Under the pieces are notes generated by a model, which saw nothing but the letters and a program-made list of their open reading frames with translations, was not told where the DNA came from and did no database searches. From Streptomyces canus (GTDB lineage: Bacteria; Actinomycetota; Actinomycetes; Streptomycetales; Streptomycetaceae): a stretch of 64,000 bases of DNA. The stretch's first letter is position 1; every line of letters starts with the position of its first letter. The DNA is taken from assembly GCF_041435015.1 (NCBI RefSeq), contig NZ_CP107989.1, positions 6,820,001 through 6,884,000 of the forward strand, written 5' to 3'. The position numbers and the translations under genes are program-made. Positions 1 to 64,000 of this stretch are shown piece after piece.

Positions 1-484
1 TGAGGCCCTGGCACCGCGAGGACCGCCGGCACTGGGTCCTCGCCCGCCGCAGCGTGAGCAGGCCCGAGGAGATCTCCTACTACATCGCCTACTGTCCCGC
101 CGACACCACCCTGGACGAGCTGATCCGCATCGCGGGCAGCCGCTGGGCCGTCGAGGAATGCTTCCAGACCGCCAAGCAGGAGTGCGGCCTGGACGACTAC
201 CAGGTCCGCCGCTACCCCGGCTGGCACCGTCACATGACCCTGGCCATGGCCACCCACGCCTGCCTGACCGTCCTGCGAGCCCGACAGCTGGACACCGACA
301 AAGCAGAAACGGATCCTCCCAGCTCATCCATCTCAGCCTCGCCGAGATCAGACGTCTGATCACCCGCCTCACCGACCGTCGTCCCACCCCGGCCGACCAC
401 ATCCTGCACTGGTCAACCTGGCGACGACGACGCCAGCACCAAGCCCGCATCAGCCACTACAAACGACGCGGACACAGCCCCTGA
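1..484 (+). pseudogene. IS701-type transposase, 3' end, frameshifted
   Basis: This is the C-terminal part of a DDE transposase that begins before the window. The reading frame open from base 3 gives the IS701-like segment 'SRWAVEECFQTAKQECGLD' and 'DDYQVRRYPGWHRH'. It closes at 359. The expected tail ('LIHLSLAEIRRLITRL' and 'HWSTWRRRRQHQARISHYK') continues in the -1 frame and ends at 484. The switch is near base 320, which is what loss of one base would give. The element is probably dead; programmed frameshifting is less likely so near the C-terminus. No terminal inverted repeat was sought beyond the left edge. Confidence 0.7.
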
Positions 485-519
485 ACTGCCCAGCACTCAG
501 AACAAGCACCGTTGCAGTA

Positions 520-1422
520 CTAGGCCGCGGCGAGTACTTCTTCCAGGGCCCGCATGCCCACTGCCGCGAGGACGGGGTTCTTTCCGCCCCGGTAGTAGTG
601 CACCGCGCCCACCCCGAAGCGCAGGGCCCAGCCGCGCCCCCGCTCCCAGGTGGCGTCGTCGACGTCGGCCGCCGAGCGGAACACCTCGCGGCTCTCGCGG
701 TCGAACAGCGTCCACGCCGGCAGCATGTCCGCCGCCGGGTCCCCGGTGCCGAGGCCGCCGAAGTCGATGACCGCGGTGAGTCGGCCGTTCTCGGTGAGCA
801 GGTTGCCGGGCAGGAGATCGGCGTGGAGCCAGACGGGTTCCCGTTCCCACTGGGGCAGTTGGAGGGTCTCGTCCCAGAGCCGGGTCGCGCGGTCGGCGTC
901 CAGGATTCCGTCGGCGTCGAGGTCACGGATCGCGAGCCGGGCGTAGTCGTCCCGCCCCTGGAGGGGCCCACCACGGAAGGACGTCGGCGCACCGGCGGCG
1001 TCGACCTCTCGCAGCGCGACGAGGAACCGCCCCAACTCGACGGCGGCCTCCGTGTGTTCGCGGATCGGTGAGTCGTAGGCGTTGTCCCCGGCCAGCCACC
1101 GGTACACGCCCCACTGAAGCCCGTACCCCCGCCCCGGCTCCCCCAGCGCCAACGGCTCCGGCACGGCCAGCGGCAGATGCGGTGCCAGCCCGGGCAACCA
1201 CCGGTGTTCAAAGGCGATCTGCCCCGCCCCACCGGGCAACCGGGGCAGCCGTACGACCATGTCGTCCCCGAGCCGGTACATCGCGTTGTCGGTCCCGGAG
1301 GACTCGACCCGGCTCACGGAAAGTCCGTCCCACTCCGGAAACTGATCCGTGATCAGTCCCTCGACCAGCGCCGCGTCGATGTCGAGCTCGTCGGCGTGCA
1401 TCTTCGTGGTGGCGGACATGCG
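520..1422 (-). CDS. Aminoglycoside phosphotransferase (APH) family kinase
   Basis: A cytoplasmic protein-kinase-fold phosphotransferase of about 300 residues. The APH core is visible: the Brenner-type loop 'WLHADLLPGNLL' (catalytic Asp, metal-binding Asn) followed by 'AVIDFGGLGTGDPAADM', the second metal-binding aspartate segment. The chosen start begins MSATTKMHADELD. An upstream in-frame ATG at 1446 would add eight residues, and neither start has a strong Shine-Dalgarno sequence. Chromosomal family members in streptomycetes act on many small molecules, so antibiotic resistance cannot be inferred. The neighbours give no pathway. Confidence 0.85.
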   Translation of the reverse strand, partial: RMSATTKMHADELDIDAALVEGLITDQFPEWDGLSVSRVESSGTDNAMYRLGDDMVVRLPRLPGGAGQIAFEHRWLPGLAPHLPLAVPEPLALGEPGRGYGLQWGVYRWLAGDNAYDSPIREHTEAAVELGRFLVALREVDAAGAPTSFRGGPLQGRDDYARLAIRDLDADGILDADRATRLWDETLQLPQWEREPVWLHADLLPGNLLTENGRLTAVIDFGGLGTGDPAADMLPAWTLFDRESREVFRSAADVDDATWERGRGWALRFGVGAVHYYRGGKNPVLAAVGMRALEEVLAAA

Positions 1423-1495
1423 GCTCCAGGGCAGGGAGGCGGGCATCGGCGGTGGAGCGTAACCGCGCTCCGGGGGGCGGAGCCATCGCTTTTCG

Positions 1496-1840
1496 TCAGC
1501 CCTCCGGGCCGGAGAACCCCTCCGCGAGCGCGCGATGCCCCGCCGCGGCCTGCGGGGCCTCGGCGGGGGTGACGGACGAGCCCGGCAGCCGGCCGAGGCG
1601 CTCGATCTCGTCGGCGAAGCGCAGGTGCTCCGAGCGGGCGTGCTCCCGGCACGGCAGGCACGTCACGTGGTCCGGTCGCGGCGAGGTCATGGCGTACGGC
1701 ACCCGCAGTCCGCACCCGGTGGCGACGACGCTCGGCAGGTCCCCGGCCAGGCCGAAGGTGGCCGCGAGCATATTGCGGACGGCGGCCTCGCCACGGACCA
1801 CCTTCACCTCGACATGGATGTGCGGGTCGTCCTCGCTCAA
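1496..1840 (-). CDS. Conserved hypothetical protein, 114 aa, TTG start
   Basis: A small soluble protein with two cysteines in 'HVTCLPCREHA', a possible metal or redox CxxC pair, and an acidic N-terminus. I do not recognise a function. The start is inferred as TTG at 1840. A 17-bp tandem duplication places the better ribosome site (AGGAGGAGGG, 1861-1870) in front of an out-of-frame TTG at 1857. That TTG opens a six-codon reading frame whose TGA (1839-1837) overlaps the real TTG. Translation is therefore probably by coupling or reinitiation. The gene ends 73 bases before the APH gene start and runs in the same direction. Confidence 0.6.
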   Translation of the reverse strand: MSEDDPHIHVEVKVVRGEAAVRNMLAATFGLAGDLPSVVATGCGLRVPYAMTSPRPDHVTCLPCREHARSEHLRFADEIERLGRLPGSSVTPAEAPQAAAGHRALAEGFSGPEG

Positions 1841-1859
1841 CCGTCGTCCTCGCTCAACC
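1826..1859 (-). repeat. 17-bp tandem duplication over a start codon
   Basis: Two exact adjacent copies of a 17-base unit lie at 1826-1842 and 1843-1859. Each contains a TTG followed by AGCGAGGACGAC on the minus strand. Because 17 is not a multiple of three, the upstream copy is out of frame and makes a six-codon mini-ORF that overlaps the downstream start as TTGA. Confidence 0.9.
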
Positions 1860-1925
1860 GCCCTCCTCCTCCCACGGGTACGGCCGCCCCGGATCCCGGG
1901 ACGGCCGTGTCACACGCGAGAGCTC

Positions 1926-3584
1926 TCAGTTCACGTTCACCGCGCTCCAGGCCGCCGCCACCGCGTTGTACTCCGTACTGCCCGCGCCGTACAGGTCCTT
2001 CGCCGCGTTCAGGGTGGCCGTCCGCGCCCCCGCGTAGTTCGTCGAGGACGTCATGTAGACCGTCAGCGCCCGGTACCAGATGGCGCCCAGCTTGTCGCGG
2101 CCGATCCCGGTGACCGTGGAGCCGTTGGAGGTGGGGGAGTTGTAGCTGACGCCGTTGATCGTCTTGGCGCCGCTGCCCTCCGCCAGCAGATACGCGAAGT
2201 GGTTCGCGACCCCTGAGGAATAGTGGACGTCGAGGTTGCCGACCGAACTGCTCCAGGAGTCGGCGGAGCTGCCGTCCTTGGAGGGCTTGTCCATGTAGCG
2301 CAGGGCGTCGCGGCCGAAGCCGGAGCGGACGATCTTCTCGCCGATCAGATAGTCGCCGGTGTCCGAGGAGTTGCCCGCGTAGAACTCCACCAGGGTGCCG
2401 AAGATGTCGGAGGTCGCCTCGTTGAGTCCGCCGGACTCGCCCGAGTACGTCAGCGCCGCCGTCTTCGAGGTCACGCCGTGGGACATCTCGTGGCCCGCCA
2501 CGTCCAGTGACACCAGCGGGCCGAGCTGGGTCCCGTCACCGTCGCCGTACGTCATGCAGAAGCAACTGTCGTCCCAGAAGGCGTTGTTGTAGTTCGTGCC
2601 GTAGTGGACGCGGTTGTAGGAGCCCTTGCCGTCCCCGCCGATGCCGTTCCTGCCGTGGACGTTCTTGTAGTAGTCCCAGGTGACGTCGGTGCCGTACTGC
2701 GCGTCCACCGCCGCCGTGGCCCGGTCCGAAGTCGCCCCCGTGCCCCAGTGGTTGTCGGCGTCGGTGAACAGGGTCGCGGGCGCCCGGCTGATGCAGATGT
2801 TCAGGAAGCACAGGTCGGTCTTGTTGGCCGCGTCGCCGGTGTAGGTGTTCCCGCGGGTCGCGTCCTTCAGCTGGTACGTCGACCCCGACTGTGTCGTCTG
2901 CAGCGAAACCGTCCCGCTGTACAGCGACTTGCCGTCGCCGGCCGCCTGCTCGATGCTGTCCCACGCGTCGATCTGCGCACCCGTCCGCGCGTCCGTCAGT
3001 ACCGTCCGCGCCACCGGGTTGCCGAGGGCGTCCTGTGCGGCGGCGTTCGTCTGCCAGGCCAGCTTCGGCGCCCCGTGCAGGGCGTCGACGACCAGCTGCG
3101 GCTTGGCGGTCAGCTTCTTCAGTGTCTCGCCGAGGTTGGCGGCCTTGAGGGCGTTCGCCGCGAGGTCGGCCGCCTTCGGCGCGGACAGGACCGGGGTGAC
3201 GTCGGAGAGGGATATCGCGCTCTTCGTGGCGCGCGAGGAGCTCTTGTACGCCCCGCCGGGCGTCAGGTGGACCACGAAGTCGCCGCCCAGTACGGGCAGT
3301 TGGCGGTAAGTGCGGTCGTAGCGGACGTGCTGGGTGCCGTCGGCGTCGACGATCACGTCACGGACCTTCGTGTCCTGGGCGGAGGTGAGGCCCAGCGCCG
3401 AGGCCCGGTCGGCCAGGACGGAGGCGGCGTTCTCGAGCGCGGTGGCCCTGGTCGGCCTGTCGGCCGCACCGGCGGCGGGGGAGAGGGCGGCGGCCAGCAG
3501 GGTGGCGGCGGTGGCGGCGACTCCGGCGGTGGCGAGACGGCGGGAACGGGCACCTCGGACGTACGGCCGTATCCGACTCATCGG
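1926..3584 (-). CDS. Secreted M4-family (thermolysin-like) metallopeptidase
   Basis: A secreted zinc endopeptidase precursor of 552 residues. The start at 3584 is preceded by GAGGAGA four bases upstream. The N-terminus has arginines, then an alanine-rich hydrophobic segment ending 'AAGAAD', a signal peptide. An FTP/PepSY-like propeptide follows, with 'HVRYDRTYRQLPVLGGDFVV' at about 85-105. The catalytic half carries HEMSH at about 365-369 and 'GGLNEATSD' with the third zinc ligand Glu about 20 residues later. The C-terminus matches the M4 helical domain. It is probably an extracellular protease for nutrient scavenging, autoactivated by propeptide cleavage. The gene is monocistronic and divergent from the next gene. 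Confidence 0.95.
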   Translation of the reverse strand, partial: PMSRIRPYVRGARSRRLATAGVAATAATLLAAALSPAAGAADRPTRATALENAASVLADRASALGLTSAQDTKVRDVIVDADGTQHVRYDRTYRQLPVLGGDFVVHLTPGGAYKSSSRATKSAISLSDVTPVLSAPKAADLAANALKAANLGETLKKLTAKPQLVVDALHGAPKLAWQTNAAAQDALGNPVARTVLTDARTGAQIDAWDSIEQAAGDGKSLYSGTVSLQTTQSGSTYQLKDATRGNTYTGDAANKTDLCFLNICISRAPATLFTDADNHWGTGATSDRATAAVDAQYGTDVTWDYYKNVHGRNGIGGDGKGSYNRVHYGTNYNNAFWDDSCFCMTYGDGDGTQLGPLVSLDVAGHEMSHGVTSKTAALTYSGESGGLNEATSDIFGTLVEFYAGNSSDTGDYLIGEKIVRSGFGRDALRYMDKPSKDGSSADSWSSSVGNLDVHYSSGVANHFAYLLAEGSGAKTINGVSYNSPTSNGSTVTGIGRDKLGAIWYRALTVYMTSSTNYAGARTATLNAAKDLYGAGSTEYNAVAAAWSAVNVN

Positions 3585-3711
3585 TCTCCTCTGAAAGGCG
3601 CCAACGCGGCGCGTGGGGGTGGCGCGGACGTTGACCAAGATTTAAGAGGTCATGACAAGCCGTGTCCATACCGCGTCACGTGCAGGTTTGTGAGGGGAGA
3701 GAATCGTTTCT

Positions 3712-4131
3712 GTGACCCCTGCGAGACTCCCGTTCTTCGTCTACGGCACCCTCCGCCCCGGCGAGGCCAACCACGACCTCTTCCTGTGCGGCCGCATCCG
3801 CTCCGAGGAGCCGGGCCGACTCACGGGTGCGCTGCTCTACGACGGTCCCGGCTACCCGTACGCCGTCGAGGGGGCCGGGGGGACGGTCGCGGGGGAACTC
3901 GTCACCCCGCGGGCCGATGCCTACGCCGAACTGCTCGCCGTGCTCGACGAGTTGGAGGAGTACCGCCCAGGAGACCCGGGCAACCTGTACGAACGGGTCG
4001 CCCGCGAGGTGATCCGCACGGCCGACGGCACGCCCGTGCGCGCCTGGGTCTATGTGGCGGCACCCCCCGTCGCCATCCGCCTGCGCGCCCGCGGCGAGCT
4101 CATCGAGAGTGGCGACTGGCTGCTCGGGTGA
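3712..4131 (+). CDS. Gamma-glutamylcyclotransferase-like (AIG2/YtfP) protein
   Basis: A 139-residue protein of the BtrG/AIG2 cyclotransferase fold. The diagnostic 'VYGTLRPGE' lies near the N-terminus, and the usual acidic region 'LDELEEYRPGDPGNLYER' holds the presumed catalytic Glu/Asp. The GTG start at 3712 follows an AGGGGAGAG stretch at useful spacing. Members cleave gamma-glutamyl amine or dipeptide bonds, but the substrate here is unknown. It converges on the molybdoenzyme gene with one base between the stop codons. Confidence 0.85.
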   Translation: MTPARLPFFVYGTLRPGEANHDLFLCGRIRSEEPGRLTGALLYDGPGYPYAVEGAGGTVAGELVTPRADAYAELLAVLDELEEYRPGDPGNLYERVAREVIRTADGTPVRAWVYVAAPPVAIRLRARGELIESGDWLLG

Positions 4132-4132
4132 C

Positions 4133-6214
4133 CTACCGCTCGACCGTCTCCAACCGCACCGCGCACGCCTTGAACTCCGGCATTCGTGACGTCGGGTCCA
4201 GTGCCGGGTTGGTGAGGGTGTTGGCGCGGCCCTCGCCGTACCAGTGGAAGGGCATGAAGACGGTGTCCGGGCGGATGCCGAGCGTGATGCGGGCCGGTGC
4301 CACGGCCCGTCCGCGCCGCGAGACCACGGCGACCGGGTCGCCCTCGGCCGCCCCCAGCCGCTCCGCGAGCCGCGGGTGCAGCTCCACGAACGGCCCCGGC
4401 GCGGCGGCGTTCAGCTCGTCCACCCGGCGGGTCTGCGCCCCGGACTGGTACTGCGCCACGACCCGGCCCGTCGTCAGCAGCACCGGGTACTCCTCGTCGG
4501 GCTCCTCCGCGATCGCCCGGTGCGAGACGGGGACGAAGCGGGCCCGGCCGTCCGGGGTGGCGAAGCGGTCCAGGAAGAGGCGCGGGGTGCCGGGGTGCAC
4601 CACCGTGTCCTCCGTCGGACACGGCCAGAACACCCCGTTCTCCTCCGCCAGCCGCCGGTAGGTGATCCCGGAGTAGTCGGCAGGGCCGCCCGCGCTGGCC
4701 CGGCGCAGCTCCTCGAAGACCTCCTCGGCGTCGGTCGGGAAGCCCTTCTCCACCCCGAGGCGGTCGGCGAGCTCGTGCATGACCTCCAGGTCGCTGCGGA
4801 TGCCGTCCGGCGGCGTGATCGCCTGCCGGCGCAGCAGCACCCGCCCCTCCAGATTGGTCGTCGTGCCCGTCTCCTCGGCCCACTGCGTGACCGGCAGGAC
4901 CACGTCCGCGAGGGCGGCCGTCTCCGAGAGCACGACGTCACAGACGGCAAGGAAGTCCAGGGACTTGATGCGCTCCTCGATGTGCGCGGCGTGCGGCGCC
5001 GACACCACCGGGTTGGAGCCCATCAACAGCAGCGACTTGATGTCCGTGCCGAGCGCGTCGAGCAACTCGTAGGCGCTGCGCCCCGGTCCGGGGAGCGAGT
5101 CGGGGTCCACGCCCCACACCCCGGCGACATACGCCCGTGCCGCCGGGTCGTCCAGCTTGCGGTAGCCGGGCAACTGGTCGGCCTTCTGGCCGTGTTCGCG
5201 CCCGCCCTGTCCGTTGCCCTGCCCGGTCAGACAGCCGTAGCCGCTGAACGGCCGCCCTGCCCGCCCGGTCGCCAGGCACAGGTTGATCCACGCGCTCACC
5301 GTGTCGGTGCCCTTGGACTGCTGCTCGGGCCCGCGCGCGGTGAGCACCATCGCGGACTCGGGCTCGCAGAACAGCCGTACGGTCTCCCGGAGCTGGGGCA
5401 CCGGAACGCCGGTGATCCGCTCCACGTACTCCGGCCAGTGGGCCATCGCAGCGGCCCGCGCGTCCTCCCAGCCGGCCGTGCGCTCACGGACGTACTCCTC
5501 GTCGACCAGCCCCTCGGCGACTACCAGGTGCAGCAGACCGAGCGCCAGCGCGAGGTCCGTTCCCGGCCGGGGCATCAGATGCAGGTCGGCCTGTTCGGCG
5601 GTCTTGGTGCGGCGAGGGTCGATGACGATCAACGTGCCGCCGTTCTCCCTCAGTTCGGTGAAGAACCGCAGGGACGGCGGCATGGTCTCGGCGAGGTTCG
5701 AGCCGACGAGGATCACACAGCCGGACTTCGGGATGTCCTCCAGCGGGAAGGGCAGCCCCCGGTCCAGGCCGAAGGCCTTCATGCCGCCGGCCGCCGCGGA
5801 CGACATGCAGAAACGCCCGTTGTAGTCGATCTGCGAGGTGCCGAGGACGACCCGCGCGAACTTGCCCAGCGTGTACGCCTTCTCGTTCGTCAGGCCGCCC
5901 CCGCCGAAGACCCCGCACGCGTCCGGACCATGCTCCGCGCGCGTGCGGGACAGCCCCTCGGCGATCCGGTCCAGTGCCTCGTCCCAGCCGGCGGGCACGA
6001 GTGTGCCCCCGGAGCGCACCAACGGGGAGGTCAGGCGCACCCGGGACGAGAGCACGGCGGGTGCCGTACGGCCCTTGCCGCACAGCGCCCCCCGGTTCAC
6101 CGGGAAGTCCGCGCGCTCGCTCACCTCGACGGTCCCGTCCGGAGCGGGGGTCAGGTTCATGCCGCACTGCAGGGCGCAGTACGGGCAGTGCGTGGGCGTC
6201 ACGGAGTTCTGCAT
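4133..6214 (-). CDS. Molybdopterin oxidoreductase, assimilatory nitrate reductase-like
   Basis: A cytoplasmic Mo-bis-MGD enzyme of 693 residues. The N-terminal 4Fe-4S cysteines are C10, C13, C17 and C45. The probable Mo-ligating cysteine is C136 in 'NGRFCMSSAAAG'. A C-terminal molybdopterin dinucleotide-binding domain starts near 'EYPVLLTTGRVVAQYQSG'. A Cys Mo ligand, no Tat signal and this size fit NarB/NasA-type assimilatory nitrate reductases or FdhF-like formate dehydrogenases; the nitrate reductase reading is preferred. There is no electron-transfer partner adjacent. A ferredoxin reductase lies at 13.3 kb, but a link is not shown. Confidence 0.85.
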   Translation of the reverse strand: MQNSVTPTHCPYCALQCGMNLTPAPDGTVEVSERADFPVNRGALCGKGRTAPAVLSSRVRLTSPLVRSGGTLVPAGWDEALDRIAEGLSRTRAEHGPDACGVFGGGGLTNEKAYTLGKFARVVLGTSQIDYNGRFCMSSAAAGGMKAFGLDRGLPFPLEDIPKSGCVILVGSNLAETMPPSLRFFTELRENGGTLIVIDPRRTKTAEQADLHLMPRPGTDLALALGLLHLVVAEGLVDEEYVRERTAGWEDARAAAMAHWPEYVERITGVPVPQLRETVRLFCEPESAMVLTARGPEQQSKGTDTVSAWINLCLATGRAGRPFSGYGCLTGQGNGQGGREHGQKADQLPGYRKLDDPAARAYVAGVWGVDPDSLPGPGRSAYELLDALGTDIKSLLLMGSNPVVSAPHAAHIEERIKSLDFLAVCDVVLSETAALADVVLPVTQWAEETGTTTNLEGRVLLRRQAITPPDGIRSDLEVMHELADRLGVEKGFPTDAEEVFEELRRASAGGPADYSGITYRRLAEENGVFWPCPTEDTVVHPGTPRLFLDRFATPDGRARFVPVSHRAIAEEPDEEYPVLLTTGRVVAQYQSGAQTRRVDELNAAAPGPFVELHPRLAERLGAAEGDPVAVVSRRGRAVAPARITLGIRPDTVFMPFHWYGEGRANTLTNPALDPTSRMPEFKACAVRLETVER

Positions 6215-6420
6215 GCCCTTCAGCGTGCTTCGGCCGTGTTACGCCGGGGACGGCTCCGTGTTACGCGGCCAAGACGGCGACCTCCCGATCGGCACCCGGA
6301 AGCGGTGAGGCGCACACTCGTCCACCTGAGAGTCGTCGCAGGGCGGGACGGAAGTTGCCTGCGATGTGAAAGACGCCACATATGGCGCATTCCGTTGCGT
6401 GCTTGGCCGATCTCGCATCG

Positions 6421-6448
6421 TTGAGAGTTGAAAAACCGCGGCTACAGT
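6421..6448 (+). promoter_or_regulatory. Candidate sigma-70-type promoter for the adenylation-enzyme operon
   Basis: TTGAGA (6421-6426) and TACAGT (6443-6448) are separated by 16 bases, about 70 bases before the ATG at 6518. The rest of 6215-6517 is the divergent intergenic region and shows no gene. Confidence 0.5.
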
Positions 6449-6517
6449 CGAGCGCGGATCCAGCTTGGCGCCAGGCAAACCGTCCATGCGAGAAGCCAGC
6501 CAGGAGGTTCCCCCAGC

Positions 6518-8038
6518 ATGCCTCTGCGCCATTTAGCCCCCCGTGACCGGTACCTCTTCCGGGTCTACGGCCACGGTCCCGCCGTCTCCGTCCCCGACCC
6601 GTTCGTCCACCGCGCCGTCGAGCGCCACGCGGCCGCCACCCCGCGCGCCGTGGCCGCCGAGCACGCCGGCGCGACGATCACCTACGGCGAGCTCGACCGG
6701 TACGCCGACGCCCTCGCCACCCGTCTGATCCGCGAGGGCGTACGGCCCGGCGACCACGTCGGACTCTTCGTACGCCGATCCATCCCGATGCTCGTCGGCC
6801 TGCTCGGCATCCTGAAGGCGGGCGCCGCCTACGTCCCGCAGGACATCGGCCTCGCGCCCCCGGCCCAGCTCGCCCACGTGATCCGCACCGCCCGCACCCG
6901 GATCGTCCTGGCCCTCGCCGAGCACGCGGCCCGCGTCCCGCGGGGCCCCCACGTGATCACCCTCGACGAACCGCTGCCGTACGAGCCGTCGAGCGCGCCC
7001 CCGCCGACCGTGCGCCCCGACGACGGCTGCTACGTCCTGTTCACCTCCGGCACCACCGGCCGCCCCAACGGTGTGAAGGTCACCCACCGCAACGTCGCGG
7101 GCATCCTCCTCACCGAACCCGGCGGCCTCGGCATCCGCCCCGGCGCCCGCGTGGCCCACCTGCTCAACGTGGCCTTCGACATGGCGGCCTGGGAGATCCT
7201 CGGCTGCCTCACCCACGGCGGCACCCTCGTCATCCGCGGCCGGGACATCACCGCGACGGCCCGCACGGCCGACGTCCTGATCGCCACCCCGACCGTCCTG
7301 TCCGGCATCGACCCGGCCGCCTGCCCGCGCGTCCGCACGGTCGCCGTCGCCGGTGAGCCCTGCCCGCGCCCCCTCGCCGACCGCTGGGCCCGCCAGGCCG
7401 CCTTCTACAACTGCTGCGGCCCGACCGAGACGACCATCGTCAACACGATGAGCCGCCATGACCCGGCGGCCCCCCTGCTGACCATCGGCCGCCCCACCCC
7501 CAACAACACGGTCTACGTCCTGGACGCCGACCGTCGTCCGCTGCCCATCGGCGCGGTCGGCGAGATGTGGGCGGGCGGCGACGGCGTCTCGGCGGGCTAC
7601 CTGGACAACCCCGCGCTGAACGCCGAGCGCTACGCCCCCGACCCCTTCCTCGGCGGCGACCACCGCATGTTCCGCACCCGCGACCTCGGCCGCTGGACCC
7701 CCGACGGCGAGCTCGAGCACCTCGGCCGCACCGACGACCAGGTCAAGGTCCGCGGCTTCCGGGTCGAACTCGACTCCGTGTCCTCGGTGCTGGAATCGGT
7801 CGAGGGCTGCGCCCGCGCGGTGACCCTGAAGCGGGACGCCCGCACCCTGGTGTCGTTCGTCTGCCCGGCGGACGTGGACCCCGGCGCGGCGAGGCGGGCG
7901 GTGGCGGAGGCGTTGCCCTACTACTGCGTGCCCGAGAGTGTCATGGCCCTGACGCACCTACCGGAGACCGACCGCGGCAAGATCGACAAACAGGCCCTGT
8001 TGCGGATGGCCGACGAGCGCTTGGCGGTGGCCCGATGA
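6518..8038 (+). CDS. Stand-alone amino-acid adenylation (AMP-binding) enzyme
   Basis: An ANL-superfamily enzyme of 506 residues. The start at 6518 is supported by GGAGG 13 bases upstream. Core motifs appear in order: 'YVLFTSGTTGRPNGVKVTH' (A3, ATP loop), 'NCCGPTETTIVN' (A5), 'RTDDQVKVRGFRVEL' (A8) and 'DRGKIDKQ' with the A10 lysine. No phosphopantetheine carrier or condensation domain follows. It would activate a carboxylic or amino acid as the adenylate. Its stop overlaps the next gene by four bases (ATGA), so it is translationally coupled to the membrane reductase-like protein. The acceptor of the acyl group is not evident. Confidence 0.85.
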   Translation: MPLRHLAPRDRYLFRVYGHGPAVSVPDPFVHRAVERHAAATPRAVAAEHAGATITYGELDRYADALATRLIREGVRPGDHVGLFVRRSIPMLVGLLGILKAGAAYVPQDIGLAPPAQLAHVIRTARTRIVLALAEHAARVPRGPHVITLDEPLPYEPSSAPPPTVRPDDGCYVLFTSGTTGRPNGVKVTHRNVAGILLTEPGGLGIRPGARVAHLLNVAFDMAAWEILGCLTHGGTLVIRGRDITATARTADVLIATPTVLSGIDPAACPRVRTVAVAGEPCPRPLADRWARQAAFYNCCGPTETTIVNTMSRHDPAAPLLTIGRPTPNNTVYVLDADRRPLPIGAVGEMWAGGDGVSAGYLDNPALNAERYAPDPFLGGDHRMFRTRDLGRWTPDGELEHLGRTDDQVKVRGFRVELDSVSSVLESVEGCARAVTLKRDARTLVSFVCPADVDPGAARRAVAEALPYYCVPESVMALTHLPETDRGKIDKQALLRMADERLAVAR

Positions 8039-9282
8039 CGACCGCACCCGTGCGCGAGACGACCGACCTCCCGCCCCTCACCTCCGCGGCGAGGCGGCTC
8101 CTGAAGCACCCGCGGCTGATGCACTACAACCGGCTGGCCGGACTGGTGATCGCGGCCAACCTGGCCTTCCTGTGGGCGGCTTGGCCCCTGTCGACACGGA
8201 CCCTCGGCCACGCGGCGCTCGCCAACCTCGCCCTCGCCGTGATCGTCCGCCAGCAGTACGTCGTCAACTTCCTCTTCCGGCTGGCCACCTGGCCCCGGAC
8301 GACCTGGCCGCTGAAGATCCGCTGGACGCTCGGGAAGGTCTACCACTTCGGCGGACTGCACGTCGGCGGAGCACTGGCCGGGACGGCCTGGTTCCTGGCG
8401 CTGACGGTCACGGCGCCCAACGGCCCCCTGATGGCGGTCGGCTGGACCCTGCTGTCACTTCTCGCAGTCATCATCGCCACCGCCCTGCCCCCCTTCCGCT
8501 CCCGCCACCACGACCACTTCGAGAAGATCCACCGCTTCGGCGGCTGGACCGCCCTCGCCCTGTTCTGGACGCACACCCTGCTGTCGTCCGCCGGACCGGC
8601 GTCACTGGCGGTGCTCGCACTGGTCACCTTCAGCGTGGCGCTGCCCTGGTTACGGCTGCGCAAGGTGGCCGTACGCCTCGAACGCCCCTCCTCCCACGTC
8701 GTGCTGGCCCGCTTCGACCACGGCGAGACCCCCTTCGCGGGCTCCTCCACCGCGATCAGCCGCAGCCCGCTGAGGGAATGGCACTCCTTCGCCAACGTCC
8801 CCGCACCCGGCGAGCCCGGCTTCCGGCTCACCATCTCCCGGGCCGGCGACTGGACGGGCGCCTTCATCGACGACCTGCCGGCGAAGGTCTGGGTGAAGGG
8901 CATCACCACGGCCGGAGTCGCCAACATCGAGACCCTGTTCACGAAGGTGGTCTACGTGGCGACCGGCAGCGGCATCGGCCCCTGCCTGCCCCACCTCCTC
9001 GCCGCCGAGGTCCCCTCCCGCCTGGTCTGGGCGACCCGCGACCCCCGCACCACCTACGGCGACGCCCTCGTCGACGAGATCCTCGCCGTCCAGCCGCACG
9101 CCCTGGTCTGGGACACCTCACGGCGCGGCAAGCCCGACATGGTGCGCCTCGCGTACGAGGCCTACCGGGACTTCGGCGCCGAGGCGGTCATCTGCATCTC
9201 CAACAAGAGGCTGACCTGGCAGGTGGTGCACGGCCTGGAACGGCGGGGGATCCCGGCGTACGGCGCGATCTGGGACTCCTAG
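8035..9282 (+). CDS. Membrane protein with ferric-reductase/FNR-like domains
   Basis: A 415-residue protein in two parts. The N-terminal half has about five to six hydrophobic segments with histidines in or near them ('YHFGGLHVGG', 'HHDHFEKIHRFGGW', 'WTHTLLS'), as in ferric-reductase-like haem membrane domains. The C-terminal half (about 210-415) resembles a flavodoxin-reductase NAD-binding module, with 'KVVYVATGSGIGPCLPHLL'. It probably passes electrons from NAD(P)H to a membrane-bound acceptor. It sits between an adenylating enzyme and a crotonase, which suggests a reductive or desaturating step on an activated acid. I cannot name the reaction. Confidence 0.7.
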   Translation: MTTAPVRETTDLPPLTSAARRLLKHPRLMHYNRLAGLVIAANLAFLWAAWPLSTRTLGHAALANLALAVIVRQQYVVNFLFRLATWPRTTWPLKIRWTLGKVYHFGGLHVGGALAGTAWFLALTVTAPNGPLMAVGWTLLSLLAVIIATALPPFRSRHHDHFEKIHRFGGWTALALFWTHTLLSSAGPASLAVLALVTFSVALPWLRLRKVAVRLERPSSHVVLARFDHGETPFAGSSTAISRSPLREWHSFANVPAPGEPGFRLTISRAGDWTGAFIDDLPAKVWVKGITTAGVANIETLFTKVVYVATGSGIGPCLPHLLAAEVPSRLVWATRDPRTTYGDALVDEILAVQPHALVWDTSRRGKPDMVRLAYEAYRDFGAEAVICISNKRLTWQVVHGLERRGIPAYGAIWDS

Positions 9283-9294
9283 AAAGGGACGTCG

Positions 9295-10062
9295 ATGAAC
9301 AACCTGAAGCTCGAACGGCACGGCGGGGTCGTGACCGTACGTCTGCACCGCCCGCACGTCCGCAACGCGCTCAGCTCCGAGTTGCTGTCCGAACTCCTCG
9401 ACGTGCTGCGCCCGTTGGACCAGGACCCCGAGGTCGGCTGCTACGTCGTCACCGGCTCGGAACGCGTCTTCGCGGCGGGAGCCGACATCAAGGAGATGGC
9501 CGGGAAATCGGCCGTGGACATGGCGGCAGAGGACTACTTCGCCGCGTGGGAGGAGTTCGCGGACCTGCGCACCCCGAAGATCGCCGCCGTCAACGGCCAT
9601 GCGCTGGGCGGAGGCTGCGAACTGGCGATGATGTGCGACCTCGTCATCGCGGGGGAGTCGGCCGTCTTCGGACAGCCGGAGATCAAGCTGGGCGTGATCC
9701 CGGGCATCGGCGGCACCCAGCGCCTGACCCGCCTGGTCGGCCACGCGAAGGCGATGGACCTGGTCCTCACCGGCCGCACGATGGACGCGCGGGAGGCGGG
9801 ACGCTGCGGTCTCGTCTCCCGGGTCGTACCGGACGACCGGGTCCTGCCGGAGGCCCTGGAGGCGGCCGCGACGATCGCCTCGTACGGGCGTACGGCGGTC
9901 AGGGCGGCCCGTGAGTGCGTGCACCAGGCCCTGGAGACCGGCCTGCGCGACGGCATCCGCTTCGAACGCCGGGTCTTCCACGCCCTGTTCGCGACGGCCG
10001 ACCAGAAGGAGGGCATGACCGCGTTCCTCGAGAAACGCGCCCCGCGCTTCACCGGCCGGTGA
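9295..10062 (+). CDS. Enoyl-CoA hydratase/isomerase (crotonase) family protein
   Basis: A 255-residue single-domain crotonase. It shows the oxyanion-hole segment 'FAAGADIKEM', then 'GHALGGGCELAMMCD' with the first catalytic Glu and 'FGQPEIKLGVIPGIGGTQRL' with the second Glu position, so a hydratase is plausible. AAAGGGACG lies before the ATG at 9295, only 12 bases after the preceding stop, so the three genes form one operon. Use on a fatty acyl or amino-acyl CoA cannot be decided from sequence. Confidence 0.9.
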   Translation: MNNLKLERHGGVVTVRLHRPHVRNALSSELLSELLDVLRPLDQDPEVGCYVVTGSERVFAAGADIKEMAGKSAVDMAAEDYFAAWEEFADLRTPKIAAVNGHALGGGCELAMMCDLVIAGESAVFGQPEIKLGVIPGIGGTQRLTRLVGHAKAMDLVLTGRTMDAREAGRCGLVSRVVPDDRVLPEALEAAATIASYGRTAVRAARECVHQALETGLRDGIRFERRVFHALFATADQKEGMTAFLEKRAPRFTGR

Positions 10063-10069
10063 CGGCGCG

Positions 10070-10103
10070 CCCGGGGGCGGGGCGCTGTGCCCCGCCTCCC
10101 GGG
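10070..10103. terminator. Bidirectional terminator hairpin
   Basis: CCCGGGGGCGGGGC pairs with GCCCCGCCTCCCGGG across a five-base loop with one bulge. It lies between two convergent genes. There is no T-tract, as is usual in high-GC actinomycetes. Confidence 0.7.
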
Positions 10104-10117
10104 TCACCTCAGCGGCC

Positions 10118-10807
10118 TCAGTGGCGGGCCGAGGCCAGCGCGTCCGTCACTCCCGGCTCCTTCGGCCCCAGGAACCGCGGATCCGGCCGGAGCACCACGT
10201 CCACAGCCGCCTTGCCCGCCGCGAAGAGCTCCCGGGTGCCGCCGTAGTACCAGGTGGCGTCGTGCTGGGCGTCGACACCGATGCCGTACGACGAGACACC
10301 CGCCGCCTGGCAGAGCGCGACCGCGCGCCGGATGTGGAAGCCCTGGCTGATCAGCACCGCGTTGTGGACGCCGAAGATCTTCCTGGCGCGGACGCAGGAG
10401 TCCCAGGTGTCGAAGCCGGCGTAGTCGCTGACGATCCGCGTGTCCGGAACGCCGTGCCGGGTCAGGTACGCGCGCATGGCGTCGGGCTCGTCGTAGTCCT
10501 CGCGGCTGTTGTCGCCGGTGACGAGGACGACCTCGATCCGGTTCTCCCGGTACAGCTTCGCCGCCGCGTCGAGCCGGTGCGCGAGATACGGCGACGGCTC
10601 GCCGTCCCACAGCCCGGCGCCGAAGACGACGGCCACCTCGGTGCGCGGCACGTCGGCCGTCGTCCGCAGCCGGTCGCCCGTCACGACGTACATCCACGTC
10701 GACGGCAGCAGCGCGAGCACACACCCCGCCATCACGGCCTGCACGAGCCTGCGCCGCCCGGCACGCGTGCGTGGCAGGCGTGGTCTGCGCACCCTCGGCA
10801 GTCGCAT
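10118..10807 (-). CDS. SanA/YdcF-like DUF218 envelope protein
   Basis: A 229-residue protein with a very basic N-terminus and one membrane anchor ('VMAGCVLALLPSTWMYVV'), followed by a DUF218 domain. Hallmarks are 'VVFGAGLW', 'RLDAAAKLYRENRIEVVLVTGDN', the 'EPDAMRAYL' acidic pair and 'VLISQGFHIRRAVALCQAAG'. E. coli SanA is linked to vancomycin exclusion and envelope permeability; its chemistry is unknown. The protein is expected to face outward. Confidence 0.85.
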   Translation of the reverse strand: MRLPRVRRPRLPRTRAGRRRLVQAVMAGCVLALLPSTWMYVVTGDRLRTTADVPRTEVAVVFGAGLWDGEPSPYLAHRLDAAAKLYRENRIEVVLVTGDNSREDYDEPDAMRAYLTRHGVPDTRIVSDYAGFDTWDSCVRARKIFGVHNAVLISQGFHIRRAVALCQAAGVSSYGIGVDAQHDATWYYGGTRELFAAGKAAVDVVLRPDPRFLGPKEPGVTDALASARH

Positions 10808-11018
10808 GGACGGTCCCTCCCCGGTCGGCCCTTCGCCAACGAGAGACGTACCGTCAGGCCGATCGGTTCGCCCGCCGGTGCGTGACCAGCCTCACTGCCG
10901 GACGAGAATGCGCAGGTCACGCCGCCTCACACCCCCACGCCCCGCATGGTGAACCGTCGGAAAGCACGCGTTATTGCCGTGAAACGGGGTGGCAACCTCA
11001 GGCCGTCACCATCGTTCC

Positions 11019-11813
11019 ATGAACCGGATCAGCAGCCAGCCCGGCCTCGTCTCCCTCGACGACAGGCGCCGCCCCGAGCCGCCCGCGCTCGTCCTGGTGG
11101 CCCACGGCAGCCGCGACCCGCGCACGCTGAACACGGTCCACAGGCTCCTGGACCAGGTCCGCGAGCAGCGCCCCGGCCTGCCGGTGCACCTGGGCCACAT
11201 CGAGCTGAACGAACCCCTGCTGCCGGACACGCTGGCGTCCCTGGGTACGGCGGAGGCCGTCCTGGTCCCGCTGTTGCTCAGCCGCGGCTACCACGTGAAG
11301 CGGGACATCCCGGAGATGGCGGCGGCCTCCGCGGCACGCACACGCGTGGCCGCCCCGCTGGGCCCGCACCCGCTGCTCGTGGAGACCCTGCACGCTCGCC
11401 TGATCGAGGCGGGCTGGAGCGCGGACGAGGAGACCCGCCGTACCGGCGCGGTGGTCCTCGCGGCGGCGGGCTCCCGCGACCCCGACTCGGCCGTGGACAC
11501 CCGCCGCACGGCTCACCTCCTGTCGGACCGCCTGGGCGTCCCGGTGGTCCCGGCCTACGCCTCCGCGGCAACTCCCACGGTCGAAACGGCGGTCCGGGCA
11601 CTGACGGCACGGGGCCGCCACAGGGTGGCGGTGGCGTCGTACTTCACGGCCCCGGGCCTGTTCGCCACGCAATGCGCAGAGAAGGCTCCGTGGATGGCGT
11701 CGGCCCCCTTGGGCACGCACCCGGCGATGGCCGACCTGATCCTGCACCGCTACGACCAGGTCGCCGGCCGAAGGGGCGAGACCAGCCACGAACTGCCCGC
11801 ACTCGCCGTATAA
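11019..11813 (+). CDS. Sirohydrochlorin chelatase-like (CbiX) protein
   Basis: A 264-residue chelatase-fold protein with two CbiX halves. The first begins '[14 protein letters not shown]' and contains the probable metal-binding His and '[15 protein letters not shown]'. The second starts '[15 protein letters not shown]' and ends with '[12 protein letters not shown]'. Family members insert Fe, Co or Ni into sirohydrochlorin for sirohaem or cobalamin. The ATG at 11019 lacks a clear ribosome site, and an alternative in-frame start lies at 10989. Sirohaem is the cofactor of nitrite and sulfite reductases, but no such gene is adjacent here. Confidence 0.85.
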
Positions 11814-11840
11814 CCGGCACTCGGCAGACGTACAGGCGAA

Positions 11841-11863
11841 TTGTCAGTCCCTGCCCGTACTGT
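11841..11863 (+). promoter_or_regulatory. RecA-NDp-like (PafBC-type) DNA-damage promoter of dgt
   Basis: TTGTCAGTC, eight bases, then TACTGT matches the actinobacterial RecA-NDp motif (TTGTCRGTG-N8-TANNNT), which PafBC recognises. The -10 ends six bases before the ATG at 11870, so transcription should start at or next to the start codon and give a leaderless mRNA. Confidence 0.7.
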
Positions 11864-11869
11864 CGAGAC

Positions 11870-13111
11870 ATGCCGTACGACCTGCAGTCAACCGAACGTT
11901 GGGCCTCAGAACCCGACAAGCGCCCCGGCCGCACCGCCTTCCAGCGCGACCGCGCCCGCATCCTCCACTCCGCCGCGCTCAGAAGGCTCGCCGGCAAGAC
12001 ACAGGTCGTCACACCAGGAACCCGCAGCCACGCCTGGGACGCCAGCCCCCGCACCCGGCTCACCCACTCCCTGGAATGCGCCCAGGTCGGCCGTGAGCTC
12101 GGTGCGGCCCTCGGCTGTGACCCGGACCTGGTCGAGGCCGCCTGTCTGGCCCACGACCTCGGCCACCCCCCGTTCGGCCACAACGGCGAACAGGCGCTGA
12201 ACGAGTTCGCCGACGACTGCGGCGGCTTCGAGGGCAACGCCCAGTCCCTCAGGCTCCTGACCCGCATCGAACCCAAACGCTTCACCGACGAGGGTTCGGT
12301 GGGACTGAACCTCACCCGAGCCACCCTCGACGCCGCCACCAAGTACCCCTGGCCCCGCGGAGCGCACTCCTCCCGGAAGTTCGGCGTCTACGAGGACGAC
12401 CGGCCCGTCTTCGACTGGATCCGCAAGGACGCCCCGGGCTCCCGCACCACCTTCGAGGCCCAGGTGATGGACTGGGCCGACGACGTCGCCTACTCGGTCC
12501 ACGACGTCGAGGACGGTCTGCACGCGGGCCACATCGACCCCAACTACCTGCACGCCGAACCGGAACGCCGGGCCGTCTTCGAGGTGGCCCTCGGCCGGTA
12601 CGTCCCCGCGGACACCGACCCGGCGGAGCTCGCGGAAGCCCTCGACCGCCTCCAGGACCAGCCCTGGTGGCCGCACGGCTACGACGGTTCGGCCGTCGCG
12701 CAGGCCCGCCTCAAGGACGCCACCAGCCAGCTCATCGGCCGCTTCTGCCTGTCCGCAGAGGCCGCGACACGCGAGCGGTACGGCACCGGGAGACTCACGA
12801 GATACGACGCCGAACTCGTCGTACCGCACGAGGCCCGCCTGGAGTGCGCGGTCCTCAAGGCCGTCGCCGACCGGTACGTCATGCAGCGCGCCGAGCAGGA
12901 GCGGCTGCGGGCCGACCAGCGGATCGTCGTCGCCGAACTGGCCGAGGTGCTCACCGTCCGCGCCCCGGACGGCCTCGAGCCCCAGTTCCGCGCGCTGTTC
13001 GACGACGCGCCCGACGACCGTGCGCGCAAGCGGGTGATCGTCGACCAGATCGCGTCCCTCACCGACGCGTCCGCCCGTTCGCTTCACGCCCGTCTCACGG
13101 GACACCTGTGA
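11870..13111 (+). CDS. dgt: Deoxyguanosinetriphosphate triphosphohydrolase-like protein
   Basis: An HD-domain dNTPase of 413 residues that hydrolyses dGTP or other dNTPs to nucleoside and triphosphate. It shows '[21 protein letters not shown]', then the metal-site histidine in '[15 protein letters not shown]' and the HD pair in '[16 protein letters not shown]'. '[19 protein letters not shown]' carries the last metal aspartate. The start at 11870 has no Shine-Dalgarno but sits six bases after a -10 hexamer, fitting a leaderless transcript under a DNA-damage promoter. That suits a role in dNTP pool control. Confidence 0.93.
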
Positions 13112-13266
13112 TGCTTGCGGGACACAAGTTGTGTGGAGGAGACGGGAGTGACATGAATCGAGACCGAATGTGACCCTCCGTGGCCTGATCGGGCCACTCC
13201 CTCTTCCCCCATCACACTCCGTGCGGGACGCTCCCATGTGGCGGCACCCTTACGAGGAGGCATCAA

Positions 13267-14532
13267 GTGGTCGACGCGGATCAGACATTTGTCATCGTCG
13301 GAGGAGGTCTCGCCGGCGCGAAGGCGGCCGAGACGCTCCGCACGGAGGGCTTCACCGGCCGCGTGATACTGATCTGCGACGAACGCGACCACCCCTACGA
13401 GCGCCCGCCGCTCTCCAAGGGCTACCTCCTCGGCAAGGAGGAGCGCGACAGCGTCTTCGTCCACGAACCCGCCTGGTATGCGCGCAACGACATCGAGCTG
13501 CACCTCGGCGAGACCGTGGACGCCATCGACCGTACGGCGAAGACGGTCCGCTTCGGCGAGGACGGCACCGTCGTCCGCTACGACAAGCTGCTGCTGGCAA
13601 CGGGCGCGGAGCCGCGCCGGCTGGACATCCCGGGGACCGACCTCGCGGGCGTCCATCATCTGCGCCGCCTCGCCCACGCCGAGCGTCTCAAGGGCGTCCT
13701 GGCCGCCCTGGGCCGGGACAACGGCCACCTCGTGATCGCCGGCGCCGGCTGGATCGGCCTGGAGGTCGCGGCGGCGGCCCGGGAGTACGGCGCCGAGGTC
13801 ACCGTCGTCGAACACCATCCGACCCCGCTGCACGGCGCCCTCGGCCCCGAGCTCGGCAACCTCTTCGCCGAGCTGCACCGCGAGCGCGGTGTCCGCTTCC
13901 ACTTCGGCGCGAGACTGACGGAGATCGTCGGGCAGGACGGCATGGTCCTCGCGGCCCGTACCGACGACGGCGAGGAGCATCCCGCGCACGACGTCCTCGC
14001 GGCGGTCGGCGCGGCCCCGCGCGTCGCTCTCGCGGAGGCGGCCGGGCTCGAACTGGCGGACCGGGCGCACGGCGGCGGCGTCGCCGTGGACGAGCAACTG
14101 CGCACGTCCGACCCGGACATCTACGCGGCGGGCGACGTGGCCTCCTTCCACCACGCCCTCTTCGGCGACCGGCTGCGCGTCGAGCACTGGGCCAACGCGC
14201 TCAACGGCGGCCCCGCGGCGGCGCGAGCGATGCTGGGCCGCCAGGTGACGTACGACCGGGTGCCCTACTTCTTCTCCGACCAGTACGACCTCGGAATGGA
14301 GTACAGCGGCTGGGCACCCCCCGGCTCGTACGACGAAGTGGTGATCCGGGGAGACGCCGGGAAGCGGGAGTTCATCGCCTTCTGGGTGAAGCAGGGCCGT
14401 GTGCTGGCCGGCATGAACGTCAACGTGTGGGACGTCACAGAGCCGATCCAGGGACTGATCCGATCCAGGGCTCAGGTGGACACGGAGGCGCTGGCGGACC
14501 CGCACGTTCCCCTCGTCAGCCTCGTCCCGTAG
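13267..14532 (+). CDS. FAD-dependent ferredoxin reductase-type oxidoreductase
   Basis: A 421-residue pyridine-nucleotide:ferredoxin reductase of the BphA4/PdR class. The FAD Rossmann site is 'FVIVGGGLAGAKAAETLR', then 'YERPPLSKGYLLG'. The NAD site is 'VIAGAGWIGLEVAAAAREYG', and 'DIYAAGDVASF' is the second FAD contact. A C-terminal reductase domain follows. The GTG at 13267 has CGAGGAGG ahead of it. It would supply electrons to a ferredoxin-dependent enzyme such as a P450; none is adjacent. It lies between dgt and dnaG. Confidence 0.92.
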   Translation: MVDADQTFVIVGGGLAGAKAAETLRTEGFTGRVILICDERDHPYERPPLSKGYLLGKEERDSVFVHEPAWYARNDIELHLGETVDAIDRTAKTVRFGEDGTVVRYDKLLLATGAEPRRLDIPGTDLAGVHHLRRLAHAERLKGVLAALGRDNGHLVIAGAGWIGLEVAAAAREYGAEVTVVEHHPTPLHGALGPELGNLFAELHRERGVRFHFGARLTEIVGQDGMVLAARTDDGEEHPAHDVLAAVGAAPRVALAEAAGLELADRAHGGGVAVDEQLRTSDPDIYAAGDVASFHHALFGDRLRVEHWANALNGGPAAARAMLGRQVTYDRVPYFFSDQYDLGMEYSGWAPPGSYDEVVIRGDAGKREFIAFWVKQGRVLAGMNVNVWDVTEPIQGLIRSRAQVDTEALADPHVPLVSLVP

Positions 14533-14533
14533 G

Positions 14534-14555
14534 TGTCAGTACCTCCCCGTAGACT
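14534..14555 (+). promoter_or_regulatory. RecA-NDp-like (PafBC-type) promoter of dnaG
   Basis: TGTCAGTA, eight bases, then TAGACT, with the same geometry as the dgt promoter. The -10 ends six bases before the GTG at 14562, predicting a leaderless dnaG transcript. The two promoters are also alike in the spacer (CCTGCCCG and CCTCCCCG). Confidence 0.65.
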
Positions 14556-14561
14556 TCACGC

Positions 14562-16469
14562 GTGGCAGGACGGATCAACGACGAGGACGTGAAGGCGGTA
14601 CGGGACGCGGTCCCGATCGACGCCGTGGTGTCCGAGTACCTCCAGCTGCGCAACGCGGGCGGTGGCAACCTCAAGGGCCTGTGCCCCTTCCACGACGAGA
14701 AGTCGCCGTCCTTCCAGGTCAGTCCGAGCAAGGGTCTCTTCCACTGCTTCGGCTGCCAGGAGGGCGGCGACACCATCACGTTCGTGATGAAGGTCGACCA
14801 CCTCACGTTCTCCGAGTCGGTCGAGCGTCTGGCCGCCCAGGCCGGCATCACCCTGCGGTACGAGGAGGGCGGCTACAACCCCTCCCACCAGCGCGGCGAG
14901 CGCATCCGCCTGGTCGAGGCGCACAAGATCGCCGCCGACTGGTACATGGAGCAGCTGGCCACCGGTCCGGAGGCCGACACCGGCCGTCAGTTCCTCGCCG
15001 AGCGCGGCTTCGACCAGGCCGCCGCCGCGCACTTCTCCGTCGGCTACAGCCCCCAGGGCTGGGACCACCTCACCCGCTTCCTGCGCGGCAAGGGCTTCAG
15101 CGACAAGGAGCTCCTGCTCTCCGGTCTCTCCCAGGAGGGCCGCCGCGGCCCCATCGACCGCTTCCGCGGCCGGCTGATGTGGCCCATCCGCGACATCGGC
15201 GGAGACGTCGTCGGCTTCGGCGCGCGCAAGCTCTACGAGGCGGACAACGGCCCGAAGTACCTCAACACGCCCGACACGGCGATCTACAGGAAGTCCCAGG
15301 TCCTCTACGGCATCGACCTCGCGAAGAAGGACATCGCCAAGGCGTCCCGCGCGGTCGTCGTCGAGGGCTACACGGACGTCATGGCCTGTCACCTCGCCGG
15401 CGTGACGACCGCGATCGCGACCTGCGGCACGGCCTTCGGCGGCGACCACATCAAGATCCTGCGCCGACTGCTGATGGACAACGGATCGGCCCGCGTGATC
15501 TTCACCTTCGACGGCGACGCGGCCGGCCAGAAGGCGGCTCTGCGCGCCTTCGAGGACGACCAGAAGTTCGCCGCCGAGACCTACATCGCGATCGCGCCGG
15601 ACGGCATGGACCCCTGCGAGCTGCGCCTCGCCAAGGGCGACGAGGCGGTCGCCGACCTGGCCGAACCCCGCACCCCGCTCTTCGAGTTCGCACTGCGCCA
15701 GATCGTCGTCCGCTACGACCTCGACACCCCCGCCGGCCGCGCCGCCGCCCTCGACGAGGCCGCCCCGATCGTCGCCCGCATCAAGAACAGCGGCGCCCAG
15801 CACGAGGTCGCCGTGCAGCTCGCCGGCATGCTCGGCATCCTCGACACCCAGTTCGTGGTCAAGCGGGTGGCCCAGCTGGCCCGATGGGCCCGCGACCGCG
15901 GCGGCAAGGGCCCGGCCCCGTCGGGACGCGGCCCGCAGCAGCCGTCGTACGACGGAGCACACCGCCCCGCCGTCTCCGGCCCCGCCCTCACCCTGCGCAA
16001 CCCCGTCTACGCCACCGAGCGCGAGCTCCTCAAACTCGCCCTGCAGCGCCCCGAGCTGGTCTCCCCGGCCTTCGACGCGTACGGCATCGACGAGTTCACC
16101 GCCCCGCCCTACGCGGCCGTACGCCAGGCCATCATGGACGCGGGCGGCGCGGAGTACGGCGTCCAGGACTCCCAGGACTACCTCGTCCGGGTCCGCGAGG
16201 CCGCCCCCGACGACGCGGTCCGCGCCATGGTCACGGAGCTGGCCGTCGAGGCGATCATGCGCAAGACGGTCGACGAGAACTACGCGGGCGATCAGCTGGT
16301 CACGGTCCGCCGCCGTGCCGTCGACCGCCGCATCCAGGAGATCCAGGGCACCCTGATCCGCCTCGGCTCCGGCGGCGACCCGGCCCACCTGGCCGCCGTA
16401 CAGAACGAGGTGTGGGTACTCCAGCAGTACGGCCAGGCACTGCGGGAGCAGGGCGCGGCCGCTCTCTAG
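14562..16469 (+). CDS. dnaG: DNA primase
   Basis: Replication primase of 635 residues. The N-terminal CHC2 zinc site is C41, H44, C62 and C65. The TOPRIM core has 'VVVEGYTDVMACH' and 'IFTFDGDAAGQKAAL' with the acidic metal ligands. The C-terminal helicase-interaction domain (about 480-635) follows a glycine/proline-rich linker near 'GKGPAPSGRGPQQ'. It makes RNA primers at the replication fork with DnaB. It is followed about 310 bases later by the sigma-factor gene. Confidence 0.97.
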   Translation: MAGRINDEDVKAVRDAVPIDAVVSEYLQLRNAGGGNLKGLCPFHDEKSPSFQVSPSKGLFHCFGCQEGGDTITFVMKVDHLTFSESVERLAAQAGITLRYEEGGYNPSHQRGERIRLVEAHKIAADWYMEQLATGPEADTGRQFLAERGFDQAAAAHFSVGYSPQGWDHLTRFLRGKGFSDKELLLSGLSQEGRRGPIDRFRGRLMWPIRDIGGDVVGFGARKLYEADNGPKYLNTPDTAIYRKSQVLYGIDLAKKDIAKASRAVVVEGYTDVMACHLAGVTTAIATCGTAFGGDHIKILRRLLMDNGSARVIFTFDGDAAGQKAALRAFEDDQKFAAETYIAIAPDGMDPCELRLAKGDEAVADLAEPRTPLFEFALRQIVVRYDLDTPAGRAAALDEAAPIVARIKNSGAQHEVAVQLAGMLGILDTQFVVKRVAQLARWARDRGGKGPAPSGRGPQQPSYDGAHRPAVSGPALTLRNPVYATERELLKLALQRPELVSPAFDAYGIDEFTAPPYAAVRQAIMDAGGAEYGVQDSQDYLVRVREAAPDDAVRAMVTELAVEAIMRKTVDENYAGDQLVTVRRRAVDRRIQEIQGTLIRLGSGGDPAHLAAVQNEVWVLQQYGQALREQGAAAL

Positions 16470-16780
16470 CGCCGGTTCCCGTACGCCTTTCAAGTGGTTT
16501 GGGGGCCGTCGCCCCGCCTACTCGTAAGGCAAAGTAACCACGCGGTCACGGACCGGACTCAAAAAGTCCCCGCACGCCCCTCGTGGCGGCTGTGTGTCGT
16601 ACTCCACACTGGGTTCCGGTGCCTGAGTCCTCGGAGCGCGGCCGATCCGCCCCCAGCGGGTCCCTGACCCCCGCGGTTCCGCTCATCGCGTACGGGACGG
16701 ACAGCGGCGAGGCCGCCGACTCCGCTCCCGAAGTACCGCTGCCGCACTCCTTGGCAGCGATCATCCTGGAGGTCGCCCCC

Positions 16781-17908
16781 GTGCAGACCCAGACCCTGAC
16801 ACAGACCGAGAACGGTACGGACGACACGACAGAGCAGGACGCCGAGCCCGACGTCCTCGTCGCGGTGCCCCCGCAGAGCCGTGTCGCGCACCACCCCGAG
16901 GCGGAGCCGGACCCCCCGCCCGCGGAAGCCCTCGAGAACGTGGAGACCGAGCCGGTCGAACCGCCCGAGCCGCCCCGCGGCCGCGTCGACACCGGCGGCC
17001 CGTCCTCGGACCTGTTCCGCCAGTACCTGCGGGAGATCGGCCGTATCCCGCTGCTCACCGCGGCCGAGGAGGTCGACCTCGCCCGCCGGGTCGAGGCCGG
17101 CCTGTTCGCCGAGGAGAAACTGAGCAACGCCCCCGACCTGGACAGCCAGTTGGCGCTCGACCTGGACCGCCTGGTCGTGCTGGGCCGCATGGCCAAGCGC
17201 CGCCTCATCGAGGCGAACCTGCGTCTCGTCGTGTCCGTCGCGAAACGGTACGTCGGCCGCGGCCTGACCATGCTCGACCTGGTCCAGGAAGGAAACCTGG
17301 GCCTGATCCGGGCGGTCGAGAAGTTCGACTACGCCCGCGGCTACAAGTTCTCCACCTATGCCACCTGGTGGATCCGCCAGGCCATGTCCCGGGCCCTCGC
17401 CGACCAGGCCCGGACGATCCGCGTCCCGGTCCACGTCGTCGAGTTGATCAACCGGGTCGTCCGCGTCCAACGCCGCATGCTCCAGGAACGCGGCTACGAA
17501 CCGACCCCGGAAGAGGTCGCGACCCACCTCGACCTCGCCCCCGAGCGCGTCAGCGAGGTCCTGCGCCTGGCCCAGGAACCGGTGTCGTTGCACGCGCCGG
17601 TCGGCGAGGAGGACGACGTGGCCCTCGGCGACCTCATCGAGGACGGCGACGCCGCCTCCCCGGTCGAGTCGGCGGCGTTCCTGCTCCTCAGGGAACATCT
17701 GGAGGCGGTGCTGTCGACCCTGGGCGAACGTGAGCGCAAGGTCGTCCAACTCCGGTACGGCCTGGCCGACGGCCGCCCCCGCACGCTGGAGGAGATCGGC
17801 CGCATCTTCGGCGTCACCCGGGAACGGATACGCCAGATCGAGTCCAAGACGCTCAACAAGCTCCGCGACCATGCCTTCGCGGATCAGCTTCGGGGCTATC
17901 TGGACTGA
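16781..17908 (+). CDS. hrdA: Principal-type sigma-70 factor, HrdA-like
   Basis: A group 1/2 sigma-70 factor of 375 residues. An acidic, proline-rich N-terminus (1-80) is followed by region 1.2 ('[17 protein letters not shown]'), region 2.4 ('[19 protein letters not shown]'), region 3 and region 4.2 ('[19 protein letters not shown]'). There is no long region 1.1 as in HrdB. The GTG at 16781 was chosen because GGAGG stands about six bases ahead; in-frame starts at 16583 and 16619 lack such a site. Location downstream of dnaG fits hrdA of S. coelicolor as I recall it. Non-essential Hrd factors modulate growth-phase transcription. Confidence 0.8.
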
Positions 17909-17920
17909 GGAAACCGGACG

Positions 17921-17953
17921 GGGAACGGGGCCGCTTCCCAACGGCCCCTTCCC
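17921..17953. terminator. Bidirectional terminator between convergent genes
   Basis: GGGAACGGGGCCG pairs with CGGCCCCTTCCC around CTTCCCAA, with one bulged base. It lies directly between the sigma-factor stop and the ABC gene stop. Confidence 0.75.
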
Positions 17954-17954
17954 G

Positions 17955-19883
17955 CTAGTCCACCTCGGCCACCGCCTGCGCGAACTGCGCCTTGTACAGC
18001 CGTGCGTAGGCCCCGTCCGCCTCCAACAGGTCGGTGTGGGTGCCCTGTTCGACGATCGAGCCGTTCTCCATCACCAGGATCGTGTCCGCGTCCCGGATCG
18101 TCGAGAGGCGGTGGGCGATGACGAACGACGTGCGGCCGTGCGCCAGTTTCGCCATCGCCTTCTGGATCAGGACCTCCGTACGGGTGTCCACCGAAGACGT
18201 CGCCTCGTCCAGCACCAGGATCACCGGGTCCGAAAGGAACGCCCGGGCAATGGTGATGAGCTGCTTCTCACCCGCGCTCACCCCGCTGCCCTCGTCGTCG
18301 ATCACGGTGTCGTAGCCGTCGGGGAGGGTCCGGATGAACCGGTCCGCGTGGGCCGCCCGGGCCGCCTCCTCGATCTCGCCCGGAGTGACCTCCCGCGAGG
18401 CCCCGTACGCGATGTTCTCCGCGATCGTGCCGCCGAACAGCCAGGTGTCCTGGAGCACCATGCCGATCCCGGCGCGCAGGTCGTCCCGGGACATGCGGGC
18501 GATGTCCACGCCGTCGAGCGTGATCCGGCCGCCCGAGACGTCGTAGAACCGCATGAGGAGGTTGACCAGGGTGGTCTTTCCGGCTCCCGTCGGCCCGACG
18601 ATCGCGACCGTGTGTCCGGGTTCGACCTTCAGCGAGAGGTCCTCGATGAGCGGCTTCTCGGGGTCGTAGCGGAAGGAGACATGCTCCAGAGCGACCCGCC
18701 CGCGCAGTTCCTCGGGCCTCGCGCTCGACACCGGGTCCGCCTCCTGCTCCTCCGCGTCCAAGAGCTCGAAGACCCGCTCGGCCGAGGCGACACCCGACTG
18801 CACGAGGTTCGCCATCGACGCGACCTGCGTGAGCGGCATCGAGAACTGCCGGGAGTACTGGATGAAGGCCTGCACATCGCCGATGGACAGCGCGCCGGAC
18901 GCGACCCGCAGCCCGCCCACGACCGCCACCAGCACGTAGTTGATGTTCGAGACGAACATCATCAGCGGCTGCATGACCCCGCTGTTGAACTGCGCCTTGA
19001 ACCCGGCCTCGTACAGCGCGTCGTTCTGCTCGGCGAACTGCGCGGCCGACTCGTCCTGGCGGCCGAACACCTTCACCAGGTTGTGCCCGGTGTACATCTC
19101 CTCGATGTGGGCGTTGAGCTTGCCCGTGGTGCGCCACTGCTGCACGAAGTGCGGCTGCGAGCGCTTGCCCACGCGCGTGGCGACGACGAACGACAGCGGC
19201 ACGGTGACCAGCGCGACCAGGGCCAGCAGCCAGGACACCCAGAACATCATCGCGAGCACACCGATGATGGTGAGCAGCGAGTTGATGAGCTGGCCCATCG
19301 ACTGCTGGAGGGTCTGCCCGATGTTGTCGATGTCGTTCGTGGCCCGGGACAGCACCTCGCCGCGCTGACGCTTGTCGAAGTACGACAGCGGCAGCCGCGA
19401 CAGCTTCGTCTGCACGTCCTCGCGCATCCGGAACATCGTGCGGTTGACGGTCCGGTTGACCAGCCGGGTCGCCACCGCCATCAGCAGCCCCGCGACGAGG
19501 AACACCCCGACGGCGAACAGCAGCACATGTCCTACGGCGGTGAAGTCGATGCCCTCGCCGGGCGTGAAGTCGGTGCTGCGGAGCATGTCGGCGACCTGAC
19601 CGTCGCCGCGTTCCCGCATCGACGCGAGGACCTGCTCCTTGCTGGCGCCGGCGGGCATCTGCCGTCCGACGATGCCCGCGAAGACCAGGTCGGTGGCCTG
19701 GCCGAGGATCTTCGGCCCGACCACGTTCAGGCCGACGCTCAGCACGACGCAGAACAGCATCGCGTAGAGGGTCAGCCGCTCCGGCTTGAACTGGGCGAGC
19801 AGCCGCCTGCCGGACACCTTGAAGTCGATCGACCGGTTCTCGGGACCGCCGCCCGCCATCATGCGCCCCATGGGCCCGGCCAT
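17955..19883 (-). CDS. ABC exporter half-transporter, second gene of pair
   Basis: A 642-residue fused membrane-ATPase exporter (MsbA/MdlB type). An N-terminal cytoplasmic leader rich in Met and Gly precedes six membrane helices. The nucleotide domain has Walker A 'GPTGAGKTTLVN', signature 'VSAGEKQLITIARAF' and Walker B 'VILVLDEATSSVD'. The signature starts VSAGE where VSGGQ is usual, a common asymmetry in heterodimeric exporters. The ATG at 19883 overlaps the stop of the upstream gene as TGATG, so both are made as a coupled pair. Substrate unknown. Confidence 0.93.
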   Translation of the reverse strand: MAGPMGRMMAGGGPENRSIDFKVSGRRLLAQFKPERLTLYAMLFCVVLSVGLNVVGPKILGQATDLVFAGIVGRQMPAGASKEQVLASMRERGDGQVADMLRSTDFTPGEGIDFTAVGHVLLFAVGVFLVAGLLMAVATRLVNRTVNRTMFRMREDVQTKLSRLPLSYFDKRQRGEVLSRATNDIDNIGQTLQQSMGQLINSLLTIIGVLAMMFWVSWLLALVALVTVPLSFVVATRVGKRSQPHFVQQWRTTGKLNAHIEEMYTGHNLVKVFGRQDESAAQFAEQNDALYEAGFKAQFNSGVMQPLMMFVSNINYVLVAVVGGLRVASGALSIGDVQAFIQYSRQFSMPLTQVASMANLVQSGVASAERVFELLDAEEQEADPVSSARPEELRGRVALEHVSFRYDPEKPLIEDLSLKVEPGHTVAIVGPTGAGKTTLVNLLMRFYDVSGGRITLDGVDIARMSRDDLRAGIGMVLQDTWLFGGTIAENIAYGASREVTPGEIEEAARAAHADRFIRTLPDGYDTVIDDEGSGVSAGEKQLITIARAFLSDPVILVLDEATSSVDTRTEVLIQKAMAKLAHGRTSFVIAHRLSTIRDADTILVMENGSIVEQGTHTDLLEADGAYARLYKAQFAQAVAEVD

Positions 19884-21616
19884 CAGGCAGCCTCCGCTTC
19901 CGTGAGCTGGGAGAGCACGATCTCCCGGTAGGTCTCGTTGTCCGCCATCAGCTCGCGGTGGGTGCCGGTGCCGACGACCCGGCCCTCGTCGAGGACGACG
20001 ATCCGGTCGGCGTCGCGGATGGTGGCCACCCGCTGCGCGACGATCACGACGGTCGCCTCCGAGGTCTCCTCGGCGAGCGCCGCGCGAAGGGCCGCGTCGG
20101 TCGCGTAGTCGAGGGCGGAGAAGGAGTCGTCGAAGAGGTAGATCTCCGGCCGCTGCACGAGCGTGCGCGCGATGGCGAGCCGCTGCCGCTGACCACCGGA
20201 GACGTTGGTGCCGCCCTGCGCGATGGGGGAGTCGAGGCCGTTCTCCAGCCCGGAGACGAAGTCCTTGGCCTGCGCCACCGCCAGCGCGTGCCACAGCTCC
20301 TCGTCCGTGGCGTCGGGATTGCCGTAGCGAAGGTTCGTGGCGACCGTGCCCGCGAAGAGATACGGCTTCTGCGGCACGAGCCCGACGGTCTTGGCCAGCA
20401 GCACGGGGTCGATCTCGGCGACGGCCACCCCGTCGACGAGCACCTCGCCGTCGGTCACGTCGAACAGCCGGGGGACGAGCCCGAGCAGCGTGGACTTGCC
20501 GCTGCCGGTCGAGCCGATCACGGCGGTCACCTCGCCGGGCCGGGCCACCAGGTCGATCGCCTTGAGCACCGGCTCCTCGGCGCCCGGGTAGCGGAAGCCC
20601 GCGCCCCGGATCTCCAGATGCCCGTGCCGTCGCAGCTCGCGGACGGGCGACAGGGGAGGCACCACGCTGGAGGAGGTGTCGAGGACCTCCTGGACGCGCT
20701 CGGCGCACACCTCCGCGCGCGGCACCATCATGAACATGAAGGTGGCCATCATCACGGACATGACGATCTGCATCAGATAGGCGAGGAACGCGGTCAGATC
20801 ACCGATCTGCATCCCACCGCTGTCGATCCGGTGCGCCCCGAACCACACCACCGCGATCGAGGACAGGTTCACCGTCGTCATGACCACGGGGAACATCAGC
20901 GCGAGCAGGTTGCCGGTCTTGAGGGACATCTCCGTCAGGTCGCTGTTCGCCCTCCGGAAACGGTCCTCCTCGTACGTGTCGCGCACGAACGCCCGGATGA
21001 CCCGGTTGCCGGTGATCTGCTCGCGCAGCACCCGGTTCACCGTGTCGAGACGCACCTGCATGGACCGGAACAGGGGCCGCAGCCGCCGTACGATCAACGT
21101 CACGCAGATGCCCAGCGTCGGCACCACGGCCACCAGCACCCCGGACAGCGGTACGTCCAGGCCGAGCGCCAGCACGATGCCGCCCACGCACATGATGGGC
21201 GCCGACACCAACAGGGTGAACGTCATCAGGGCCAGCATCTGGACCTGCTGCACGTCATTGGTCGTACGGGTGATCAGCGTGGGCGCACCGAACTGGCCGA
21301 CCTCGCGCGCCGAGAACGACTGCACCCGGTCGAAGACCGCCGCCCGCAGGTCCCGGCCGAGCGCGGCGGCGGTCCGGGCCCCGTAGAACACGGCCCCGAT
21401 GTTGCACACCACCTGCGCCAGCGAGATGCCGATCATCAGAGCGCCGAAGCTCAGGATGTAGCCGGTGTCGCCGTTCACCACGCCGTTGTCGATGATGTCC
21501 GCGTTCAGCGTGGGCAGGTAGAGGGTGGCGCAGGTCTGCAGGAACTGCAGCAGCACCAGGAGGGTGATGGGTTTCTTGTAGGGCCTGAGATAGGTCCGTA
21601 GAAGTCGTATGAGCAC
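19883..21616 (-). CDS. ABC exporter half-transporter, first gene of pair
   Basis: A 577-residue ABC exporter half (MdlA type) with six N-terminal membrane helices, then Walker A 'GSTGSGKSTLLGL', signature 'NVSGGQRQRLAIARTL' and Walker B 'IYLFDDSFSALD'. The Walker B ends in Asp rather than Glu at the catalytic base ('DDSFSALD'). Degenerate catalytic sites are typical of one half of heterodimeric exporters, so the partner's 'LDEATSS' site is probably the active one. The GTG start at 21616 follows GAGAGA. Confidence 0.93.
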   Translation of the reverse strand: MLIRLLRTYLRPYKKPITLLVLLQFLQTCATLYLPTLNADIIDNGVVNGDTGYILSFGALMIGISLAQVVCNIGAVFYGARTAAALGRDLRAAVFDRVQSFSAREVGQFGAPTLITRTTNDVQQVQMLALMTFTLLVSAPIMCVGGIVLALGLDVPLSGVLVAVVPTLGICVTLIVRRLRPLFRSMQVRLDTVNRVLREQITGNRVIRAFVRDTYEEDRFRRANSDLTEMSLKTGNLLALMFPVVMTTVNLSSIAVVWFGAHRIDSGGMQIGDLTAFLAYLMQIVMSVMMATFMFMMVPRAEVCAERVQEVLDTSSSVVPPLSPVRELRRHGHLEIRGAGFRYPGAEEPVLKAIDLVARPGEVTAVIGSTGSGKSTLLGLVPRLFDVTDGEVLVDGVAVAEIDPVLLAKTVGLVPQKPYLFAGTVATNLRYGNPDATDEELWHALAVAQAKDFVSGLENGLDSPIAQGGTNVSGGQRQRLAIARTLVQRPEIYLFDDSFSALDYATDAALRAALAEETSEATVVIVAQRVATIRDADRIVVLDEGRVVGTGTHRELMADNETYREIVLSQLTEAEAA

Positions 21617-21785
21617 GCTACGTCTCTCGGAGTCGGCGACGGGGCGAGTGGTTGCCCCTGGCCCCTATCGTCGGACACCCCACCCGTGTTACCTCAACCG
21701 ATTAAGCCGACAGCAGTGCTTCGTACGGCCTTACGGGCCCTCAAGGGCCCGGACTCCTACCGGACTCTTACGTTCCGCCACTTGC

Positions 21786-23228
21786 CTACCGGAACGCCCC
21801 CGGGTATGTCTGCTCCCGCACCGACACGTACTGCTGCCGCACCGCCTGCCCCACCGCCAACTCCTCGCCGGGCTCCAGGACCTGCGCGGCCGGGCCCTGC
21901 CACATCGGCGGGGTGCGCGGATCGAGCGTGCCCTGCGAGACCCCGAGCGCCCAGGCCGCCTGCCGGGCGGCACCGATCGCCGCGTAGTCCGCCGGCTGCG
22001 GCACGACGACCTGCGCGCCGAACAGCGCGGGCGCGGCGGCCTGTACGGCGGACAGTTCGGCGGCGGCCCCCAGCAGGAACACCCGCCGCACCTCGACACC
22101 CCGGCCGCGCAGCACGTCGAGCGCGTCGGCGAGCCCGCACAGCATGCCCTCGAACGCGGCCCGCGCCAGATGCTCCGGCTTCATCGACTCCCGCCGCAGC
22201 CCGCTCAGTGTCCCCGCGGTGTGCGGCAGGTTCGGCGTCCGCTCCCCCTCCAGATAGGGCAGCAGTACGAGGCCGTGGGCGCCCGGCGTCGACTTCATCG
22301 CCAGCTCGGACAGGCTCTCCAGGTCGTTCAGCCCGAGCATCTCGGCGGCCCCGCGCAGGGTCCGTACGGCGTTCAGGGTGGTGACGACGGGCAGGTGCAT
22401 GCCGGTCGCGTCGGCCAGCGAGGTGATCATCCCGCCGTTGTCGACGAGGGCCTCGGGGTGCACGGCCATCACGGACCCGGACGCGCCCAGCGACACCACG
22501 GCGTCGCCGAGCCCGATCCCGAGGCCGAAGGCGGCGGCCATGGTCTCACCGGTCCCGGCGGAGATCAGCAGCCCCTCCGGGGTGGTACCGGCCGCGTCCG
22601 AGGGTCCGATCACCTCGGGGAGCATCGCCTGGTGGCCGAGGGCCAGTTCGACCAGGTCGGCGCGGTAGGCGCCGGTGGCCGCGGACCAGTAGCCGGTGCC
22701 GGAGGCGCCGCCGCGGTCGGTGGTCCTTCTGACCGGCCGCCCGAGGAGCTGCCACACCAGCCAGTCGTGCGCCTGGAGGAGCACGGCGGTGCGCAGGGCG
22801 GCGTCGGGCTCGGTCTTGTTCAGCCAGCGCAGCTTGGTGACGGGCTGGGCCGCCTGCGGCACACATCCCACCGCCTGGGCCCAGGCCTCGCGCCCGCCGA
22901 GCGCGTCGACGAGGTCGGCCGCGGCGACCTGCGCGCGCTTGTCGCCGCCGACCATGGCGGGACGGACGGTGTTGCCCTGGGCGTCGAGGGGTACGACGGC
23001 GTTCTGCTGCGACGACACGCCGATGGCCTGCACACCCTCGAGGAGACCGCCGCCGGCGGCTTCACCGAGGGAGAGGAGCCACGCCTGGGGATCGACGTCG
23101 GATGCGCGGCCGCCGCCTTCCACCGGGTGCGCGGCGTACCCCTGCTTGAGCACGGCACCGGTGTCTGCGTCGCAGACGACGATGCGAGTGAAATCGGGTG
23201 AGCTGTCCAACCCGGCGACTATCCCCAT
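21786..23228 (-). CDS. FGGY carbohydrate kinase family, xylulokinase-like, divergent active site
   Basis: A 480-residue FGGY protein most like actinobacterial xylulokinases: N-terminal 'AGLDSSPDFTR', middle 'TDRGGASGTGYWSA', and the C-terminal ATP half with 'SAGTGETMAAAFG' and 'FEGMLCGLADALD'. The usual 'GDASGT' reads 'GGASGT' here (G174), so the Asp equivalent to the XylB catalytic base is replaced by Gly. The 'WND' and 'GQQH' sugar-site signatures are also altered ('VGGDKR', 'SSQQNA'). It may use another substrate, or it may be a pseudokinase. It lies upstream of the ABC exporter pair on the same strand. Confidence 0.8.
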   Translation of the reverse strand: MGIVAGLDSSPDFTRIVVCDADTGAVLKQGYAAHPVEGGGRASDVDPQAWLLSLGEAAGGGLLEGVQAIGVSSQQNAVVPLDAQGNTVRPAMVGGDKRAQVAAADLVDALGGREAWAQAVGCVPQAAQPVTKLRWLNKTEPDAALRTAVLLQAHDWLVWQLLGRPVRRTTDRGGASGTGYWSAATGAYRADLVELALGHQAMLPEVIGPSDAAGTTPEGLLISAGTGETMAAAFGLGIGLGDAVVSLGASGSVMAVHPEALVDNGGMITSLADATGMHLPVVTTLNAVRTLRGAAEMLGLNDLESLSELAMKSTPGAHGLVLLPYLEGERTPNLPHTAGTLSGLRRESMKPEHLARAAFEGMLCGLADALDVLRGRGVEVRRVFLLGAAAELSAVQAAAPALFGAQVVVPQPADYAAIGAARQAAWALGVSQGTLDPRTPPMWQGPAAQVLEPGEELAVGQAVRQQYVSVREQTYPGAFR

Positions 23229-23369
23229 GGCGCAAATTCTATGGGCGTAGCGTCGTGCCGGCGCGCACGGATTCGCCGACGCGGAACCGCCGTGACCGCG
23301 CGCACCTCATGGCGGAGCCGCGGACCGGCACCGCCCTGAGCCTGTGGGTGGTGTGCGTCACGGTCGGCG

Positions 23370-23675
23370 TCACGTGCTGCTGGTGCCCCAGTCGTCGTCC
23401 GGCGCACCGTTCGTGTTGCGGTCCCGGAGCGAGCGCACCCGCTGGGTCACGGACTCCGGCACCCGGTCGCCGACCTTGTCGCTGACCGCGTGGTAGGCCT
23501 TGCCGGCGAACTGGCGGCCCTGCTGGGCCGCCGTCTCCGCGGTGTTGCGGACGGCGGGGTTCTGGGAAACCTGGCGGGCGGACTTCTTCAGCTGTTCGTA
23601 GCGCTCGCGCCCGGCACGGGTGCCCAGCACGTAACCCAGAGTCAGTCCGACCACGAACGTGAGCTTGTAGCGCAT
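23370..23675 (-). CDS. Small YtxH-like membrane-anchored protein
   Basis: About 101 residues: a short N-terminal hydrophobic segment 'LTFVVGLTLGYVLGTRAGRERYEQL', typical of YtxH-like proteins, then an amphipathic helical region with repeated Gln/Ala and an acidic tail. The ATG at 23675 (MRYKLTF) follows AAGGGAAGGG; an in-frame GTG at 23684 would add three residues. Function unknown; such proteins are conserved in streptomycetes. Confidence 0.75.
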   Translation of the reverse strand: MRYKLTFVVGLTLGYVLGTRAGRERYEQLKKSARQVSQNPAVRNTAETAAQQGRQFAGKAYHAVSDKVGDRVPESVTQRVRSLRDRNTNGAPDDDWGTSST

Positions 23676-23833
23676 GGCGGCCACCCTTCCCTTGTGTAGG
23701 TCTCCGGTGCGATGTCGGTGTCGGGGGAACCGATTGGCGGAGCACCCCCCTGCTTGCGCTAATGTATGTGTCGCAGCGAGCGCCCGCCCCCTGGCGAATA
23801 CCCAGGGAGGTACGTTCGATGCAAACGAGGCGA

Positions 23834-23906
23834 TCCTCCGTAGCTCAATTGGCAGAGCAGCCGGCTGTTAACCGGCAGGTTACTGGTTCGAGTCCAGTCG
23901 GGGGAG
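23834..23906 (+). tRNA. tRNA-Asn (GTT), copy 1
   Basis: A 73-nt cloverleaf. The acceptor TCCTCCG pairs with CGGGGGA with one T-G wobble. The anticodon arm CCGGCTGTTAACCGG carries GTT. The T-arm is ACTGG-TTCGAGT-CCAGT and the discriminator is G. CCA is not encoded. Confidence 0.95.
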
Positions 23907-23912
23907 CTTCGA

Positions 23913-23985
23913 TCTTCCGTAGCTCAATTGGCAGAGCAGCCGGCTGTTAACCGGCAGGTTACTGGTTCGAGTCCAGTCGGGAGAG
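23913..23985 (+). tRNA. tRNA-Asn (GTT), copy 2
   Basis: Six bases after copy 1 and identical except in the acceptor stem, where TCTTCCG pairs with CGGGAGA. The changed bases are compensatory, so both copies should fold. Probably co-transcribed with copy 1 and ended by the following hairpin. Confidence 0.95.
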
Positions 23986-23995
23986 CAGGAGAAGG

Positions 23996-24018
23996 AGGAC
24001 CCCGATGGGGTCCTTTTT
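23996..24018 (+). terminator. Rho-independent terminator after tRNA-Asn genes
   Basis: An eight-base-pair stem AGGACCCC / GGGGTCCT with loop GAT, followed by TTTT. This is a canonical intrinsic terminator, unusual for this GC content. Confidence 0.9.
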
Positions 24019-24152
24019 CATGTCCCCCGCAACCGTGCAGGTCACGGCGTAGTCCTCGAGGGCATGCGAAGTCGCCCCTGCGAGGCAGGAGATCGTATGA
24101 GCGGCTATGCTGCGGCAGACGGCGCGCACGCATGTACGCGACACGCCGCTAT

Positions 24153-24226
24153 GGGGCGGTAGCTCAGCCGGTTAGAGCAGCGGACTCATAATCCGTCGGC
24201 CGTGGGTTCGAGTCCCACCCGCCCCA
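24153..24226 (+). tRNA. tRNA with CAT anticodon (Met or Ile2)
   Basis: A 74-nt cloverleaf: acceptor GGGGCGG/CCGCCCC, anticodon loop CTCATAA with anticodon CAT, T-arm GTGGG-TTCGAGT-CCCAC, discriminator A, then CC. The CGGACTCATAATCCG arm resembles tRNA-Ile2 (lysidine-modified) as much as elongator tRNA-Met, and sequence alone does not settle it. Its 3' two thirds are the integration target of the island that follows. Confidence 0.9.
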
Positions 24227-24228
24227 CC
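24182..24228 (+). repeat. attL-type repeat: 47-bp 3' part of the CAT tRNA
   Basis: Bases 24182-24228 are identical to 54717-54763. The match starts in the anticodon stem (GGACTCATAATCCG) and ends two bases after the discriminator (CCCCACC). Flanking bases differ on both sides. The intact tRNA is on this side, as expected after integration into a tRNA 3' end. Confidence 0.92.
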
Positions 24229-25047
24229 GTGCACGTCTGTGACCTGCGGAAACGTCTCATCTGGGGTGCGGATACAGGACTTTGGGCTGCGGGGCTGAAT
24301 CCGCTGCTCGTGAGTTCAACTCTGTGGCCGTCAGTGTGCGTTGGGATCGCTTTGACCTGCGCAGACGTATCAGCCCACGGCTGGAGGATGGTGTCGTGGG
24401 TGGGCTGCGCGAGCCTCTGGACGTCAAATTCTGGACGCTGGCTGGACACGACGATTCAGAGGTGCCGCCCGGGGACCTTCGAGTAGGCGGCTCTGCCGGG
24501 CCGGCGGCTGGGTACGGAGTCGGCCCGAATGGGGTGCGGTCCGAGCTGGGGCGCGAAAACGGCCCGTACTGGAAACGGCCCGGAATGCAGGTGCAGCGGA
24601 GCCGGCACGAGTCGGGGCACCGTCACGGACAGGACGGCCACGACTCCCATCACGGAGGCGGCGCAGGCGAGAGCCGTGGCCTTGAGCCGCTACGCCGCGG
24701 CCACGTCACACAGGGCGAGTTCGCGGCTGACGCCGACGACGCGGCGTGCGCGAGACCGACGGCGACCTGGAGGACTGTGCAGTCGAGCTGGTTGCCTCGG
24801 CCGCGCCGTAGAGGTCAGTCGGTCTCGAGACGTTCTGGGGCCCGCCCGTGGATCGAGACGCCGTGCGGCCGGACGCCGATGTACAGCCTGCGTTTCCCGA
24901 CCCGGTAGGCGCTCATTCCGTACGACAGTGCCACCCGGTCCACGCCACCCGTTGCGCTCTTCCCGCGAGCCCCGCCGCGGCTCGGCCGGCCGCGCCCCCG
25001 GCGTCACGTACCTGGCCGGGCAGATGGAGTATTGAGATGCGAGAATC
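24229..25047. other. Left arm of genomic island, no gene recognised
   Basis: About 820 bases. It contains GACCTGCGGAAACGT (near 24241), GAATCCGCTGCTCG (near 24297) and TTCTGGACGCTGG...CTGGACAC (near 24430). All three have counterparts around the second repeat at 54.5-54.9 kb. No integrase, excisionase or other convincing coding region is visible; short open frames lack start signals. It may be the remains of a lost recombination module. Confidence 0.6.
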
Positions 25048-25053
25048 TAGGGT
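25048..25053 (+). promoter_or_regulatory. Candidate -10 (TAGGGT) for a leaderless regulator transcript
   Basis: TAGGGT ends six bases before the GTG at 25060, and no Shine-Dalgarno is present. This is the leaderless spacing common in actinomycetes. No clear -35 is seen. Confidence 0.5.
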
Positions 25054-25059
25054 CAGCGC

Positions 25060-25713
25060 GTGGCTTTCATCCTGGTGTGCGAAGACGACGCGGCGGTTCG
25101 CGACATCCTCAGGCGTGCCCTGGAGCACGACGGTCACACCGTTTCCGTCGCCCCCACGGCAGACAGCCTGCTGCGGCAGCTCGCACCGGTGCCCCAGCTG
25201 CTCGTCCTGGATCTCGGGCTGCCGGACGCAGACGGCCGCGATGTCTGCCTGGCTCTGAGGGCTCGCGGCGTCGACGTGCCGGTGTTGATGCTCACCGCCC
25301 TGGACGGTCTGCACCACAAGGTGGGCGGCTTCGAGGCAGGCGCCGACGACTACATGACCAAACCCTTCGACATCCCGGAATTGCTGGTCCGCGTCCGGGC
25401 GCTGCTGCGCCGGGCCACCGTGGCGCCCGCATCGCACGAGGTTCTCCTCGATCCGGCGAAGCACATGGTGACCTACGATGCGGTGAGCATGAGCCTGACC
25501 CCGACCGAGTTCCGCCTACTGGGCCGCCTGATCGCCTCGCAGGGCGACGCGGTACGTCGGCACGCCCTCGTCGCCGCCGGCTGGCCGCACGGGGCACACG
25601 TCAGCGACAACACCCTCGACTCCTATGTGCGCCGGCTGCGGACCAAGCTCGGTCCGCTGGGTGTGGCCCGGCGTCTGGCGACGGTCCGCGGCGTGGGCTA
25701 CCGATGGCAATGA
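25060..25713 (+). CDS. OmpR-family response regulator (system 1)
   Basis: A 217-residue two-component response regulator. The receiver domain has the acidic pair ED-D near residue 8-10, phospho-acceptor D51 ('VLDLGLPDADG') and K101 ('DYMTKPFD'). The C-terminal winged helix (about 125-217) has 'MSLTPTEFRLLGRLI' and 'SDNTLDSYVRRLR'. It overlaps the kinase gene by four bases. The first COG4705 gene follows directly, and the shared motif ahead of all three COG4705 genes is a plausible target. A second island regulator (45.8 kb) has a very similar recognition helix region. Confidence 0.93.
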   Translation: MAFILVCEDDAAVRDILRRALEHDGHTVSVAPTADSLLRQLAPVPQLLVLDLGLPDADGRDVCLALRARGVDVPVLMLTALDGLHHKVGGFEAGADDYMTKPFDIPELLVRVRALLRRATVAPASHEVLLDPAKHMVTYDAVSMSLTPTEFRLLGRLIASQGDAVRRHALVAAGWPHGAHVSDNTLDSYVRRLRTKLGPLGVARRLATVRGVGYRWQ

Positions 25714-26972
25714 CGGGATTCCGCAGAAGCGTCGTCGCGCTCACCGTCCTGATCGCCACCGCCGTGGTCGCCATCCTGGTCGTCGTCTCGCATGTGCTGC
25801 TGAGCAGGGTGACGGACGCCGACGCACACGATCTGGCCCGTACGCGCGCCGAGGCGGTCGCGGCGAACGTCACCGCCAAGGGCGGCCGTGTCGTGCTCAC
25901 GGAGAACGGCAGTGAGGCGTTGGACGAGGTCGCCTGGGTGTATGTCGACGGCCGCCTGATCGACGGGAACGTACCGGCGAGCGTGGTCAGGCGTGTCAAG
26001 GAGCTGGTGGACTCGAGGCGTTCGCAGACCGCGACCGCCGGCGACTCCCTCCTGTACGCGCGGCAGGTCCCGGTCGACGGCCACCACGTCATGGTGGTCG
26101 TCCGGGTGGACCTCACGCCTTATGAGACGTCCGAGCAGCGCAGTCTGACCTTGTCGTTGATCCTGGGCGGCCTCACGATCCTCCTCGCCGGCGGTGTCGC
26201 GCATCTCGTGGTGCACCGCGCGCTGCGGGTCGTGCACGAAATGGCCGCCCTCGCCGACGACTGGGGCCATCACGAACCCGGGCGCCGCTTCAACCTCGGG
26301 GTCCCCCGCGACGAGTTCGGGGAACTGGGACAGACGCTGGACCGCCTCCTGGAGCGCGTCGACAACGCGTTGGCGGACGAGCGCCGGCTCACCGACGAGA
26401 TCGCCCACGAGCTGCGGACACCGCTCACGGTGCTGCGGGGCGAGGCGCAGCTGGCTCAGCTGTCCGGAGAGCCGGTGCCGCCGGAGGCGGTACTGAGCGA
26501 GGTCGACCGCCTCGACGCGGCGATCACGACGATTCTGCGCGCCGCGCGCGCCCGCACGGACGAGGGAACCCGGTGCGATCTGCGCTCCGCCGCGCGGCAG
26601 GCGATCGGCGGTCGCGCGGTCGAGGTCGCCTTTCCCGCGAAGATCGAGGTGGCCATGGCGCCCGACGTCGCCGTGTCGCTGCTGTCACCACTGCTGGAGA
26701 ACGGCCTGCGGCATGCGAAGACGGGTGTGTGGATCACCGCGCGCAACCAGGGTGCGGCCGTCGTGGTCGATGTCCTGGACGACGGCCCAGGGTTCGATCC
26801 CGCGGACGTCGAGCGGGTGTTCGAGGCGGGTGTGACCGGCGGCGATGGCTATGGGCTGGGGTTGCCGGTGGTCCGGCGTATCGCCGCCTCGGCCGGTGTG
26901 GAGGTCCGTGCGATCGCGGACGGCCGCGGTCATGTCGAGGTGACGCTCCCGGCCGTGCGTGCGGTCACGTAG
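25710..26972 (+). CDS. Sensor histidine kinase (system 1)
   Basis: A 420-residue membrane kinase. TM1 is 'VVALTVLIATAVVAILVVV', then an extracytoplasmic loop of about 120 residues, TM2 'LTLSLILGGLTILLAGGVA', HAMP, the dimerisation helix with 'TDEIAHELRTPLTVLRGEA' (phospho-His) and an ATPase domain with the N box 'LLENGLRHAK' and G box 'GDGYGLGLPVV'. The ATG at 25710 overlaps the regulator stop as ATGA; an ATG six bases earlier is also possible. The signal is unknown. Confidence 0.92.
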   Translation: MTGFRRSVVALTVLIATAVVAILVVVSHVLLSRVTDADAHDLARTRAEAVAANVTAKGGRVVLTENGSEALDEVAWVYVDGRLIDGNVPASVVRRVKELVDSRRSQTATAGDSLLYARQVPVDGHHVMVVVRVDLTPYETSEQRSLTLSLILGGLTILLAGGVAHLVVHRALRVVHEMAALADDWGHHEPGRRFNLGVPRDEFGELGQTLDRLLERVDNALADERRLTDEIAHELRTPLTVLRGEAQLAQLSGEPVPPEAVLSEVDRLDAAITTILRAARARTDEGTRCDLRSAARQAIGGRAVEVAFPAKIEVAMAPDVAVSLLSPLLENGLRHAKTGVWITARNQGAAVVVDVLDDGPGFDPADVERVFEAGVTGGDGYGLGLPVVRRIAASAGVEVRAIADGRGHVEVTLPAVRAVT

Positions 26973-26990
26973 TCAGGTTGCTTGCAGGTT
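26972..26990 (+). promoter_or_regulatory. Tandem TCAGG-type motif, COG4705 copy 1
   Basis: GTCAGGTTGCTTGCAGGTT: two half-sites (GTCAGGTT / TGCAGGTT) about 11 bases apart, ending 20 bases before the ATG at 27011. TAAACC at 26998 could be the -10. Very similar motifs precede the other two COG4705 genes. Confidence 0.6.
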
Positions 26991-27010
26991 CCCCGCGTAA
27001 ACCTGGCCGC

Positions 27011-28282
27011 ATGACAACGACAACGGAAGAGCGCACGCGCAGCGGGCCCCTCATGCTCAACAAGGTCCCCGAGGTCACCATCTGGTTCTGGGTGATCAAG
27101 ATCCTGTGCACCACTGTGGGTGAGAGCTTCGCCGACTGGATCAACATGAAGCTGGGCGTCGGCCTGGTGAACACGGCCTGGATCTTCACCGCGGTGTTCG
27201 TCGTGGTCCTGGCGGTCCAGCTGCGGCTGAAGCGGTACGTGCCGTTCCCGTACTGGCTGACCGTGGTCGTTGTCAGCGTCACGGGCACCCTGTACACCGA
27301 CATCCTGACCGACCAGCTCAACGTGCCGCTGTGGATCAGCTCCGCGGTGTTCTCGGTGCTGCTCGCGGTGGTCTTCGGCGTGTGGTGGCTGCGCGAGCGC
27401 ACGCTGTCGATCCACTCGGTCACGACGCTTCCGCGTGAGTCGTTCTACTGGCTCGCCGTTCTCGTCACCTTCGCGCTCGGCACCGCGACCGGCGACTGGA
27501 CCCTGGAGCTGACCGGCTGGAGCCCGGGCGCCTCGGTGCTGCTGCCGCTCGGCCTCATCGCGGCGATCACGCTGCTGTGGAAGTTCGGCGCGAACCCGGT
27601 GCTGTCCTTCTGGCTCGCCTACATCCTGACCCGCCCGCTGGGCGCGAACATCGGCGACTGGCTCGCCTCCCCGAAGGTCGCTCAGCCGGGCGAGCCGACC
27701 GGCATCGCACTGGGCACCTTCACCACCAGCCTGATCTTCCTCGGCCTGATCCTGGCGACGGTGGTCTACCTGACGGTGACGCGCTCGGACGTGACCGAGA
27801 CCCACGACGCCACCCACGCCGCCCACGCCACCGGCAACCTGCGAAAGGAGCGCGTCGGTCTGGCCGGCTTCGGACTGCTCGCCGTCGCCACCACGAGCCT
27901 GCTGATCTGGGCCCACAGCCAGCCGCACACCGGCCCCGCGCCGGAGGCCGACAACACCTCCGCCGTCCAGATGGCCCCCGGCGTGGCGGTGAAGAAATTC
28001 CCGCCCGCCCAGGTCACCGCCCTGAAGACCCTCGCCTCCGCCTCGCTCAAGGACGCCCGCTCCGGGAACGCGAAGGGTGCGCACACGGCCGCACAGTCGC
28101 TGCGTGACCTGTGGGATGCCGACCAGGCCTCGCTGCAGCCGCTGGACCAGACCGGCTGGACCTCCATCGACGCCCAGATGGACAAGGTGCTGGGGACTTT
28201 CGGCATCGATCACTCGAACCCGCCCATGCCGCCCGCGCAGCAGGAGAAGGAACTGAACGCCCTCCTGACGGACATGGGCTGA
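27011..28282 (+). CDS. COG4705 membrane protein, copy 1, with C-terminal extension
   Basis: A 423-residue protein of an uncharacterised membrane family. The shared core (1-280) begins 'NKVPEVTIWFWVIKILCTT' and has about eight to nine hydrophobic helices in repeated pairs ('SFYWLAVLVTFALGTATGDW', 'FWLAYILTRPLGANIGDW'). Unlike the other two copies it continues past 'VYLTVTRSDV' with one more helix and a tail of about 105 residues rich in Ala/Lys, predicted helical and probably extracytoplasmic ('VKKFPPAQVTALKTLAS'). No Shine-Dalgarno precedes the ATG. It lies 38 bases after the kinase gene but has its own motif. Confidence 0.75.
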   Translation: MTTTTEERTRSGPLMLNKVPEVTIWFWVIKILCTTVGESFADWINMKLGVGLVNTAWIFTAVFVVVLAVQLRLKRYVPFPYWLTVVVVSVTGTLYTDILTDQLNVPLWISSAVFSVLLAVVFGVWWLRERTLSIHSVTTLPRESFYWLAVLVTFALGTATGDWTLELTGWSPGASVLLPLGLIAAITLLWKFGANPVLSFWLAYILTRPLGANIGDWLASPKVAQPGEPTGIALGTFTTSLIFLGLILATVVYLTVTRSDVTETHDATHAAHATGNLRKERVGLAGFGLLAVATTSLLIWAHSQPHTGPAPEADNTSAVQMAPGVAVKKFPPAQVTALKTLASASLKDARSGNAKGAHTAAQSLRDLWDADQASLQPLDQTGWTSIDAQMDKVLGTFGIDHSNPPMPPAQQEKELNALLTDMG

Positions 28283-28293
28283 CAGGCCACCCC

Positions 28294-28339
28294 ACGCCCG
28301 GCCGGCGGAGGTGGCGAGTCGCCTGCGCCGGCCGGGCGT
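28294..28339 (+). terminator. Hairpin terminator after COG4705 copy 1
   Basis: A perfect 14-base-pair inverted repeat, ACGCCCGGCCGGCG / CGCCGGCCGGGCGT, with an 18-base loop and no T-tract, 11 bases after the stop. Confidence 0.7.
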
Positions 28340-28659
28340 ATCCGCGAACTCCGTTGGGGGGCGAAGCCGGTGTTGATGGCTCCGACCGCCCCGTGTCTCA
28401 CAGTGAGCCACCACCGCAGCCGGGAATCCTTTTGGCTGGCTTGCGGCCGAACGACCTCCCACATGGTCAGCCGTGCTTCCGAGGAGATGGCGATTCCGCT
28501 CGCTGGAACTTCTTGGCGAGAGGCCACAGAGCGCCGGCCCGACTGAGCACACCGGGCCGACACCGTACGCCGGGGGTGCAAACCATCTCCCGACCTGCGG
28601 ATTCCGGTGCCTTGATCGGCTGCGCCACCCGGCTCTGTCGGGAGTTGCGCGGTCCTACT
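28340..28659. other. Intergenic stretch, nothing recognised
   Basis: About 320 bases between convergent COG4705 copies 1 and 2. Short open frames exist on both strands, but none has a start signal or a family I recognise. It may hold worn mobile-element sequence. Confidence 0.5.
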
Positions 28660-29451
28660 TCACGACGCGGTGTGCGCGCCCCTGTCGCGTTGTGACACGG
28701 CCAGGTAGCCGACGAATCCGATGATCGCCACCGTCCACGCGAGGGTGACCGGTGCCAGGCCGAGGGCGAGGCCGCCGCGGGTGTGGGGGAGGGCCATCCA
28801 GTCGGCGAGGGAGGCTCCGAGGGGGCGGGTGATGACATAGGCGGTCCAGAAGGCGGTCACCGCGCCGAGGGCCCCGAAGCGGTGGGCCAGGGCGGGTACG
28901 CAGATGGCGGCTGCGAAGAGGGCGACCGAGCCCAGGTAGCCGAAGCCGACGGTGGCGGTGAGATCGCCCGTGGCGGTGCCGAGGGCGAAGGTGGCGAGGA
29001 CGGCCGCCCAGTAGAACGCCTCGCGGCGCCGGGTCCGGATCGTGTGGATGGAGAGGGCCCGCTCGCTCGCGTACCAGAGGGCGAAGACCGCGGCCAGTAC
29101 GACGAGGAACGCCGGCGTCGAGACGGCGTACGGCACGCCGAGGCCGACGTGGAGGACATCGGCGGCCATGGTGCCGAAAACGCTGACCATGACGACGGCG
29201 GTCCAGTAGGCCCAGGCGACGTACCGGCGGAGCGTGAACTGCACGGCCAGGGACGCCACCAGGGCGAGGCCGCCGAGCGCCACCGCCGGGATCGGGCCGA
29301 GCGTGCGGGCCAGGAGGTCCGACGCCGTCTCGCCCATGCCGGTGGTCAGCACCTTGATGACCCAGAAATAGACGGTCACCTCCGGCACCTTGTTTGCCAG
29401 TTGGCGTACGGGGGCGAGGGGGCGTTCATCGAGGACAGGCTCTGCGGTCAT
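28660..29451 (-). CDS. COG4705 membrane protein, copy 2
   Basis: A 263-residue paralogue of copy 1 with the same hallmarks: 'NKVPEVTVYFWVIKVLTTG', 'AFYWAAVLATFALGTATGD' and 'FWTAYVITRPLGASLADW'. It ends soon after the last helix, with no extracytoplasmic tail. The ATG at 29451 (MTAEPVLDERP) was chosen; the longer frame from 29544 would read through the regulatory motif and is rejected. It converges on copy 1, so the pair may be an inverted duplication. Confidence 0.8.
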   Translation of the reverse strand: MTAEPVLDERPLAPVRQLANKVPEVTVYFWVIKVLTTGMGETASDLLARTLGPIPAVALGGLALVASLAVQFTLRRYVAWAYWTAVVMVSVFGTMAADVLHVGLGVPYAVSTPAFLVVLAAVFALWYASERALSIHTIRTRRREAFYWAAVLATFALGTATGDLTATVGFGYLGSVALFAAAICVPALAHRFGALGAVTAFWTAYVITRPLGASLADWMALPHTRGGLALGLAPVTLAWTVAIIGFVGYLAVSQRDRGAHTAS

Positions 29452-29474
29452 GATCCGCACGATCGCACTTCGAG

Positions 29475-29492
29475 CATGAACGCAACCTGAAC
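29475..29492 (-). promoter_or_regulatory. Tandem TCAGG-type motif, COG4705 copy 2
   Basis: On the minus strand GTTCAGGTTGCGTTCATG: half-sites GTTCAGGT and GTTCATG about 11 bases apart, ending 23 bases before the ATG at 29451. GATCGT at 29459-29464 is a possible -10. Confidence 0.6.
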
Positions 29493-29579
29493 GCTTCGCG
29501 GGGCAGCGGCTGCTTGGCACTACGCCGTTCGGACTTCTTCTCACCCGCCTCTCACCGGCGAACCGTACGGTGAAATGGC

Positions 29580-29598
29580 CTCCTACGAAACGTAGGAG
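29580..29598. promoter_or_regulatory. BlaI/MecI-type operator 1
   Basis: A perfect palindrome CTCCTACG-AAA-CGTAGGAG. The arms CTCCTAC/GTAGGAG are identical to those of the operator in front of the BlaI-like gene at 52.7 kb. It lies 38 bases upstream of the ATG at 29637, where a bound repressor would block the promoter. Confidence 0.8.
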
Positions 29599-29636
29599 TA
29601 CATGGTTCCGGGGCGCGTGACGACGAAAGGTGCGGG

Positions 29637-31124
29637 ATGGCCGACGGCTCGAACGTCACGATGACCGGTGCCACTCGCACCGGCTTCCCACCGTGGACGG
29701 CCCGTCCTCGGCGCCGGTGGGGCGAATCTTGGCTCGCGGCCGTCGCGGGGGCTTTCACGCTGGCCCAGCTCGTCCTCGTACGACCGGATCTTGGTCTCGG
29801 CTGGGACGAGACGGTCTACGTCAGCCAGGTCAGCGGACAGGTTCCCGCCGCCTTCTTCAGTGCGCCCCGCGCCCGCGGCATCTCTCTGCTTGCCGCGCCG
29901 ATCGCGTCGTGGTCCGACTCCACCGCCCTTCTGAGGGTCTACCTGGCGGTTCTCTCCGGGCTGGGCCTCTACTTCGGCCTGCGCGTCTGGCGAGCCCACG
30001 TCATGCCGCGCGTCCTGGCGCTGGCGGGCGCGCTGTTCGCCTCCCTGTGGGTGACGCTGTTCTACGGCCCGCAGGCCATGCCCAACTACTGGGTCGCCGT
30101 CGGCGCGCTGGCCTGCGTCGGCTCCTTCCTGCGCGTCCGCGCCAACGCAGGGGATCGGGCAGCCTGGTGGGGCGTGCTCGCGGGCGCGGCACTGATGGCG
30201 TGGATGCGCCCGATGGACGCCGTCTACGTGGTGGTCCCCCTGCTCGCTCTCGCCCTGCGCCGCCCCCGCCTGCTCGCCGTACTGGCCGCCGGTCTGCTGG
30301 CCGGCGCTGGTGAGTGGGTGATCGAGGCGTACCTGAGCTACGGGGGCCTTGCGCAACGCCTCTCCGACGCCTCCCGCATCCAGGGCGGCCTCGGCTGGCA
30401 TCTGGCGGTGGTCGACCAGCTGCGCAGTCTCGGCGGGCGTACCCTCTGCCGTCCCTGCACCGGATCGGTCCCCAACGCGCTGGTGACCCTGTGGTGGTTC
30501 GCGCTGCCCGTCCTGGCCGTGCTCGGCGCGCTCACCGCCGTCCGCGCCCGCCGCGCCCTGCCCGTCCTGCTGCCGCTGGCCTGCGCGGTCACGGCCGCCG
30601 TCCCCTACCTGTTCCTCATCGGCTACGCGGCCCCCCGCTTCCTGCTGCCCGCCTACGCCTTGCTCGCTCTCCCCGTCGCCCATGGCCTCGCTCACCTGGT
30701 CAGCGCCCCGACTCGGGGGAGCGCGCGTGCCGTCGCCGTGAGCCTGGTCTCGGCCTGCCTGGCGGCTCATCTGGCCGTGCAGTACGTCGTCCTGGAACAC
30801 ACTCTGCACAGTTCCGCTGCCCACCGTGACAACTGGTCCCGCACCGCCTCAGCCCTGCACACGCTCGGCGTACGGCCCCCGTGCCTGCTCAGCGGCTACG
30901 AGGCCGTGCCCATCGCCTTCTACGCCGGTTGTGGCTCGGCGCAGACCGACGGCCACGACACCAGCATCAGCGCGGCCGCACTGGCCCGGGCCGCCCGCCG
31001 GACCACTGTCGCCGTCCTCGCCCAGCCCGGCGACCGTCCGCCCGGCTACGCGCGCACCTGGTCCATGGAGCGGGCCGGCGTCCTCCACGCCTACGTCGCT
31101 CCCTTCGTCCGGCAGGGGCGGTGA
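29637..31124 (+). CDS. Polytopic GT-C-type glycosyltransferase-like membrane protein
   Basis: A 495-residue membrane protein with about eleven hydrophobic helices. The first outward loop has 'LGWDETVYVSQVSG', the acidic pair typical of GT-C enzymes (ArnT/GT39/GT83-like) that use polyprenyl-phosphate sugars. The C-terminal outward part has cysteines in 'RPPCLLSGYE' and 'YAGCGSAQTDG' that could pair. The donor, sugar and acceptor are unknown. The start has AAAGGTGCGGG ahead. It is coupled to the next gene by GTGA overlap and preceded by a BlaI-type operator. Confidence 0.75.
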   Translation: MADGSNVTMTGATRTGFPPWTARPRRRWGESWLAAVAGAFTLAQLVLVRPDLGLGWDETVYVSQVSGQVPAAFFSAPRARGISLLAAPIASWSDSTALLRVYLAVLSGLGLYFGLRVWRAHVMPRVLALAGALFASLWVTLFYGPQAMPNYWVAVGALACVGSFLRVRANAGDRAAWWGVLAGAALMAWMRPMDAVYVVVPLLALALRRPRLLAVLAAGLLAGAGEWVIEAYLSYGGLAQRLSDASRIQGGLGWHLAVVDQLRSLGGRTLCRPCTGSVPNALVTLWWFALPVLAVLGALTAVRARRALPVLLPLACAVTAAVPYLFLIGYAAPRFLLPAYALLALPVAHGLAHLVSAPTRGSARAVAVSLVSACLAAHLAVQYVVLEHTLHSSAAHRDNWSRTASALHTLGVRPPCLLSGYEAVPIAFYAGCGSAQTDGHDTSISAAALARAARRTTVAVLAQPGDRPPGYARTWSMERAGVLHAYVAPFVRQGR

Positions 31125-32068
31125 CCGTGGCGACGGTGTCCGACAGCGTGACCGTGACCGCGGGCAGGCGCCACTACGTCCGGCTGGGCATCACCCTCGC
31201 GGTGCTCGTCCTCGCCGGCGGCATGCTCGCGGCGCACCGGGCCACCCTCGACAGCGGTACCGACCAACTGGCCGCCGCCGACGGGGAGTGGCTGGTGCTC
31301 GCCTGCTTCGCCACTGTCGCCACGTGGGTGTGCGCGGCTGTGGCGCAGCAGGGGGCGGTCGTCGAGCGGTTGCCGAAGGGACGGCTCGTGGCCGCTCAGT
31401 TCGCGGCGTGCGCCGCCAACCACATCCTGCCCGCAGGGGCCGGGGCGAGCTTGGTCAACCTGCGGTTCCTGACGCGGTGCGGCCTGTCCACCAGGCGCTC
31501 GGCGACCGCGCTGGCCGTGAAGGCGGCTGTCGGCGGGATCGTCCGGTGCGTGCTGGGCGTCGTCCTGCTGGTGGCATCACCGGGCGCTGTCCCACTGTCG
31601 GCACGGGTCCCACACGTGCTGGTCCTGGCGCCGGTGGCGGCGGCAGCCGTCGTGCTGGTGGTGGTGGCCAGCGGTCGGCTCAGGCGGGCGGTGGGGCGAG
31701 CCGTGACCGACGTGCGGGAGGTGCATCGCTCCCGGGGGCGGGCCTGCGCACTGTGGGGCGGCTCGGTCGCGTTCGCGTTGCTGCACGCCGGCGTGGTCGT
31801 GGCCGTCGTCCATGCGCTCGGTCTCGCGTTGCCCACGAGCCACGTGGTGATGGCGTACCTGGTTGCCAGCGGGGCGGCGGCCCTGCTTCCCACGCCCGGT
31901 GGACTGGGGTCGCTGGACGCCGCGCTCGCCTTCGCGCTCACGGCCGCCGGAGCACCGGGGCAGACGGCGATCTCGGCGGTCATCGGCTACCGCCTGCTCA
32001 CCGGATGGCTGCCGATGGCACCGGGACTGCTGGTCCTGGGGTGGCTTGCCCGCCGGTCGGCGCTCTGA
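31121..32068 (+). CDS. YbhN/UPF0104-type (LPG-synthase TM-like) membrane protein
   Basis: A 315-residue protein with about eight helices. Conserved blocks are 'NHILPAGAGASLVNLRFLT' and 'LLPTPGGLGSLDAALAFAL', the PGGLG motif of the lysylphosphatidylglycerol synthase membrane domain and AglD-like proteins. No aminoacyl-transferase domain is present, so a lipid or lipid-linked-sugar flippase or accessory role is more likely than lysyl transfer. The GTG at 31121 overlaps the upstream stop, so expression is tied to the glycosyltransferase. Confidence 0.78.
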   Translation: MTVATVSDSVTVTAGRRHYVRLGITLAVLVLAGGMLAAHRATLDSGTDQLAAADGEWLVLACFATVATWVCAAVAQQGAVVERLPKGRLVAAQFAACAANHILPAGAGASLVNLRFLTRCGLSTRRSATALAVKAAVGGIVRCVLGVVLLVASPGAVPLSARVPHVLVLAPVAAAAVVLVVVASGRLRRAVGRAVTDVREVHRSRGRACALWGGSVAFALLHAGVVVAVVHALGLALPTSHVVMAYLVASGAAALLPTPGGLGSLDAALAFALTAAGAPGQTAISAVIGYRLLTGWLPMAPGLLVLGWLARRSAL

Positions 32069-32074
32069 ACCGGT

Positions 32075-32111
32075 GGCGGTGCTCGCTGCCCCACACATCA
32101 GCAGCACCGCC
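32075..32111. terminator. Possible terminator hairpin
   Basis: GGCGGTGCT pairs with AGCACCGCC across a 19-base loop between convergent genes. There is no T-tract. Confidence 0.5.
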
Positions 32112-32162
32112 TGTGGCGACGTACGTGCTCGACGCTGCGACCTTGAGCAAGTCCTGAACGGC

Positions 32163-32990
32163 TCATGGACGTTTCATCGGCCGCCTTGCCTTGCGTGGCG
32201 ATCCGGTCGGCGCGCCGGGTAGCGGGCGGTGCAGGTGATGGCGGGCGACGAGTTCGAGCGTCACCGCGACCGCGACGGACTGCACTGCCATGAGCGCGAT
32301 CAGGACGAACAACTGCACCGCCCCGGCCATCACGGGACTCGCCCCTGCCATCAGCATGCCGACGAAAGCACCGGGAAGGGTGACCAACCCGACCGTCCGA
32401 GTCTGGTCCAGGCCGGGCAGGAGTGCCTCTGATGCCGCGGGGCGGGCGATCTCCATCCGTGCGTCCCGGTCCAGGAAGCCCAGGGCCATCGCGGCTTCCA
32501 CTTCCCCGTGGCGCTGGGTCAGTTCGTCCAGGGCACGACGTCCGGCAAGGACGGTCACGGTGAGTGCGCCGCCGATGAGGATGCCCGTGATCGGGATCAG
32601 TGCTATGCCTCGCAGCGGGACGAGCCCCGTCAGCAGCAGTGCCGCGACGACCGGCATCACGCCGGCGGCGATCGGGGCGGCCGTGAACCACCAGGTGTGG
32701 TCGCTGGTGATTCTCCGTCCGGCCGTGCGCACCGCCACCGAGAACATGACGACAAGGAACGCGAACAGCCCTGGCACGGACTTGACGGCCCACGCGATGA
32801 CCACCGACACGACGGCCAGCTGGGCTGCGGCCCTCAGTCCGGCGACAAGGATCTCCCGGGCTCGGCTCTTGTACGGGTGCGGGTCGAGATGGAACCGTCC
32901 CGCGACCACCGCCGCCGCCAGGATCAGAGCGGCGAGGAGGACGCCGAGGGTGATGTTGACCGGGACGAGGGATGCCGCACTCGACGTCAC
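32163..32990 (-). CDS. FetB/UPF0014-family ABC-type permease
   Basis: A 275-residue membrane protein with about seven helices. The family core is clear: 'AAQLAVVSVVIAW', 'GRRALDELTQRHGEVEAAMALG', then 'LDQTRTVGLVTLPGAFVGMLMAGASP'. E. coli FetB with ATPase FetA exports iron. No FetA-like ATPase is adjacent, so the partner must be elsewhere or lost. The GTG at 32990 with GGTGGGGAAC upstream was preferred over a longer start at 33038. The C-terminus is very basic. Confidence 0.8.
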   Translation of the reverse strand: MTSSAASLVPVNITLGVLLAALILAAAVVAGRFHLDPHPYKSRAREILVAGLRAAAQLAVVSVVIAWAVKSVPGLFAFLVVMFSVAVRTAGRRITSDHTWWFTAAPIAAGVMPVVAALLLTGLVPLRGIALIPITGILIGGALTVTVLAGRRALDELTQRHGEVEAAMALGFLDRDARMEIARPAASEALLPGLDQTRTVGLVTLPGAFVGMLMAGASPVMAGAVQLFVLIALMAVQSVAVAVTLELVARHHLHRPLPGAPTGSPRKARRPMKRP

Positions 32991-33164
32991 GTTCCCCACC
33001 TGAAGGAGCCGCTGCCTGGGCCGGGTGGTGCCGTGCAATCAGCCAGACCGCGCACCTGTTGCCAGCAAGGCAGTCTACGTCGACGCTGCGCGGGCCGAGC
33101 CCTCGCGATGTGCCGGATGATCACTGGCAGCCGCTCACATCCAGCCGGGCGCCGACGGCCGTTC

Positions 33165-33560
33165 TCAATCCACCTGATCCGGCTGCCGTTCCAGCCTGTA
33201 TCCGTGCCCTCGCAGCGTGGTGATCTCCGGTAGTCGGACAGGACCGCCCCCGGCCTGCACCGCGTCGGTCAGTCTGCGTCGCAGGCCCGCCATCGTCGCG
33301 TCGAGAGTCTTGGTGGGGCCGAACCAGTTCTCGTCCCATACCTCGGCCATCAACGTCTCCCCCGACACCGCCTCGCCGACCCGCTCGGCCAGCACCACGA
33401 GCAGGTCGAACTCTTTGGCCCGCAGGGGGATTTCGACACCGTGCAGCGTGCATCGCCGAGCGGAGAAGTCGACGACCAGATCGCCCAGCCGCACCGGCTT
33501 CCGGACCGGGGCAGCCACTGCCTGCCGCCGCAGATGCGCTCGCAGCCGGGCGAGCAGCAC
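33165..33560 (-). pseudogene. Response-regulator fragment lacking the receiver domain
   Basis: Bases encode 131 residues beginning in the interdomain linker ('LLARLRAHLRR') and then a complete OmpR-type winged helix ('IPLRAKEFDLLVVLAERVG', 'TLDATMAGLRRRL', 'LRGHGYRLE'). The upstream sequence shows no receiver domain or conserved Asp in any frame. It is probably the 3' end of a lost regulator, although an unregulated DNA-binding protein could be made from the GTG at 33560. There is no kinase nearby. Confidence 0.65.
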
Positions 33561-33967
33561 GGACCGAGAGGCTGGCGGGTGGCGGATCGAAGACGCCGGT
33601 CGGGACCTTGACCGGCATCTGTGCAGTTCGTGGCTCTCGGGGTCGCGCGTGCCGAAGGGCCCCGGCTGTGGCGAACTCGAAGCCTGGTCGGAACGGACGC
33701 CGAGCTCGTCGCTCAGACCGAACCCAGCCGTTGTCGCCGACGGTCGACGGCCTCATCCCGTTGACGACGCCCGCCCGGGTGGCGAACGGGCCGGGCTGCT
33801 CGCCGGGTCTGTGGACGTCCCTCCGTTTTGAAGAATCGCAGACCTGCTTGATGAAGACACGACCGCTTCTTCCGTGTGCGTTCACACATGCGCCGTTTCC
33901 GGTATGCAAGGCGCGACTCTGATGGGCCCGGCGCTCGAATCGCCCCAAAGAGCCGGGAGATGCACAG
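33561..33967. other. Gene-free upstream region of the phosphodiesterase gene
   Basis: About 400 bases of lower gene content. I see no receiver-domain remnant and no conserved protein. The last 130 bases are relatively AT-rich for this genome and probably hold the promoter of the downstream gene. Confidence 0.5.
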
Positions 33968-35617
33968 ATGTCCAGAAGTTATGTCAGACTCGCAGCCGTT
34001 TTCGCTGCTGCCGGAGCCCTGACCGGCGTGTCCGCCGTCCAGCCTTCGGCGTTCGCCGCCTCCCACCACCAGGCCCCCGCCAGGCACGTTCTGCTGATCT
34101 CGGTCGACGGTCTGCACCAGTCGGACCTGGCCTGGTACGTCTCCCGGCACCCGGATTCCGCGCTGGCCCGGCTGGTCGGCGGTGGTGTGGAGTACACCCA
34201 CGCCAAGACCACCACGCCGTCCGACTCCTTCCCCGGCATGGTCGCCCAGGCGACCGGTGGCGGTCCCGGCACCACCGGCGTCTACTACGACGACACCTAC
34301 AACGCGTCGCTCCTGCCCGCCGGGACCACCAGCTGCAAGGCCGTCAAGCCCGGTGTCGAGGTGGACCTCACGGAGGACCTGGACAAGAACCAGGCATCCA
34401 TCGACGCCGGTCAGGGCATCACCGGCCTGCCCGACAGCATCCTGTCGATGACGGGCAACCCGTCGAGCCTGATCAACGCCTCCAAGCTGCCGGTCGACCC
34501 CAAGACCTGCACGCCGGTCTACCCGCACTCCTACCTCAAGGTGAACACCGTCTTCGAGGTGGCCCGCAGCGCGGGTCTGCGCACTGCGTGGTCGGACAAG
34601 CACGCAGCCTACGAAATCCTCAACGGGCCCTCGGGCACCGGCATCCAGGACCTGTTCACGCCGGAGATCAACAGCGACGCCCTCGGCTACCCGGCCGGCA
34701 ACGACTGGACCAAGGACAACCAGGCCACCGAGCAGTACGACGGCTACAAGGTGAAGGCCGTCCTCAACGAGATCGACGGCTACGACCACAGCCGCACCCA
34801 CAAGGTCGGCACCCCGGCGATCTTCGGCCTCAACTTCCAGTCGGTCTCCACCGCGCAGAAGCTGCCGGCCTCCGACGGCCTCCAAGGCGGCTACACCGCC
34901 AAGAACGTGCCCGGACCGCTGCTGACGAAGAACCTGGACTTCGTCAACGCCCAGATCGGTGCCCTGACTTCTGAGATCGCCGAGCGGCACCTGGCCGGCA
35001 GCACCACGATCATCCTGTCCGCCAAGCACGGCCAGTCGCCCACCGACCCCACCGCGCTCATCCGGGTCGACGACGGCCCGCTCCTGGACGGCCTCAACGC
35101 CGCCTGGAAGAAGCTCCATCCCTTGGCCGGCGACCTGGTCGCGCACTCCGTGGACGACGACGCGATGCTGCTCTGGCTGACCGACCGCTCGCAAGCCGCC
35201 ACCGACTTCGCCAAGAAGTACCTGCTCGAGCAGAGCGGCACCGGCACCGACATCAACGCCGCACCCAAGGCCTTCACCCGCAGCGGGCTCAGCAAGGTCT
35301 ACGCCGGGAAGGCCGCGGCCCGCTACTTCCACGTCGAAGCCGGCGACGCCCGTGTCCCGGACGTCTTCGGCGTCGCGCAGTACGGCGTCGTCTACACCAG
35401 CGGTACCAAGAAGATCGCCGAGCACGGCGGCGCCCACGCCGACGACCTCGACGTCCCGTTGGTCGTGTCCGGCGCCTCGGTTCCAGGCGGCGTGCGCGAC
35501 TCCGCGAGCGTGCAGACCAAGCAGATCGCACCGACGATCCTGAGCCTGCTCGGTCTCGACCCCCGCTCGCTGCAGGCCGTGCGCGAGGAACACACCACTG
35601 CGCTGCCTGTCCGCTGA
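33968..35617 (+). CDS. Secreted alkaline-phosphatase-superfamily phosphodiesterase
   Basis: A 549-residue secreted protein with signal peptide 'LAAVFAAAGALTGVSAVQPSAFA'. It is a type I phosphodiesterase/nucleotide pyrophosphatase-like domain. The metal Asp is in 'HVLLISVDGLHQSD', the nucleophile is probably Thr/Ser in 'TTTPSDSFPGMVAQATGG', and later sites are 'ILSAKHGQSP' and 'IAEHGGAHADDLDVPLVVSG', the His/Asp metal set. The start has CCGGGAGATG just ahead. It is probably an extracellular phosphoesterase of unknown substrate. No membrane anchor is seen. Confidence 0.87.
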   Translation: MSRSYVRLAAVFAAAGALTGVSAVQPSAFAASHHQAPARHVLLISVDGLHQSDLAWYVSRHPDSALARLVGGGVEYTHAKTTTPSDSFPGMVAQATGGGPGTTGVYYDDTYNASLLPAGTTSCKAVKPGVEVDLTEDLDKNQASIDAGQGITGLPDSILSMTGNPSSLINASKLPVDPKTCTPVYPHSYLKVNTVFEVARSAGLRTAWSDKHAAYEILNGPSGTGIQDLFTPEINSDALGYPAGNDWTKDNQATEQYDGYKVKAVLNEIDGYDHSRTHKVGTPAIFGLNFQSVSTAQKLPASDGLQGGYTAKNVPGPLLTKNLDFVNAQIGALTSEIAERHLAGSTTIILSAKHGQSPTDPTALIRVDDGPLLDGLNAAWKKLHPLAGDLVAHSVDDDAMLLWLTDRSQAATDFAKKYLLEQSGTGTDINAAPKAFTRSGLSKVYAGKAAARYFHVEAGDARVPDVFGVAQYGVVYTSGTKKIAEHGGAHADDLDVPLVVSGASVPGGVRDSASVQTKQIAPTILSLLGLDPRSLQAVREEHTTALPVR

Positions 35618-35622
35618 CCAGT

Positions 35623-35660
35623 CCGGTGCACCCCGGCCTGACGCGGGTGGGGCGCACCGG
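35623..35660 (+). terminator. Hairpin terminator after the phosphodiesterase gene
   Basis: CCGGTGC-A-CCCC pairs with GGGG-C-GCACCGG (11 pairs, one mismatch) around a 14-base loop, starting six bases after the stop. Confidence 0.75.
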
Positions 35661-36017
35661 CGCGTGGTCGGCAGCGATGGAGCAACAGATCTGCCGACCT
35701 CGTTCGTTTCGGGGGCTCGGAAACTTCGGGATGACGACCGCTCGGCGGTCGGCAGCGCAGGGAACGCCTCGTGCAGGGCCCCTGCGTCAGTCGCAGATCG
35801 TCTCGGTTCCGACGGCAGACCGGCAGTCGTGACCGTGGACGCTGTAGGCAGGTCGTGGGGTCGGGCGGGCGTGGGCGGTGCTCGCGGTCGGGCCCGCCCG
35901 CTCATGGTCCGCACCGAGCAACCGGCCATGACGGCGCCGTCGCGGCCACGATTCACCGGGGGCCGTGCGGGCCGCCCAGGTGGAGGCCACGTGGGCGGCA
36001 TTGCGCCGGGTAGGAGT
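35661..36017. other. Intergenic region, no gene recognised
   Basis: About 360 bases between convergent genes. Long open frames here are shadows continued from neighbouring GC-rich coding sequence. Nothing else is seen. Confidence 0.5.
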
Positions 36018-37106
36018 TCAGCCGGTCGGTCCTGCCGGGGTCGTGGTGGTCTTGAAGCCCTCTATCTTGTTGGCCTTCAGAGCGAACTCATTGGTGAAGG
36101 TCGTGCCGAGGTTCACCTTCGAGGTCGCGTGGCCGACGAGTTCCTCGGTCGCCAGGACGGTCTTCGGGCCGCCGGCCGGCATGATGCCGTCCGGGAGGAA
36201 CTGTCCCTTGTCCTGGTCCAGGGCCTTGATGTAGTCGGCCTTGGTGACCAACTGGTTCGACACGTACGACTGCGGGAGCTTGTTCGCGATGTCGGCCGCG
36301 CTGTGCGTGTTGATCCAGTGCATGGTGGCGACGAGCGCGTCGACGACCTTCTGCGCAGCGTCCTTGTGCGAGTTGACCCAGCTGGTCTGGGCGAGGACGG
36401 TCGCTGCCGGCCAGGTGCCGCCGAGCGCCTTCCTGGCGCCGGCGGTGGTGGCCAGGTCGATCGCGGAGGTGCCGATGCCCTTCTTCTCGATCGCGGCCAC
36501 CGTCGGCTGCGTCGTCATGACGCAGGCGGTCTTGCCGTTCTGCAGCGCGGCGATGGCCGTGGAGCCCTGGCTGACGCCGATCCGGCTGAACTGGCCGGCC
36601 TTGACGCCCTTCTGTGCGCCGATGAACTGGGTGAGAGTGTCGGTGCCGGACCCGATGTCGGTGACGCCGAGTGTCTTCCCCTTGAAGTCCGCGCCGGAGT
36701 GGACGCCGCTCTTCGGGACGCACATCTCCCGCTCGCCCGGCGCGCCGGACAACTGGACGAGGCTCTCGACCGCCTTGCCCTTCACCTGGAAGTCGATGGT
36801 GTGGACGTACCAGGCGCCGGCCATGTCCACCTGCCCGGAGGCCATGGCGTCCTCGGCGCCGACGCCGCCGTCCTGCTCGGTGCTCAGTTCGACGTTGACG
36901 CCGTACTTCTTGTAGTAGCCGAGCTGCTGGGCGAGCTGGTACGGCAGGTAGATCTGCTTGTCGAGGCCGCCGGCCATGAGCTTGACGGTCGGCGTGGAGC
37001 CCGAGCTGCTGGTCGAGGCCGAGGAGTTGCCGGAACAGGCGCTGGTGGTGCCGAGGGCGAGAACGGCGAGGACGGACGCGGCGACGGCGGCGGGTCGTCT
37101 GGACAT
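36018..37106 (-). CDS. ABC importer substrate-binding lipoprotein (NMT1/SsuA-like)
   Basis: A 362-residue lipoprotein precursor with lipobox 'LALGTTSACSG', then a Ser/Thr-rich linker. The mature part resembles NMT1/TauA/SsuA binding proteins: 'LMAGGLDKQIYLPYQLAQ', 'GYYKKYGVNVELS', 'ALQNGKTACVMTTQPTV'. These bind small organic anions, sulfonates or pyrimidine/thiamine precursors; the ligand is not predictable. It is last in order behind the permease and ATPase genes on the same strand (ATPase-permease-binding protein). Confidence 0.9.
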   Translation of the reverse strand: MSRRPAAVAASVLAVLALGTTSACSGNSSASTSSSGSTPTVKLMAGGLDKQIYLPYQLAQQLGYYKKYGVNVELSTEQDGGVGAEDAMASGQVDMAGAWYVHTIDFQVKGKAVESLVQLSGAPGEREMCVPKSGVHSGADFKGKTLGVTDIGSGTDTLTQFIGAQKGVKAGQFSRIGVSQGSTAIAALQNGKTACVMTTQPTVAAIEKKGIGTSAIDLATTAGARKALGGTWPAATVLAQTSWVNSHKDAAQKVVDALVATMHWINTHSAADIANKLPQSYVSNQLVTKADYIKALDQDKGQFLPDGIMPAGGPKTVLATEELVGHATSKVNLGTTFTNEFALKANKIEGFKTTTTPAGPTG

Positions 37107-37165
37107 GACTGATCACGTTCCTTTGCTGAGGGTGTTCGGTGAAGGAGGGGGGAAGGGCTGGGGTG

Positions 37166-38047
37166 TCAGATGGTGTTGGCGGCCTCGGTCGGGGCCGGCG
37201 GGCGCCAGGACAGCAGCCGGTGTTCGAGCTTGCCGATCAGCCACTCGGCGCCGAGCACGATGACCGAGATGACGAGCATCGTGGCGAACACGCCGTTGGG
37301 GTCGAAGTTGTTCTGCGCGGTCTTGATGACCAGGCCGAGTCCGCTCTGCGCGCCCAGCACCTCGCCGACCAGCGCGCCGACGATGGCGAAGCCGAAGGCG
37401 CTGTGCAGGCTGGCGATGATCCAGGTGAGCGCGGAGGGCACGGTGACATGCCGGATGATCTGCAGCTGCGAGGCGCCGAGGACCTTGGTGTTGGCGAGGA
37501 TGTTGCGGTCGACCTCGCGGACGCCCTGGAAGGCGTTGAAGAAGACGATGAAGAACACCAGCACCGCGGCGAGCAGGATCTTCGGCAGCACACCGATGCC
37601 GAACGCGACGATGAAGATCGAGCCGAGGACGATCCGCGGGATCGCGTTGACCATCTTGATGTAGGGGCCCAGCACGTCGGCGAGAAAGCGGCTCTGGCCG
37701 AGCGCGACGCCGAAGACCACCCCCGTCACGGCCCCGAGGGCGAAGCCGGCGAGCGCCTCCTGGATCGTGGTCCAGATGTTGGCGTAGAACGACCCGAACT
37801 CGGTGCCGTGCCGGAACAGGTCGACCAGCCGCTGGGCGATGCCGGACGGCTGCCCGAAGAAGAACTTGTCGACGATCCCCCAGGCGGTGAAGGCCTGCCA
37901 GCCGCCGAGGACGAAGACCGCGAGACCGATGCGACCCGCCCACACCAGGGCGGTGCGCCGCCGGACGGCGCTCTTGGCGGCGGCCGTGGCCGAGACCTTG
38001 AATCCGTCCTCGATCGGGGTGTTGGAGACGGTGGACGTCGTACTCAT
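37166..38047 (-). CDS. ABC importer permease (SsuC/TauC-like)
   Basis: A 293-residue inner-membrane permease with about six to seven helices. The EAA loop is 'VDRNILANTKVLGASQLQIIRHVTVP', followed by 'GFAIVGALVGEVLGAQSGLG'. The ATG at 38047 has GGAGGTACGGC ahead and overlaps the ATPase stop as TGATG. It forms the membrane channel of the SsuABC-type importer. Confidence 0.92.
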   Translation of the reverse strand: MSTTSTVSNTPIEDGFKVSATAAAKSAVRRRTALVWAGRIGLAVFVLGGWQAFTAWGIVDKFFFGQPSGIAQRLVDLFRHGTEFGSFYANIWTTIQEALAGFALGAVTGVVFGVALGQSRFLADVLGPYIKMVNAIPRIVLGSIFIVAFGIGVLPKILLAAVLVFFIVFFNAFQGVREVDRNILANTKVLGASQLQIIRHVTVPSALTWIIASLHSAFGFAIVGALVGEVLGAQSGLGLVIKTAQNNFDPNGVFATMLVISVIVLGAEWLIGKLEHRLLSWRPPAPTEAANTI

Positions 38048-38904
38048 GCCGTACCTCCTGCGGTGCGTGCGTAGGCGCGCTCCACCTCCTCGCGCAGGCA
38101 GTCCCAGATCTGGTGCTGAAGTTCGATGAAGCGGGGCTGGAAGCGGATCTCCTGGACCGCGCCGCGCGGACGCGGCAGGTCGATGTCGAAGACCGCCTTG
38201 ACCGAGCCGGGGCCGGACGTCATGACGACGACCCGGTCGGCGAGCGCCACGGCCTCGTCGAGGTCGTGGGTGATGAAGATGACCGACGGGCGGATCTGCT
38301 CCCACAGGCCGAGCAGTTCGGTCGACATGATCGCCTTGGTCTGCACGTCCAGGGCGCCGAACGGCTCGTCCATGATCAGGATCTGGGGTTCGTTGATCAG
38401 CGCCGCGGCCATCGCCACGCGCTTGCGCATGCCGCCGGAGAGCTGGTGCGGGTAGCGGTCCTCGAACCCCGTCAGGCCCACCCGGCGCAGCCAGTCGCGT
38501 GCCGATGCCTGGGCCTGCTGCTTGGGCACCTTGCGGAAGACCGGGCCCATCAGGACGTTGCCGAGGACCGTCTTCCAGGGCAGCAGCGCGTCGGTCTGGA
38601 ACATGAAGCTGACGCCGTCGGTGACGCCGTCCACCTCACGGCCGCCGACCTTGACCGAGCCCTCACTGGGCCGGTCGAGCCCGGACACCATGCTCAGCGT
38701 CGTCGACTTGCCGCAGCCGGTGGGGCCCACCACCGCACAGAACTGGCCAGGCTCCACAGTGAACGAAACGTCCTGCAGCGCCGTGAACACCTCACCCGCG
38801 GGAGTCAGAAACCGTTTGGTGAGTCCTGAAATCTCGACTCGTGCGCTGTCCCGGCCGGTCTTCTGGGCGCCTGGGCTCGTCGCGACATCGTTTCGTGAAG
38901 CCAT
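38044..38904 (-). CDS. ABC importer ATPase (SsuB/TauB-like)
   Basis: A 286-residue ATPase: Walker A 'GPTGCGKSTTLS', Q-loop 'MFQTDALLPWKTVLGNV', signature 'QLSGGMRKRVAMAAALI', Walker B 'ILIMDEPFGALD' and His switch 'IFITHDLDEA'. First gene of the importer operon, transcribed away from the CitAB-like two-component genes across a 236-base gap that should hold both promoters. Confidence 0.94.
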   Translation of the reverse strand: MASRNDVATSPGAQKTGRDSARVEISGLTKRFLTPAGEVFTALQDVSFTVEPGQFCAVVGPTGCGKSTTLSMVSGLDRPSEGSVKVGGREVDGVTDGVSFMFQTDALLPWKTVLGNVLMGPVFRKVPKQQAQASARDWLRRVGLTGFEDRYPHQLSGGMRKRVAMAAALINEPQILIMDEPFGALDVQTKAIMSTELLGLWEQIRPSVIFITHDLDEAVALADRVVVMTSGPGSVKAVFDIDLPRPRGAVQEIRFQPRFIELQHQIWDCLREEVERAYARTAGGTA

Positions 38905-39140
38905 CTGAGGCTGTCTCCTTCCTGACCTCGGAGGTCGAGGAAGGCAGACGCTAAAGGCCGTCCGGGGTTACGTCGCTGTTTCAGACGTATCTCGCGTTAG
39001 TCGTGTTAAGAGGGGTTCTGCGCGTTCTGCTCGGCCGGCCGGGGGGTGGGCAGAGTGGCCCCGGTGGGACACAATCACGCCACCACGGGTACGGCGAAGG
39101 GGTCGGGCCCGGCAGCACGACAAGGGCGTAGGCACCTGTG

Positions 39141-40805
39141 ATGCCCATCCGTATCCGGATCGGCCGCGGCGGGAACGGGAGGCTCTCCGCGCGGATCCTG
39201 GCCAGCCAACTGGCCATTCTGGCCCTCACGGGAGTCATCGGTTTCGTGCTGTTCGCTTTCGCCCAGCGGGGCGAGATCGACCGTGCCTACGAGCAGCGGG
39301 CACTGGACATCGCGCAGACCACCGCCGCCGAGCCGCAGATCAAGCAGGCCGTGGAGTACGGCGGTGGCGGCGACATCGTGCAGCGCGTGGCCGAACGGAT
39401 CCGGAAGGCGTCGGGAGCGTCGTACGTGGTCGTGATCGACCTGCATGGCATCCGCCACTCGCACCCGGACGCGGCGCTGATCGGCGAGCCGGTGGGCGAT
39501 CCGATCGTGGTGCTGGACGGCCGCACCCACGTGGGCTCCGACCAGGGTGCGACCGGGCGGTCCGCCAACGGCAAGGCTCCGCTGTACGGGCCCAGCGGGA
39601 AGCTGGTCGGCGAGGTGTCGGCCGGTATACCGGAACGCGATGTGCTCGGCGAGCTGTGGCGGGAGCTGCCTACCTTCGGCCTGTATGCCGCGATAGCCGT
39701 CGCGCTTGGCTCGGCGGCGGCGTTCCTGCTGGCCAGGCGGCTGAAGCGGTCGACCTTCGGGCTGGAGCTGGAGGAGATCGCCGGACTGCTCCAGGATCGC
39801 GAGGCCATGCTGCACGGCATCCGGGAAGGCGTGATCGCATTCGATCCCGACGGCCGGATCACCGTGGTCAACGACGAGGCCCGCGACCTGATCGGTCTCG
39901 GGACGGCGCTCGGAAGCAGGCTCGAGGAGGTGCTGCCCGACGGGCGGCTTCGCCGGGCCCTGGACGGCACCCTGACCGGAACCGACCTCAACGTGCTGAC
40001 CGACGACCACTGCCTGGTGGTCAACCGGATGCCGGTGACGCTGCACGGCCGGGAGCTGGGCGCGGTGGTCACCGTACGCGACCGCACCGAGCTGGTCGGG
40101 CTGCTGCGCGAACTGGACTCGGTGCGCGGGCTGACCGACGCCCTGCGCGCCCAGCAGCACGAGTTCACCAACCGCATGCACACCGTGGCCGGGCTGCTCG
40201 ACATCGGCGACCACGACGCCGCCTACGAGTACGCCGTCGAGTCGGCCGGCGCCGACCAGGCGTTGACCGAGTCCGTACGCGAACGGATCGGGAACGCGCT
40301 GCTCGTGGGGCTGATCGTCGCCAAGACCACGGTGGCCGCGGAACGCGGGGTACGGATGGTGCTCAGTGAGGACTCCGCGCTCGGCGAGGACCCGCCGCAT
40401 CTGCGCCGGCTGCTGACCATCGTCGGCAATCTGCTGGACAACGCGATCGACGCGGCGGCCGACGGACCGCCTCCGACGGGTGGCCGCGAGGTGGAGCTTT
40501 CGCTGATCGAGGCCGTCGATTTGGTGATGGTGCGGGTCGCGGACAGCGGCCCGGGGATTCCGTCGGGCGCCGCCGAGTCGATCTTCGAGGACGGCTGGTC
40601 GACCCGGCCCGACCGTGGCACCGCCCGGCGCGGGCTGGGGCTGGCCCTCGTCCACCGGCTGACACAGCGGCACGGCGGGACGATCACGGTCAGCGAGGGG
40701 CCGGGCGCGGTCTTCACCGTCATGCTGCCGCTACCGGAGGCCACTCCCGTACCAAGGGACGCACAGTTCACGACGGCCTCGCTGACAGGGGGTGATCGCG
40801 GATGA
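39141..40805 (+). CDS. CitA/DcuS-family sensor histidine kinase
   Basis: A 554-residue kinase with TM1 'ILASQLAILALTGVIGFVLF', an extracytoplasmic Cache-type domain (about 40-170; 'QRALDIAQTTAAEPQIK', 'GIRHSHPDAALIGEP'), TM2 'FGLYAAIAVALGSAAAFLL', a PAS domain ('GVIAFDPDGRITVVN'), phospho-His in 'RAQQHEFTNRMHTVAGLL' and ATPase motifs 'NLLDNAIDA' and 'RRGLGLALV'. CitA/DcuS kinases sense carboxylates, so the adjacent importer may carry such a ligand. A GTG three bases upstream is an alternative start. Confidence 0.92.
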   Translation: MPIRIRIGRGGNGRLSARILASQLAILALTGVIGFVLFAFAQRGEIDRAYEQRALDIAQTTAAEPQIKQAVEYGGGGDIVQRVAERIRKASGASYVVVIDLHGIRHSHPDAALIGEPVGDPIVVLDGRTHVGSDQGATGRSANGKAPLYGPSGKLVGEVSAGIPERDVLGELWRELPTFGLYAAIAVALGSAAAFLLARRLKRSTFGLELEEIAGLLQDREAMLHGIREGVIAFDPDGRITVVNDEARDLIGLGTALGSRLEEVLPDGRLRRALDGTLTGTDLNVLTDDHCLVVNRMPVTLHGRELGAVVTVRDRTELVGLLRELDSVRGLTDALRAQQHEFTNRMHTVAGLLDIGDHDAAYEYAVESAGADQALTESVRERIGNALLVGLIVAKTTVAAERGVRMVLSEDSALGEDPPHLRRLLTIVGNLLDNAIDAAADGPPPTGGREVELSLIEAVDLVMVRVADSGPGIPSGAAESIFEDGWSTRPDRGTARRGLGLALVHRLTQRHGGTITVSEGPGAVFTVMLPLPEATPVPRDAQFTTASLTGGDRG

Positions 40806-41491
40806 TCCGGACCCTGGTGGTGGAAGACGATTTCCGCGTCAGCCACATCCACTGCGACTACGCGTCCCGCGTCGAGGGCTTCGAGGTGGTCGGCCGGGCG
40901 TCGACCGTGGCCGAGACGCTCGACGCGGTGCGCACCCTCCACCCCGACCTGCTGCTCCTCGACGTCTTCCTGCCGGACGGCAGCGGACTCGACGTGCTGC
41001 GGCAGCTCAGTGGAGACGAGGGAGGCGCCCGCCCCGACGCGATCATGATCACCGCCGACAGGGACATCACCTCGGTACGGACCGCCATGAAGCTCGGCGC
41101 GGTGGGTTACGTGGTCAAGCCGTTCGGCTCCGCCGACCTGGCCGAGCGGCTCACCGCCTACCGCGAACTCCAGCACCGCGTGGACGCCCTCGGCCAGGCT
41201 CCCCGGACCGACCAGGCCGACGTGGACGCCCTCTTCAGCGCCGCCCGGCCACCGGCCGTTCCCCGGGTCCCGGCCAAGGGGCACTCCGCCCCTACCCTGG
41301 CCCTCCTGCACCAGGTCCTCCGCACCACCCCCGATGCCCTGTCCGCGGCCCAGGCCGCCGAACTCACCGGCGTCTCCCGCGCCACGGCCCAGCGGTACCT
41401 CTCGTACCTCGTCCGGGAGGGCATGGTGCGTCTCGAACTTCGCTACGGGGCCACCGGCCGTCCCGAGCACCTGTACCGCATCGCGCACTGA
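40802..41491 (+). CDS. CitB/DcuR-family response regulator
   Basis: A 229-residue regulator: receiver with D54 ('LLLDVFLPDGSGLD') and Lys in 'GYVVKPFGS', then a CitB-type helix-turn-helix ('SAAQAAELTGVSRATAQRYLSYL'). Overlaps the kinase stop by four bases (ATGA). Likely controls the divergent ABC importer. Confidence 0.93.
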   Translation: MIRTLVVEDDFRVSHIHCDYASRVEGFEVVGRASTVAETLDAVRTLHPDLLLLDVFLPDGSGLDVLRQLSGDEGGARPDAIMITADRDITSVRTAMKLGAVGYVVKPFGSADLAERLTAYRELQHRVDALGQAPRTDQADVDALFSAARPPAVPRVPAKGHSAPTLALLHQVLRTTPDALSAAQAAELTGVSRATAQRYLSYLVREGMVRLELRYGATGRPEHLYRIAH

Positions 41492-41667
41492 GCGGGCGCT
41501 TTCGTCTGCCGAGCCGGTCGAGCCGACGGCAAGTGGCGGGTTGGGCGCTGTCTCGGCTTCTGCCATCGGCCACGGTGGTGAAGTCGCCGTATTCCTGGGC
41601 GGGTCCTACGCCTTGGTGCGTGTCCTTCCACCGCGTTCATGCTGCTGCCCGTCGCCGAGAGCGGTGT

Positions 41668-42744
41668 TCACGGTGATGCAGGGCAGGGCGGGTGCCGGCG
41701 ACCCGCTGTCCGAACAACCCGGCTCGCGGCTGTCTTCTGCAGCAGCCCGTAGGCGAGCACCGGCAGGAGCAGGTGCGGTTTGTCGGGCAGTGCGGTGGTG
41801 ATCAGGACCGCGCTCGCGCTGCTGTTGTTCATCCCGCAGGCGAGGGTCAGCGAGGACGAGGCGGGGGCGTCCAGGCGCAGGAGCCGCGCGGCGGTCCGGC
41901 CCAGCACGAAGGACAGCAGGCAGACGAGCGCCGCCACGACCAGTGCCGCGCCGAACAGCAGCGGGCGCGGATGCGCGAGGAAGGAGCCCAGGGCGCCACT
42001 GGCGTTGACGTAGGTCAGGACGAGCGATCCGGTCAGCGCCACGGGCACGATCACGCGCAGGGCCCGGCTGAGCCAAGCCGTCGGCAGTACGAGGCGGAAC
42101 AGGATGCCGGCTGTACAGGGGAGGACCACGGTGACGAGGGCGAAGCCGCCGCCGGCCGTGCGGCCGGTCGTTGCGAGCGTGTCCGCGTGACCGCCGTCGA
42201 GGAGCGGCATCAAAGTGGTGATGACCAGCGGGATGGTGAGCGGGCTGAGGAGGGTGGAGGCGAGGACGAGTCCCACCATGGCGGGCTGGTCGCCGTCACC
42301 CTTGCCGGTCCAGACGGTGGCTCCGGCGGCCACAGGCATCGCCACGATCAGGATCATCGCGGTGATCAGTCCGCTGCCGCCGTCGCTGTCCGGGGTGCGG
42401 TGCAGTCCGAACGCGACGACGGGGATGACCAGGAGCGGGATGGCGAGGTGGAGGACCAGCCCGGCCACCAGGGCGATCGGCTTGCGGAGCAGGCGGCCCA
42501 GTTCGCGGACGGGTACCTGGATTCCGGCGGAGAAGAGCACCAGGGACAGAAGTAGGGGGGCGGTGCTCAGGGGCAGGCCGGTGAGGGTGCCGATGGGCAC
42601 GGTGTGGTCGCGGCGCAGCCACAGGCCGGGGCCGGGCAGGAGGAGGGCGGCGACGTAGGACAGCACCACGGCCCGGCCGAGCCGACGGCGCAGCCAGGCC
42701 GTCACCCGGTCGGCAGGTGGTGGGGAGGCAGTCGGACGGTTCAA
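41668..42744 (-). CDS. Bile acid:sodium symporter (BASS)-like membrane transporter
   Basis: A 358-residue membrane protein with about nine to ten helices. BASS-type features include 'LLSLVLFSAGIQVPVRELGRLL', the GN-like crossover 'LACGMNNSSASAVLITTALP' and 'IVAMPVAAGATVWTGKGDGDQ'. The family moves organic anions with sodium. The C-terminus past 'LAYGLLQKTAAS' is basic and unusual ('RVVRTAGRRHPPCPASP'), perhaps a recent frameshifted tail. It is divergent from COG4705 copy 3. Confidence 0.75.
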   Translation of the reverse strand: MNRPTASPPPADRVTAWLRRRLGRAVVLSYVAALLLPGPGLWLRRDHTVPIGTLTGLPLSTAPLLLSLVLFSAGIQVPVRELGRLLRKPIALVAGLVLHLAIPLLVIPVVAFGLHRTPDSDGGSGLITAMILIVAMPVAAGATVWTGKGDGDQPAMVGLVLASTLLSPLTIPLVITTLMPLLDGGHADTLATTGRTAGGGFALVTVVLPCTAGILFRLVLPTAWLSRALRVIVPVALTGSLVLTYVNASGALGSFLAHPRPLLFGAALVVAALVCLLSFVLGRTAARLLRLDAPASSSLTLACGMNNSSASAVLITTALPDKPHLLLPVLAYGLLQKTAASRVVRTAGRRHPPCPASP

Positions 42745-42872
42745 GGCGGCCTTCTTCCGTGGCGGCGGAGGGGACGGAGCGGAACGCCGCTATGCAGGAG
42801 CCGTGATCATGAATCGTCATGGCACTCATAGTGCTCGGGTGACGCGGATGGGGCAGCCGATGACGCACGGCA

Positions 42873-42890
42873 GTCAGGATGCGTTCAGGT
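42873..42890 (+). promoter_or_regulatory. Tandem TCAGG-type motif, COG4705 copy 3
   Basis: GTCAGGATGCGTTCAGGT: half-sites GTCAGGAT and TTCAGGT about 11 bases apart, ending 23 bases before the ATG at 42914. A partial copy (GTTCAGGATGCGCTCC) also lies just after this gene, at 43771-43786. Confidence 0.6.
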
Positions 42891-42913
42891 ATCCCGTGGC
42901 ACGGTCGCGCCTC

Positions 42914-43753
42914 ATGACATACGAGACCTCACAGACGCTCGCGCCCTCGGAGGGCGACACCCAGGTGTCGCCCTCCGGTCGCCGACTGGGCTGGAACAAG
43001 GTGCCCGAAGTCACGGCCTACTTCTGGGTCATCAAGGTGCTGTGCACGACGGTCGGCGAGACGGCGGCCGACCTGCTCAACGAGAAGGCCGGTCTCGGCC
43101 TGACCGGTGTGTCGGTGCTGATGAGCGCCCTGCTGGCGGTCGTCCTGGTGGTGCAGTTCCGTACCACCGCCTACCGTGCGGGGGTGTACTGGCTCGCCGT
43201 CGCCCTGATCAGCGTCGTCGGCACGCTGATCAGCGACAACCTCGCCGACAACATGGGCGTACCGCTGGAGGCCAGCACCACCGTCTTCGCGGTCGTCCTG
43301 GCGATCGTCTTCGTGGTCTGGTACCGGCGCGAGCGGACCCTGTCCATCCACCACATCGACACCATGAGCCGCGAGTCCTACTACTGGCTCGCCGTGCTCT
43401 TCACCTTCGCCCTCGGCACCGCGGCCGGTGACCTGGTCTCGGAGCGCATGGACCTGGGCTACTGGCTCTCCGCGGTCCTGTTCGGCCTGGCCATCGCCGC
43501 AGTCGCCCTCGCCCACTTCGAGCTCGGCCTGGACGCGGTGTGGAGCTTCTGGATCGCCTACATCCTCACCCGTCCGCTCGGCGCGTCCATCGGCGACTAC
43601 CTCTCCCAGCCCGGCGGAGACGGCGGCCTGGGCCTGGGCACCGTCATCACCAGCGCGTTGTTCCTCACGGTCATCCTCGGCCTGGTCGTGTACCTCTCGG
43701 TGACCCGCAAGGACGTGGCGCAGCCGCAGCACACCGCCCGAAACGCAGCCTGA
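42914..43753 (+). CDS. COG4705 membrane protein, copy 3
   Basis: A 279-residue paralogue with 'NKVPEVTAYFWVIKVLCTT', 'SYYWLAVLFTFALGTAAGD' and 'FWIAYILTRPLGASIGDY'. It stops shortly after the last helix ('VVYLSVTRKDV'). Copies 1 and 3 look closer to each other than to copy 2, including the 'RERTLSIH' loop. No Shine-Dalgarno precedes the ATG. Function unknown for the whole family; the size and paired helix motifs suggest a transporter or membrane sensor. Confidence 0.82.
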   Translation: MTYETSQTLAPSEGDTQVSPSGRRLGWNKVPEVTAYFWVIKVLCTTVGETAADLLNEKAGLGLTGVSVLMSALLAVVLVVQFRTTAYRAGVYWLAVALISVVGTLISDNLADNMGVPLEASTTVFAVVLAIVFVVWYRRERTLSIHHIDTMSRESYYWLAVLFTFALGTAAGDLVSERMDLGYWLSAVLFGLAIAAVALAHFELGLDAVWSFWIAYILTRPLGASIGDYLSQPGGDGGLGLGTVITSALFLTVILGLVVYLSVTRKDVAQPQHTARNAA

Positions 43754-43968
43754 GCAGGCACACTGCAGGCGTTCAGGATGCGCTCCGACAACTACCTGCC
43801 TATGAAGGATGTGGCCTGAACGTGCAGGTCACAGGCTTGGTTCTCGCGGGATCGCCGGGACTGTGGCGGCGGTGAGGGACGCTTCTGACCGTGGTGTGTG
43901 GCGTGATTTCGGGGGTATTCGAGGGGCCTTAGCCGTGTTGCTCAGGACGAGGGTGGCGGTGTGGTCCA

Positions 43969-44433
43969 GTGGTGCCCGAAAACGAAGATCTGCCACTGGC
44001 CAGCCGCCCGATACTGTCGGCTTTGACCTTCGCCGGCAGTGGGCCGGTTGCGGAAGCCCGGGATGCCGCACGTATCTTCCTGACCGAGGTGCAGGCTGTG
44101 CACGGAATCCCGTTGTCGGACCGTGCGATGGGCATGGTGCAACTCGTGGTCAGCGAGCTGGTGACCAACGCGCACAAATACGCGCCCGGCCCGTGTCTGC
44201 TGGACCTGGAGATCCGCGACGGTGCCGTGGAGGTCAGCGTGTGGGACACCGATCCGACGCTGCCGGTGGCTCAGAGTCCTGATCCGGGCCGGGTCGGGCA
44301 GCACGGGCTGGAGATCGTGATCGGCGCGTGCCGGAGCTTCGAGATGCGACGTGAACCCGTGGGCAAGCGCATCATGGCCGCGATCACGCTGGCTGACGAT
44401 CCCGGCGGGAGTCCCGCCGGTCACGTGATGTGA
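43969..44433 (+). CDS. HATPase_c regulatory protein (anti-sigma/RsbW-like)
   Basis: A 154-residue stand-alone GHKL ATPase domain with N box 'VVSELVTNAHKYAPG' and G box 'GRVGQHGLEIVIGACRSFEM'. There is no kinase dimerisation domain. Such proteins in streptomycetes act as anti-sigma-factor-like kinases or orphan regulators. The GTG start is uncertain. It converges on the histidine kinase gene with 37 bases between. Confidence 0.8.
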   Translation: MVPENEDLPLASRPILSALTFAGSGPVAEARDAARIFLTEVQAVHGIPLSDRAMGMVQLVVSELVTNAHKYAPGPCLLDLEIRDGAVEVSVWDTDPTLPVAQSPDPGRVGQHGLEIVIGACRSFEMRREPVGKRIMAAITLADDPGGSPAGHVM

Positions 44434-44470
44434 GCATTCATCGAGCCGCTGGCGGGCCGTCTGAATCACG

Positions 44471-45850
44471 TCATCCGGCGGGCAGGTCGACCAGGAAGCG
44501 TGCTCCGGGTGTGTGCTCGGGGTCGTGGGAGACCTCGCCGCCGACGGCGCGGGCCAGGCGCCGCGCGAGCGGCAGTCCCAGGCCCGCCCCGTCGTGCCCG
44601 TCGCCCAAGTCCGCGCGCCGGCCGGGCTGGAAGAGATCGTCGAGGAATTCCTCCGGTACGCCAGGACCGTCGTCGGTGACATCGATGCGGACGCCGCCGC
44701 CGGGCACCTGCCTTGCAGACACGGTCACCGTGGAGCCGGCGTAGCGAGCGGCGTTGGCCAGCAGCGGGCTGACGATGCGTTCGAGAAGGGCGGAGGTGAC
44801 GCCCGCCTCGAACTGCTGGTCCGGCACGTCGAGGGCGGTCTTCAGCTGCTTTCGTGTGTCGAGGTCCTCGACCAGCCGTCGCAGCACGGGAGCGACAGCG
44901 GTGGCACCTATGGTCGTGGTGGTGTTCTGCGCGCCTTCGCGGGCGTCGTTCAACAGCGTGTCGCAGATGGTGCGCATGGACTGGGCGGCCTCCGCGATCA
45001 CCTCGTGGGTGGCTGCGGTCTCGTCGGCCGAGCGCGGGCGGGCCCGCCACCAGTCGAGCTCGGCGACGATCCGGGTCAGCGGGGTGCGCAGTTCGTGGGA
45101 CAACTCCCCGGTCAGCTGCTGCTCGTGGCGCAGCACGGTGCGGATGCGGTCCAGCAGTGCATCCAACGAGGTGCCCAGGCGGGCCAGTTCGGCCGGCTGG
45201 TCCTCGGCGCCGAATCGCTGGTCGGAACCGACGGCGCTCCACTGGGTGGCCTGGTCGGTCATGGTGCGCACGGGGCGCAGCGCCCGTCCGACGGCCAGCC
45301 GCGTCAGCGCGTAGGTGCACGCGAGCATGACAGCGTCCAGGATCAGGGAGCCCGACAGCAGGGTGCCGGCGGAGTTGCGGTAAGGGGCGAGATCCACGGC
45401 CGTGATGACGGTGGCGGTGCTGCGTGGGCCGGACACGGGTTGGGAGCACAGGCGGACGAAACGGGGGTTGCCGGTGTGCACGGTCGCGCAGACCGGCCTG
45501 GCCCGCGCGGCGAGCCGGTCGGCGGCCTGGGTCAGCGCACTGTCGGCCGCGGCGGACGGCGGTTTCTCCAGCAGCCGTGTCCCGGTGTAGATCCACACGT
45601 TCGCGTCGAGCAGGCTGTCGTTGGCGGTCTCCAGGACCCGCACTCGGGGCCCGCTGGTGTCGACGGTGGTGGCGACGGCGGCGGCGCGGTTGCGTAGTTC
45701 GTCGTCGGCCTGGTGCTGGAGGTGCCGGTCCATCGCGGTGTTGAACACGACGGTCAGTACGGTCATCAGGAGCGCGGCGGTGGTCAGCGCCACGAGCGAG
45801 AGCCGACCGCGCAGCGTGCGGGGCGCCAGACGGCGTGCGAGCCGGTTCAT
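44471..45850 (-). CDS. Sensor histidine kinase (system 2)
   Basis: A 459-residue kinase with TM1 'LSLVALTTAALLMTVLTVVF', an outward domain of about 120 residues with cysteines in 'RPVCATVHTGNPRFVRLCSQ' (possible disulfide), TM2 near 'LLSGSLILDAVMLACTYAL', HAMP, 'TGELSHELRTPLTRIVAEL' with the phospho-His, and an ATPase domain ending 'GAGLGLPLARRLARAVGG'. It overlaps its regulator by four bases. It is the last gene of the DedA-PAP2-PAP2-regulator-kinase operon, so it may sense lipid-carrier or envelope status. Confidence 0.92.
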   Translation of the reverse strand: MNRLARRLAPRTLRGRLSLVALTTAALLMTVLTVVFNTAMDRHLQHQADDELRNRAAAVATTVDTSGPRVRVLETANDSLLDANVWIYTGTRLLEKPPSAAADSALTQAADRLAARARPVCATVHTGNPRFVRLCSQPVSGPRSTATVITAVDLAPYRNSAGTLLSGSLILDAVMLACTYALTRLAVGRALRPVRTMTDQATQWSAVGSDQRFGAEDQPAELARLGTSLDALLDRIRTVLRHEQQLTGELSHELRTPLTRIVAELDWWRARPRSADETAATHEVIAEAAQSMRTICDTLLNDAREGAQNTTTTIGATAVAPVLRRLVEDLDTRKQLKTALDVPDQQFEAGVTSALLERIVSPLLANAARYAGSTVTVSARQVPGGGVRIDVTDDGPGVPEEFLDDLFQPGRRADLGDGHDGAGLGLPLARRLARAVGGEVSHDPEHTPGARFLVDLPAG

Positions 45851-46509
45851 GACAGCCGGTGCCCGATCCCGCGTGTCGTGGTGAGGGCGAGACCGCTGCC
45901 CGCTTCGCGCAGCTTGCGGCGCAGTCGGCTCAGATACTGGTCGAGGGTGTTGTCGCTGACCTGGGCGCCGTCCGGCCAGGCGGCCCTGACCAGGTTGCGG
46001 CGGGACACGAGGGTCCCGCCCGCGGCCATGAGCGTGGCCAGCAGACGGAACTCCGTGGGAGACAGGTCGATGTGGTCGTCGCCGACGCGCGCGCTGTGCC
46101 GGGTCGCGTCCAGGACCAGGTCACCGGCGGTGGCCACGGCCGGAGGTGCGGCCCGTTTGAGTGCGGCCCTCAGCCGGGCGACGAGTTCGGCGAGATGGAA
46201 CGGCTTGGGCAGGTAGTCGTCGGCTCCGGCGGAGAACCCGGACAACCGGTCGGTGAGGTGATGGCGGGCCGTCAGGAAGATGATCGGGGCGGCGAACCCG
46301 CCCGCGCGCAGCGCCTGGCAGACGTCCCGGCCGTCCGCGTCGGGCAGCCCGACGTCCAGGACGACGGCCGCGATGTCGTCGGTGGCCAGCCGCAGAGCGG
46401 TGGCGCCGTCGGCGGCGGGCACGGGGTCGAAATCCTCGTCGAGCAGGCCGCGACGCAGCACGTCACGCAGGGCGTGATCGTCCTCAACGACCAGGATCTT
46501 GTGGCGCAT
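45847..46509 (-). CDS. OmpR-family response regulator (system 2)
   Basis: A 220-residue regulator: D52 ('VVLDVGLPDADG'), Lys in 'DYLPKPFHL', and a winged helix with 'IDLSPTEFRLLATLM' and 'SDNTLDQYLSRLRRKL'. The ATG at 46509 has CGGAGGATC directly ahead and overlaps the PAP2 gene end by 26 bases. Its DNA-reading segment resembles that of the 25-kb regulator, so both may bind the same motif. Confidence 0.93.
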   Translation of the reverse strand: MRHKILVVEDDHALRDVLRRGLLDEDFDPVPAADGATALRLATDDIAAVVLDVGLPDADGRDVCQALRAGGFAAPIIFLTARHHLTDRLSGFSAGADDYLPKPFHLAELVARLRAALKRAAPPAVATAGDLVLDATRHSARVGDDHIDLSPTEFRLLATLMAAGGTLVSRRNLVRAAWPDGAQVSDNTLDQYLSRLRRKLREAGSGLALTTTRGIGHRLS

Positions 46510-47194
46510 GATCCTCCGTCGGATTGTCCGGCGCATGGGGCGTACCAGAGAAGAACGATGCGGGCAGCCATCGGGCCATCGCGTACAGGCACACTCCGAG
46601 CCATCCGGTGGCGAACAGCCAGCCGCCGATGACGTCGGTGAACCAGTGCACGCCGAGATAGACCCGGGACAGGCCCACCAGCCCGCCCCAGCACCCGATG
46701 ACGACCCGGAGTGGGGTGGCGCCGTGTGGGGCGCGCAGTGAGACCGTGACGATCAGCAGCCCGGCAGTGAGGGTCGCTGTGGTGGTGTGTCCCGAGGGGA
46801 ACGCCCAGCCGCCCGCGGACGCCGCCCAGTCGGTACGGGCGGGACGCGGCCGCTGGACGATTTCCATCACCCCGTAGCGCAGCGCCTGACCGGCTCCCAG
46901 ACAGGCAAGGCCCAGTGCGGCCGCCCCCATCCGTCGCCGCACGGTTCGTCCCGCGACCACGCCGGCCACCACGGCGAGGATGTAGGGGACGGCACCGCTG
47001 CCGGTATCGGTCACCCCTCGGGCCAGAGCCCCGGCGACGTCCGGCCGATGGCCGAGCGACCAGGTCAGGAAACCGTCGTCCGGCCACAGCTGAGCGCCAT
47101 TCTGGCCGATCACCACTATCGTGAGGACGCCGAACGCCACCCAAGCGCCGAGACCGACCGTCCCAGCCAGGTCGGCGGCGTCGCGCCGCTTCAT
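46484..47194 (-). CDS. PAP2-family membrane phosphatase, second copy
   Basis: A 236-residue polytopic phosphatase with the three acid-phosphatase motifs: 'QRPRPAR' (KxxxxxxRP-like), 'FPSGHTTTAT' (PSGH, catalytic His) and 'SRVYLGVHWFTDVIGG' (SRxxxxxHxxxD). BcrC/PgpB-type members dephosphorylate undecaprenyl pyrophosphate or phosphatidylglycerol phosphate on the outer face. It overlaps the first PAP2 gene by four bases (ATGA). Confidence 0.88.
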   Translation of the reverse strand: MKRRDAADLAGTVGLGAWVAFGVLTIVVIGQNGAQLWPDDGFLTWSLGHRPDVAGALARGVTDTGSGAVPYILAVVAGVVAGRTVRRRMGAAALGLACLGAGQALRYGVMEIVQRPRPARTDWAASAGGWAFPSGHTTTATLTAGLLIVTVSLRAPHGATPLRVVIGCWGGLVGLSRVYLGVHWFTDVIGGWLFATGWLGVCLYAMARWLPASFFSGTPHAPDNPTEDHAPQDPGR

Positions 47195-47790
47195 GGGGCG
47201 CTCAGCAGCCGACGCAGGCGGCCAGAGCCGACCCATCGGTCCCCCGATCGCGACCACCGTCGCAGCACGAGCATCGCCATCAGTGCGACGAGGCCACCGA
47301 CCAGCACGCCTGCCACGACGTCGTGCGGATAGTGCGCGCCGACCCACACCCGCGAGACCGCCATCGCCAGTGCCGCCACGGTCGCGACCGCCCCAAGCCG
47401 AGGCGAGACGAAGAGCAGGGCCACGGCGGCGGCGGCCGCGATCGCCGCGTGGTTGCTGGGGAAGGACCAGTCGCCGGGCGCCGGACACGCCTCCAGGGTC
47501 TTCACCCGAAGGCTCTGGCACGGCCGGTCCTCGCGCACCGCCAGCTTCGTCAGGGCATCCACGCCATACGCGACGACCACGACCACCGGTACGGCCAGCG
47601 CCCTCACCGCCGCCGCATCCCCACCCCGCCGAGCGAACCACCAGCCCACTACCGCGAGCACGGCGAACACCGCGAGCCCGTACGTCGACCAGAACGACAC
47701 CGCTCCGCCCAGCCAGGCCGGCGCATGCCGGGCCAGACGCACCACATCCAGATACGCGGTGCCGTCGACAGACGACCCGTCGAAAGCCAT
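47191..47790 (-). CDS. PAP2-family membrane phosphatase, first copy
   Basis: A 199-residue PAP2 protein with 'VREDRPCQ', 'WSFPSNHAAIAAAAAVA' (PSNH in place of PSGH) and 'SRVWVGAHYPHDVVAG'. The ATG at 47790 has GGGAGGACGCAGG upstream and lies two bases after the DedA stop. Two different PAP2 enzymes in one operon suggests two lipid phosphates or two faces of one recycling path. Confidence 0.88.
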   Translation of the reverse strand: MAFDGSSVDGTAYLDVVRLARHAPAWLGGAVSFWSTYGLAVFAVLAVVGWWFARRGGDAAAVRALAVPVVVVVAYGVDALTKLAVREDRPCQSLRVKTLEACPAPGDWSFPSNHAAIAAAAAVALLFVSPRLGAVATVAALAMAVSRVWVGAHYPHDVVAGVLVGGLVALMAMLVLRRWSRSGDRWVGSGRLRRLLSAP

Positions 47791-47792
47791 GA

Positions 47793-48461
47793 TCACCTGC
47801 GTCCTCCCTCGGGCCGGCCATCCCGCCGAGCCCTGTACACCTCGGCAGCCAGGGGGGTGAGCGACACGAAAATGATCAACGCCACCAGCGGGAGCAGGTA
47901 GCGGTCGACGTTCGGGATCGACAAGCCCAGCGCGTACCCCGCGAGGGTGAGTCCGAGGCTCCACACGAGGCCGCCGACGATCTGCCACAACGTGAACGTG
48001 CGCACCGGTACCTCCAGCGCGCCGGCCATCGGATTGAGTACGGTCCGCACCACTGGCACGAAACGGGCCAGCGTGATCGCCTTCGCGTGTCCGTATCGCT
48101 CCAGCAGTTCCTCGGCGCGTTTCGCACCCTCGCGCAGACGCTGCGAGCGGCTACGGGCCAGCAGTGCTCCACCTGCCTTCCTGCCGAGCACATAGCCGCA
48201 CTGCGCCCCGGCCAGGGCGCCGGCCGCAGCCGCGACCAGGAGCGGTCCCAGCGCCAGGTGCACACGCGACTCCGCCGAGCCCGTGCACAGCAGACCGGCG
48301 GTGAAGAGCAGCGAGTCGCCCGGCAGGAAGAAGCCGACCAGCAGTCCTGTCTCGGCGAACATCACCACCCCGACGCCCAGCACGCCGAACGCCGCCAGCA
48401 GCGAATGAGCGTCCAGTACGTTCACGGCCAGCTGGGATGCCGGATGGATCGGTGTGGTCAT
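47793..48461 (-). CDS. DedA-family membrane protein
   Basis: A 222-residue protein with the DedA core: 'VMFAETGLLVGFFLPGDSLLFTAGLL', 'GYVLGRKAGGALL' and 'ITLARFVPVVRTVLNPMAGALEV'. The functional Arg and acidic residues (E, D, R) are present. Some DedA proteins flip undecaprenyl phosphate back to the cytoplasm. Paired with two PAP2 phosphatases it would complete a lipid-carrier recycling step. First gene of a five-gene operon; a BlaI-type operator stands about 110 bases upstream. Confidence 0.9.
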   Translation of the reverse strand: MTTPIHPASQLAVNVLDAHSLLAAFGVLGVGVVMFAETGLLVGFFLPGDSLLFTAGLLCTGSAESRVHLALGPLLVAAAAGALAGAQCGYVLGRKAGGALLARSRSQRLREGAKRAEELLERYGHAKAITLARFVPVVRTVLNPMAGALEVPVRTFTLWQIVGGLVWSLGLTLAGYALGLSIPNVDRYLLPLVALIIFVSLTPLAAEVYRARRDGRPEGGRR

Positions 48462-48572
48462 GGCGAGGGCGCCTTTCCTGCGGACAAATTCACGCAAAAC
48501 TCCCTTACTGGCTGCAGCCTGTCCATCCGCATGCATGTGGCCTGGATGGAACCGCACTCGCCGAGCCTACAG

Positions 48573-48585
48573 CTACAAGATGTAG
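48573..48585. promoter_or_regulatory. BlaI/MecI-type operator 2
   Basis: CTACA-AGA-TGTAG, a perfect palindrome matching CTAC-N5-GTAG. It lies between the leftward DedA operon (start 48461) and a rightward hypothetical frame (48673). The arms are shorter than in operators 1 and 4. Confidence 0.65.
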
Positions 48586-48672
48586 TAGATGTGCTGTGGG
48601 TGACCGGGTGCAAACGGTCACTCAAACGCAAGTGGTGTCCCGGGCGCCGGGCCCCAGCAGTTGCATCGAGGG

Positions 48673-49191
48673 ATGGCCTTCGTGGTCGCGATCGGTCTGT
48701 TCATCGGGACTCGGGCCACCTGGACCACTGCGATGGGGGGCATCTCCTACCACTTCACCGACGGCAGCGGTCACCTCGGCTGCTACTCCTACGGCAGCCG
48801 GCTGCTCCTGCTCGGTCTGCTCGCCGCCACCCTGCCGTTCGTCCGGCGTCTCGGCCCCGCCCTCACCGTCCTGCCGTGGGTCGCGTTCTACCTCGCCACC
48901 CGCTCCCGCCGCCGCGTTCGCCGCCGCCTGGCAACGGCGCCTTCCCCACGCACCAGGCGTGCGAAGGCAGACGTGGCGGACAGGTTGCTTGCCCCCGCCC
49001 TCGTGTGCGTCGCGGTCACCGCGGCGAGCCCGCCGTCCCTGCGCATGAGCCTCTCGCTGCCCTTCGTTACGCATCACGCGCGCGTGGGTGTCACCGCCAT
49101 TCAAGTGCGGGACGTCAACACCACCAGTACGGCGCTCACCCCGCACTTAGCGAGCCGCACCGGCCAGGGTGCCTCCAACGGTGGACCATAG
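48673..49191 (+). CDS. Possible small membrane protein or remnant
   Basis: An open frame of 172 residues with ATCGAGGG before the ATG. The first half has hydrophobic segments ('MAFVVAIGLFIGTRATW', 'LLLLGLLAATLPFV', 'LTVLPWVAFYLAT'). The second half is low-complexity and not convincing. I recognise no family. The coding start may be real and the 3' half degenerate. It lies 88 bases from BlaI-type operator 2. Confidence 0.35.
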   Translation: MAFVVAIGLFIGTRATWTTAMGGISYHFTDGSGHLGCYSYGSRLLLLGLLAATLPFVRRLGPALTVLPWVAFYLATRSRRRVRRRLATAPSPRTRRAKADVADRLLAPALVCVAVTAASPPSLRMSLSLPFVTHHARVGVTAIQVRDVNTTSTALTPHLASRTGQGASNGGP

Positions 49192-49292
49192 CCTCCGGCC
49201 CCGCAGTGCTTGCTCCGCACGCCTATGCCGAGGACGACGTGAAACGAGAACGCGTTCCGACAGACGGCAGCCGCGCCTTCGTCGTGGACTGA

Positions 49293-50018
49293 TCAAGCTC
49301 CCCCGCAGCAGTCACAGCCGGGGCGGCAACCGCACACGTCCACCGGTGCCTGAGCGGACGGCACTGCCGAAGCGGGGGCTGCGCAGCATCCCTTGCCCTG
49401 CCAGGCATCACGCCCCTCCTTGACGGCGATGGCGGCGATGACCAGGGCGGCGATGGGGTCGGCCCAGGACCAGCCGAGGGTGGCGTTGAGGGCCAGGCCG
49501 ACCAGGAGGACGGCGGACAGATAGGTGCACAGGAGGGTCTGCTTGGAGTCGGCGACCGCGGAGGCCGAGCCGAGTTCGCGGCCCGCTCGGCGCTGGGCGG
49601 CGGAGAGGAACGGCATCACAGCGAGGGAGAGGGCGGCGATGACGATGCCGGGAACGGAGCGTTCGGCCTCGCCGGTGCCGGTCAGCGCGCGGATGGCATC
49701 GACGGTGACGTACGCGGCGAGCGTGAAGAAGGAGACGGCGATGACGCGCAGGGTGCGCTGCTCACGGGCCTGGCGTATGGCGTGGTCAACGGCGGAGAAC
49801 TGCCAGGCGACCGCGGTGGCGGAGGAGACCTCGATGACGGAATCGAGGCCGAAGCCGATCAGGGCGGTCGAGGAGGCGAGAGTGCCGGCGGTGAGGGCGA
49901 CGATCGCCTCGATGACGTTGTAGGTGATGGTCGCGGCAACGAGGAGCCGTATCCGGCGGGTGAGCGCGTCGCGCCGGGCGGGAGTCGGCCCGAGGGATAT
50001 GGATATCTCGGCGGCCAT
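49293..50018 (-). CDS. Cation diffusion facilitator-like metal transporter
   Basis: A 241-residue membrane protein with about five helices. The metal-site region is 'IGFGLDSVIEVSSATAVAW', followed by 'ASAVADSKQTLLCTYLS' and 'WADPIAALVIAAIAVKEG'. The tail is very cysteine-rich ('VDVCGCRPGCDCCGGA'), suiting soft-metal capture. It sits one base downstream of a CmtR-like repressor, so cadmium, lead or zinc export is likely. Confidence 0.85.
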   Translation of the reverse strand: MAAEISISLGPTPARRDALTRRIRLLVAATITYNVIEAIVALTAGTLASSTALIGFGLDSVIEVSSATAVAWQFSAVDHAIRQAREQRTLRVIAVSFFTLAAYVTVDAIRALTGTGEAERSVPGIVIAALSLAVMPFLSAAQRRAGRELGSASAVADSKQTLLCTYLSAVLLVGLALNATLGWSWADPIAALVIAAIAVKEGRDAWQGKGCCAAPASAVPSAQAPVDVCGCRPGCDCCGGA

Positions 50019-50019
50019 G

Positions 50020-50355
50020 TCAGCAGCACCCCTTCTCGGCGGCGTCCGGGCAGGTGCGATCGGTCTCGACGGCGACCACTGCGGTGCGCAGGTCATCGAG
50101 CGCGTGGCCGAGCCGTTCGTCGGCGAGCTCGTAGCGGGTACGGCGGCCGTCGGGCACGGTGACGACCAGGCCGCAGTCGCGCAGGCACGCCAGGTGGTTG
50201 GACAGCCGGGTGCGGGAGATTGCGAGCGCGTCAGCGAGGTCGGCGGGGTACGCCGGGGCGTCGCGCAGGGCGAGCAGGATGCGGCAGCGGATGGGGTCGG
50301 CGAGCGCGCGGCCGAACCGGGCCAGCACCTCGATGTCGGAGGCAACAGTCAGCAC
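50020..50355 (-). CDS. ArsR/SmtB-family metal repressor, CmtR-like
   Basis: A 111-residue winged-helix repressor starting 'LTVASDIEVLARFGRALADP'. The recognition region carries 'LSNHLACLRDCGLVV', the Cys pair that corresponds to Cys57/Cys61 of M. tuberculosis CmtR, and the tail 'DRTCPDAAEKGCC' supplies further Cys ligands. CmtR releases DNA on binding Cd or Pb. The GTG at 50355 matches the CmtR N-terminus; a start at 50370 would add five residues. Confidence 0.88.
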   Translation of the reverse strand: MLTVASDIEVLARFGRALADPIRCRILLALRDAPAYPADLADALAISRTRLSNHLACLRDCGLVVTVPDGRRTRYELADERLGHALDDLRTAVVAVETDRTCPDAAEKGCC

Positions 50356-50374
50356 GACACGACAGTACACGTGA

Positions 50375-50388
50375 TCCTGAATTCAGGA
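50375..50388. promoter_or_regulatory. Palindrome upstream of the CmtR-like gene
   Basis: TCCTGAATTCAGGA, a perfect 14-base palindrome 20 bases from the repressor start. A related half TCCTGGAT follows at 50391. It is the best candidate for the autoregulatory operator. Confidence 0.6.
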
Positions 50389-50547
50389 AATCCTGGATCA
50401 ACTCCCCGAGTCAGACATACGTGAACCAGTAGCGAGGGAGGGCATCAGGCGGGCGTACCCGCACAAGCGCGCCTGGCGAAGCCGCAGCAGCTGCCGGCGA
50501 GGCGTGGGTGCCGAGCCCGTACCCCGCCTGTTCGGCGTACGGGCTGT

Positions 50548-51267
50548 TCAGCCGTGGTCGCGCAGCGGACCGACGCCGTAACCCCGTTCCTGACAGGTGT
50601 CGAGGATCCGGGGCAGCGCGCCCAGCGTCGAACGCCAGGCGCCGGGGGCGGAGGTGCAGTCGGAGTCGTGGAGCAGGATCGTGCCGCCGCCGTCCAGGTC
50701 GGCGGTGACGGTGCGGTGGACGGAGTGCGGGGTGGCGCGTGCCGTCCAGTCCTCCCCCCAACAGGTCCACAGCACCGGGGTCAGGTCGAGGCGGCGGGCC
50801 GCGAGGTGGGCCGCGGTGGACATGACGCCGTACGGGGGCCGGAAGAGCGAGGGCTGCCGTCCGGTGATCGCGGCGACGGTGTCGCGGGCCCGGCGGAAGT
50901 CGTCATAGGTGGCGCGCGGGCCACGCAGCAGCAGAGGGCGGTGCAGCCAGCCGTGGACGGCGACCTCGTGGCCGGCCGTGGCGATCTCGCGGACCAGACC
51001 GGGGGAGCGGTGTGCCTCGCTGCCGAGCAGGAAGAACGTGGCGCGCACTCCGCGCCCGGCGAGCAGCCGTAGAAAGTGTGGGGTGGAGCGGGGGTCGGGG
51101 CCGTCGTCGAAGGTCAGGGCGATGTGGTCCGGGCGGCCGCGGCCCGAGAGGCGGGGCATGAGGCGGTTGCGCAGCGGCCCGAAGGTGGAGACCACGGGTG
51201 CGGCGTAGGCGGTGAGGACGGGTACGGCGGCGAGGGCGGCCGTGCGCAGCGTCGGGGCGATGGTCAC
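50548..51267 (-). CDS. NodB-type polysaccharide deacetylase
   Basis: A 239-residue CE4 enzyme with one N-terminal hydrophobic anchor. The motifs are 'HIALTFDDGPDPRSTP' (catalytic Asp and metal Asp), 'HEVAVHGWLHRP' (HxxxH-like metal site), 'FRPPYGVMS' and 'ILLHDSD' near the C-terminus. It would deacetylate an extracellular GlcNAc polymer such as peptidoglycan or an exopolysaccharide. The GTG overlaps the glycosyltransferase stop (GTGA), so both are made together under operator 3. Confidence 0.9.
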   Translation of the reverse strand: MTIAPTLRTAALAAVPVLTAYAAPVVSTFGPLRNRLMPRLSGRGRPDHIALTFDDGPDPRSTPHFLRLLAGRGVRATFFLLGSEAHRSPGLVREIATAGHEVAVHGWLHRPLLLRGPRATYDDFRRARDTVAAITGRQPSLFRPPYGVMSTAAHLAARRLDLTPVLWTCWGEDWTARATPHSVHRTVTADLDGGGTILLHDSDCTSAPGAWRSTLGALPRILDTCQERGYGVGPLRDHG

Positions 51268-52652
51268 GAGTGGTCGCCTTCCGACGGGGAGGTGTGCTCC
51301 CGGGGGAAGCCATCCGGGTCGAGGCGGTGGCTGATGGCGTGGATGAGGTCGGGACCGTCGTACGTAGTGGCCACCCCGGTGGCGACGGCGCCGGCGCACA
51401 CGACGGACGCGAGGACGGCCGTGGCGGCGAGCCGGCGCGTCGTCCGGTGCCGGTGTGCAACCGGGCGAAAACCTCGGTCGGGGACTCCTGACCGGTGCAC
51501 GCGCGCAATCTCGGCTGTTGGGCAGCCGTCGGGGGACTGAGCGAACAGGGCGAATCCCGTTGCCCGTTGCCGGTGTCCGAGGGGGCCGTCGATCAGCTCG
51601 CACAGCACCGCCTTGAGGTCGGGCGGGTCGCGTATCCAGACGGCCGCACCGGCCTCGTCCAAGGCGGCGGCGTTGGTCAGCCCGTGCCCGGGTATGCAGC
51701 GGTAACTGGCGACGGGCAGGCCGCAGGCGAATGCCTCCAGCGAGGTGAGCCCGCCGGCGTTCTGGACGAGGACGTCGGCGGCGTGCATCAGGGAGGGCAT
51801 GTCGTCGACCCAGCCGAAGGCATGGTCGATGCCGTCGGCGCGCAGCTGCTCGGCCAGGGCCTCGTTGCGGCCGCAGACGACGACCGGGACGGCGGCGCCG
51901 CAGTCACGCAGCTCCCGGGCCACCGTACGGACCGGGCCCACCCCCCAGGACCCGGCGACCAGCAGAGCCAGCGGGGCGTGGGACGGCAGCCCGAACCTCT
52001 CCCGGGCGCGGCCACGCCCCCGTGCGTCGCAGGGCCGAAAGCGGGGGTCTGTGACCGGCCCGCGCACTCGCACGTCGCGGGCCCCGGCGGCCCGCGCCTG
52101 GGCGGCGGGCACGGCGTGAGCGGCGAGGTGGACGTCCACACCCGGCGCGACCCACAGCGGATGCACCGAGAAGTCGGTCAGATAGGTGAGGACCGGCACG
52201 GCCAGCCGACCGTCCAGGCGCAGGTTGCCCAGGACCCGGCTGGCCCCGGGATAGGTGGAGACGACGGCACCCGTGCCCGGCGGCAGGGCGCGCAGTACCC
52301 GGTCCTGCGCCGTGCGTAGCAGCGCCCGCGCCACCGGCCCGCCGCCCCCCGCGCGCTCGGTGCTGTTGTAGATCCGCTGGTAGGCCCAGGGGGCCCGTAC
52401 CAGCAGCCGGTGATAGCCCTCCTGGACGGTGCGGCCCAGGTGGGCGGGGAGCAGGTCCAGGAGGTCGAGGCGGTCCACGGCGTAGCCCTGCGCGGTGAGA
52501 CGGCGGGCGAGCTCGGCGGCGGCACCGTCGTGACCGGCTCCGACGCTCGCGGAGACGAGCGCGACCCGTCCGGCGCCGTCTGTCGCGCCGGGCTGCGGGG
52601 GAGCGGCGCCGGTGAGCGGGGATCCGGGCGCCGTGCTCGCGGGGTGGGGCAT
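51264..52652 (-). CDS. MGDG-synthase/MurG-type glycosyltransferase with membrane tail
   Basis: A 462-residue GT-B enzyme. The N-terminal MGDG-synthase signature is 'ALVSASVGAGHDGAAAELA'. The C-terminal UDP-sugar half has 'ADVLVQNAGGLTSLEAFACGLPVASY' and 'GHGLTNAAALDEAG'. Members glycosylate diacylglycerol or lipid carriers. Unusually, after about residue 370 the protein continues with a basic stretch, one hydrophobic helix ('LAATAVLASVVCAGAVATGVA') and an acidic tail, which would anchor it in the membrane. It starts 37 bases from operator 3. Confidence 0.82.
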   Translation of the reverse strand: MPHPASTAPGSPLTGAAPPQPGATDGAGRVALVSASVGAGHDGAAAELARRLTAQGYAVDRLDLLDLLPAHLGRTVQEGYHRLLVRAPWAYQRIYNSTERAGGGGPVARALLRTAQDRVLRALPPGTGAVVSTYPGASRVLGNLRLDGRLAVPVLTYLTDFSVHPLWVAPGVDVHLAAHAVPAAQARAAGARDVRVRGPVTDPRFRPCDARGRGRARERFGLPSHAPLALLVAGSWGVGPVRTVARELRDCGAAVPVVVCGRNEALAEQLRADGIDHAFGWVDDMPSLMHAADVLVQNAGGLTSLEAFACGLPVASYRCIPGHGLTNAAALDEAGAAVWIRDPPDLKAVLCELIDGPLGHRQRATGFALFAQSPDGCPTAEIARVHRSGVPDRGFRPVAHRHRTTRRLAATAVLASVVCAGAVATGVATTYDGPDLIHAISHRLDPDGFPREHTSPSEGDHS

Positions 52653-52688
52653 GGGTCTTCCTCCGCAGGGGACGGGAGCGGCGGAACT

Positions 52689-52701
52689 CTACGAGTTGTA
52701 G
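52689..52701. promoter_or_regulatory. BlaI/MecI-type operator 3
   Basis: CTAC-GAGTT-GTAG, placed 37 bases upstream of the glycosyltransferase/deacetylase operon start. It shares the divergent intergenic region with operator 4. Confidence 0.7.
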
Positions 52702-52730
52702 TAGTTCGCGGTCCGAAGCCCGGAGCATAC

Positions 52731-52749
52731 CTCCTACAACTAGTAGGAG
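52731..52749. promoter_or_regulatory. BlaI/MecI-type operator 4 (autoregulatory)
   Basis: CTCCTAC-AACTA-GTAGGAG, with arms identical to operator 1 at 29.58 kb. It lies 46 bases upstream of the BlaI-like gene. Confidence 0.82.
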
Positions 52750-52794
52750 ATGGCCGGGTAGTCTGTGCGGACGGACGGCGAACGGAGGCATCCG

Positions 52795-53220
52795 GTGCAG
52801 GAACGAGGGGATGGCGGCGCCCGCGAGGCGTCCGGCAGGCGAGCCCGTGGCGAACTGGAGAGCGATGTGCTCGCCGCGCTCTGGGGCGCCGACGGCCCGC
52901 TGACCGCCGGCCAGGTCCGGGAGGCGCTGCCGGGCGACCTGGCCTACACGACCGTCCTGACCATCCTGTCCCGGCTGTACGACAAGGAGATGCTCGTCCG
53001 GCACCGCGAGGGCCGCGGCTACGCGTACGAGCCGGTGCGCGACGAGGCGTCGCACACCGCCCAGCGCATGCGGTCGCTCCTTGAGGGTGGTCCCGACCGC
53101 GAGGCGGTCCTGGCGCGCTTCGTCTCGGAACTGTCCGAGCAGGACGAGCACGTATTGCAACAGCTCCTGTCCGGGCACGACGCTCGCACCGGAGATGACC
53201 GCTCAGCAGGGAGGGCGTAA
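52795..53220 (+). CDS. BlaI/MecI/CopY-family transcriptional repressor
   Basis: A 141-residue winged-helix repressor. 'GELESDVLAALWGADGPLTAGQVREAL' and 'AYTTVLTILSRLYDKEMLVRHREGRGYAYEPV' are the classic penicillinase-repressor DNA-binding core, followed by the dimerisation helices. The GTG at 52795 has CGGAGG ahead of it; an in-frame GTG at 52765 is less well supported. It is co-transcribed with an M56 protease gene four bases later. Induction would be by proteolysis or release of the repressor. Confidence 0.93.
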   Translation: MQERGDGGAREASGRRARGELESDVLAALWGADGPLTAGQVREALPGDLAYTTVLTILSRLYDKEMLVRHREGRGYAYEPVRDEASHTAQRMRSLLEGGPDREAVLARFVSELSEQDEHVLQQLLSGHDARTGDDRSAGRA

Positions 53221-53224
53221 AACC

Positions 53225-54232
53225 GTGCTGTTCAGCGTCTACGTCCCCTTCGCGGTCACGGCTGTGCTCGCCGTGCTCGCGCCCCGACTGGCCCACGTGC
53301 TGCCCCCGCGCCGCGCTGCCTGGGCCCTGGCCTGCGCAGCGCTCGTGACCGCGATCGGCTGGGCGGGGGCACTCGCCCTGCTCGCCTTCACCGGCGTGGC
53401 ACAGATTCCGGAAGTCGCGGAGGAGGGCCGCTGGTCCGTGGCCGCCCTGCAAGCCGAGGATCCGGTCTACCTCGTGGTCGCGGGAGGCAGCGCCCTCATG
53501 CTGGCCGTGGGCGTCGTCTCGCTGGGCGTGGCCGTCGTGAGGCAGGCCCGCCTCTTCGTCCTGGCGCGGCGGGAGTGCGCCCGGCTGCCGGAGGACACGG
53601 AACTGGTCGTGGTCGACGACGACGTCCCGATGGCCTTCGCGTTGCCCGGGTCGCCGGGCCGGATCGTGGTCTCCCGGGCAATGCTGCGCTGTCTCACCGA
53701 CCGCGAGCGCGAGGCCCTCCTCGCACACGAGCGGGCTCACCTGCGCTGCCGCCATCGCCTCTTCCAGATCCTGTGGCGGCTCGCGGCGGCCTTGAACCCG
53801 CTGCTGCGACCGCTGGCCGTCGCGGGCGGCTTCGTCCTGGAACGCTGGGCCGACGAGGAGGCCGCGCAGCGCGTCGGCGACCGAAAGATCGTCGCGCACG
53901 CCGTCGGGCGCGCCGCGCTGGCATCCGCCGGTACCTCATTCCCGGCCGCACTGGCCGCGACCGGCGGGGAAGTGCCGCAACGGGTGCGAGCCCTGCTGGC
54001 CCCGCCGCCCCCGCGCCGGAGCCTGCCCCTGGTCGCGGGCGGCCTCCTGCTCGCCGTGTGCTGCGCGAGCCTCGCCAACGCCGCATCCGACAGCGATCAG
54101 ATGATGGACAGCGCACAGTGCGCGGCGTACGCCGCCACGGCGAGCGCACCGCCGGCCGGAGAACACCGGCACGTGCCCGACTTCTGCTTCGAGGAACACG
54201 ATCGCCGGGAACTTCAGGAGCACCGCCCGTAA
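53225..54232 (+). CDS. M56-family (BlaR1/MecR1-like) membrane metalloprotease
   Basis: A 335-residue membrane protease with about four helices. Zinc motif 'LLAHERAHLRCRHRL' (HExxH) and 'LERWADEEAAQRVGD' with the third ligand Glu. After the last helix ('LVAGGLLLAVCCASLANAA') only about 55 residues remain outside, with cysteines in 'SAQCAAYAATA' and 'PDFCFEEHD'. There is no penicillin-binding sensor domain as in true BlaR1, so the inducing signal is unlikely to be acylation by beta-lactam. GGGAGGG precedes the GTG. Confidence 0.88.
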   Translation: MLFSVYVPFAVTAVLAVLAPRLAHVLPPRRAAWALACAALVTAIGWAGALALLAFTGVAQIPEVAEEGRWSVAALQAEDPVYLVVAGGSALMLAVGVVSLGVAVVRQARLFVLARRECARLPEDTELVVVDDDVPMAFALPGSPGRIVVSRAMLRCLTDREREALLAHERAHLRCRHRLFQILWRLAAALNPLLRPLAVAGGFVLERWADEEAAQRVGDRKIVAHAVGRAALASAGTSFPAALAATGGEVPQRVRALLAPPPPRRSLPLVAGGLLLAVCCASLANAASDSDQMMDSAQCAAYAATASAPPAGEHRHVPDFCFEEHDRRELQEHRP

Positions 54233-54716
54233 CGAGGCGGCCGGACCTCTCGGCTACGCGTATTCAGGTCGCGAGCAGTCCGCGGCCGAACCAGTCCTCG
54301 CTGACGCGGACCGCCGGGCAGGGCGAAGACGTAGCCACCGCCGCTGGGGGAGAGCCGACGATAAATTCGTCGGTCAGGCGGGTCCGGGTGGCCTCGCACT
54401 GCCGCTGCACGTCCTGCTGAGCAGTCCGCTCGGCGGCGGTCCCCTTCTGAGGCGGCACCCGAGACGACCCGTCGGAGCCTGTGCGCGATGGAAAGGGAAT
54501 CCGCTGCGGATGGTTTCGAGACCCACTCCGCGGGTGGGGAGAGGGTCGGTGAAGCGGGTGCGCGTGCCCATCTGGGACGCCTTCTGGACGCAGGTTGGAC
54601 ACAAGGATCGGAAAGGACTGACAAGGGCCGAGAAGGGGTGAGGCGCCAAACTCGTTCTGAGCTGGGAAAACGGCCAAGATGGGCATTGGCCGACAAGGGT
54701 CGCCAAGATCCTCAAA
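54233..54716. other. Right arm of island 1, no gene recognised
   Basis: About 480 bases upstream of the second tRNA repeat. GGGAATCCGCTGCGGATGG (near 54494) and TTCTGGACGCAGG...TTGGACACAAGGATCGGAAAGG (54577-54615) recur in altered form at 24.43 kb and 63.88-63.98 kb. This is typical att-flanking arm sequence. No integrase gene ends here. Confidence 0.6.
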
Positions 54717-54763
54717 GGACTCATAATCCGTCGGCCGTGGGTTCGAGTCCCACCCGCCCCACC
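54717..54763 (+). repeat. attR-type repeat: 47-bp tRNA 3' fragment
   Basis: An exact copy of 24182-24228. The 5' part of a tRNA is absent here, so it is not a functional gene. It ends island 1 and should also be the left boundary of the tandem element that follows. The downstream GACCTGCGGAAACGT and GAATCCGCTGCTCGCGAG match the sequence after the first copy. Confidence 0.92.
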
Positions 54764-55497
54764 TGCGCAGGGTTCTGACCTGCGGAAACGTTCAACTTTG
54801 GGTGTCGGATCGTCAACTTTGCCTGTACGGACTGAATCCGCTGCTCGCGAGTTTGGAGACCGTCGGCGCTCGGGGGAGCTCCAACCCCTCTGACCTGCGG
54901 CGAAGTAGGTTCTTGTGGTTGTCGCTCGCCGTCCGGGCGACTGCCCTGAGGCTCGATACCAAGGTCCAGGGACCGGACAGGGACCGGGACGACGCAGCCG
55001 TGTCCAGTCCGACGATGTCTCCACGCCGACTCGCTGTCCCATTTGCAGGTTGCGCGGCACGGGTTGTTGTCCCCAGCGCGGCAGTCGAGTACAGGGCCGA
55101 CAGTGGAGGCAGTGCGGATACCGGCACGGCGGGTGCGTGGGCGCGGGTAGGGCGACCTCGGCTGTTCATCGTGTTTTGGGGCACTGTCGCCTTCGTGTCG
55201 CTCGATCAGTGATGTCGTCCAGGGGTGCCGGCGGCCTGCGTGCCGATGGCGCATCTGGTGTTCGGCGGCGGCAGCTAGCCGCTGGGAGAGCGTCCCGGCG
55301 GTGGCTGATGGATATAGGAAACGGCCCGAAGAGGAAACTGCCCCGATGGGTTACGCGACCCTCTTGCGCGGAGCCCTGCGGTTCGACTGGTCAGGCCGGT
55401 GCGCCGGTCACCAACAGGCCTTGTTCAACTTGGGTGGTGAGCGCCCTGCTGGGAGCCGACGCGCTCGGGATCATCGCCGCGCCGGCCGACTGGCCGG
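54764..55497. other. Start of second island, no gene recognised
   Basis: About 730 bases of sequence resembling the left arm of island 1 for its first 100 bases. No integrase or excisionase is visible. Its right end abuts a truncated transposase. Confidence 0.5.
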
Positions 55498-56034
55498 TCA
55501 CTTGTCGACGAACGCGAACAACGGATGATGGCCGAACGTCTTTTTCCAGGTCTTGGCGGCGTTTTGCTTCTCGGAGTGCGCCAGCACCAGCACGCCGTCG
55601 ATGTCCACGATGACCGCGCCGCCAGCGTCCGGAGCCGCCTCGCCGGCCAGCCGCCAGACCCGCTCGCGGACTTCGGCCCGTGCCCGACGGACCGCCACGA
55701 GCGCACGGGGCCCGGCCGAGGCCAGGGTGTCGACCAGGCGGGAGACTGTCGGGTCGGAGGCCACCGGCCCGAACACGGTGGGCTCGGCCCGCAGCATCGC
55801 GACATCGGCCAGGCAGTCCCCGCCCAGGGCCACGGTAAGCGCGAGGTCCAGCAGAATCTTGCCGGGATCATGGACCGCACGCGCCTTACACCACGGCGCC
55901 AGCGCCGCCGATATCGCCGCATCCAGCCCCGCCTTGCGGGCGGTCTCGACCAGCAGCACGGCGCCGGACTGCGAGACCACCCCGCCACCGCCCTCGACGC
56001 GGACACGCGGGTACGACCCGCCACGCTTACTCAC
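55498..56034 (-). pseudogene. IS1380-type transposase, truncated after 178 residues
   Basis: The N-terminal portion of a DDE transposase: 'LVETARKAGLDAAISAALAPW', 'LLDLALTVALGGDCLADVAML', 'PTVSRLVDTLA', 'VIVDIDGVLVLAHSEKQ' (first catalytic Asp) and 'FGHHPLFAFVDK', where it stops. Full IS1380-type proteins are about 450 residues, so the 3' 60 percent is missing. Probably inactive. Its truncation point borders the island arm, suggesting damage during integration or deletion. Confidence 0.75.
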
Positions 56035-56112
56035 CTGGAAAGTTCCTCCGGCCGGAGCGGGAACAGGGACCTAGACAATCCTCATTCTCGCTGGTCAGAG
56101 GCTCTTTCTGCA

Positions 56113-56357
56113 TTATGGCCACCCGTCGTCGACATGATGCTGGGTGAGCGCGTCCAGCGATGTCTCCGCCACATGCGCAGTGACGCTCATCGCTGTGATG
56201 CGTCGCCGTCGCGGATCGGGACGGCGACGGAGCGGATACCCGCGGGAGCTCTTCGTCCGCGACTGCCCATCCGCGCCCTCAGTTCGGTGTCGAGTTCATC
56301 GACGCCGAGCCGCCAGAGGGGGACGCCGGACCTGCTGGGCTCGGCAAGGACGTCGCA
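56113..56357 (-). pseudogene. IclR-family regulator, C-terminal fragment with frameshift
   Basis: The minus strand reads 'LGVDELDTELRARMGS' and 'GIRSVAVPIRD' in one frame, then 'ITAMSVTAHVAETSLDAL' in another up to a TAA at 56115-56113. Together these match the end of the IclR effector domain. One base appears lost near 56,207. The DNA-binding domain is absent. A remnant, not a functional gene. Confidence 0.55.
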
Positions 56358-56591
56358 ATACGCTGGTGCGTGAGGAAAGACCCCGATCGGCCCGCACAGG
56401 CATGCCGCCCGGACCGTGTCGTTGGATCCTGTTAACCCGGCAGCCAAGGATCAGAAGCAGGACCGGCCAGGCTCATTCTCCCAGGCGGTCACCAAGAGCG
56501 CGATGTACAACCGCAGCTCGCACCCTCAGGTCCCGAAAAAAGACGCTGCTATCGTGAGGTGGGGTAGCCCAGCTTCGAGAGGGATCCGCTG

Positions 56592-57575
56592 ATGCAGCCA
56601 TCCCACACCCGAGTCTTGGTCGAGGCGGCCTACGCAGCCGGAGCCGGTGACCGGCGCGAGGCCGCGATGACGGTGCTGAGGCTGCTTGAGCCGGTGACCC
56701 ATCACGACGCCAGCGCCCTCATGCTCTGGGACCCGATGGCCCGTGCGCACCGCGCACTCGCTGTGGTCACCTACGGTGATGAAACGGTTGCCGCACTGGG
56801 TGACCGCTATGCGGCGAGCGCCGAGAACCGGCCGGTCCGGGAGCGGCACCTGCCGTTGCGGATCGACGACATGCCGGGCGATTACCGACGGTCCCCGATG
56901 TACCGAGAGGTGCTCGGACCTGCCGGCTTCGCAGACGGCATGACCGCCTGCCTCTTCTCGGACAGCGGTGCGTACACGGGCATGCTGCATTTCTCCGCGG
57001 CGGCGCGCGGCGCGTTCCGGGACGACGCGGCCGAACTCCTCAAGGCCCTGGTGCCCGCGCTTGCTCAGATGTGCGACGTGGCTCGACGGCAGACCACCGG
57101 ATGCGCCATACCGCCGGGAGCGAACGCCACTCTGATCGACCACACCGGCCGTGCTTGGGCCGTCGAGTCATGCGCCCCGGCGCTCGCGCCCACGCAGCCC
57201 GAGTTCACCGGCTTTCTGCGTCGCTTCATGGCCTCGGCGCAGGTCGCCGCCACTGGGCTGCAGGCGTCGAGTGAAGGGTGGCTCTCGCTGCAGGTCCTGA
57301 AGGTGGCCGATCCGCTGGGACGGCCAGAGCCGGCTGTACTGGTGCAGGAGCTTCCGACGGCCGGCTTGCCCTATTCACTCTCGCCGCGCGAGTACGACAT
57401 CCTGAACGGGATGGCGGCAGGGTTCTCGAACCAGCAGCTGGCATCGCAGCGAGACGTCTCCTTGCGCACGGTGACCACGCACGTGGAGCGGATCCTCCAC
57501 AAGATGGGGCAGCCTTCGCGAGCTGGCGCGGTGGCGTCGGCGCTGCGCGAGGGGATTCTCAGCTTGGACCGCTGA
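56592..57575 (+). CDS. LuxR-family transcriptional regulator with GAF-like sensor
   Basis: A 327-residue regulator. The N-terminal 200 residues look like a GAF/PAS-type sensing domain ('DASALMLWDPMARAHRALAVV', 'FADGMTACLFSDSGAYTGMLHF'). The C-terminal LuxR helix-turn-helix (about 262-325) has 'LSPREYDILNGMAAGFSNQQLA' and 'SLRTVTTHVERILHKMG'. It precedes the permease and amidase genes on the same strand and probably controls them in response to a small molecule. Confidence 0.88.
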   Translation: MQPSHTRVLVEAAYAAGAGDRREAAMTVLRLLEPVTHHDASALMLWDPMARAHRALAVVTYGDETVAALGDRYAASAENRPVRERHLPLRIDDMPGDYRRSPMYREVLGPAGFADGMTACLFSDSGAYTGMLHFSAAARGAFRDDAAELLKALVPALAQMCDVARRQTTGCAIPPGANATLIDHTGRAWAVESCAPALAPTQPEFTGFLRRFMASAQVAATGLQASSEGWLSLQVLKVADPLGRPEPAVLVQELPTAGLPYSLSPREYDILNGMAAGFSNQQLASQRDVSLRTVTTHVERILHKMGQPSRAGAVASALREGILSLDR

Positions 57576-57769
57576 CCGCCGCTGTCGGTAGGAATGCGTA
57601 TTGAGCCACAAGGTGGCCTAGCACCATATTCGAGGTGAAGAGAAGCCCGCGCTGAAGGCGGTCCCCACCCGCCGAGCCGGCTGTTGCCGACCCCGCGTCT
57701 TCCCCTGCTGTCGCCGCTCACGGTGCCGACAGCCGACCGGGGCTCGTTCATCCCTCAGGAGGCCCGGCC

Positions 57770-59176
57770 ATGAACGTTCCAGAAGCTCCTCAAACAGTGC
57801 CCGAAAGACCCGGCGGCACAGATGACGACCGCGACCGGCTGCACGAGCTCGGTTACGAGCAGGAGCTCGCCCGCACGCTCAGCCTGGCCGACGTCGTCAT
57901 CTACGGCCTGATCTACATGGTGCCGCTCGCCCCCGTCGCGGTGTTCGGCATCGTCTATAACATGGCCGCCGGCGCCGTCGCCGCGGTCTACGTGGTGGCC
58001 GCGATCGCGATGCTGTTCAGTGCCATCAGCTACAAGGAGATGGCGGTCCGGTTCCCGGTCGCCGGCTCGGTCTACAGCTACGTGCGGATGGGCAGCAACC
58101 GCTTCCTCGGGTTCGTCTCCGGGTGGGCCATCCTGCTCGACTACCTGCTGCTGCCCGCGCTGCTGTGCGTCTTCGCAGCCAGCGCGATGACCGGAGTGGT
58201 CTCCTGGGTGCCCGCCTGGATCTGGGTGGTGATCTTCGTCGCCGCGACCGCCCTGATCAACATCATGGGCATCAGCGTCACCGCGACGATGAACAAGATC
58301 TTCCTCTACATCCAGCTGGTCGTACTGGCCGTGTTCTTGGTCTGGGCAGCCGTGCTCATCCTCCAGGGCCAGGCCCACCTGTCGCTCAACCCGTTCATCC
58401 CCGCGGACGGCGGCTCCTGGTCCCTGGTCCTCGGTGCGGTCCCCGTCGCCGCGCTCAGCTACATCGGCTTCGACGCGATCTCGACACTGAACGAGGAGGC
58501 GGAAGGCGGCGGCCGTACGGTCTCCAAGGCCACCATGATCGTCCTCTACCAGGTGACCGCGCTGTTCGTCGTGCAGGTCTTCGTGGCGGGCATCCTGGTC
58601 CCGACCGGGACGAAGTTCGCCGACGGCGACCCGGTCAACAACGCCTTCTACAACGTGGTCGGCACGGCCATGGCGGGCTGGTTCAAGACGGTCCTCCTGC
58701 TGACCGCCGCCCTGATCGCGATCTTCGCCAACACCATCGCCTCCAACGCCACCTCCGCCCGCCTGGTCTTCAGCATGGCCCGCGACGGGCAGCTGCCGAA
58801 GTTCCTGTCGCGGGTCAGCCACAAGCACCAGGTCCCCCTCAACGCGATGATCTTCATCGCGCTCCTGTCGGTGGGAGTCGGCATCCTCGGCGTGGAGCAG
58901 TCGGGACTGCTGACCACCCTGGTGACCTTCGGCGCGATCACCGCCTACGTCCTCCTCCACGTCAGCGTCTTCACCCACTTCGTCGTCCGAGGCGGAAGCC
59001 GCCGCATTTTCGTCCACTGGGTCTCCCCGATCCTCGGCGCCGCGCTCCTCCTGGTCGCGCTGTGGAACGCGGACCCCAACGCCAAGATCGTCGGCTCGTG
59101 CTGGCTCGTCATCGGCCTCGGCGTGGCGGCGTACTTCAAGCTCACCGGCCGTTCGCTCGGCGACTCCGACGCCTGA
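57770..59176 (+). CDS. APC-superfamily amino-acid/amine permease
   Basis: A 468-residue permease with twelve predicted helices. APC landmarks include 'ADVVIYGLIYMVPLAPVAVFG', 'FPVAGSVYSYVRMGSNRFLGFVSGWAILLDYLL' split across helices 2-3, and 'LSYIGFDAISTLNEEAEGG'. AGGAGG stands ten bases before the ATG at 57770. Relatives import amino acids, putrescine or other amines. It probably brings in the substrate of the downstream amidase. Confidence 0.9.
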   Translation: MNVPEAPQTVPERPGGTDDDRDRLHELGYEQELARTLSLADVVIYGLIYMVPLAPVAVFGIVYNMAAGAVAAVYVVAAIAMLFSAISYKEMAVRFPVAGSVYSYVRMGSNRFLGFVSGWAILLDYLLLPALLCVFAASAMTGVVSWVPAWIWVVIFVAATALINIMGISVTATMNKIFLYIQLVVLAVFLVWAAVLILQGQAHLSLNPFIPADGGSWSLVLGAVPVAALSYIGFDAISTLNEEAEGGGRTVSKATMIVLYQVTALFVVQVFVAGILVPTGTKFADGDPVNNAFYNVVGTAMAGWFKTVLLLTAALIAIFANTIASNATSARLVFSMARDGQLPKFLSRVSHKHQVPLNAMIFIALLSVGVGILGVEQSGLLTTLVTFGAITAYVLLHVSVFTHFVVRGGSRRIFVHWVSPILGAALLLVALWNADPNAKIVGSCWLVIGLGVAAYFKLTGRSLGDSDA

Positions 59177-59303
59177 CCGCACTCCCGCTCACCGCCGGGC
59201 AGCACTCGGCATCGGCCCGAGACGCCGTCACCTTGAGGCGCAGGCCAGCCCCAGTCGCGGCCCGGCGGTCGCGAGTCCCCTCACACAGGAAAGGCACCCT
59301 CCC

Positions 59304-59366
59304 GTGAGCCCATCGTCCTTGTCCCACCGCACCGCGAAGGTGTCCCAGCAGCAGGAGGTGAACTGA
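59304..59366 (+). CDS. Possible 20-residue leader peptide coupled to dmfA1-like gene
   Basis: GTG at 59304, with AGGAAAGG ahead, opens a frame of 20 codons (start 'SPSSLSHRTAK', end 'QQQEVN') whose TGA overlaps the next ATG as TGATG. The strong AGGAGG for the next gene lies within it. It could couple translation of the small subunit or be chance. Confidence 0.3.
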   Translation: MSPSSLSHRTAKVSQQQEVN

Positions 59367-59713
59367 TGCGCACCGGTGCAGACCGCTCGGCAGAGCTGCT
59401 CGAAGTGTTCCGTCTGCGCAGCGAAGAGCGCCTGCGCAAGGAGTGCACCCATGAGGTCGCCGCCGCCCATGACGCGGCTCCGTTGGGACCGCACGACGAC
59501 CGCACGCAACGCGTGCTGCGGGCGTTGCGCAGCCTGCGCGTCTCGGGCAAGCACATCATCTTCTCCGAAGGCCCCGACGGCCCCTGGCGCGTGTCGAAGA
59601 TCGCCTTGGGCATGCCGGGCAATCTGCTCCTGACCGAACAGTCCTTCGGGGACTACGAAGACGCCATGCGGTACATCTTCACCGCGCGTGCCGCGACACT
59701 GCAGCAGAACTAG
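59366..59713 (+). CDS. dmfA1: N,N-dimethylformamidase small (alpha) subunit-like
   Basis: A 115-residue soluble protein directly ahead of the large subunit gene. 'LEVFRLRSEERLRKECTHEVA' and 'LRVSGKHIIFSEGPDGPWRVSKIA' have the size and position expected for the 15-kDa alpha subunit of dimethylformamidase (132 residues in characterised enzymes). The assignment rests mainly on context. AGGAGGTGAACTG precedes the ATG. It is 17 bases from the next start, so the two are co-translated. Confidence 0.7.
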   Translation: MRTGADRSAELLEVFRLRSEERLRKECTHEVAAAHDAAPLGPHDDRTQRVLRALRSLRVSGKHIIFSEGPDGPWRVSKIALGMPGNLLLTEQSFGDYEDAMRYIFTARAATLQQN

Positions 59714-59730
59714 AAAGAAACGAGAAGGTC

Positions 59731-62046
59731 ATGGCACTCGCGAGCGGCCGCACGACGACCCAGAACGTCTTCGGCTACACCGATCGCTTCTCCGCCCGCC
59801 CTGGCGAGCAACTGTCATTCCACATCAGCTGTGAAGGCCCGCTGGCCTACGACGCCGCCCTAGTGCGCCTGCGGCACGGATACGACGGGCAGGCGGGGCC
59901 CGGCTTCCTGGAGACCGAGGTCCCCTCCACCATCGACGGCACGTACCCGGGGCAGTACTACGCCTGCCAGCCCGGCTCCTACGTCGAAGTCCCCGACCCA
60001 AAGGGCCTGCTGGCGACCCCTGACGCGCTGGTCATCCGCGCCGCCGTCTTCCCGACGCTGCCGCGCGACAACCGTTCAGGGAGCCTGGGCGCCTATCGGG
60101 TCAGCCAGAGCTCGGTCGGCTTCACCGGCGAGCGCCAGGCGGTCATGGGCACCTGGGACGCGGCGACCATGACTGGCTGGGCCCTGCTGCTCGACGAGGG
60201 CAAGCCGTCCTTCGTATGGAGCGAGGGCGGTCAGCGGCGGACCCTCACCCTGGAACAGGAGCTGACGGCACACCAGTGGTACCGGCTCGAGGTCGAACTG
60301 CCACGCTCGGCGGGGCAGATCACCCTGCGGCAGACCCCGCTGGACCACTGCGCGGACCGGGTGGCACCGGCCGCCGCAGCCGCCGTACCCGAGCAGGCGA
60401 ACGCACCCGCCTCGGCGGCCTGGACGGCTTCCTCGATGCCGTTCCGTATCGGCGCGCTGGCTCGCGAGGACGGTGACCGGCTGCTCGCGGCAACCGCGTT
60501 CAACGGGAAGATCGGTGGCATCCGCGTCGAACGCGCCGCCGACGACGCCTCCAGGACGCGCGAGCCGGTTGCTGCCTGGCACTTCGGCCGCAGCGAACGC
60601 CCCGACGGGCTGCTGTTGTGGGATGTGGTCGACGAGGGCCCGCACATGCTGCACGGCCTCTGCGTCAACGCGCCCGTCCGGGGCGTCACCGGGCCCGAGT
60701 TCCAAGGTGTCGTGGAGGACTTCCGGCTCGCGCCGGACGAGTTCGACGCCATCCACTTCCACGACGACGACCTCGCTGACGCCCAGTGGCCTGCGGCGTT
60801 CACCTTCGAGGTGCCCGAGGACCTGCCCAGCGGCGTCTACGCGGTGCGGCTGCGGGCCGAGGGCATCGAGCAGCACGTGCCCTTCCTCGTCGGGCCTGGC
60901 CGCCGACGCAAGGATGTCGCCATCTTGTTCCCCACGGCCACCTACCTGGCTTACGCCAACGACCGGATCGCCTTCGAGGCGGACGGTATGGAGATGCTCC
61001 TCGGGCACACGCCCATCGTCCACAAGGAAGACCTGGTCCTGCAGGACCACCCCGAGTTCGGCCGCTCCCTGTACGAAATCCACAATGACGGGTCCGGTGT
61101 GGTGTTCGGAAGCGTCCGCCGTCCGCTGATCAGTCTGCAGCCGCGGTACCGGGCCTCGTTCATGAGCGAAGGTCCCTGGGGCCTGCCTGCCGACCTGTCC
61201 CTGGTGCACTGGCTGGAGACTGCGGAGTGCGAGTTCGACGCCCTCAGCGACGAGGATCTCGACCGGGAAGGCTACGACTTGCTGCGCGACTACCGCGTTG
61301 TGATCACCGGAAGCCATCCCGAATACGTCACGCGGCGCGAGCTCGACGCCCTGGAGGAGTTCACCGCGAACGGCGGCCGGCTGATGTACCTGGGCGGCAA
61401 CGGGTTCTTCGCGACTGCCTCCTACGACCCCGACGCGCCGCACCTGATGGAGCTGCGCCGGGCCGACGGCGGCACCCGCCCCCACCAGTCTCCCTTCGCC
61501 GAACGCCGCCATACCACCTCGGGCGAGGCCAGCGGCCTGTGGCGCAACAAGGGCAAGGCCCCGCAGCGTCTGGTGGGAGTCGGGATGGCGGCCCAGGGCT
61601 TCGACCGCTGCACCTACTACGAGCGCCTTGCGGACAGCCAAGATCCGCGGGCGGCCTTTATCTTCGAAGGCGTCGGCGAGAACGAGCTCCTGGGCGACTT
61701 CGGCATCATCGGCGGTGGCGCGGCCGGCTCCGAGATCGACTGCTGGAACCCGGCGCTCGGCTCGCCGCCCGGAACCCTGGTCCTGGCCACCTCCGGGCCC
61801 TTCTCCGACAACTACCTGCTGGTGACCGAGGAGATCTTCGAAATGCTCCCGGGGATGGGCGGAACCGAGCAGCCGGCAGTCCGCTCGGACATGGTCTACT
61901 GCGCGCTGGAAGGCGGCGGCGGATTCTTCTCGGTTGGATCCATCGCCTGGACCGGGTCGCTGTCCCACAACGGGTACGACAACAACATTGCGAAGATCAC
62001 AGGCAACGTTCTGCGGCGCTTCCGCGACGAGAAGCCACTGGAGTAG
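59731..62046 (+). CDS. dmfA2: N,N-dimethylformamidase large (beta) subunit-like amidohydrolase
   Basis: A 771-residue protein close in size to DMFase beta (about 762). The N-terminal half is beta-rich with a lectin-like segment ('GWALLLDEGKPSFVW'). The catalytic half starts near 'RKDVAILFPTATYLAYAND'. Known DMFases bind one iron through two Tyr and one Glu; Y405 ('TATYLAY') and Y448 ('SLYEIHNDGSG') are candidates, but the Glu was not placed. It would hydrolyse an N-substituted formamide or similar amide. The adjacent permease and aldehyde dehydrogenase suggest a natural amine-derived substrate. Confidence 0.82.
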   Translation: MALASGRTTTQNVFGYTDRFSARPGEQLSFHISCEGPLAYDAALVRLRHGYDGQAGPGFLETEVPSTIDGTYPGQYYACQPGSYVEVPDPKGLLATPDALVIRAAVFPTLPRDNRSGSLGAYRVSQSSVGFTGERQAVMGTWDAATMTGWALLLDEGKPSFVWSEGGQRRTLTLEQELTAHQWYRLEVELPRSAGQITLRQTPLDHCADRVAPAAAAAVPEQANAPASAAWTASSMPFRIGALAREDGDRLLAATAFNGKIGGIRVERAADDASRTREPVAAWHFGRSERPDGLLLWDVVDEGPHMLHGLCVNAPVRGVTGPEFQGVVEDFRLAPDEFDAIHFHDDDLADAQWPAAFTFEVPEDLPSGVYAVRLRAEGIEQHVPFLVGPGRRRKDVAILFPTATYLAYANDRIAFEADGMEMLLGHTPIVHKEDLVLQDHPEFGRSLYEIHNDGSGVVFGSVRRPLISLQPRYRASFMSEGPWGLPADLSLVHWLETAECEFDALSDEDLDREGYDLLRDYRVVITGSHPEYVTRRELDALEEFTANGGRLMYLGGNGFFATASYDPDAPHLMELRRADGGTRPHQSPFAERRHTTSGEASGLWRNKGKAPQRLVGVGMAAQGFDRCTYYERLADSQDPRAAFIFEGVGENELLGDFGIIGGGAAGSEIDCWNPALGSPPGTLVLATSGPFSDNYLLVTEEIFEMLPGMGGTEQPAVRSDMVYCALEGGGGFFSVGSIAWTGSLSHNGYDNNIAKITGNVLRRFRDEKPLE

Positions 62047-62061
62047 CCCGCCCCTGCTGCC

Positions 62062-62099
62062 GAAGGTGATGCGCTCCGCCAGCGGAGCGGATCACCTTC
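62062..62099 (+). terminator. Strong hairpin after the dimethylformamidase genes
   Basis: GAAGGTGAT-G-CGCTCCGC pairs with GCGGAGCG-G-ATCACCTTC (17 of 18 pairs) with loop CA, 15 bases after the stop. It should end or attenuate transcription before the aldehyde dehydrogenase gene. Confidence 0.85.
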
Positions 62100-62213
62100 C
62101 GAAATCCGGCTGCGCATCCAGCACATGGAGCAGGGGCACAGGCCACTCCCTGCGGCGGCTTCCGCGCTCCCGATACCCGGCACCGCTCTGGTGCTTGGCA
62201 GGAGTCGGGGCAA

Positions 62214-62369
62214 GTGGGAAAGCCGGTCAAAGTCGCCGCCGTGCTGGTGCTGCCGTCCTCATTCCCCGTCCATCTGGCCCAGCGGCTGTCGTCCGACGTC
62301 GCCCCCCAGGCAGCCGAAGCCAAAGAAGCACGCGAGGAACCACCAATGTGCCGACTGGAGACCCAGTGA
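62214..62369 (+). CDS. Possible 51-residue peptide coupled to the aldehyde dehydrogenase
   Basis: GTG at 62214 follows AGGAG with nine bases between. The frame reads 'GKPVKVAAVLVLPSSFPVHL' and ends 'EEPPMCRLETQ'. Its TGA overlaps the dehydrogenase GTG (GTGA). Coupling of this kind is common for true gene pairs here. Alternatively it is the 3' remnant of a larger gene. No family recognised. Confidence 0.35.
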   Translation: MGKPVKVAAVLVLPSSFPVHLAQRLSSDVAPQAAEAKEAREEPPMCRLETQ

Positions 62370-63805
62370 CCACCGTTCTGCGCACGCTGCGAAACTACAT
62401 CGGCGGCGAGTACCTGGCCGCCGCCGACGGGCAGACCATCGAGATCGTCAACCCGGTGACCGGCGAGTCCTACGCGACCTCGCCGCTGTCCGGCCGGGAG
62501 GACGTCGACGCCGCCATGGCCGCGGCCGCGGCCGCGTTCCCGGCGTGGCGCGACACCACCCCGGCCGAGCGACAGCGCCTGCTGCTGAAGATCGCGGATG
62601 CTTTCGAGGCGAGGGCCGGGGAACTCGTCGCCGTCGAGTCCGAGAACACCGGCAAGCCCCTGGGGCTGACGGCGAGCGAAGAGGTGCCACCGATGGTGGA
62701 CCAGATCCGCTTTTTCGCCGGCGCCGCGCGCCTGCTGGAGGGCCGATCGGCCGGTGAGTACATGGACGGCATGACCTCCATCGTCAGGCGTGAGCCCGTC
62801 GGGGTCTGCGCGCAGGTCGCACCGTGGAACTACCCGATGATGATGGCAGTCTGGAAGTTCGCCCCGGCGCTCGCCGCAGGCAACACGGTGGTCCTGAAGC
62901 CGTCGGACACCACCCCGGCCTCTACCCTGCTGATGGCCGCGATCATCGGGTCCATCCTGCCCAAGGGCGTCTTCAACGTCGTCTGCGGTGACCGCGACAC
63001 CGGCAACCTGATGGTTGAACACCCCACACCGGCGATGGTCTCCATCACCGGCTCCGTACGAGCCGGCAGGCAAGTCGCCGAGTCCGCGGCCAGGGACGTC
63101 AAGCGCGTCCACCTGGAGCTGGGCGGCAAGGCGCCGGTCGTCGTATTCGCCGACGCCGACATCGCCCAGGCGGTCGAGTGCATCTCGGTGGCCGGCTTCT
63201 TCAACGCCGGTCAGGACTGCACGGCCGCGACCCGCGTCCTCGTGCAGGAGTCGGTTCACGACGAGTTCGTGACGGCGCTGGCGAGGGCCGCCACCGGCAC
63301 AAAGACCGGCCGACCCGACGACCCGGACGTTCTGTACGGACCGCTCAACAACGCCAACCAGCTCACGCAGGTCTCCGGCTTCATCGAGCGTCTGCCCGCC
63401 CACGCCAAGATCGAGGCAGGCGGCCATGGCGTCGGCAACAAGGGCTATTTCTACGCCCCCACCGTCGTCTCCGGCCTCAAGCAGGACGACGAGATCATCC
63501 AAAACGAGGTGTTCGGCCCGGTCATCACCGTCCAGCCCTTTCGCAACGAGGCACAGGCCCTGGAATACGCCAACGGCGTCGACTACGCCCTGGCCTCGTC
63601 GGTGTGGACCAAGGACCACGCACGCGCGATGCGCATGTCCAAGACGCTGGACTTCGGCTGTGTGTGGATCAACACCCACATCCCACTGGTCGCCGAGATG
63701 CCCCACGGCGGCTTCAAACAATCCGGCTACGGCAAGGATCTGTCCGCGTACGGCTTCGAGGACTACACCCGTATCAAGCACGTCATGACGTCACTGGACG
63801 CGTGA
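62366..63805 (+). CDS. Aldehyde dehydrogenase, gamma-aminobutyraldehyde DH-like
   Basis: A 479-residue NAD-dependent aldehyde dehydrogenase. Substrate-site and cofactor segments: 'CAQVAPWNYPMMMAVWK', 'VVLKPSDTTPASTLLMA', the general base E251 in 'HLELGGKAPVVVF' and the nucleophile C285 in 'NAGQDCTAATRVL'. Its closest look is PatD-type aminoaldehyde dehydrogenase (4-aminobutanal to GABA). The GTG start has GGAG six bases ahead. With the permease and amidase it suggests degradation of an amine or acylated amine to an amino acid. Confidence 0.88.
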   Translation: MTTVLRTLRNYIGGEYLAAADGQTIEIVNPVTGESYATSPLSGREDVDAAMAAAAAAFPAWRDTTPAERQRLLLKIADAFEARAGELVAVESENTGKPLGLTASEEVPPMVDQIRFFAGAARLLEGRSAGEYMDGMTSIVRREPVGVCAQVAPWNYPMMMAVWKFAPALAAGNTVVLKPSDTTPASTLLMAAIIGSILPKGVFNVVCGDRDTGNLMVEHPTPAMVSITGSVRAGRQVAESAARDVKRVHLELGGKAPVVVFADADIAQAVECISVAGFFNAGQDCTAATRVLVQESVHDEFVTALARAATGTKTGRPDDPDVLYGPLNNANQLTQVSGFIERLPAHAKIEAGGHGVGNKGYFYAPTVVSGLKQDDEIIQNEVFGPVITVQPFRNEAQALEYANGVDYALASSVWTKDHARAMRMSKTLDFGCVWINTHIPLVAEMPHGGFKQSGYGKDLSAYGFEDYTRIKHVMTSLDA

Positions 63806-63878
63806 CGCCCGCGCCGACGCTGCCAGTGCCGAGCCGGATCGCCTAGCCGGGATCCCGACATCCGCCCGAAGTGAGGAA

Positions 63879-64000
63879 GGGATCCGCTGCAGAGGAGTTC
63901 GAGAACCCCTCTGAACTGGAGCAACGTCCAGGGAGCCGGGTTCTCCTCGTCCATCCTGGACGCGTTCGGGACGCAAGGATAGAAGCAGACCGGGCGGAGC
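63879..64000. other. Arm sequence expected before a third tRNA repeat
   Basis: AAGGGATCCGCTGC at 63879 and CCTGGACGCGTTCGGGACGCAAGGAT near 63955-63980 parallel the arm at 54492-54615, which precedes the 47-bp repeat at 54717. Counting the same distance places another repeat near 64,105, outside the window. Confidence 0.5.

Follow-up and report, generated by a model that had tools for sequence, protein, structure and literature searches.

The BlaI-BlaR1 pair is the textbook β-lactam switch. As laid out in the parts of PMC3305447 drawn on here, BlaI-BlaR1 and MecI-MecR1 form divergons in which a repressor-protease operon is transcribed away from its target operon. In the portions of PMC12565901 consulted, the targets named for the mycobacterial BlaI (Rv1846c) are blaC, ftsQ and Rv1303, and according to excerpts of PMC7253601 the CopR-CopY copper repressors are members of the same superfamily with a similar operator core.

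We analyzed a 64,000-nucleotide stretch of Streptomyces canus DNA (contig NZ_CP107989.1, positions 6,820,001 to 6,884,000; referred to as the window), for which an earlier note had proposed that a BlaI-type regulon takes in scattered envelope and lipid-carrier genes. Like BlaI-BlaR1 and MecI-MecR1, the island in this window pairs a PF03965 repressor with a membrane HExxH protease in one operon and has a divergent putative target operon and dyads with TAC/GTA half-sites. Unlike them, it has several dispersed putative target operons, no β-lactamase or PBP target was found in it and no PBP sensor domain was found in the protease, and the CTAC and GTAG arms of this kind of circuit are separated by N5 or N6 instead of the 4-base spacing of TACA-NN-TGTA. 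It shares with the mycobacterial BlaI an actinobacterial host and a regulon wider than one gene, although its targets are an envelope-lipid set. These targets resemble the MprF, UgtP-type glucosyltransferase, UppP/BacA and DedA/UptA families, but the window proteins do not reach the equivalog cut-offs of NCBIfam, and the enzyme functions given here, which rest on such models, are putative. We know of no BlaI regulon made up of envelope enzymes of the MprF, UgtP, UppP or DedA type.

Results

The window contains exactly four copies of CTACNNNNNGTAG, at 29583-29595, 48573-48585, 52689-52701 and 52734-52746, the number previously reported, whereas 100 dinucleotide shuffles of the window gave a mean of 0.14 and at most 2. 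Also as reported, the sites near 29.58 and 52.73 kb have identical seven-base arms (CTCCTAC / GTAGGAG in both). The four candidate operators are as follows (no strand assigned):

29580..29598: O1, CTCCTAC-GAAAC-GTAGGAG, between a DUF347 gene (28660-29544, minus strand) and the GT-C-like gene (29637, plus strand)
48573..48585: O2, CTAC-AAGAT-GTAG, flanked by DedA and by what is left of a second GT-C-like gene
52689..52701: O3, upstream of the GT28-deacetylase operon
52731..52749: O4, CTCCTAC-AACTA-GTAGGAG, upstream of blaI, 45 bp from O3

CTAC-N5-GTAG is rare in the S. canus genome, since it occurs only 21 times in 10,677,318 bases (10.7 Mb), four of them in the window, against 428 occurrences of the control pattern read backward. 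It is unevenly spread over the genome, not equally frequent at random places, and by our own arithmetic the Poisson probability of four within 23.2 kb is about 2e-7, before allowing for the choice of place. The longer form TCCTAC-N5-GTAGGA has two perfect matches genome-wide, both in the window (O1 and O4); nine further places, none in the window, match it with one mismatch. By rough gene calls, the 17 palindromes outside the window comprise 11 at a gene end (TAG being a stop codon), five between genes and one inside a gene. For five of these palindromes (L001, L002, L006, L010 and L012) we scanned the neighbouring genes, which included no envelope genes of the island's kind; the island BlaI may have further targets beside the remaining 12.

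O3 and O4 lie in a divergon of two operons:

52795..53220, plus strand: BlaI-type repressor (PF03965, 82.7 bits; cut-off 22.6)
53225..54232, plus strand: M56/M48-type membrane metalloprotease with HExxH and a Cys-containing tail (profile matches, motif)
51264..52652, minus strand: glycosyltransferase of GT28 type, resembling diacylglycerol glucosyltransferase / MGDG synthase (PF06925, 28.4 bits; cut-off 25)
50548..51267, minus strand: CE4 polysaccharide deacetylase with an N-terminal hydrophobic segment (PF01522, 109.2 bits)

The repressor's nearest solved relative is 2g9w, titled "conserved hypothetical protein", which we take to be mycobacterial BlaI (Rv1846c). Unlike CopR-CopY, it falls below the CopY cut-off (TIGR02698, 31.9 of 121.95) and, because its 141 residues include no cysteine, has no CxC metal motif. 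The BlaI half of the pair described in the earlier note was borne out, and the M56 half needs qualifying: the partner is an HExxH membrane protease whose highest score, 47.3 bits, is with M48, while it reaches 21.7 against the M56 cut-off of 31, although NCBI names a plasmid relative M56. The motif reads HERAH in full-length rows (HERTH in L070) and HERAP only in a broken copy (L156). From its called start the protease has 335 residues and, judged by eye, ends about 45-50 residues past its last hydrophobic segment. A domain search found no penicillin-binding domain in it and no PBP structure matched; since no penicillin-sensor domain was found, β-lactam sensing by this protein seems unlikely. 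The absence of a β-lactamase holds for the scanned window proteins, among which no other β-lactamase family or PBP target was found either; the genome has five PF13354 matches, none of them within the window, and 116 kb separate the closest one from blaI.

A dyad with TAC/GTA half-sites (O4) precedes the repressor's own gene, and the 45-bp gap between O3 and O4 recurs in 13 of 14 blaI-GT28 divergons. The CTAC and GTAG columns of O3 are invariant across 13 aligned sequences. A promoter scan of the divergon found no sigma-70-like promoter. The MGDG/MurG-type transferase with deacetylase anticipated behind a palindrome proved to be an MGDG_synth/GT28-like protein followed by the CE4 enzyme. The former scores 98.6 bits against PRK13609 (UgtP/diglucosyl-DAG synthase; equivalog cut-off 500), with 9wde and 4wyi as nearest solved structures. 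The latter shows, by eye, the motifs TFDDGP, RPPYG and LLHD, and its solved relatives are chitin, xylan and peptidoglycan deacetylases. Among 30 GT28 homologues, the window's own included, an N5 site accompanies nine of ten at 60% identity or more and none of 20 at 43% or less.

O2 lies at the start of a longer operon and next to a gene remnant:

47793..48461, minus strand: DedA/VTT protein encoded by the operon's first gene, a putative undecaprenyl-phosphate flippase (PF09335)
47191..47793, minus strand: PAP2 phosphatase b (PF01569, 80 bits)
46484..47194, minus strand: PAP2 phosphatase a (PF01569, 57.6 bits)
45847..46509, minus strand: OmpR-type response regulator (PF00072, PF00486)
44471..45850, minus strand: histidine kinase, last gene of the operon (PF00512, PF02518)
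48739..49280, plus strand: decayed remnant of a second GT-C-like gene, intact in L084/L085

The gene calls uphold the order DedA-PAP2-PAP2-response regulator-histidine kinase behind a palindrome. The DedA protein matches VTT (PF09335) and scores 113.7 of 236 with the DedA model and 36.6 of 250 with UptA; the nearest NCBIfam model to PAP2 phosphatase b is an undecaprenyl-diphosphatase (NF047884, 61.9 of 250, below cut-off). The arms of O2 are only 4 bp, and its position holds an N5 site in L084, L085, L086, L088, G430 and G331. Of these six relatives, L085 and G430 look like one genome. The remnant is represented by tblastn fragments of 67% and 58% identity, covering residues 316-482 and 479-512 of 545. 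Another DedA-PAP2-PAP2-two-component operon of the same genome is transcribed away from an N6-type BlaI at 10.05 Mb; the N6 operators there lie at 10.046 Mb.

O1 precedes a gene pair:

29637..31124, plus strand: GT-C-like polytopic membrane protein, putative polyprenyl-phosphate-sugar-dependent transferase (from homologue names and domains)
31121..32068, plus strand: flippase-like UPF0104/LPG_synthase_TM protein that resembles the membrane portion of MprF (PF03706, 96.5 bits)

In the earlier description of a GT-C transferase/flippase-like pair, the flippase-like part stands on PF03706, with 70.3 bits against NF033480 (cut-off 600). The first protein itself has no Pfam or NCBIfam match, and the GT-C label comes from its homologues: at least two are named "Glycosyltransferase RgtA/B/C/D-like", a few have PF09913 and, among 120 listed, one has PF03901. 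Two AlphaFold models of GT-C-like proteins were unusable (mean pLDDT 42.8 and 36.9, from alignments of 3 and 4 sequences). An O1-type site also adjoins the orthologous GT-C-like gene in G430 and G331, both of which keep the 7-base arms common to O1 and O4; G430 has all four operator positions occupied, and G331 those of blaI, DedA and the GT-C-like gene. S. canus DSM 40017 and Streptomyces sp. DSM 15324 have operators at blaI, GT28 and DedA in the stretch compared, which does not include the GT-C-like pair. Among 30 GT-C-like homologues chosen by protein similarity (window's own included), 15 have an N5 site and none an N6 site; nine of the 15 have it at -54 to -66, and ten are divergent from another BlaI. 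In 11 of the 30, ten of them with N5, the gene lies beside its own class-III BlaI (see below).

At 33 loci whose BlaI is identical or closely related to that of the island, we counted exact N5 sites within 350 bp of gene starts. Gene copies without a locatable start were excluded (on rechecking of families, GT28 one, deacetylase three, M56 one, PAP2b one and kinase ten; as fragments, GT-C-like five and second GT-C-like two, the window's). Two loci were dropped as well: L097, a strain's second contig, and L109, at 32% and from Phycisphaerales. The site recurs at operon starts, upstream of 24/24 GT28, 28/33 blaI (the exceptions being L087, L091, L094, L099 and L107) and 8/11 DedA genes; for DedA, L100 and L103 have N6 instead and L104 has neither. 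It is absent upstream of internal and other genes (M56, 0/31; deacetylase, 0/27; ABC2, 0/20; DUF347a, 0/13). Response-regulator genes have an upstream N5 in 6 of 21 cases, at least some of them shared with a divergent blaI.

At 25 Streptomyces loci around BlaI relatives, 59 sites were found in 471.5 kb, about 125 per Mb compared with about 2 per Mb in the S. canus genome. Scanning spacers of 0-12 at these loci gave 59 for N5, 6 for N6, 33 for N8 and 0-4 for the others; the controls gave 0-1 (GTAG-Nk-CTAC) and 2-16 (CATC-Nk-GATG). We rejected N8 as a third spacer, reading it in the Streptomyces loci as mostly an overlap of repeated CTACTAC arms. In other actinomycetes some dyads resemble TACTAC-N5-GTCGTA, an impression by eye and not a count.

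Across 392 genomes we counted 18 matches to the 19-bp form, spread over 15 genomes, whereas the control had 25, each in a different genome. Genus-wide the pattern is no commoner than its backward control, and placement alone tells: 13 of the 18 matches lie in an island with a class-I BlaI, and the other five have no island of this kind around them. The island of G033 includes a site (L148 at 1856) that no operon start accompanies, and relic sites therefore exist. A plasmid copy has blaI-M56 divergent from a glycosyltransferase (66% identity)-deacetylase-GT4-UppP operon, with three N5 sites. Elsewhere N5 sites precede genes for BacA (L149), lysyl-phosphatidylglycerol (lysyl-PG) synthase (L144, L147), a GT2 and a second GT-C-like family. 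Other genomes back every one of the four target groups, and this recurrence at the same operon starts in other species supports the central proposal of the earlier note.

BlaI paralogues, present in 122 of 150 Streptomyces genomes (E 1e-15 or better), have N6 operators in 46 of 54 cases and N5 alone in none. Nine N6-class loci have no N5 site, and DedA has N6 in 4/4 N6-class copies; the DedA promoters of G331 and L090 carry both spacers. A third BlaI class adjoins the GT-C-like pair in other species. The other PF03965 matches in the S. canus genome are one N6-type protein, two (L019, L020) that fall outside class III on the tree, and a weak fifth (L022) not in the tree. Class I can be told from class II at position 55 and at positions 86-87 (SH and GL, respectively); we did not retain these positions as specificity residues, descent and function being inseparable and class-III rows following neither pattern. 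We discounted an N6 doublet at 1.68 Mb in the same genome, ahead of a fatty-acid desaturase gene, since it probably belongs to another regulator. At the sequence level, the predicted operators are rare, conserved at the same operons and in agreement with the class of the repressor.

Discussion

We consider it probable that a class-I BlaI repressor and its M56 partner control four envelope operons through N5 operators. The BlaI-family protein (52795-53220) would bind the CTAC-N5-GTAG dyads and keep off blaI-M56 itself, the divergent GT28-deacetylase operon, the DedA-PAP2-PAP2-response regulator-kinase operon and the GT-C-like/flippase-like pair. On sensing envelope disturbance, the membrane metalloprotease would inactivate the repressor, so that the four operons open together. 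The PAP2 and DedA products would restore or recycle undecaprenyl (polyprenyl) phosphate, while glycosyl transfer, deacetylation and MprF-like flipping would alter the outer face of the membrane or wall. Binding, repression, proteolytic signalling, the inducer and the enzyme products are what we infer from sequence, and we regard "envelope-stress circuit" as a supported label on that footing. Their most likely role would be to shield the cell from cationic antibiotics or from those directed at lipid carriers.

The regulon might instead be real but serve development or wall growth. Passages of PMC12565901 link the mycobacterial BlaI to ftsQ and Rv1303 (cell division, ATP synthesis), no β-lactamase lies near the island, and BlaI paralogues are widespread in Streptomyces. 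Against this, targets of the BacA/UppP, PAP2, DedA, lysyl-PG synthase and MprF-like flippase types are chosen repeatedly, which points to lipid-carrier and surface-charge defence; we judge the developmental role unlikely.

Somewhat less likely still is that the island BlaI governs only the blaI-GT28 divergon, O1 and O2 being relics or sites of a lost class-III BlaI (O1) and of the N6-type BlaI at 10.05 Mb (O2). Elsewhere the GT-C-like gene does have a class-III BlaI of its own as neighbour, an N6-type BlaI accompanies the DedA operon, the arms of O2 are short, and G033 provides a relic-like site. However, none of the other BlaI proteins placed in this genome belongs to class III, O1 has the arms of O4, kept in two relatives, and O2 is an N5 site, kept in six, of a kind missing from nine N6-class loci. 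That the palindromes serve another regulator, such as the response regulator of the DedA operon, or are structural hairpins is very improbable: two-component genes are often near the sites and some response-regulator genes have an upstream N5, yet spacer length tracks BlaI class with or without a two-component pair in the locus, the half-sites match the TACA/TGTA-type operators of BlaI, MecI and CopY (excerpts of PMC7253601), and the sites stand at operon starts, not before internal genes.

Beyond the four-operon proposal, the comparisons would fit a scheme in which Streptomyces duplicated BlaI-M56 envelope circuits and insulated them by operator spacer: class I (N5) with GT28-deacetylase, class II (N6) with DedA-PAP2-PAP2-two-component, and class III (N5 with other flanks and close doublets) with the GT-C-like/flippase pair. 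In S. canus, class I would have captured all three, the paralogous DedA operon staying with its N6 repressor. We find the case for this scheme evenly balanced. If it is true, a one-base change in spacing would rewire a regulon, and dual-spacer promoters such as those of DedA in G331 and L090 would be meeting points of two circuits.

Among the papers listed by our literature searches, none was seen to describe a BlaI-controlled envelope regulon of this kind; a word search of the text of Hesketh 2011 (PMC3123327) found BlaI, DedA and PAP2 unmentioned, and the part of PMC8265638 consulted has no passage on an operator. As we read it, the circuit is a real and conserved variation on the BlaI-BlaR1 theme, new with respect to the literature searched. 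Here and in related loci, BlaI-M56 pairs adjoin target genes other than β-lactam ones, and this case gives such pairs concrete putative targets, in lipid-carrier recycling and in glycolipid and wall modification, together with a testable class of signal. Having paralogous operons with N5 and N6 sites in a single genome offers a natural test bed for how repressors separate and regulons merge, and the target set may help to explain how soil bacteria that make antibiotics safeguard their own lipid carriers.

Palindromes and Their Genes in the Window

A pattern scan of the window returned four CTAC-N5-GTAG palindromes (N5, N6 and N8 being the number of bases between CTAC and GTAG), starting at 29583, 48573, 52689 and 52734, i.e., all of those that an earlier note had placed there, whereas shuffled window sequence contained a mean of 0.14 (maximum 2). 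Its claim of identical seven-base arms at the first and last sites also held (CTCCTAC/GTAGGAG in both), and these same two sites are the two perfect matches to TCCTAC-N5-GTAGGA in the organism's own genome. Across the 10,677,318 bases of that genome, CTAC-N5-GTAG occurs 21 times, against 428 for a backward-read control pattern, and it is therefore rare for its composition. By rough gene calls, the 17 palindromes outside the window lie at gene ends (11), in intergenic sequence (5) or within a gene (1). Adjoining N6 palindromes 5' of a fatty-acid desaturase gene (G000:C1:1680508-1680536, in the same genome) probably belong to another regulator.

The four sites are putative operators, O1 to O4, of the following genes, whose proteins were assigned by Pfam and NCBIfam profiles:

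29637-32068, + strand: polytopic protein with no Pfam or NCBIfam match, and LPG_synthase_TM protein (GT-C-like/flippase-like pair, O1)
48461-44471, - strand: DedA, two PAP2 phosphatases, response regulator, kinase (O2)
48739-49280: second GT-C-like gene, decayed, beside O2; loci L084 and L085 have an intact copy at this operator
52652-50548, - strand: GT28/MGDG-type transferase, CE4 deacetylase (O3)
52795-54232, + strand: PF03965 repressor (BlaI), HExxH membrane protease (M56) (O4)

The GT-C-like label of the first protein comes from its homologues: of the 120 listed, at least two carry the name 'Glycosyltransferase RgtA/B/C/D-like', and PF09913 or PF03901 is present in a few. The deacetylase contains TFDDGP, RPPYG and LLHD, which we take to be the CE4 motifs, and among solved structures the transferase is closest to a processive diacylglycerol beta-glucosyltransferase and to MGDG synthase. 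Also in the window (25060-26972, 27053-29544, 42848-43753) are another two-component pair and three DUF347 genes. Relatives of both adjoin class-I blaI, i.e., the window type, in other species; O1 is shared with DUF347b.

Conservation of the Sites in Relatives

BlaI of at least 70% identity to that of the window was present in 9 of 149 other Streptomyces genomes, the next-best match being 62%. When named genomes were scanned, 26 BlaI loci were obtained, 25 of them from Streptomyces, including S. antibioticus, S. canus, S. noursei, S. hygroscopicus and S. griseofuscus. These 25 loci (471.5 kb) contain 59 N5 palindromes, and the two without one (L087, L097) are both short contigs. When spacers of 0-12 bases were scanned in the same loci, there were 59 matches at N5, 6 at N6, 33 at N8 and 0-4 at each remaining length; the controls gave 0-1 (GTAG-Nk-CTAC) and 2-16 (CATC-Nk-GATG, 11 at k = 5). 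We read the N8 matches as mostly overlapping CTACTAC arms.

Sites were then counted in 33 loci, i.e., the window, 24 loci of the named-genome scan, six other genomes, one plasmid and one 64% relative. A site was scored if it lay no more than 350 bp upstream, and one between divergent genes was scored for both; copies without an assignable start are omitted, and some loci come from close strains, so that the counts are not independent. On this basis, N5 preceded GT28 in 24/24 cases, blaI in 28/33 and DedA in 8/11, as well as GT-C-like (2/2), the second GT-C-like gene (2/2) and a relative of the latter (1/1), DUF347b (2/2), GT2 (1/1), PAP2b (6/13), the response regulator (6/21), PAP2a (1/6) and DUF347c (1/8). 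Within the same distance it preceded none of the M56 (0/31), deacetylase (0/27), ABC2 (0/20), DUF347a (0/13) or kinase (0/8) genes.

GT28 and blaI are divergently oriented in 14 of the 24 GT28 loci, with two operators 45 bp apart in 13 of them and 70 bp apart in genome G068. The other ten have a site of their own before GT28, including L091, L099 and L107, where blaI has none. An alignment of 13 stretches shows no variation in CTAC or GTAG at either operator. The block between them (52714-52730, CGAAGCCCGGAGCATAC), alike in 12 of the 13 (L075 deviates), may possibly represent promoter elements. In the closely related genome G141 (L058, 19312-19561), blaI directly adjoins the operator and a remnant of PAP2b, and the stretch gave no match to GT28, deacetylase or DedA; this arrangement looks like a deletion. 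On a 639-kb Streptomyces plasmid (NZ_CP109461.1, L193), a class-I-like blaI-M56 pair and a GT (66% identity)-deacetylase-GT4-UppP operon are oriented divergently, and three N5 sites are present; the module is therefore also plasmid-borne.

Unbiased searches, which did not start from BlaI loci, served as checks. Among the 30 best-scoring GT-C-like proteins (the window's own included), the gene had N5 in 15 cases and N6 in none; 11 had a divergently oriented BlaI gene (46-51% identity) as neighbour, with N5 at 10 of these 11, and a flippase-like gene adjoined 13 of the 30. Among 30 GT28 proteins, again including the window's, N5 was found in 9/10 at ≥60% identity and 0/20 at ≤43%. The 19-bp palindrome occurred 18 times in 392 genomes (in 15 of them) against 25 for its backward control, so that its abundance is uninformative and its placement telling: class-I BlaI islands account for 13 of the 18 matches (two each in the window, G430 and G331, one each in G375, G381, G033, G440, G148, G080 and G442), and the other five are elsewhere. 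The operator positions at blaI, DedA and the GT-C-like gene are kept in G430 (probably the same genome as L085) and G331, across 22-29 kb.

Spacer Length and BlaI Class

In a promoter survey of blaI genes, whose paralogues came from the top of a similarity list rather than from a random sample, and with three loci doubly counted and one BlaI fragment included, blaI of ≥70% identity had N5 in 29/36 cases (one also N6) and neither in 7/36. One 64% relative had N5. The 58 below 61.5% had N6 in 47 (one also N5), N5 only in 2 and neither in 9. On a de-duplicated tree of 92 rows and few columns, the class-I clade (30 rows, support 91/80) comprised 25 with N5, one with both and four with none, and two further clades, both of 27 rows, had N6 21/none 6 and N6 25/both 1/none 1. 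L091 and L107, class-I-like but with no site, fall outside the class-I clade on an open fork. A third class (L143, L146) has N5 and groups with an N6 clade (88/89).

Nine loci of the N6 class had N6 before 9/9 blaI and 4/4 DedA, and N5 before none. This class is not uniform, because no DedA match was found in the L157, L158 and L163 stretches. The organism's own genome carries a second, paralogous module at about 10.040-10.048 Mb (L155). In it, genes for DedA (80%), PAP2b, PAP2a, a response regulator (80%) and a kinase (69%) face away from a BlaI gene (58%), and the interval between the two has two N6 sites; the module also has DUF347, and its N6-type BlaI is paired with M56. N5 and N6 sites stand together at the DedA start in G331 and L090.

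In 29 loci of a class-wide search, CTAC-N5-GTAG was present in 7, N6 in 0 and N8 in 14, and 12 had no CTAC/GTAG pair at 2-9 bases. Upstream of blaI in other actinomycetes (L164, L166, L168, L169, L172, L174, L178, L184, L185), paired CTAC-N8-GTAG matches lie 19 bp apart; they may represent one more way of arranging operators, or else N5 dyads read out of register.

Further Genes, Putative Sensor and Proposed Mechanism

N5 also precedes BacA-ChrB-MFS (L149) and, in L144 and L147 (members of a biased sample, L143-L147 having been fetched by the N5 pattern itself), a short open reading frame (78 and 94 aa) with lysyl-phosphatidylglycerol synthase (606 and 599 aa). In L104 it precedes a GT2 gene (polyprenyl-phosphate-sugar synthase type) whose divergent neighbour is GT-C-like. 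One study describes higher antibiotic susceptibility, most of all to wall-active compounds, in S. coelicolor lacking polyprenol phosphate mannose synthase or protein O-mannosyl transferase (PMC5882110), a phenotype that fits the envelope theme.

All full-length protease partners keep HExxH. Recurrent cysteines are found in the C-terminal tail of class-I proteases; class-II tails are short and without cysteines. Profile and structure searches found no penicillin-binding domain in the window protease, and the five beta-lactamase-family matches in the organism's own genome all lie outside the window, the nearest 116 kb from blaI. No description of this BlaI regulon or spacer code was found among the listed titles and abstract starts of open-licence papers; a 2009 study by Sala reportedly concerned mycobacterial BlaI. 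The window pair resembles BlaI-BlaR1 in its repressor-protease layout. In known precedents, according to PMC3305447, the repressor is lost by cleavage or, in B. licheniformis, through a peptidoglycan-derived dipeptide. Our best reading of these gene and operator arrangements is that a repressor-protease switch of the BlaI-BlaR1 kind would open several envelope operons together.
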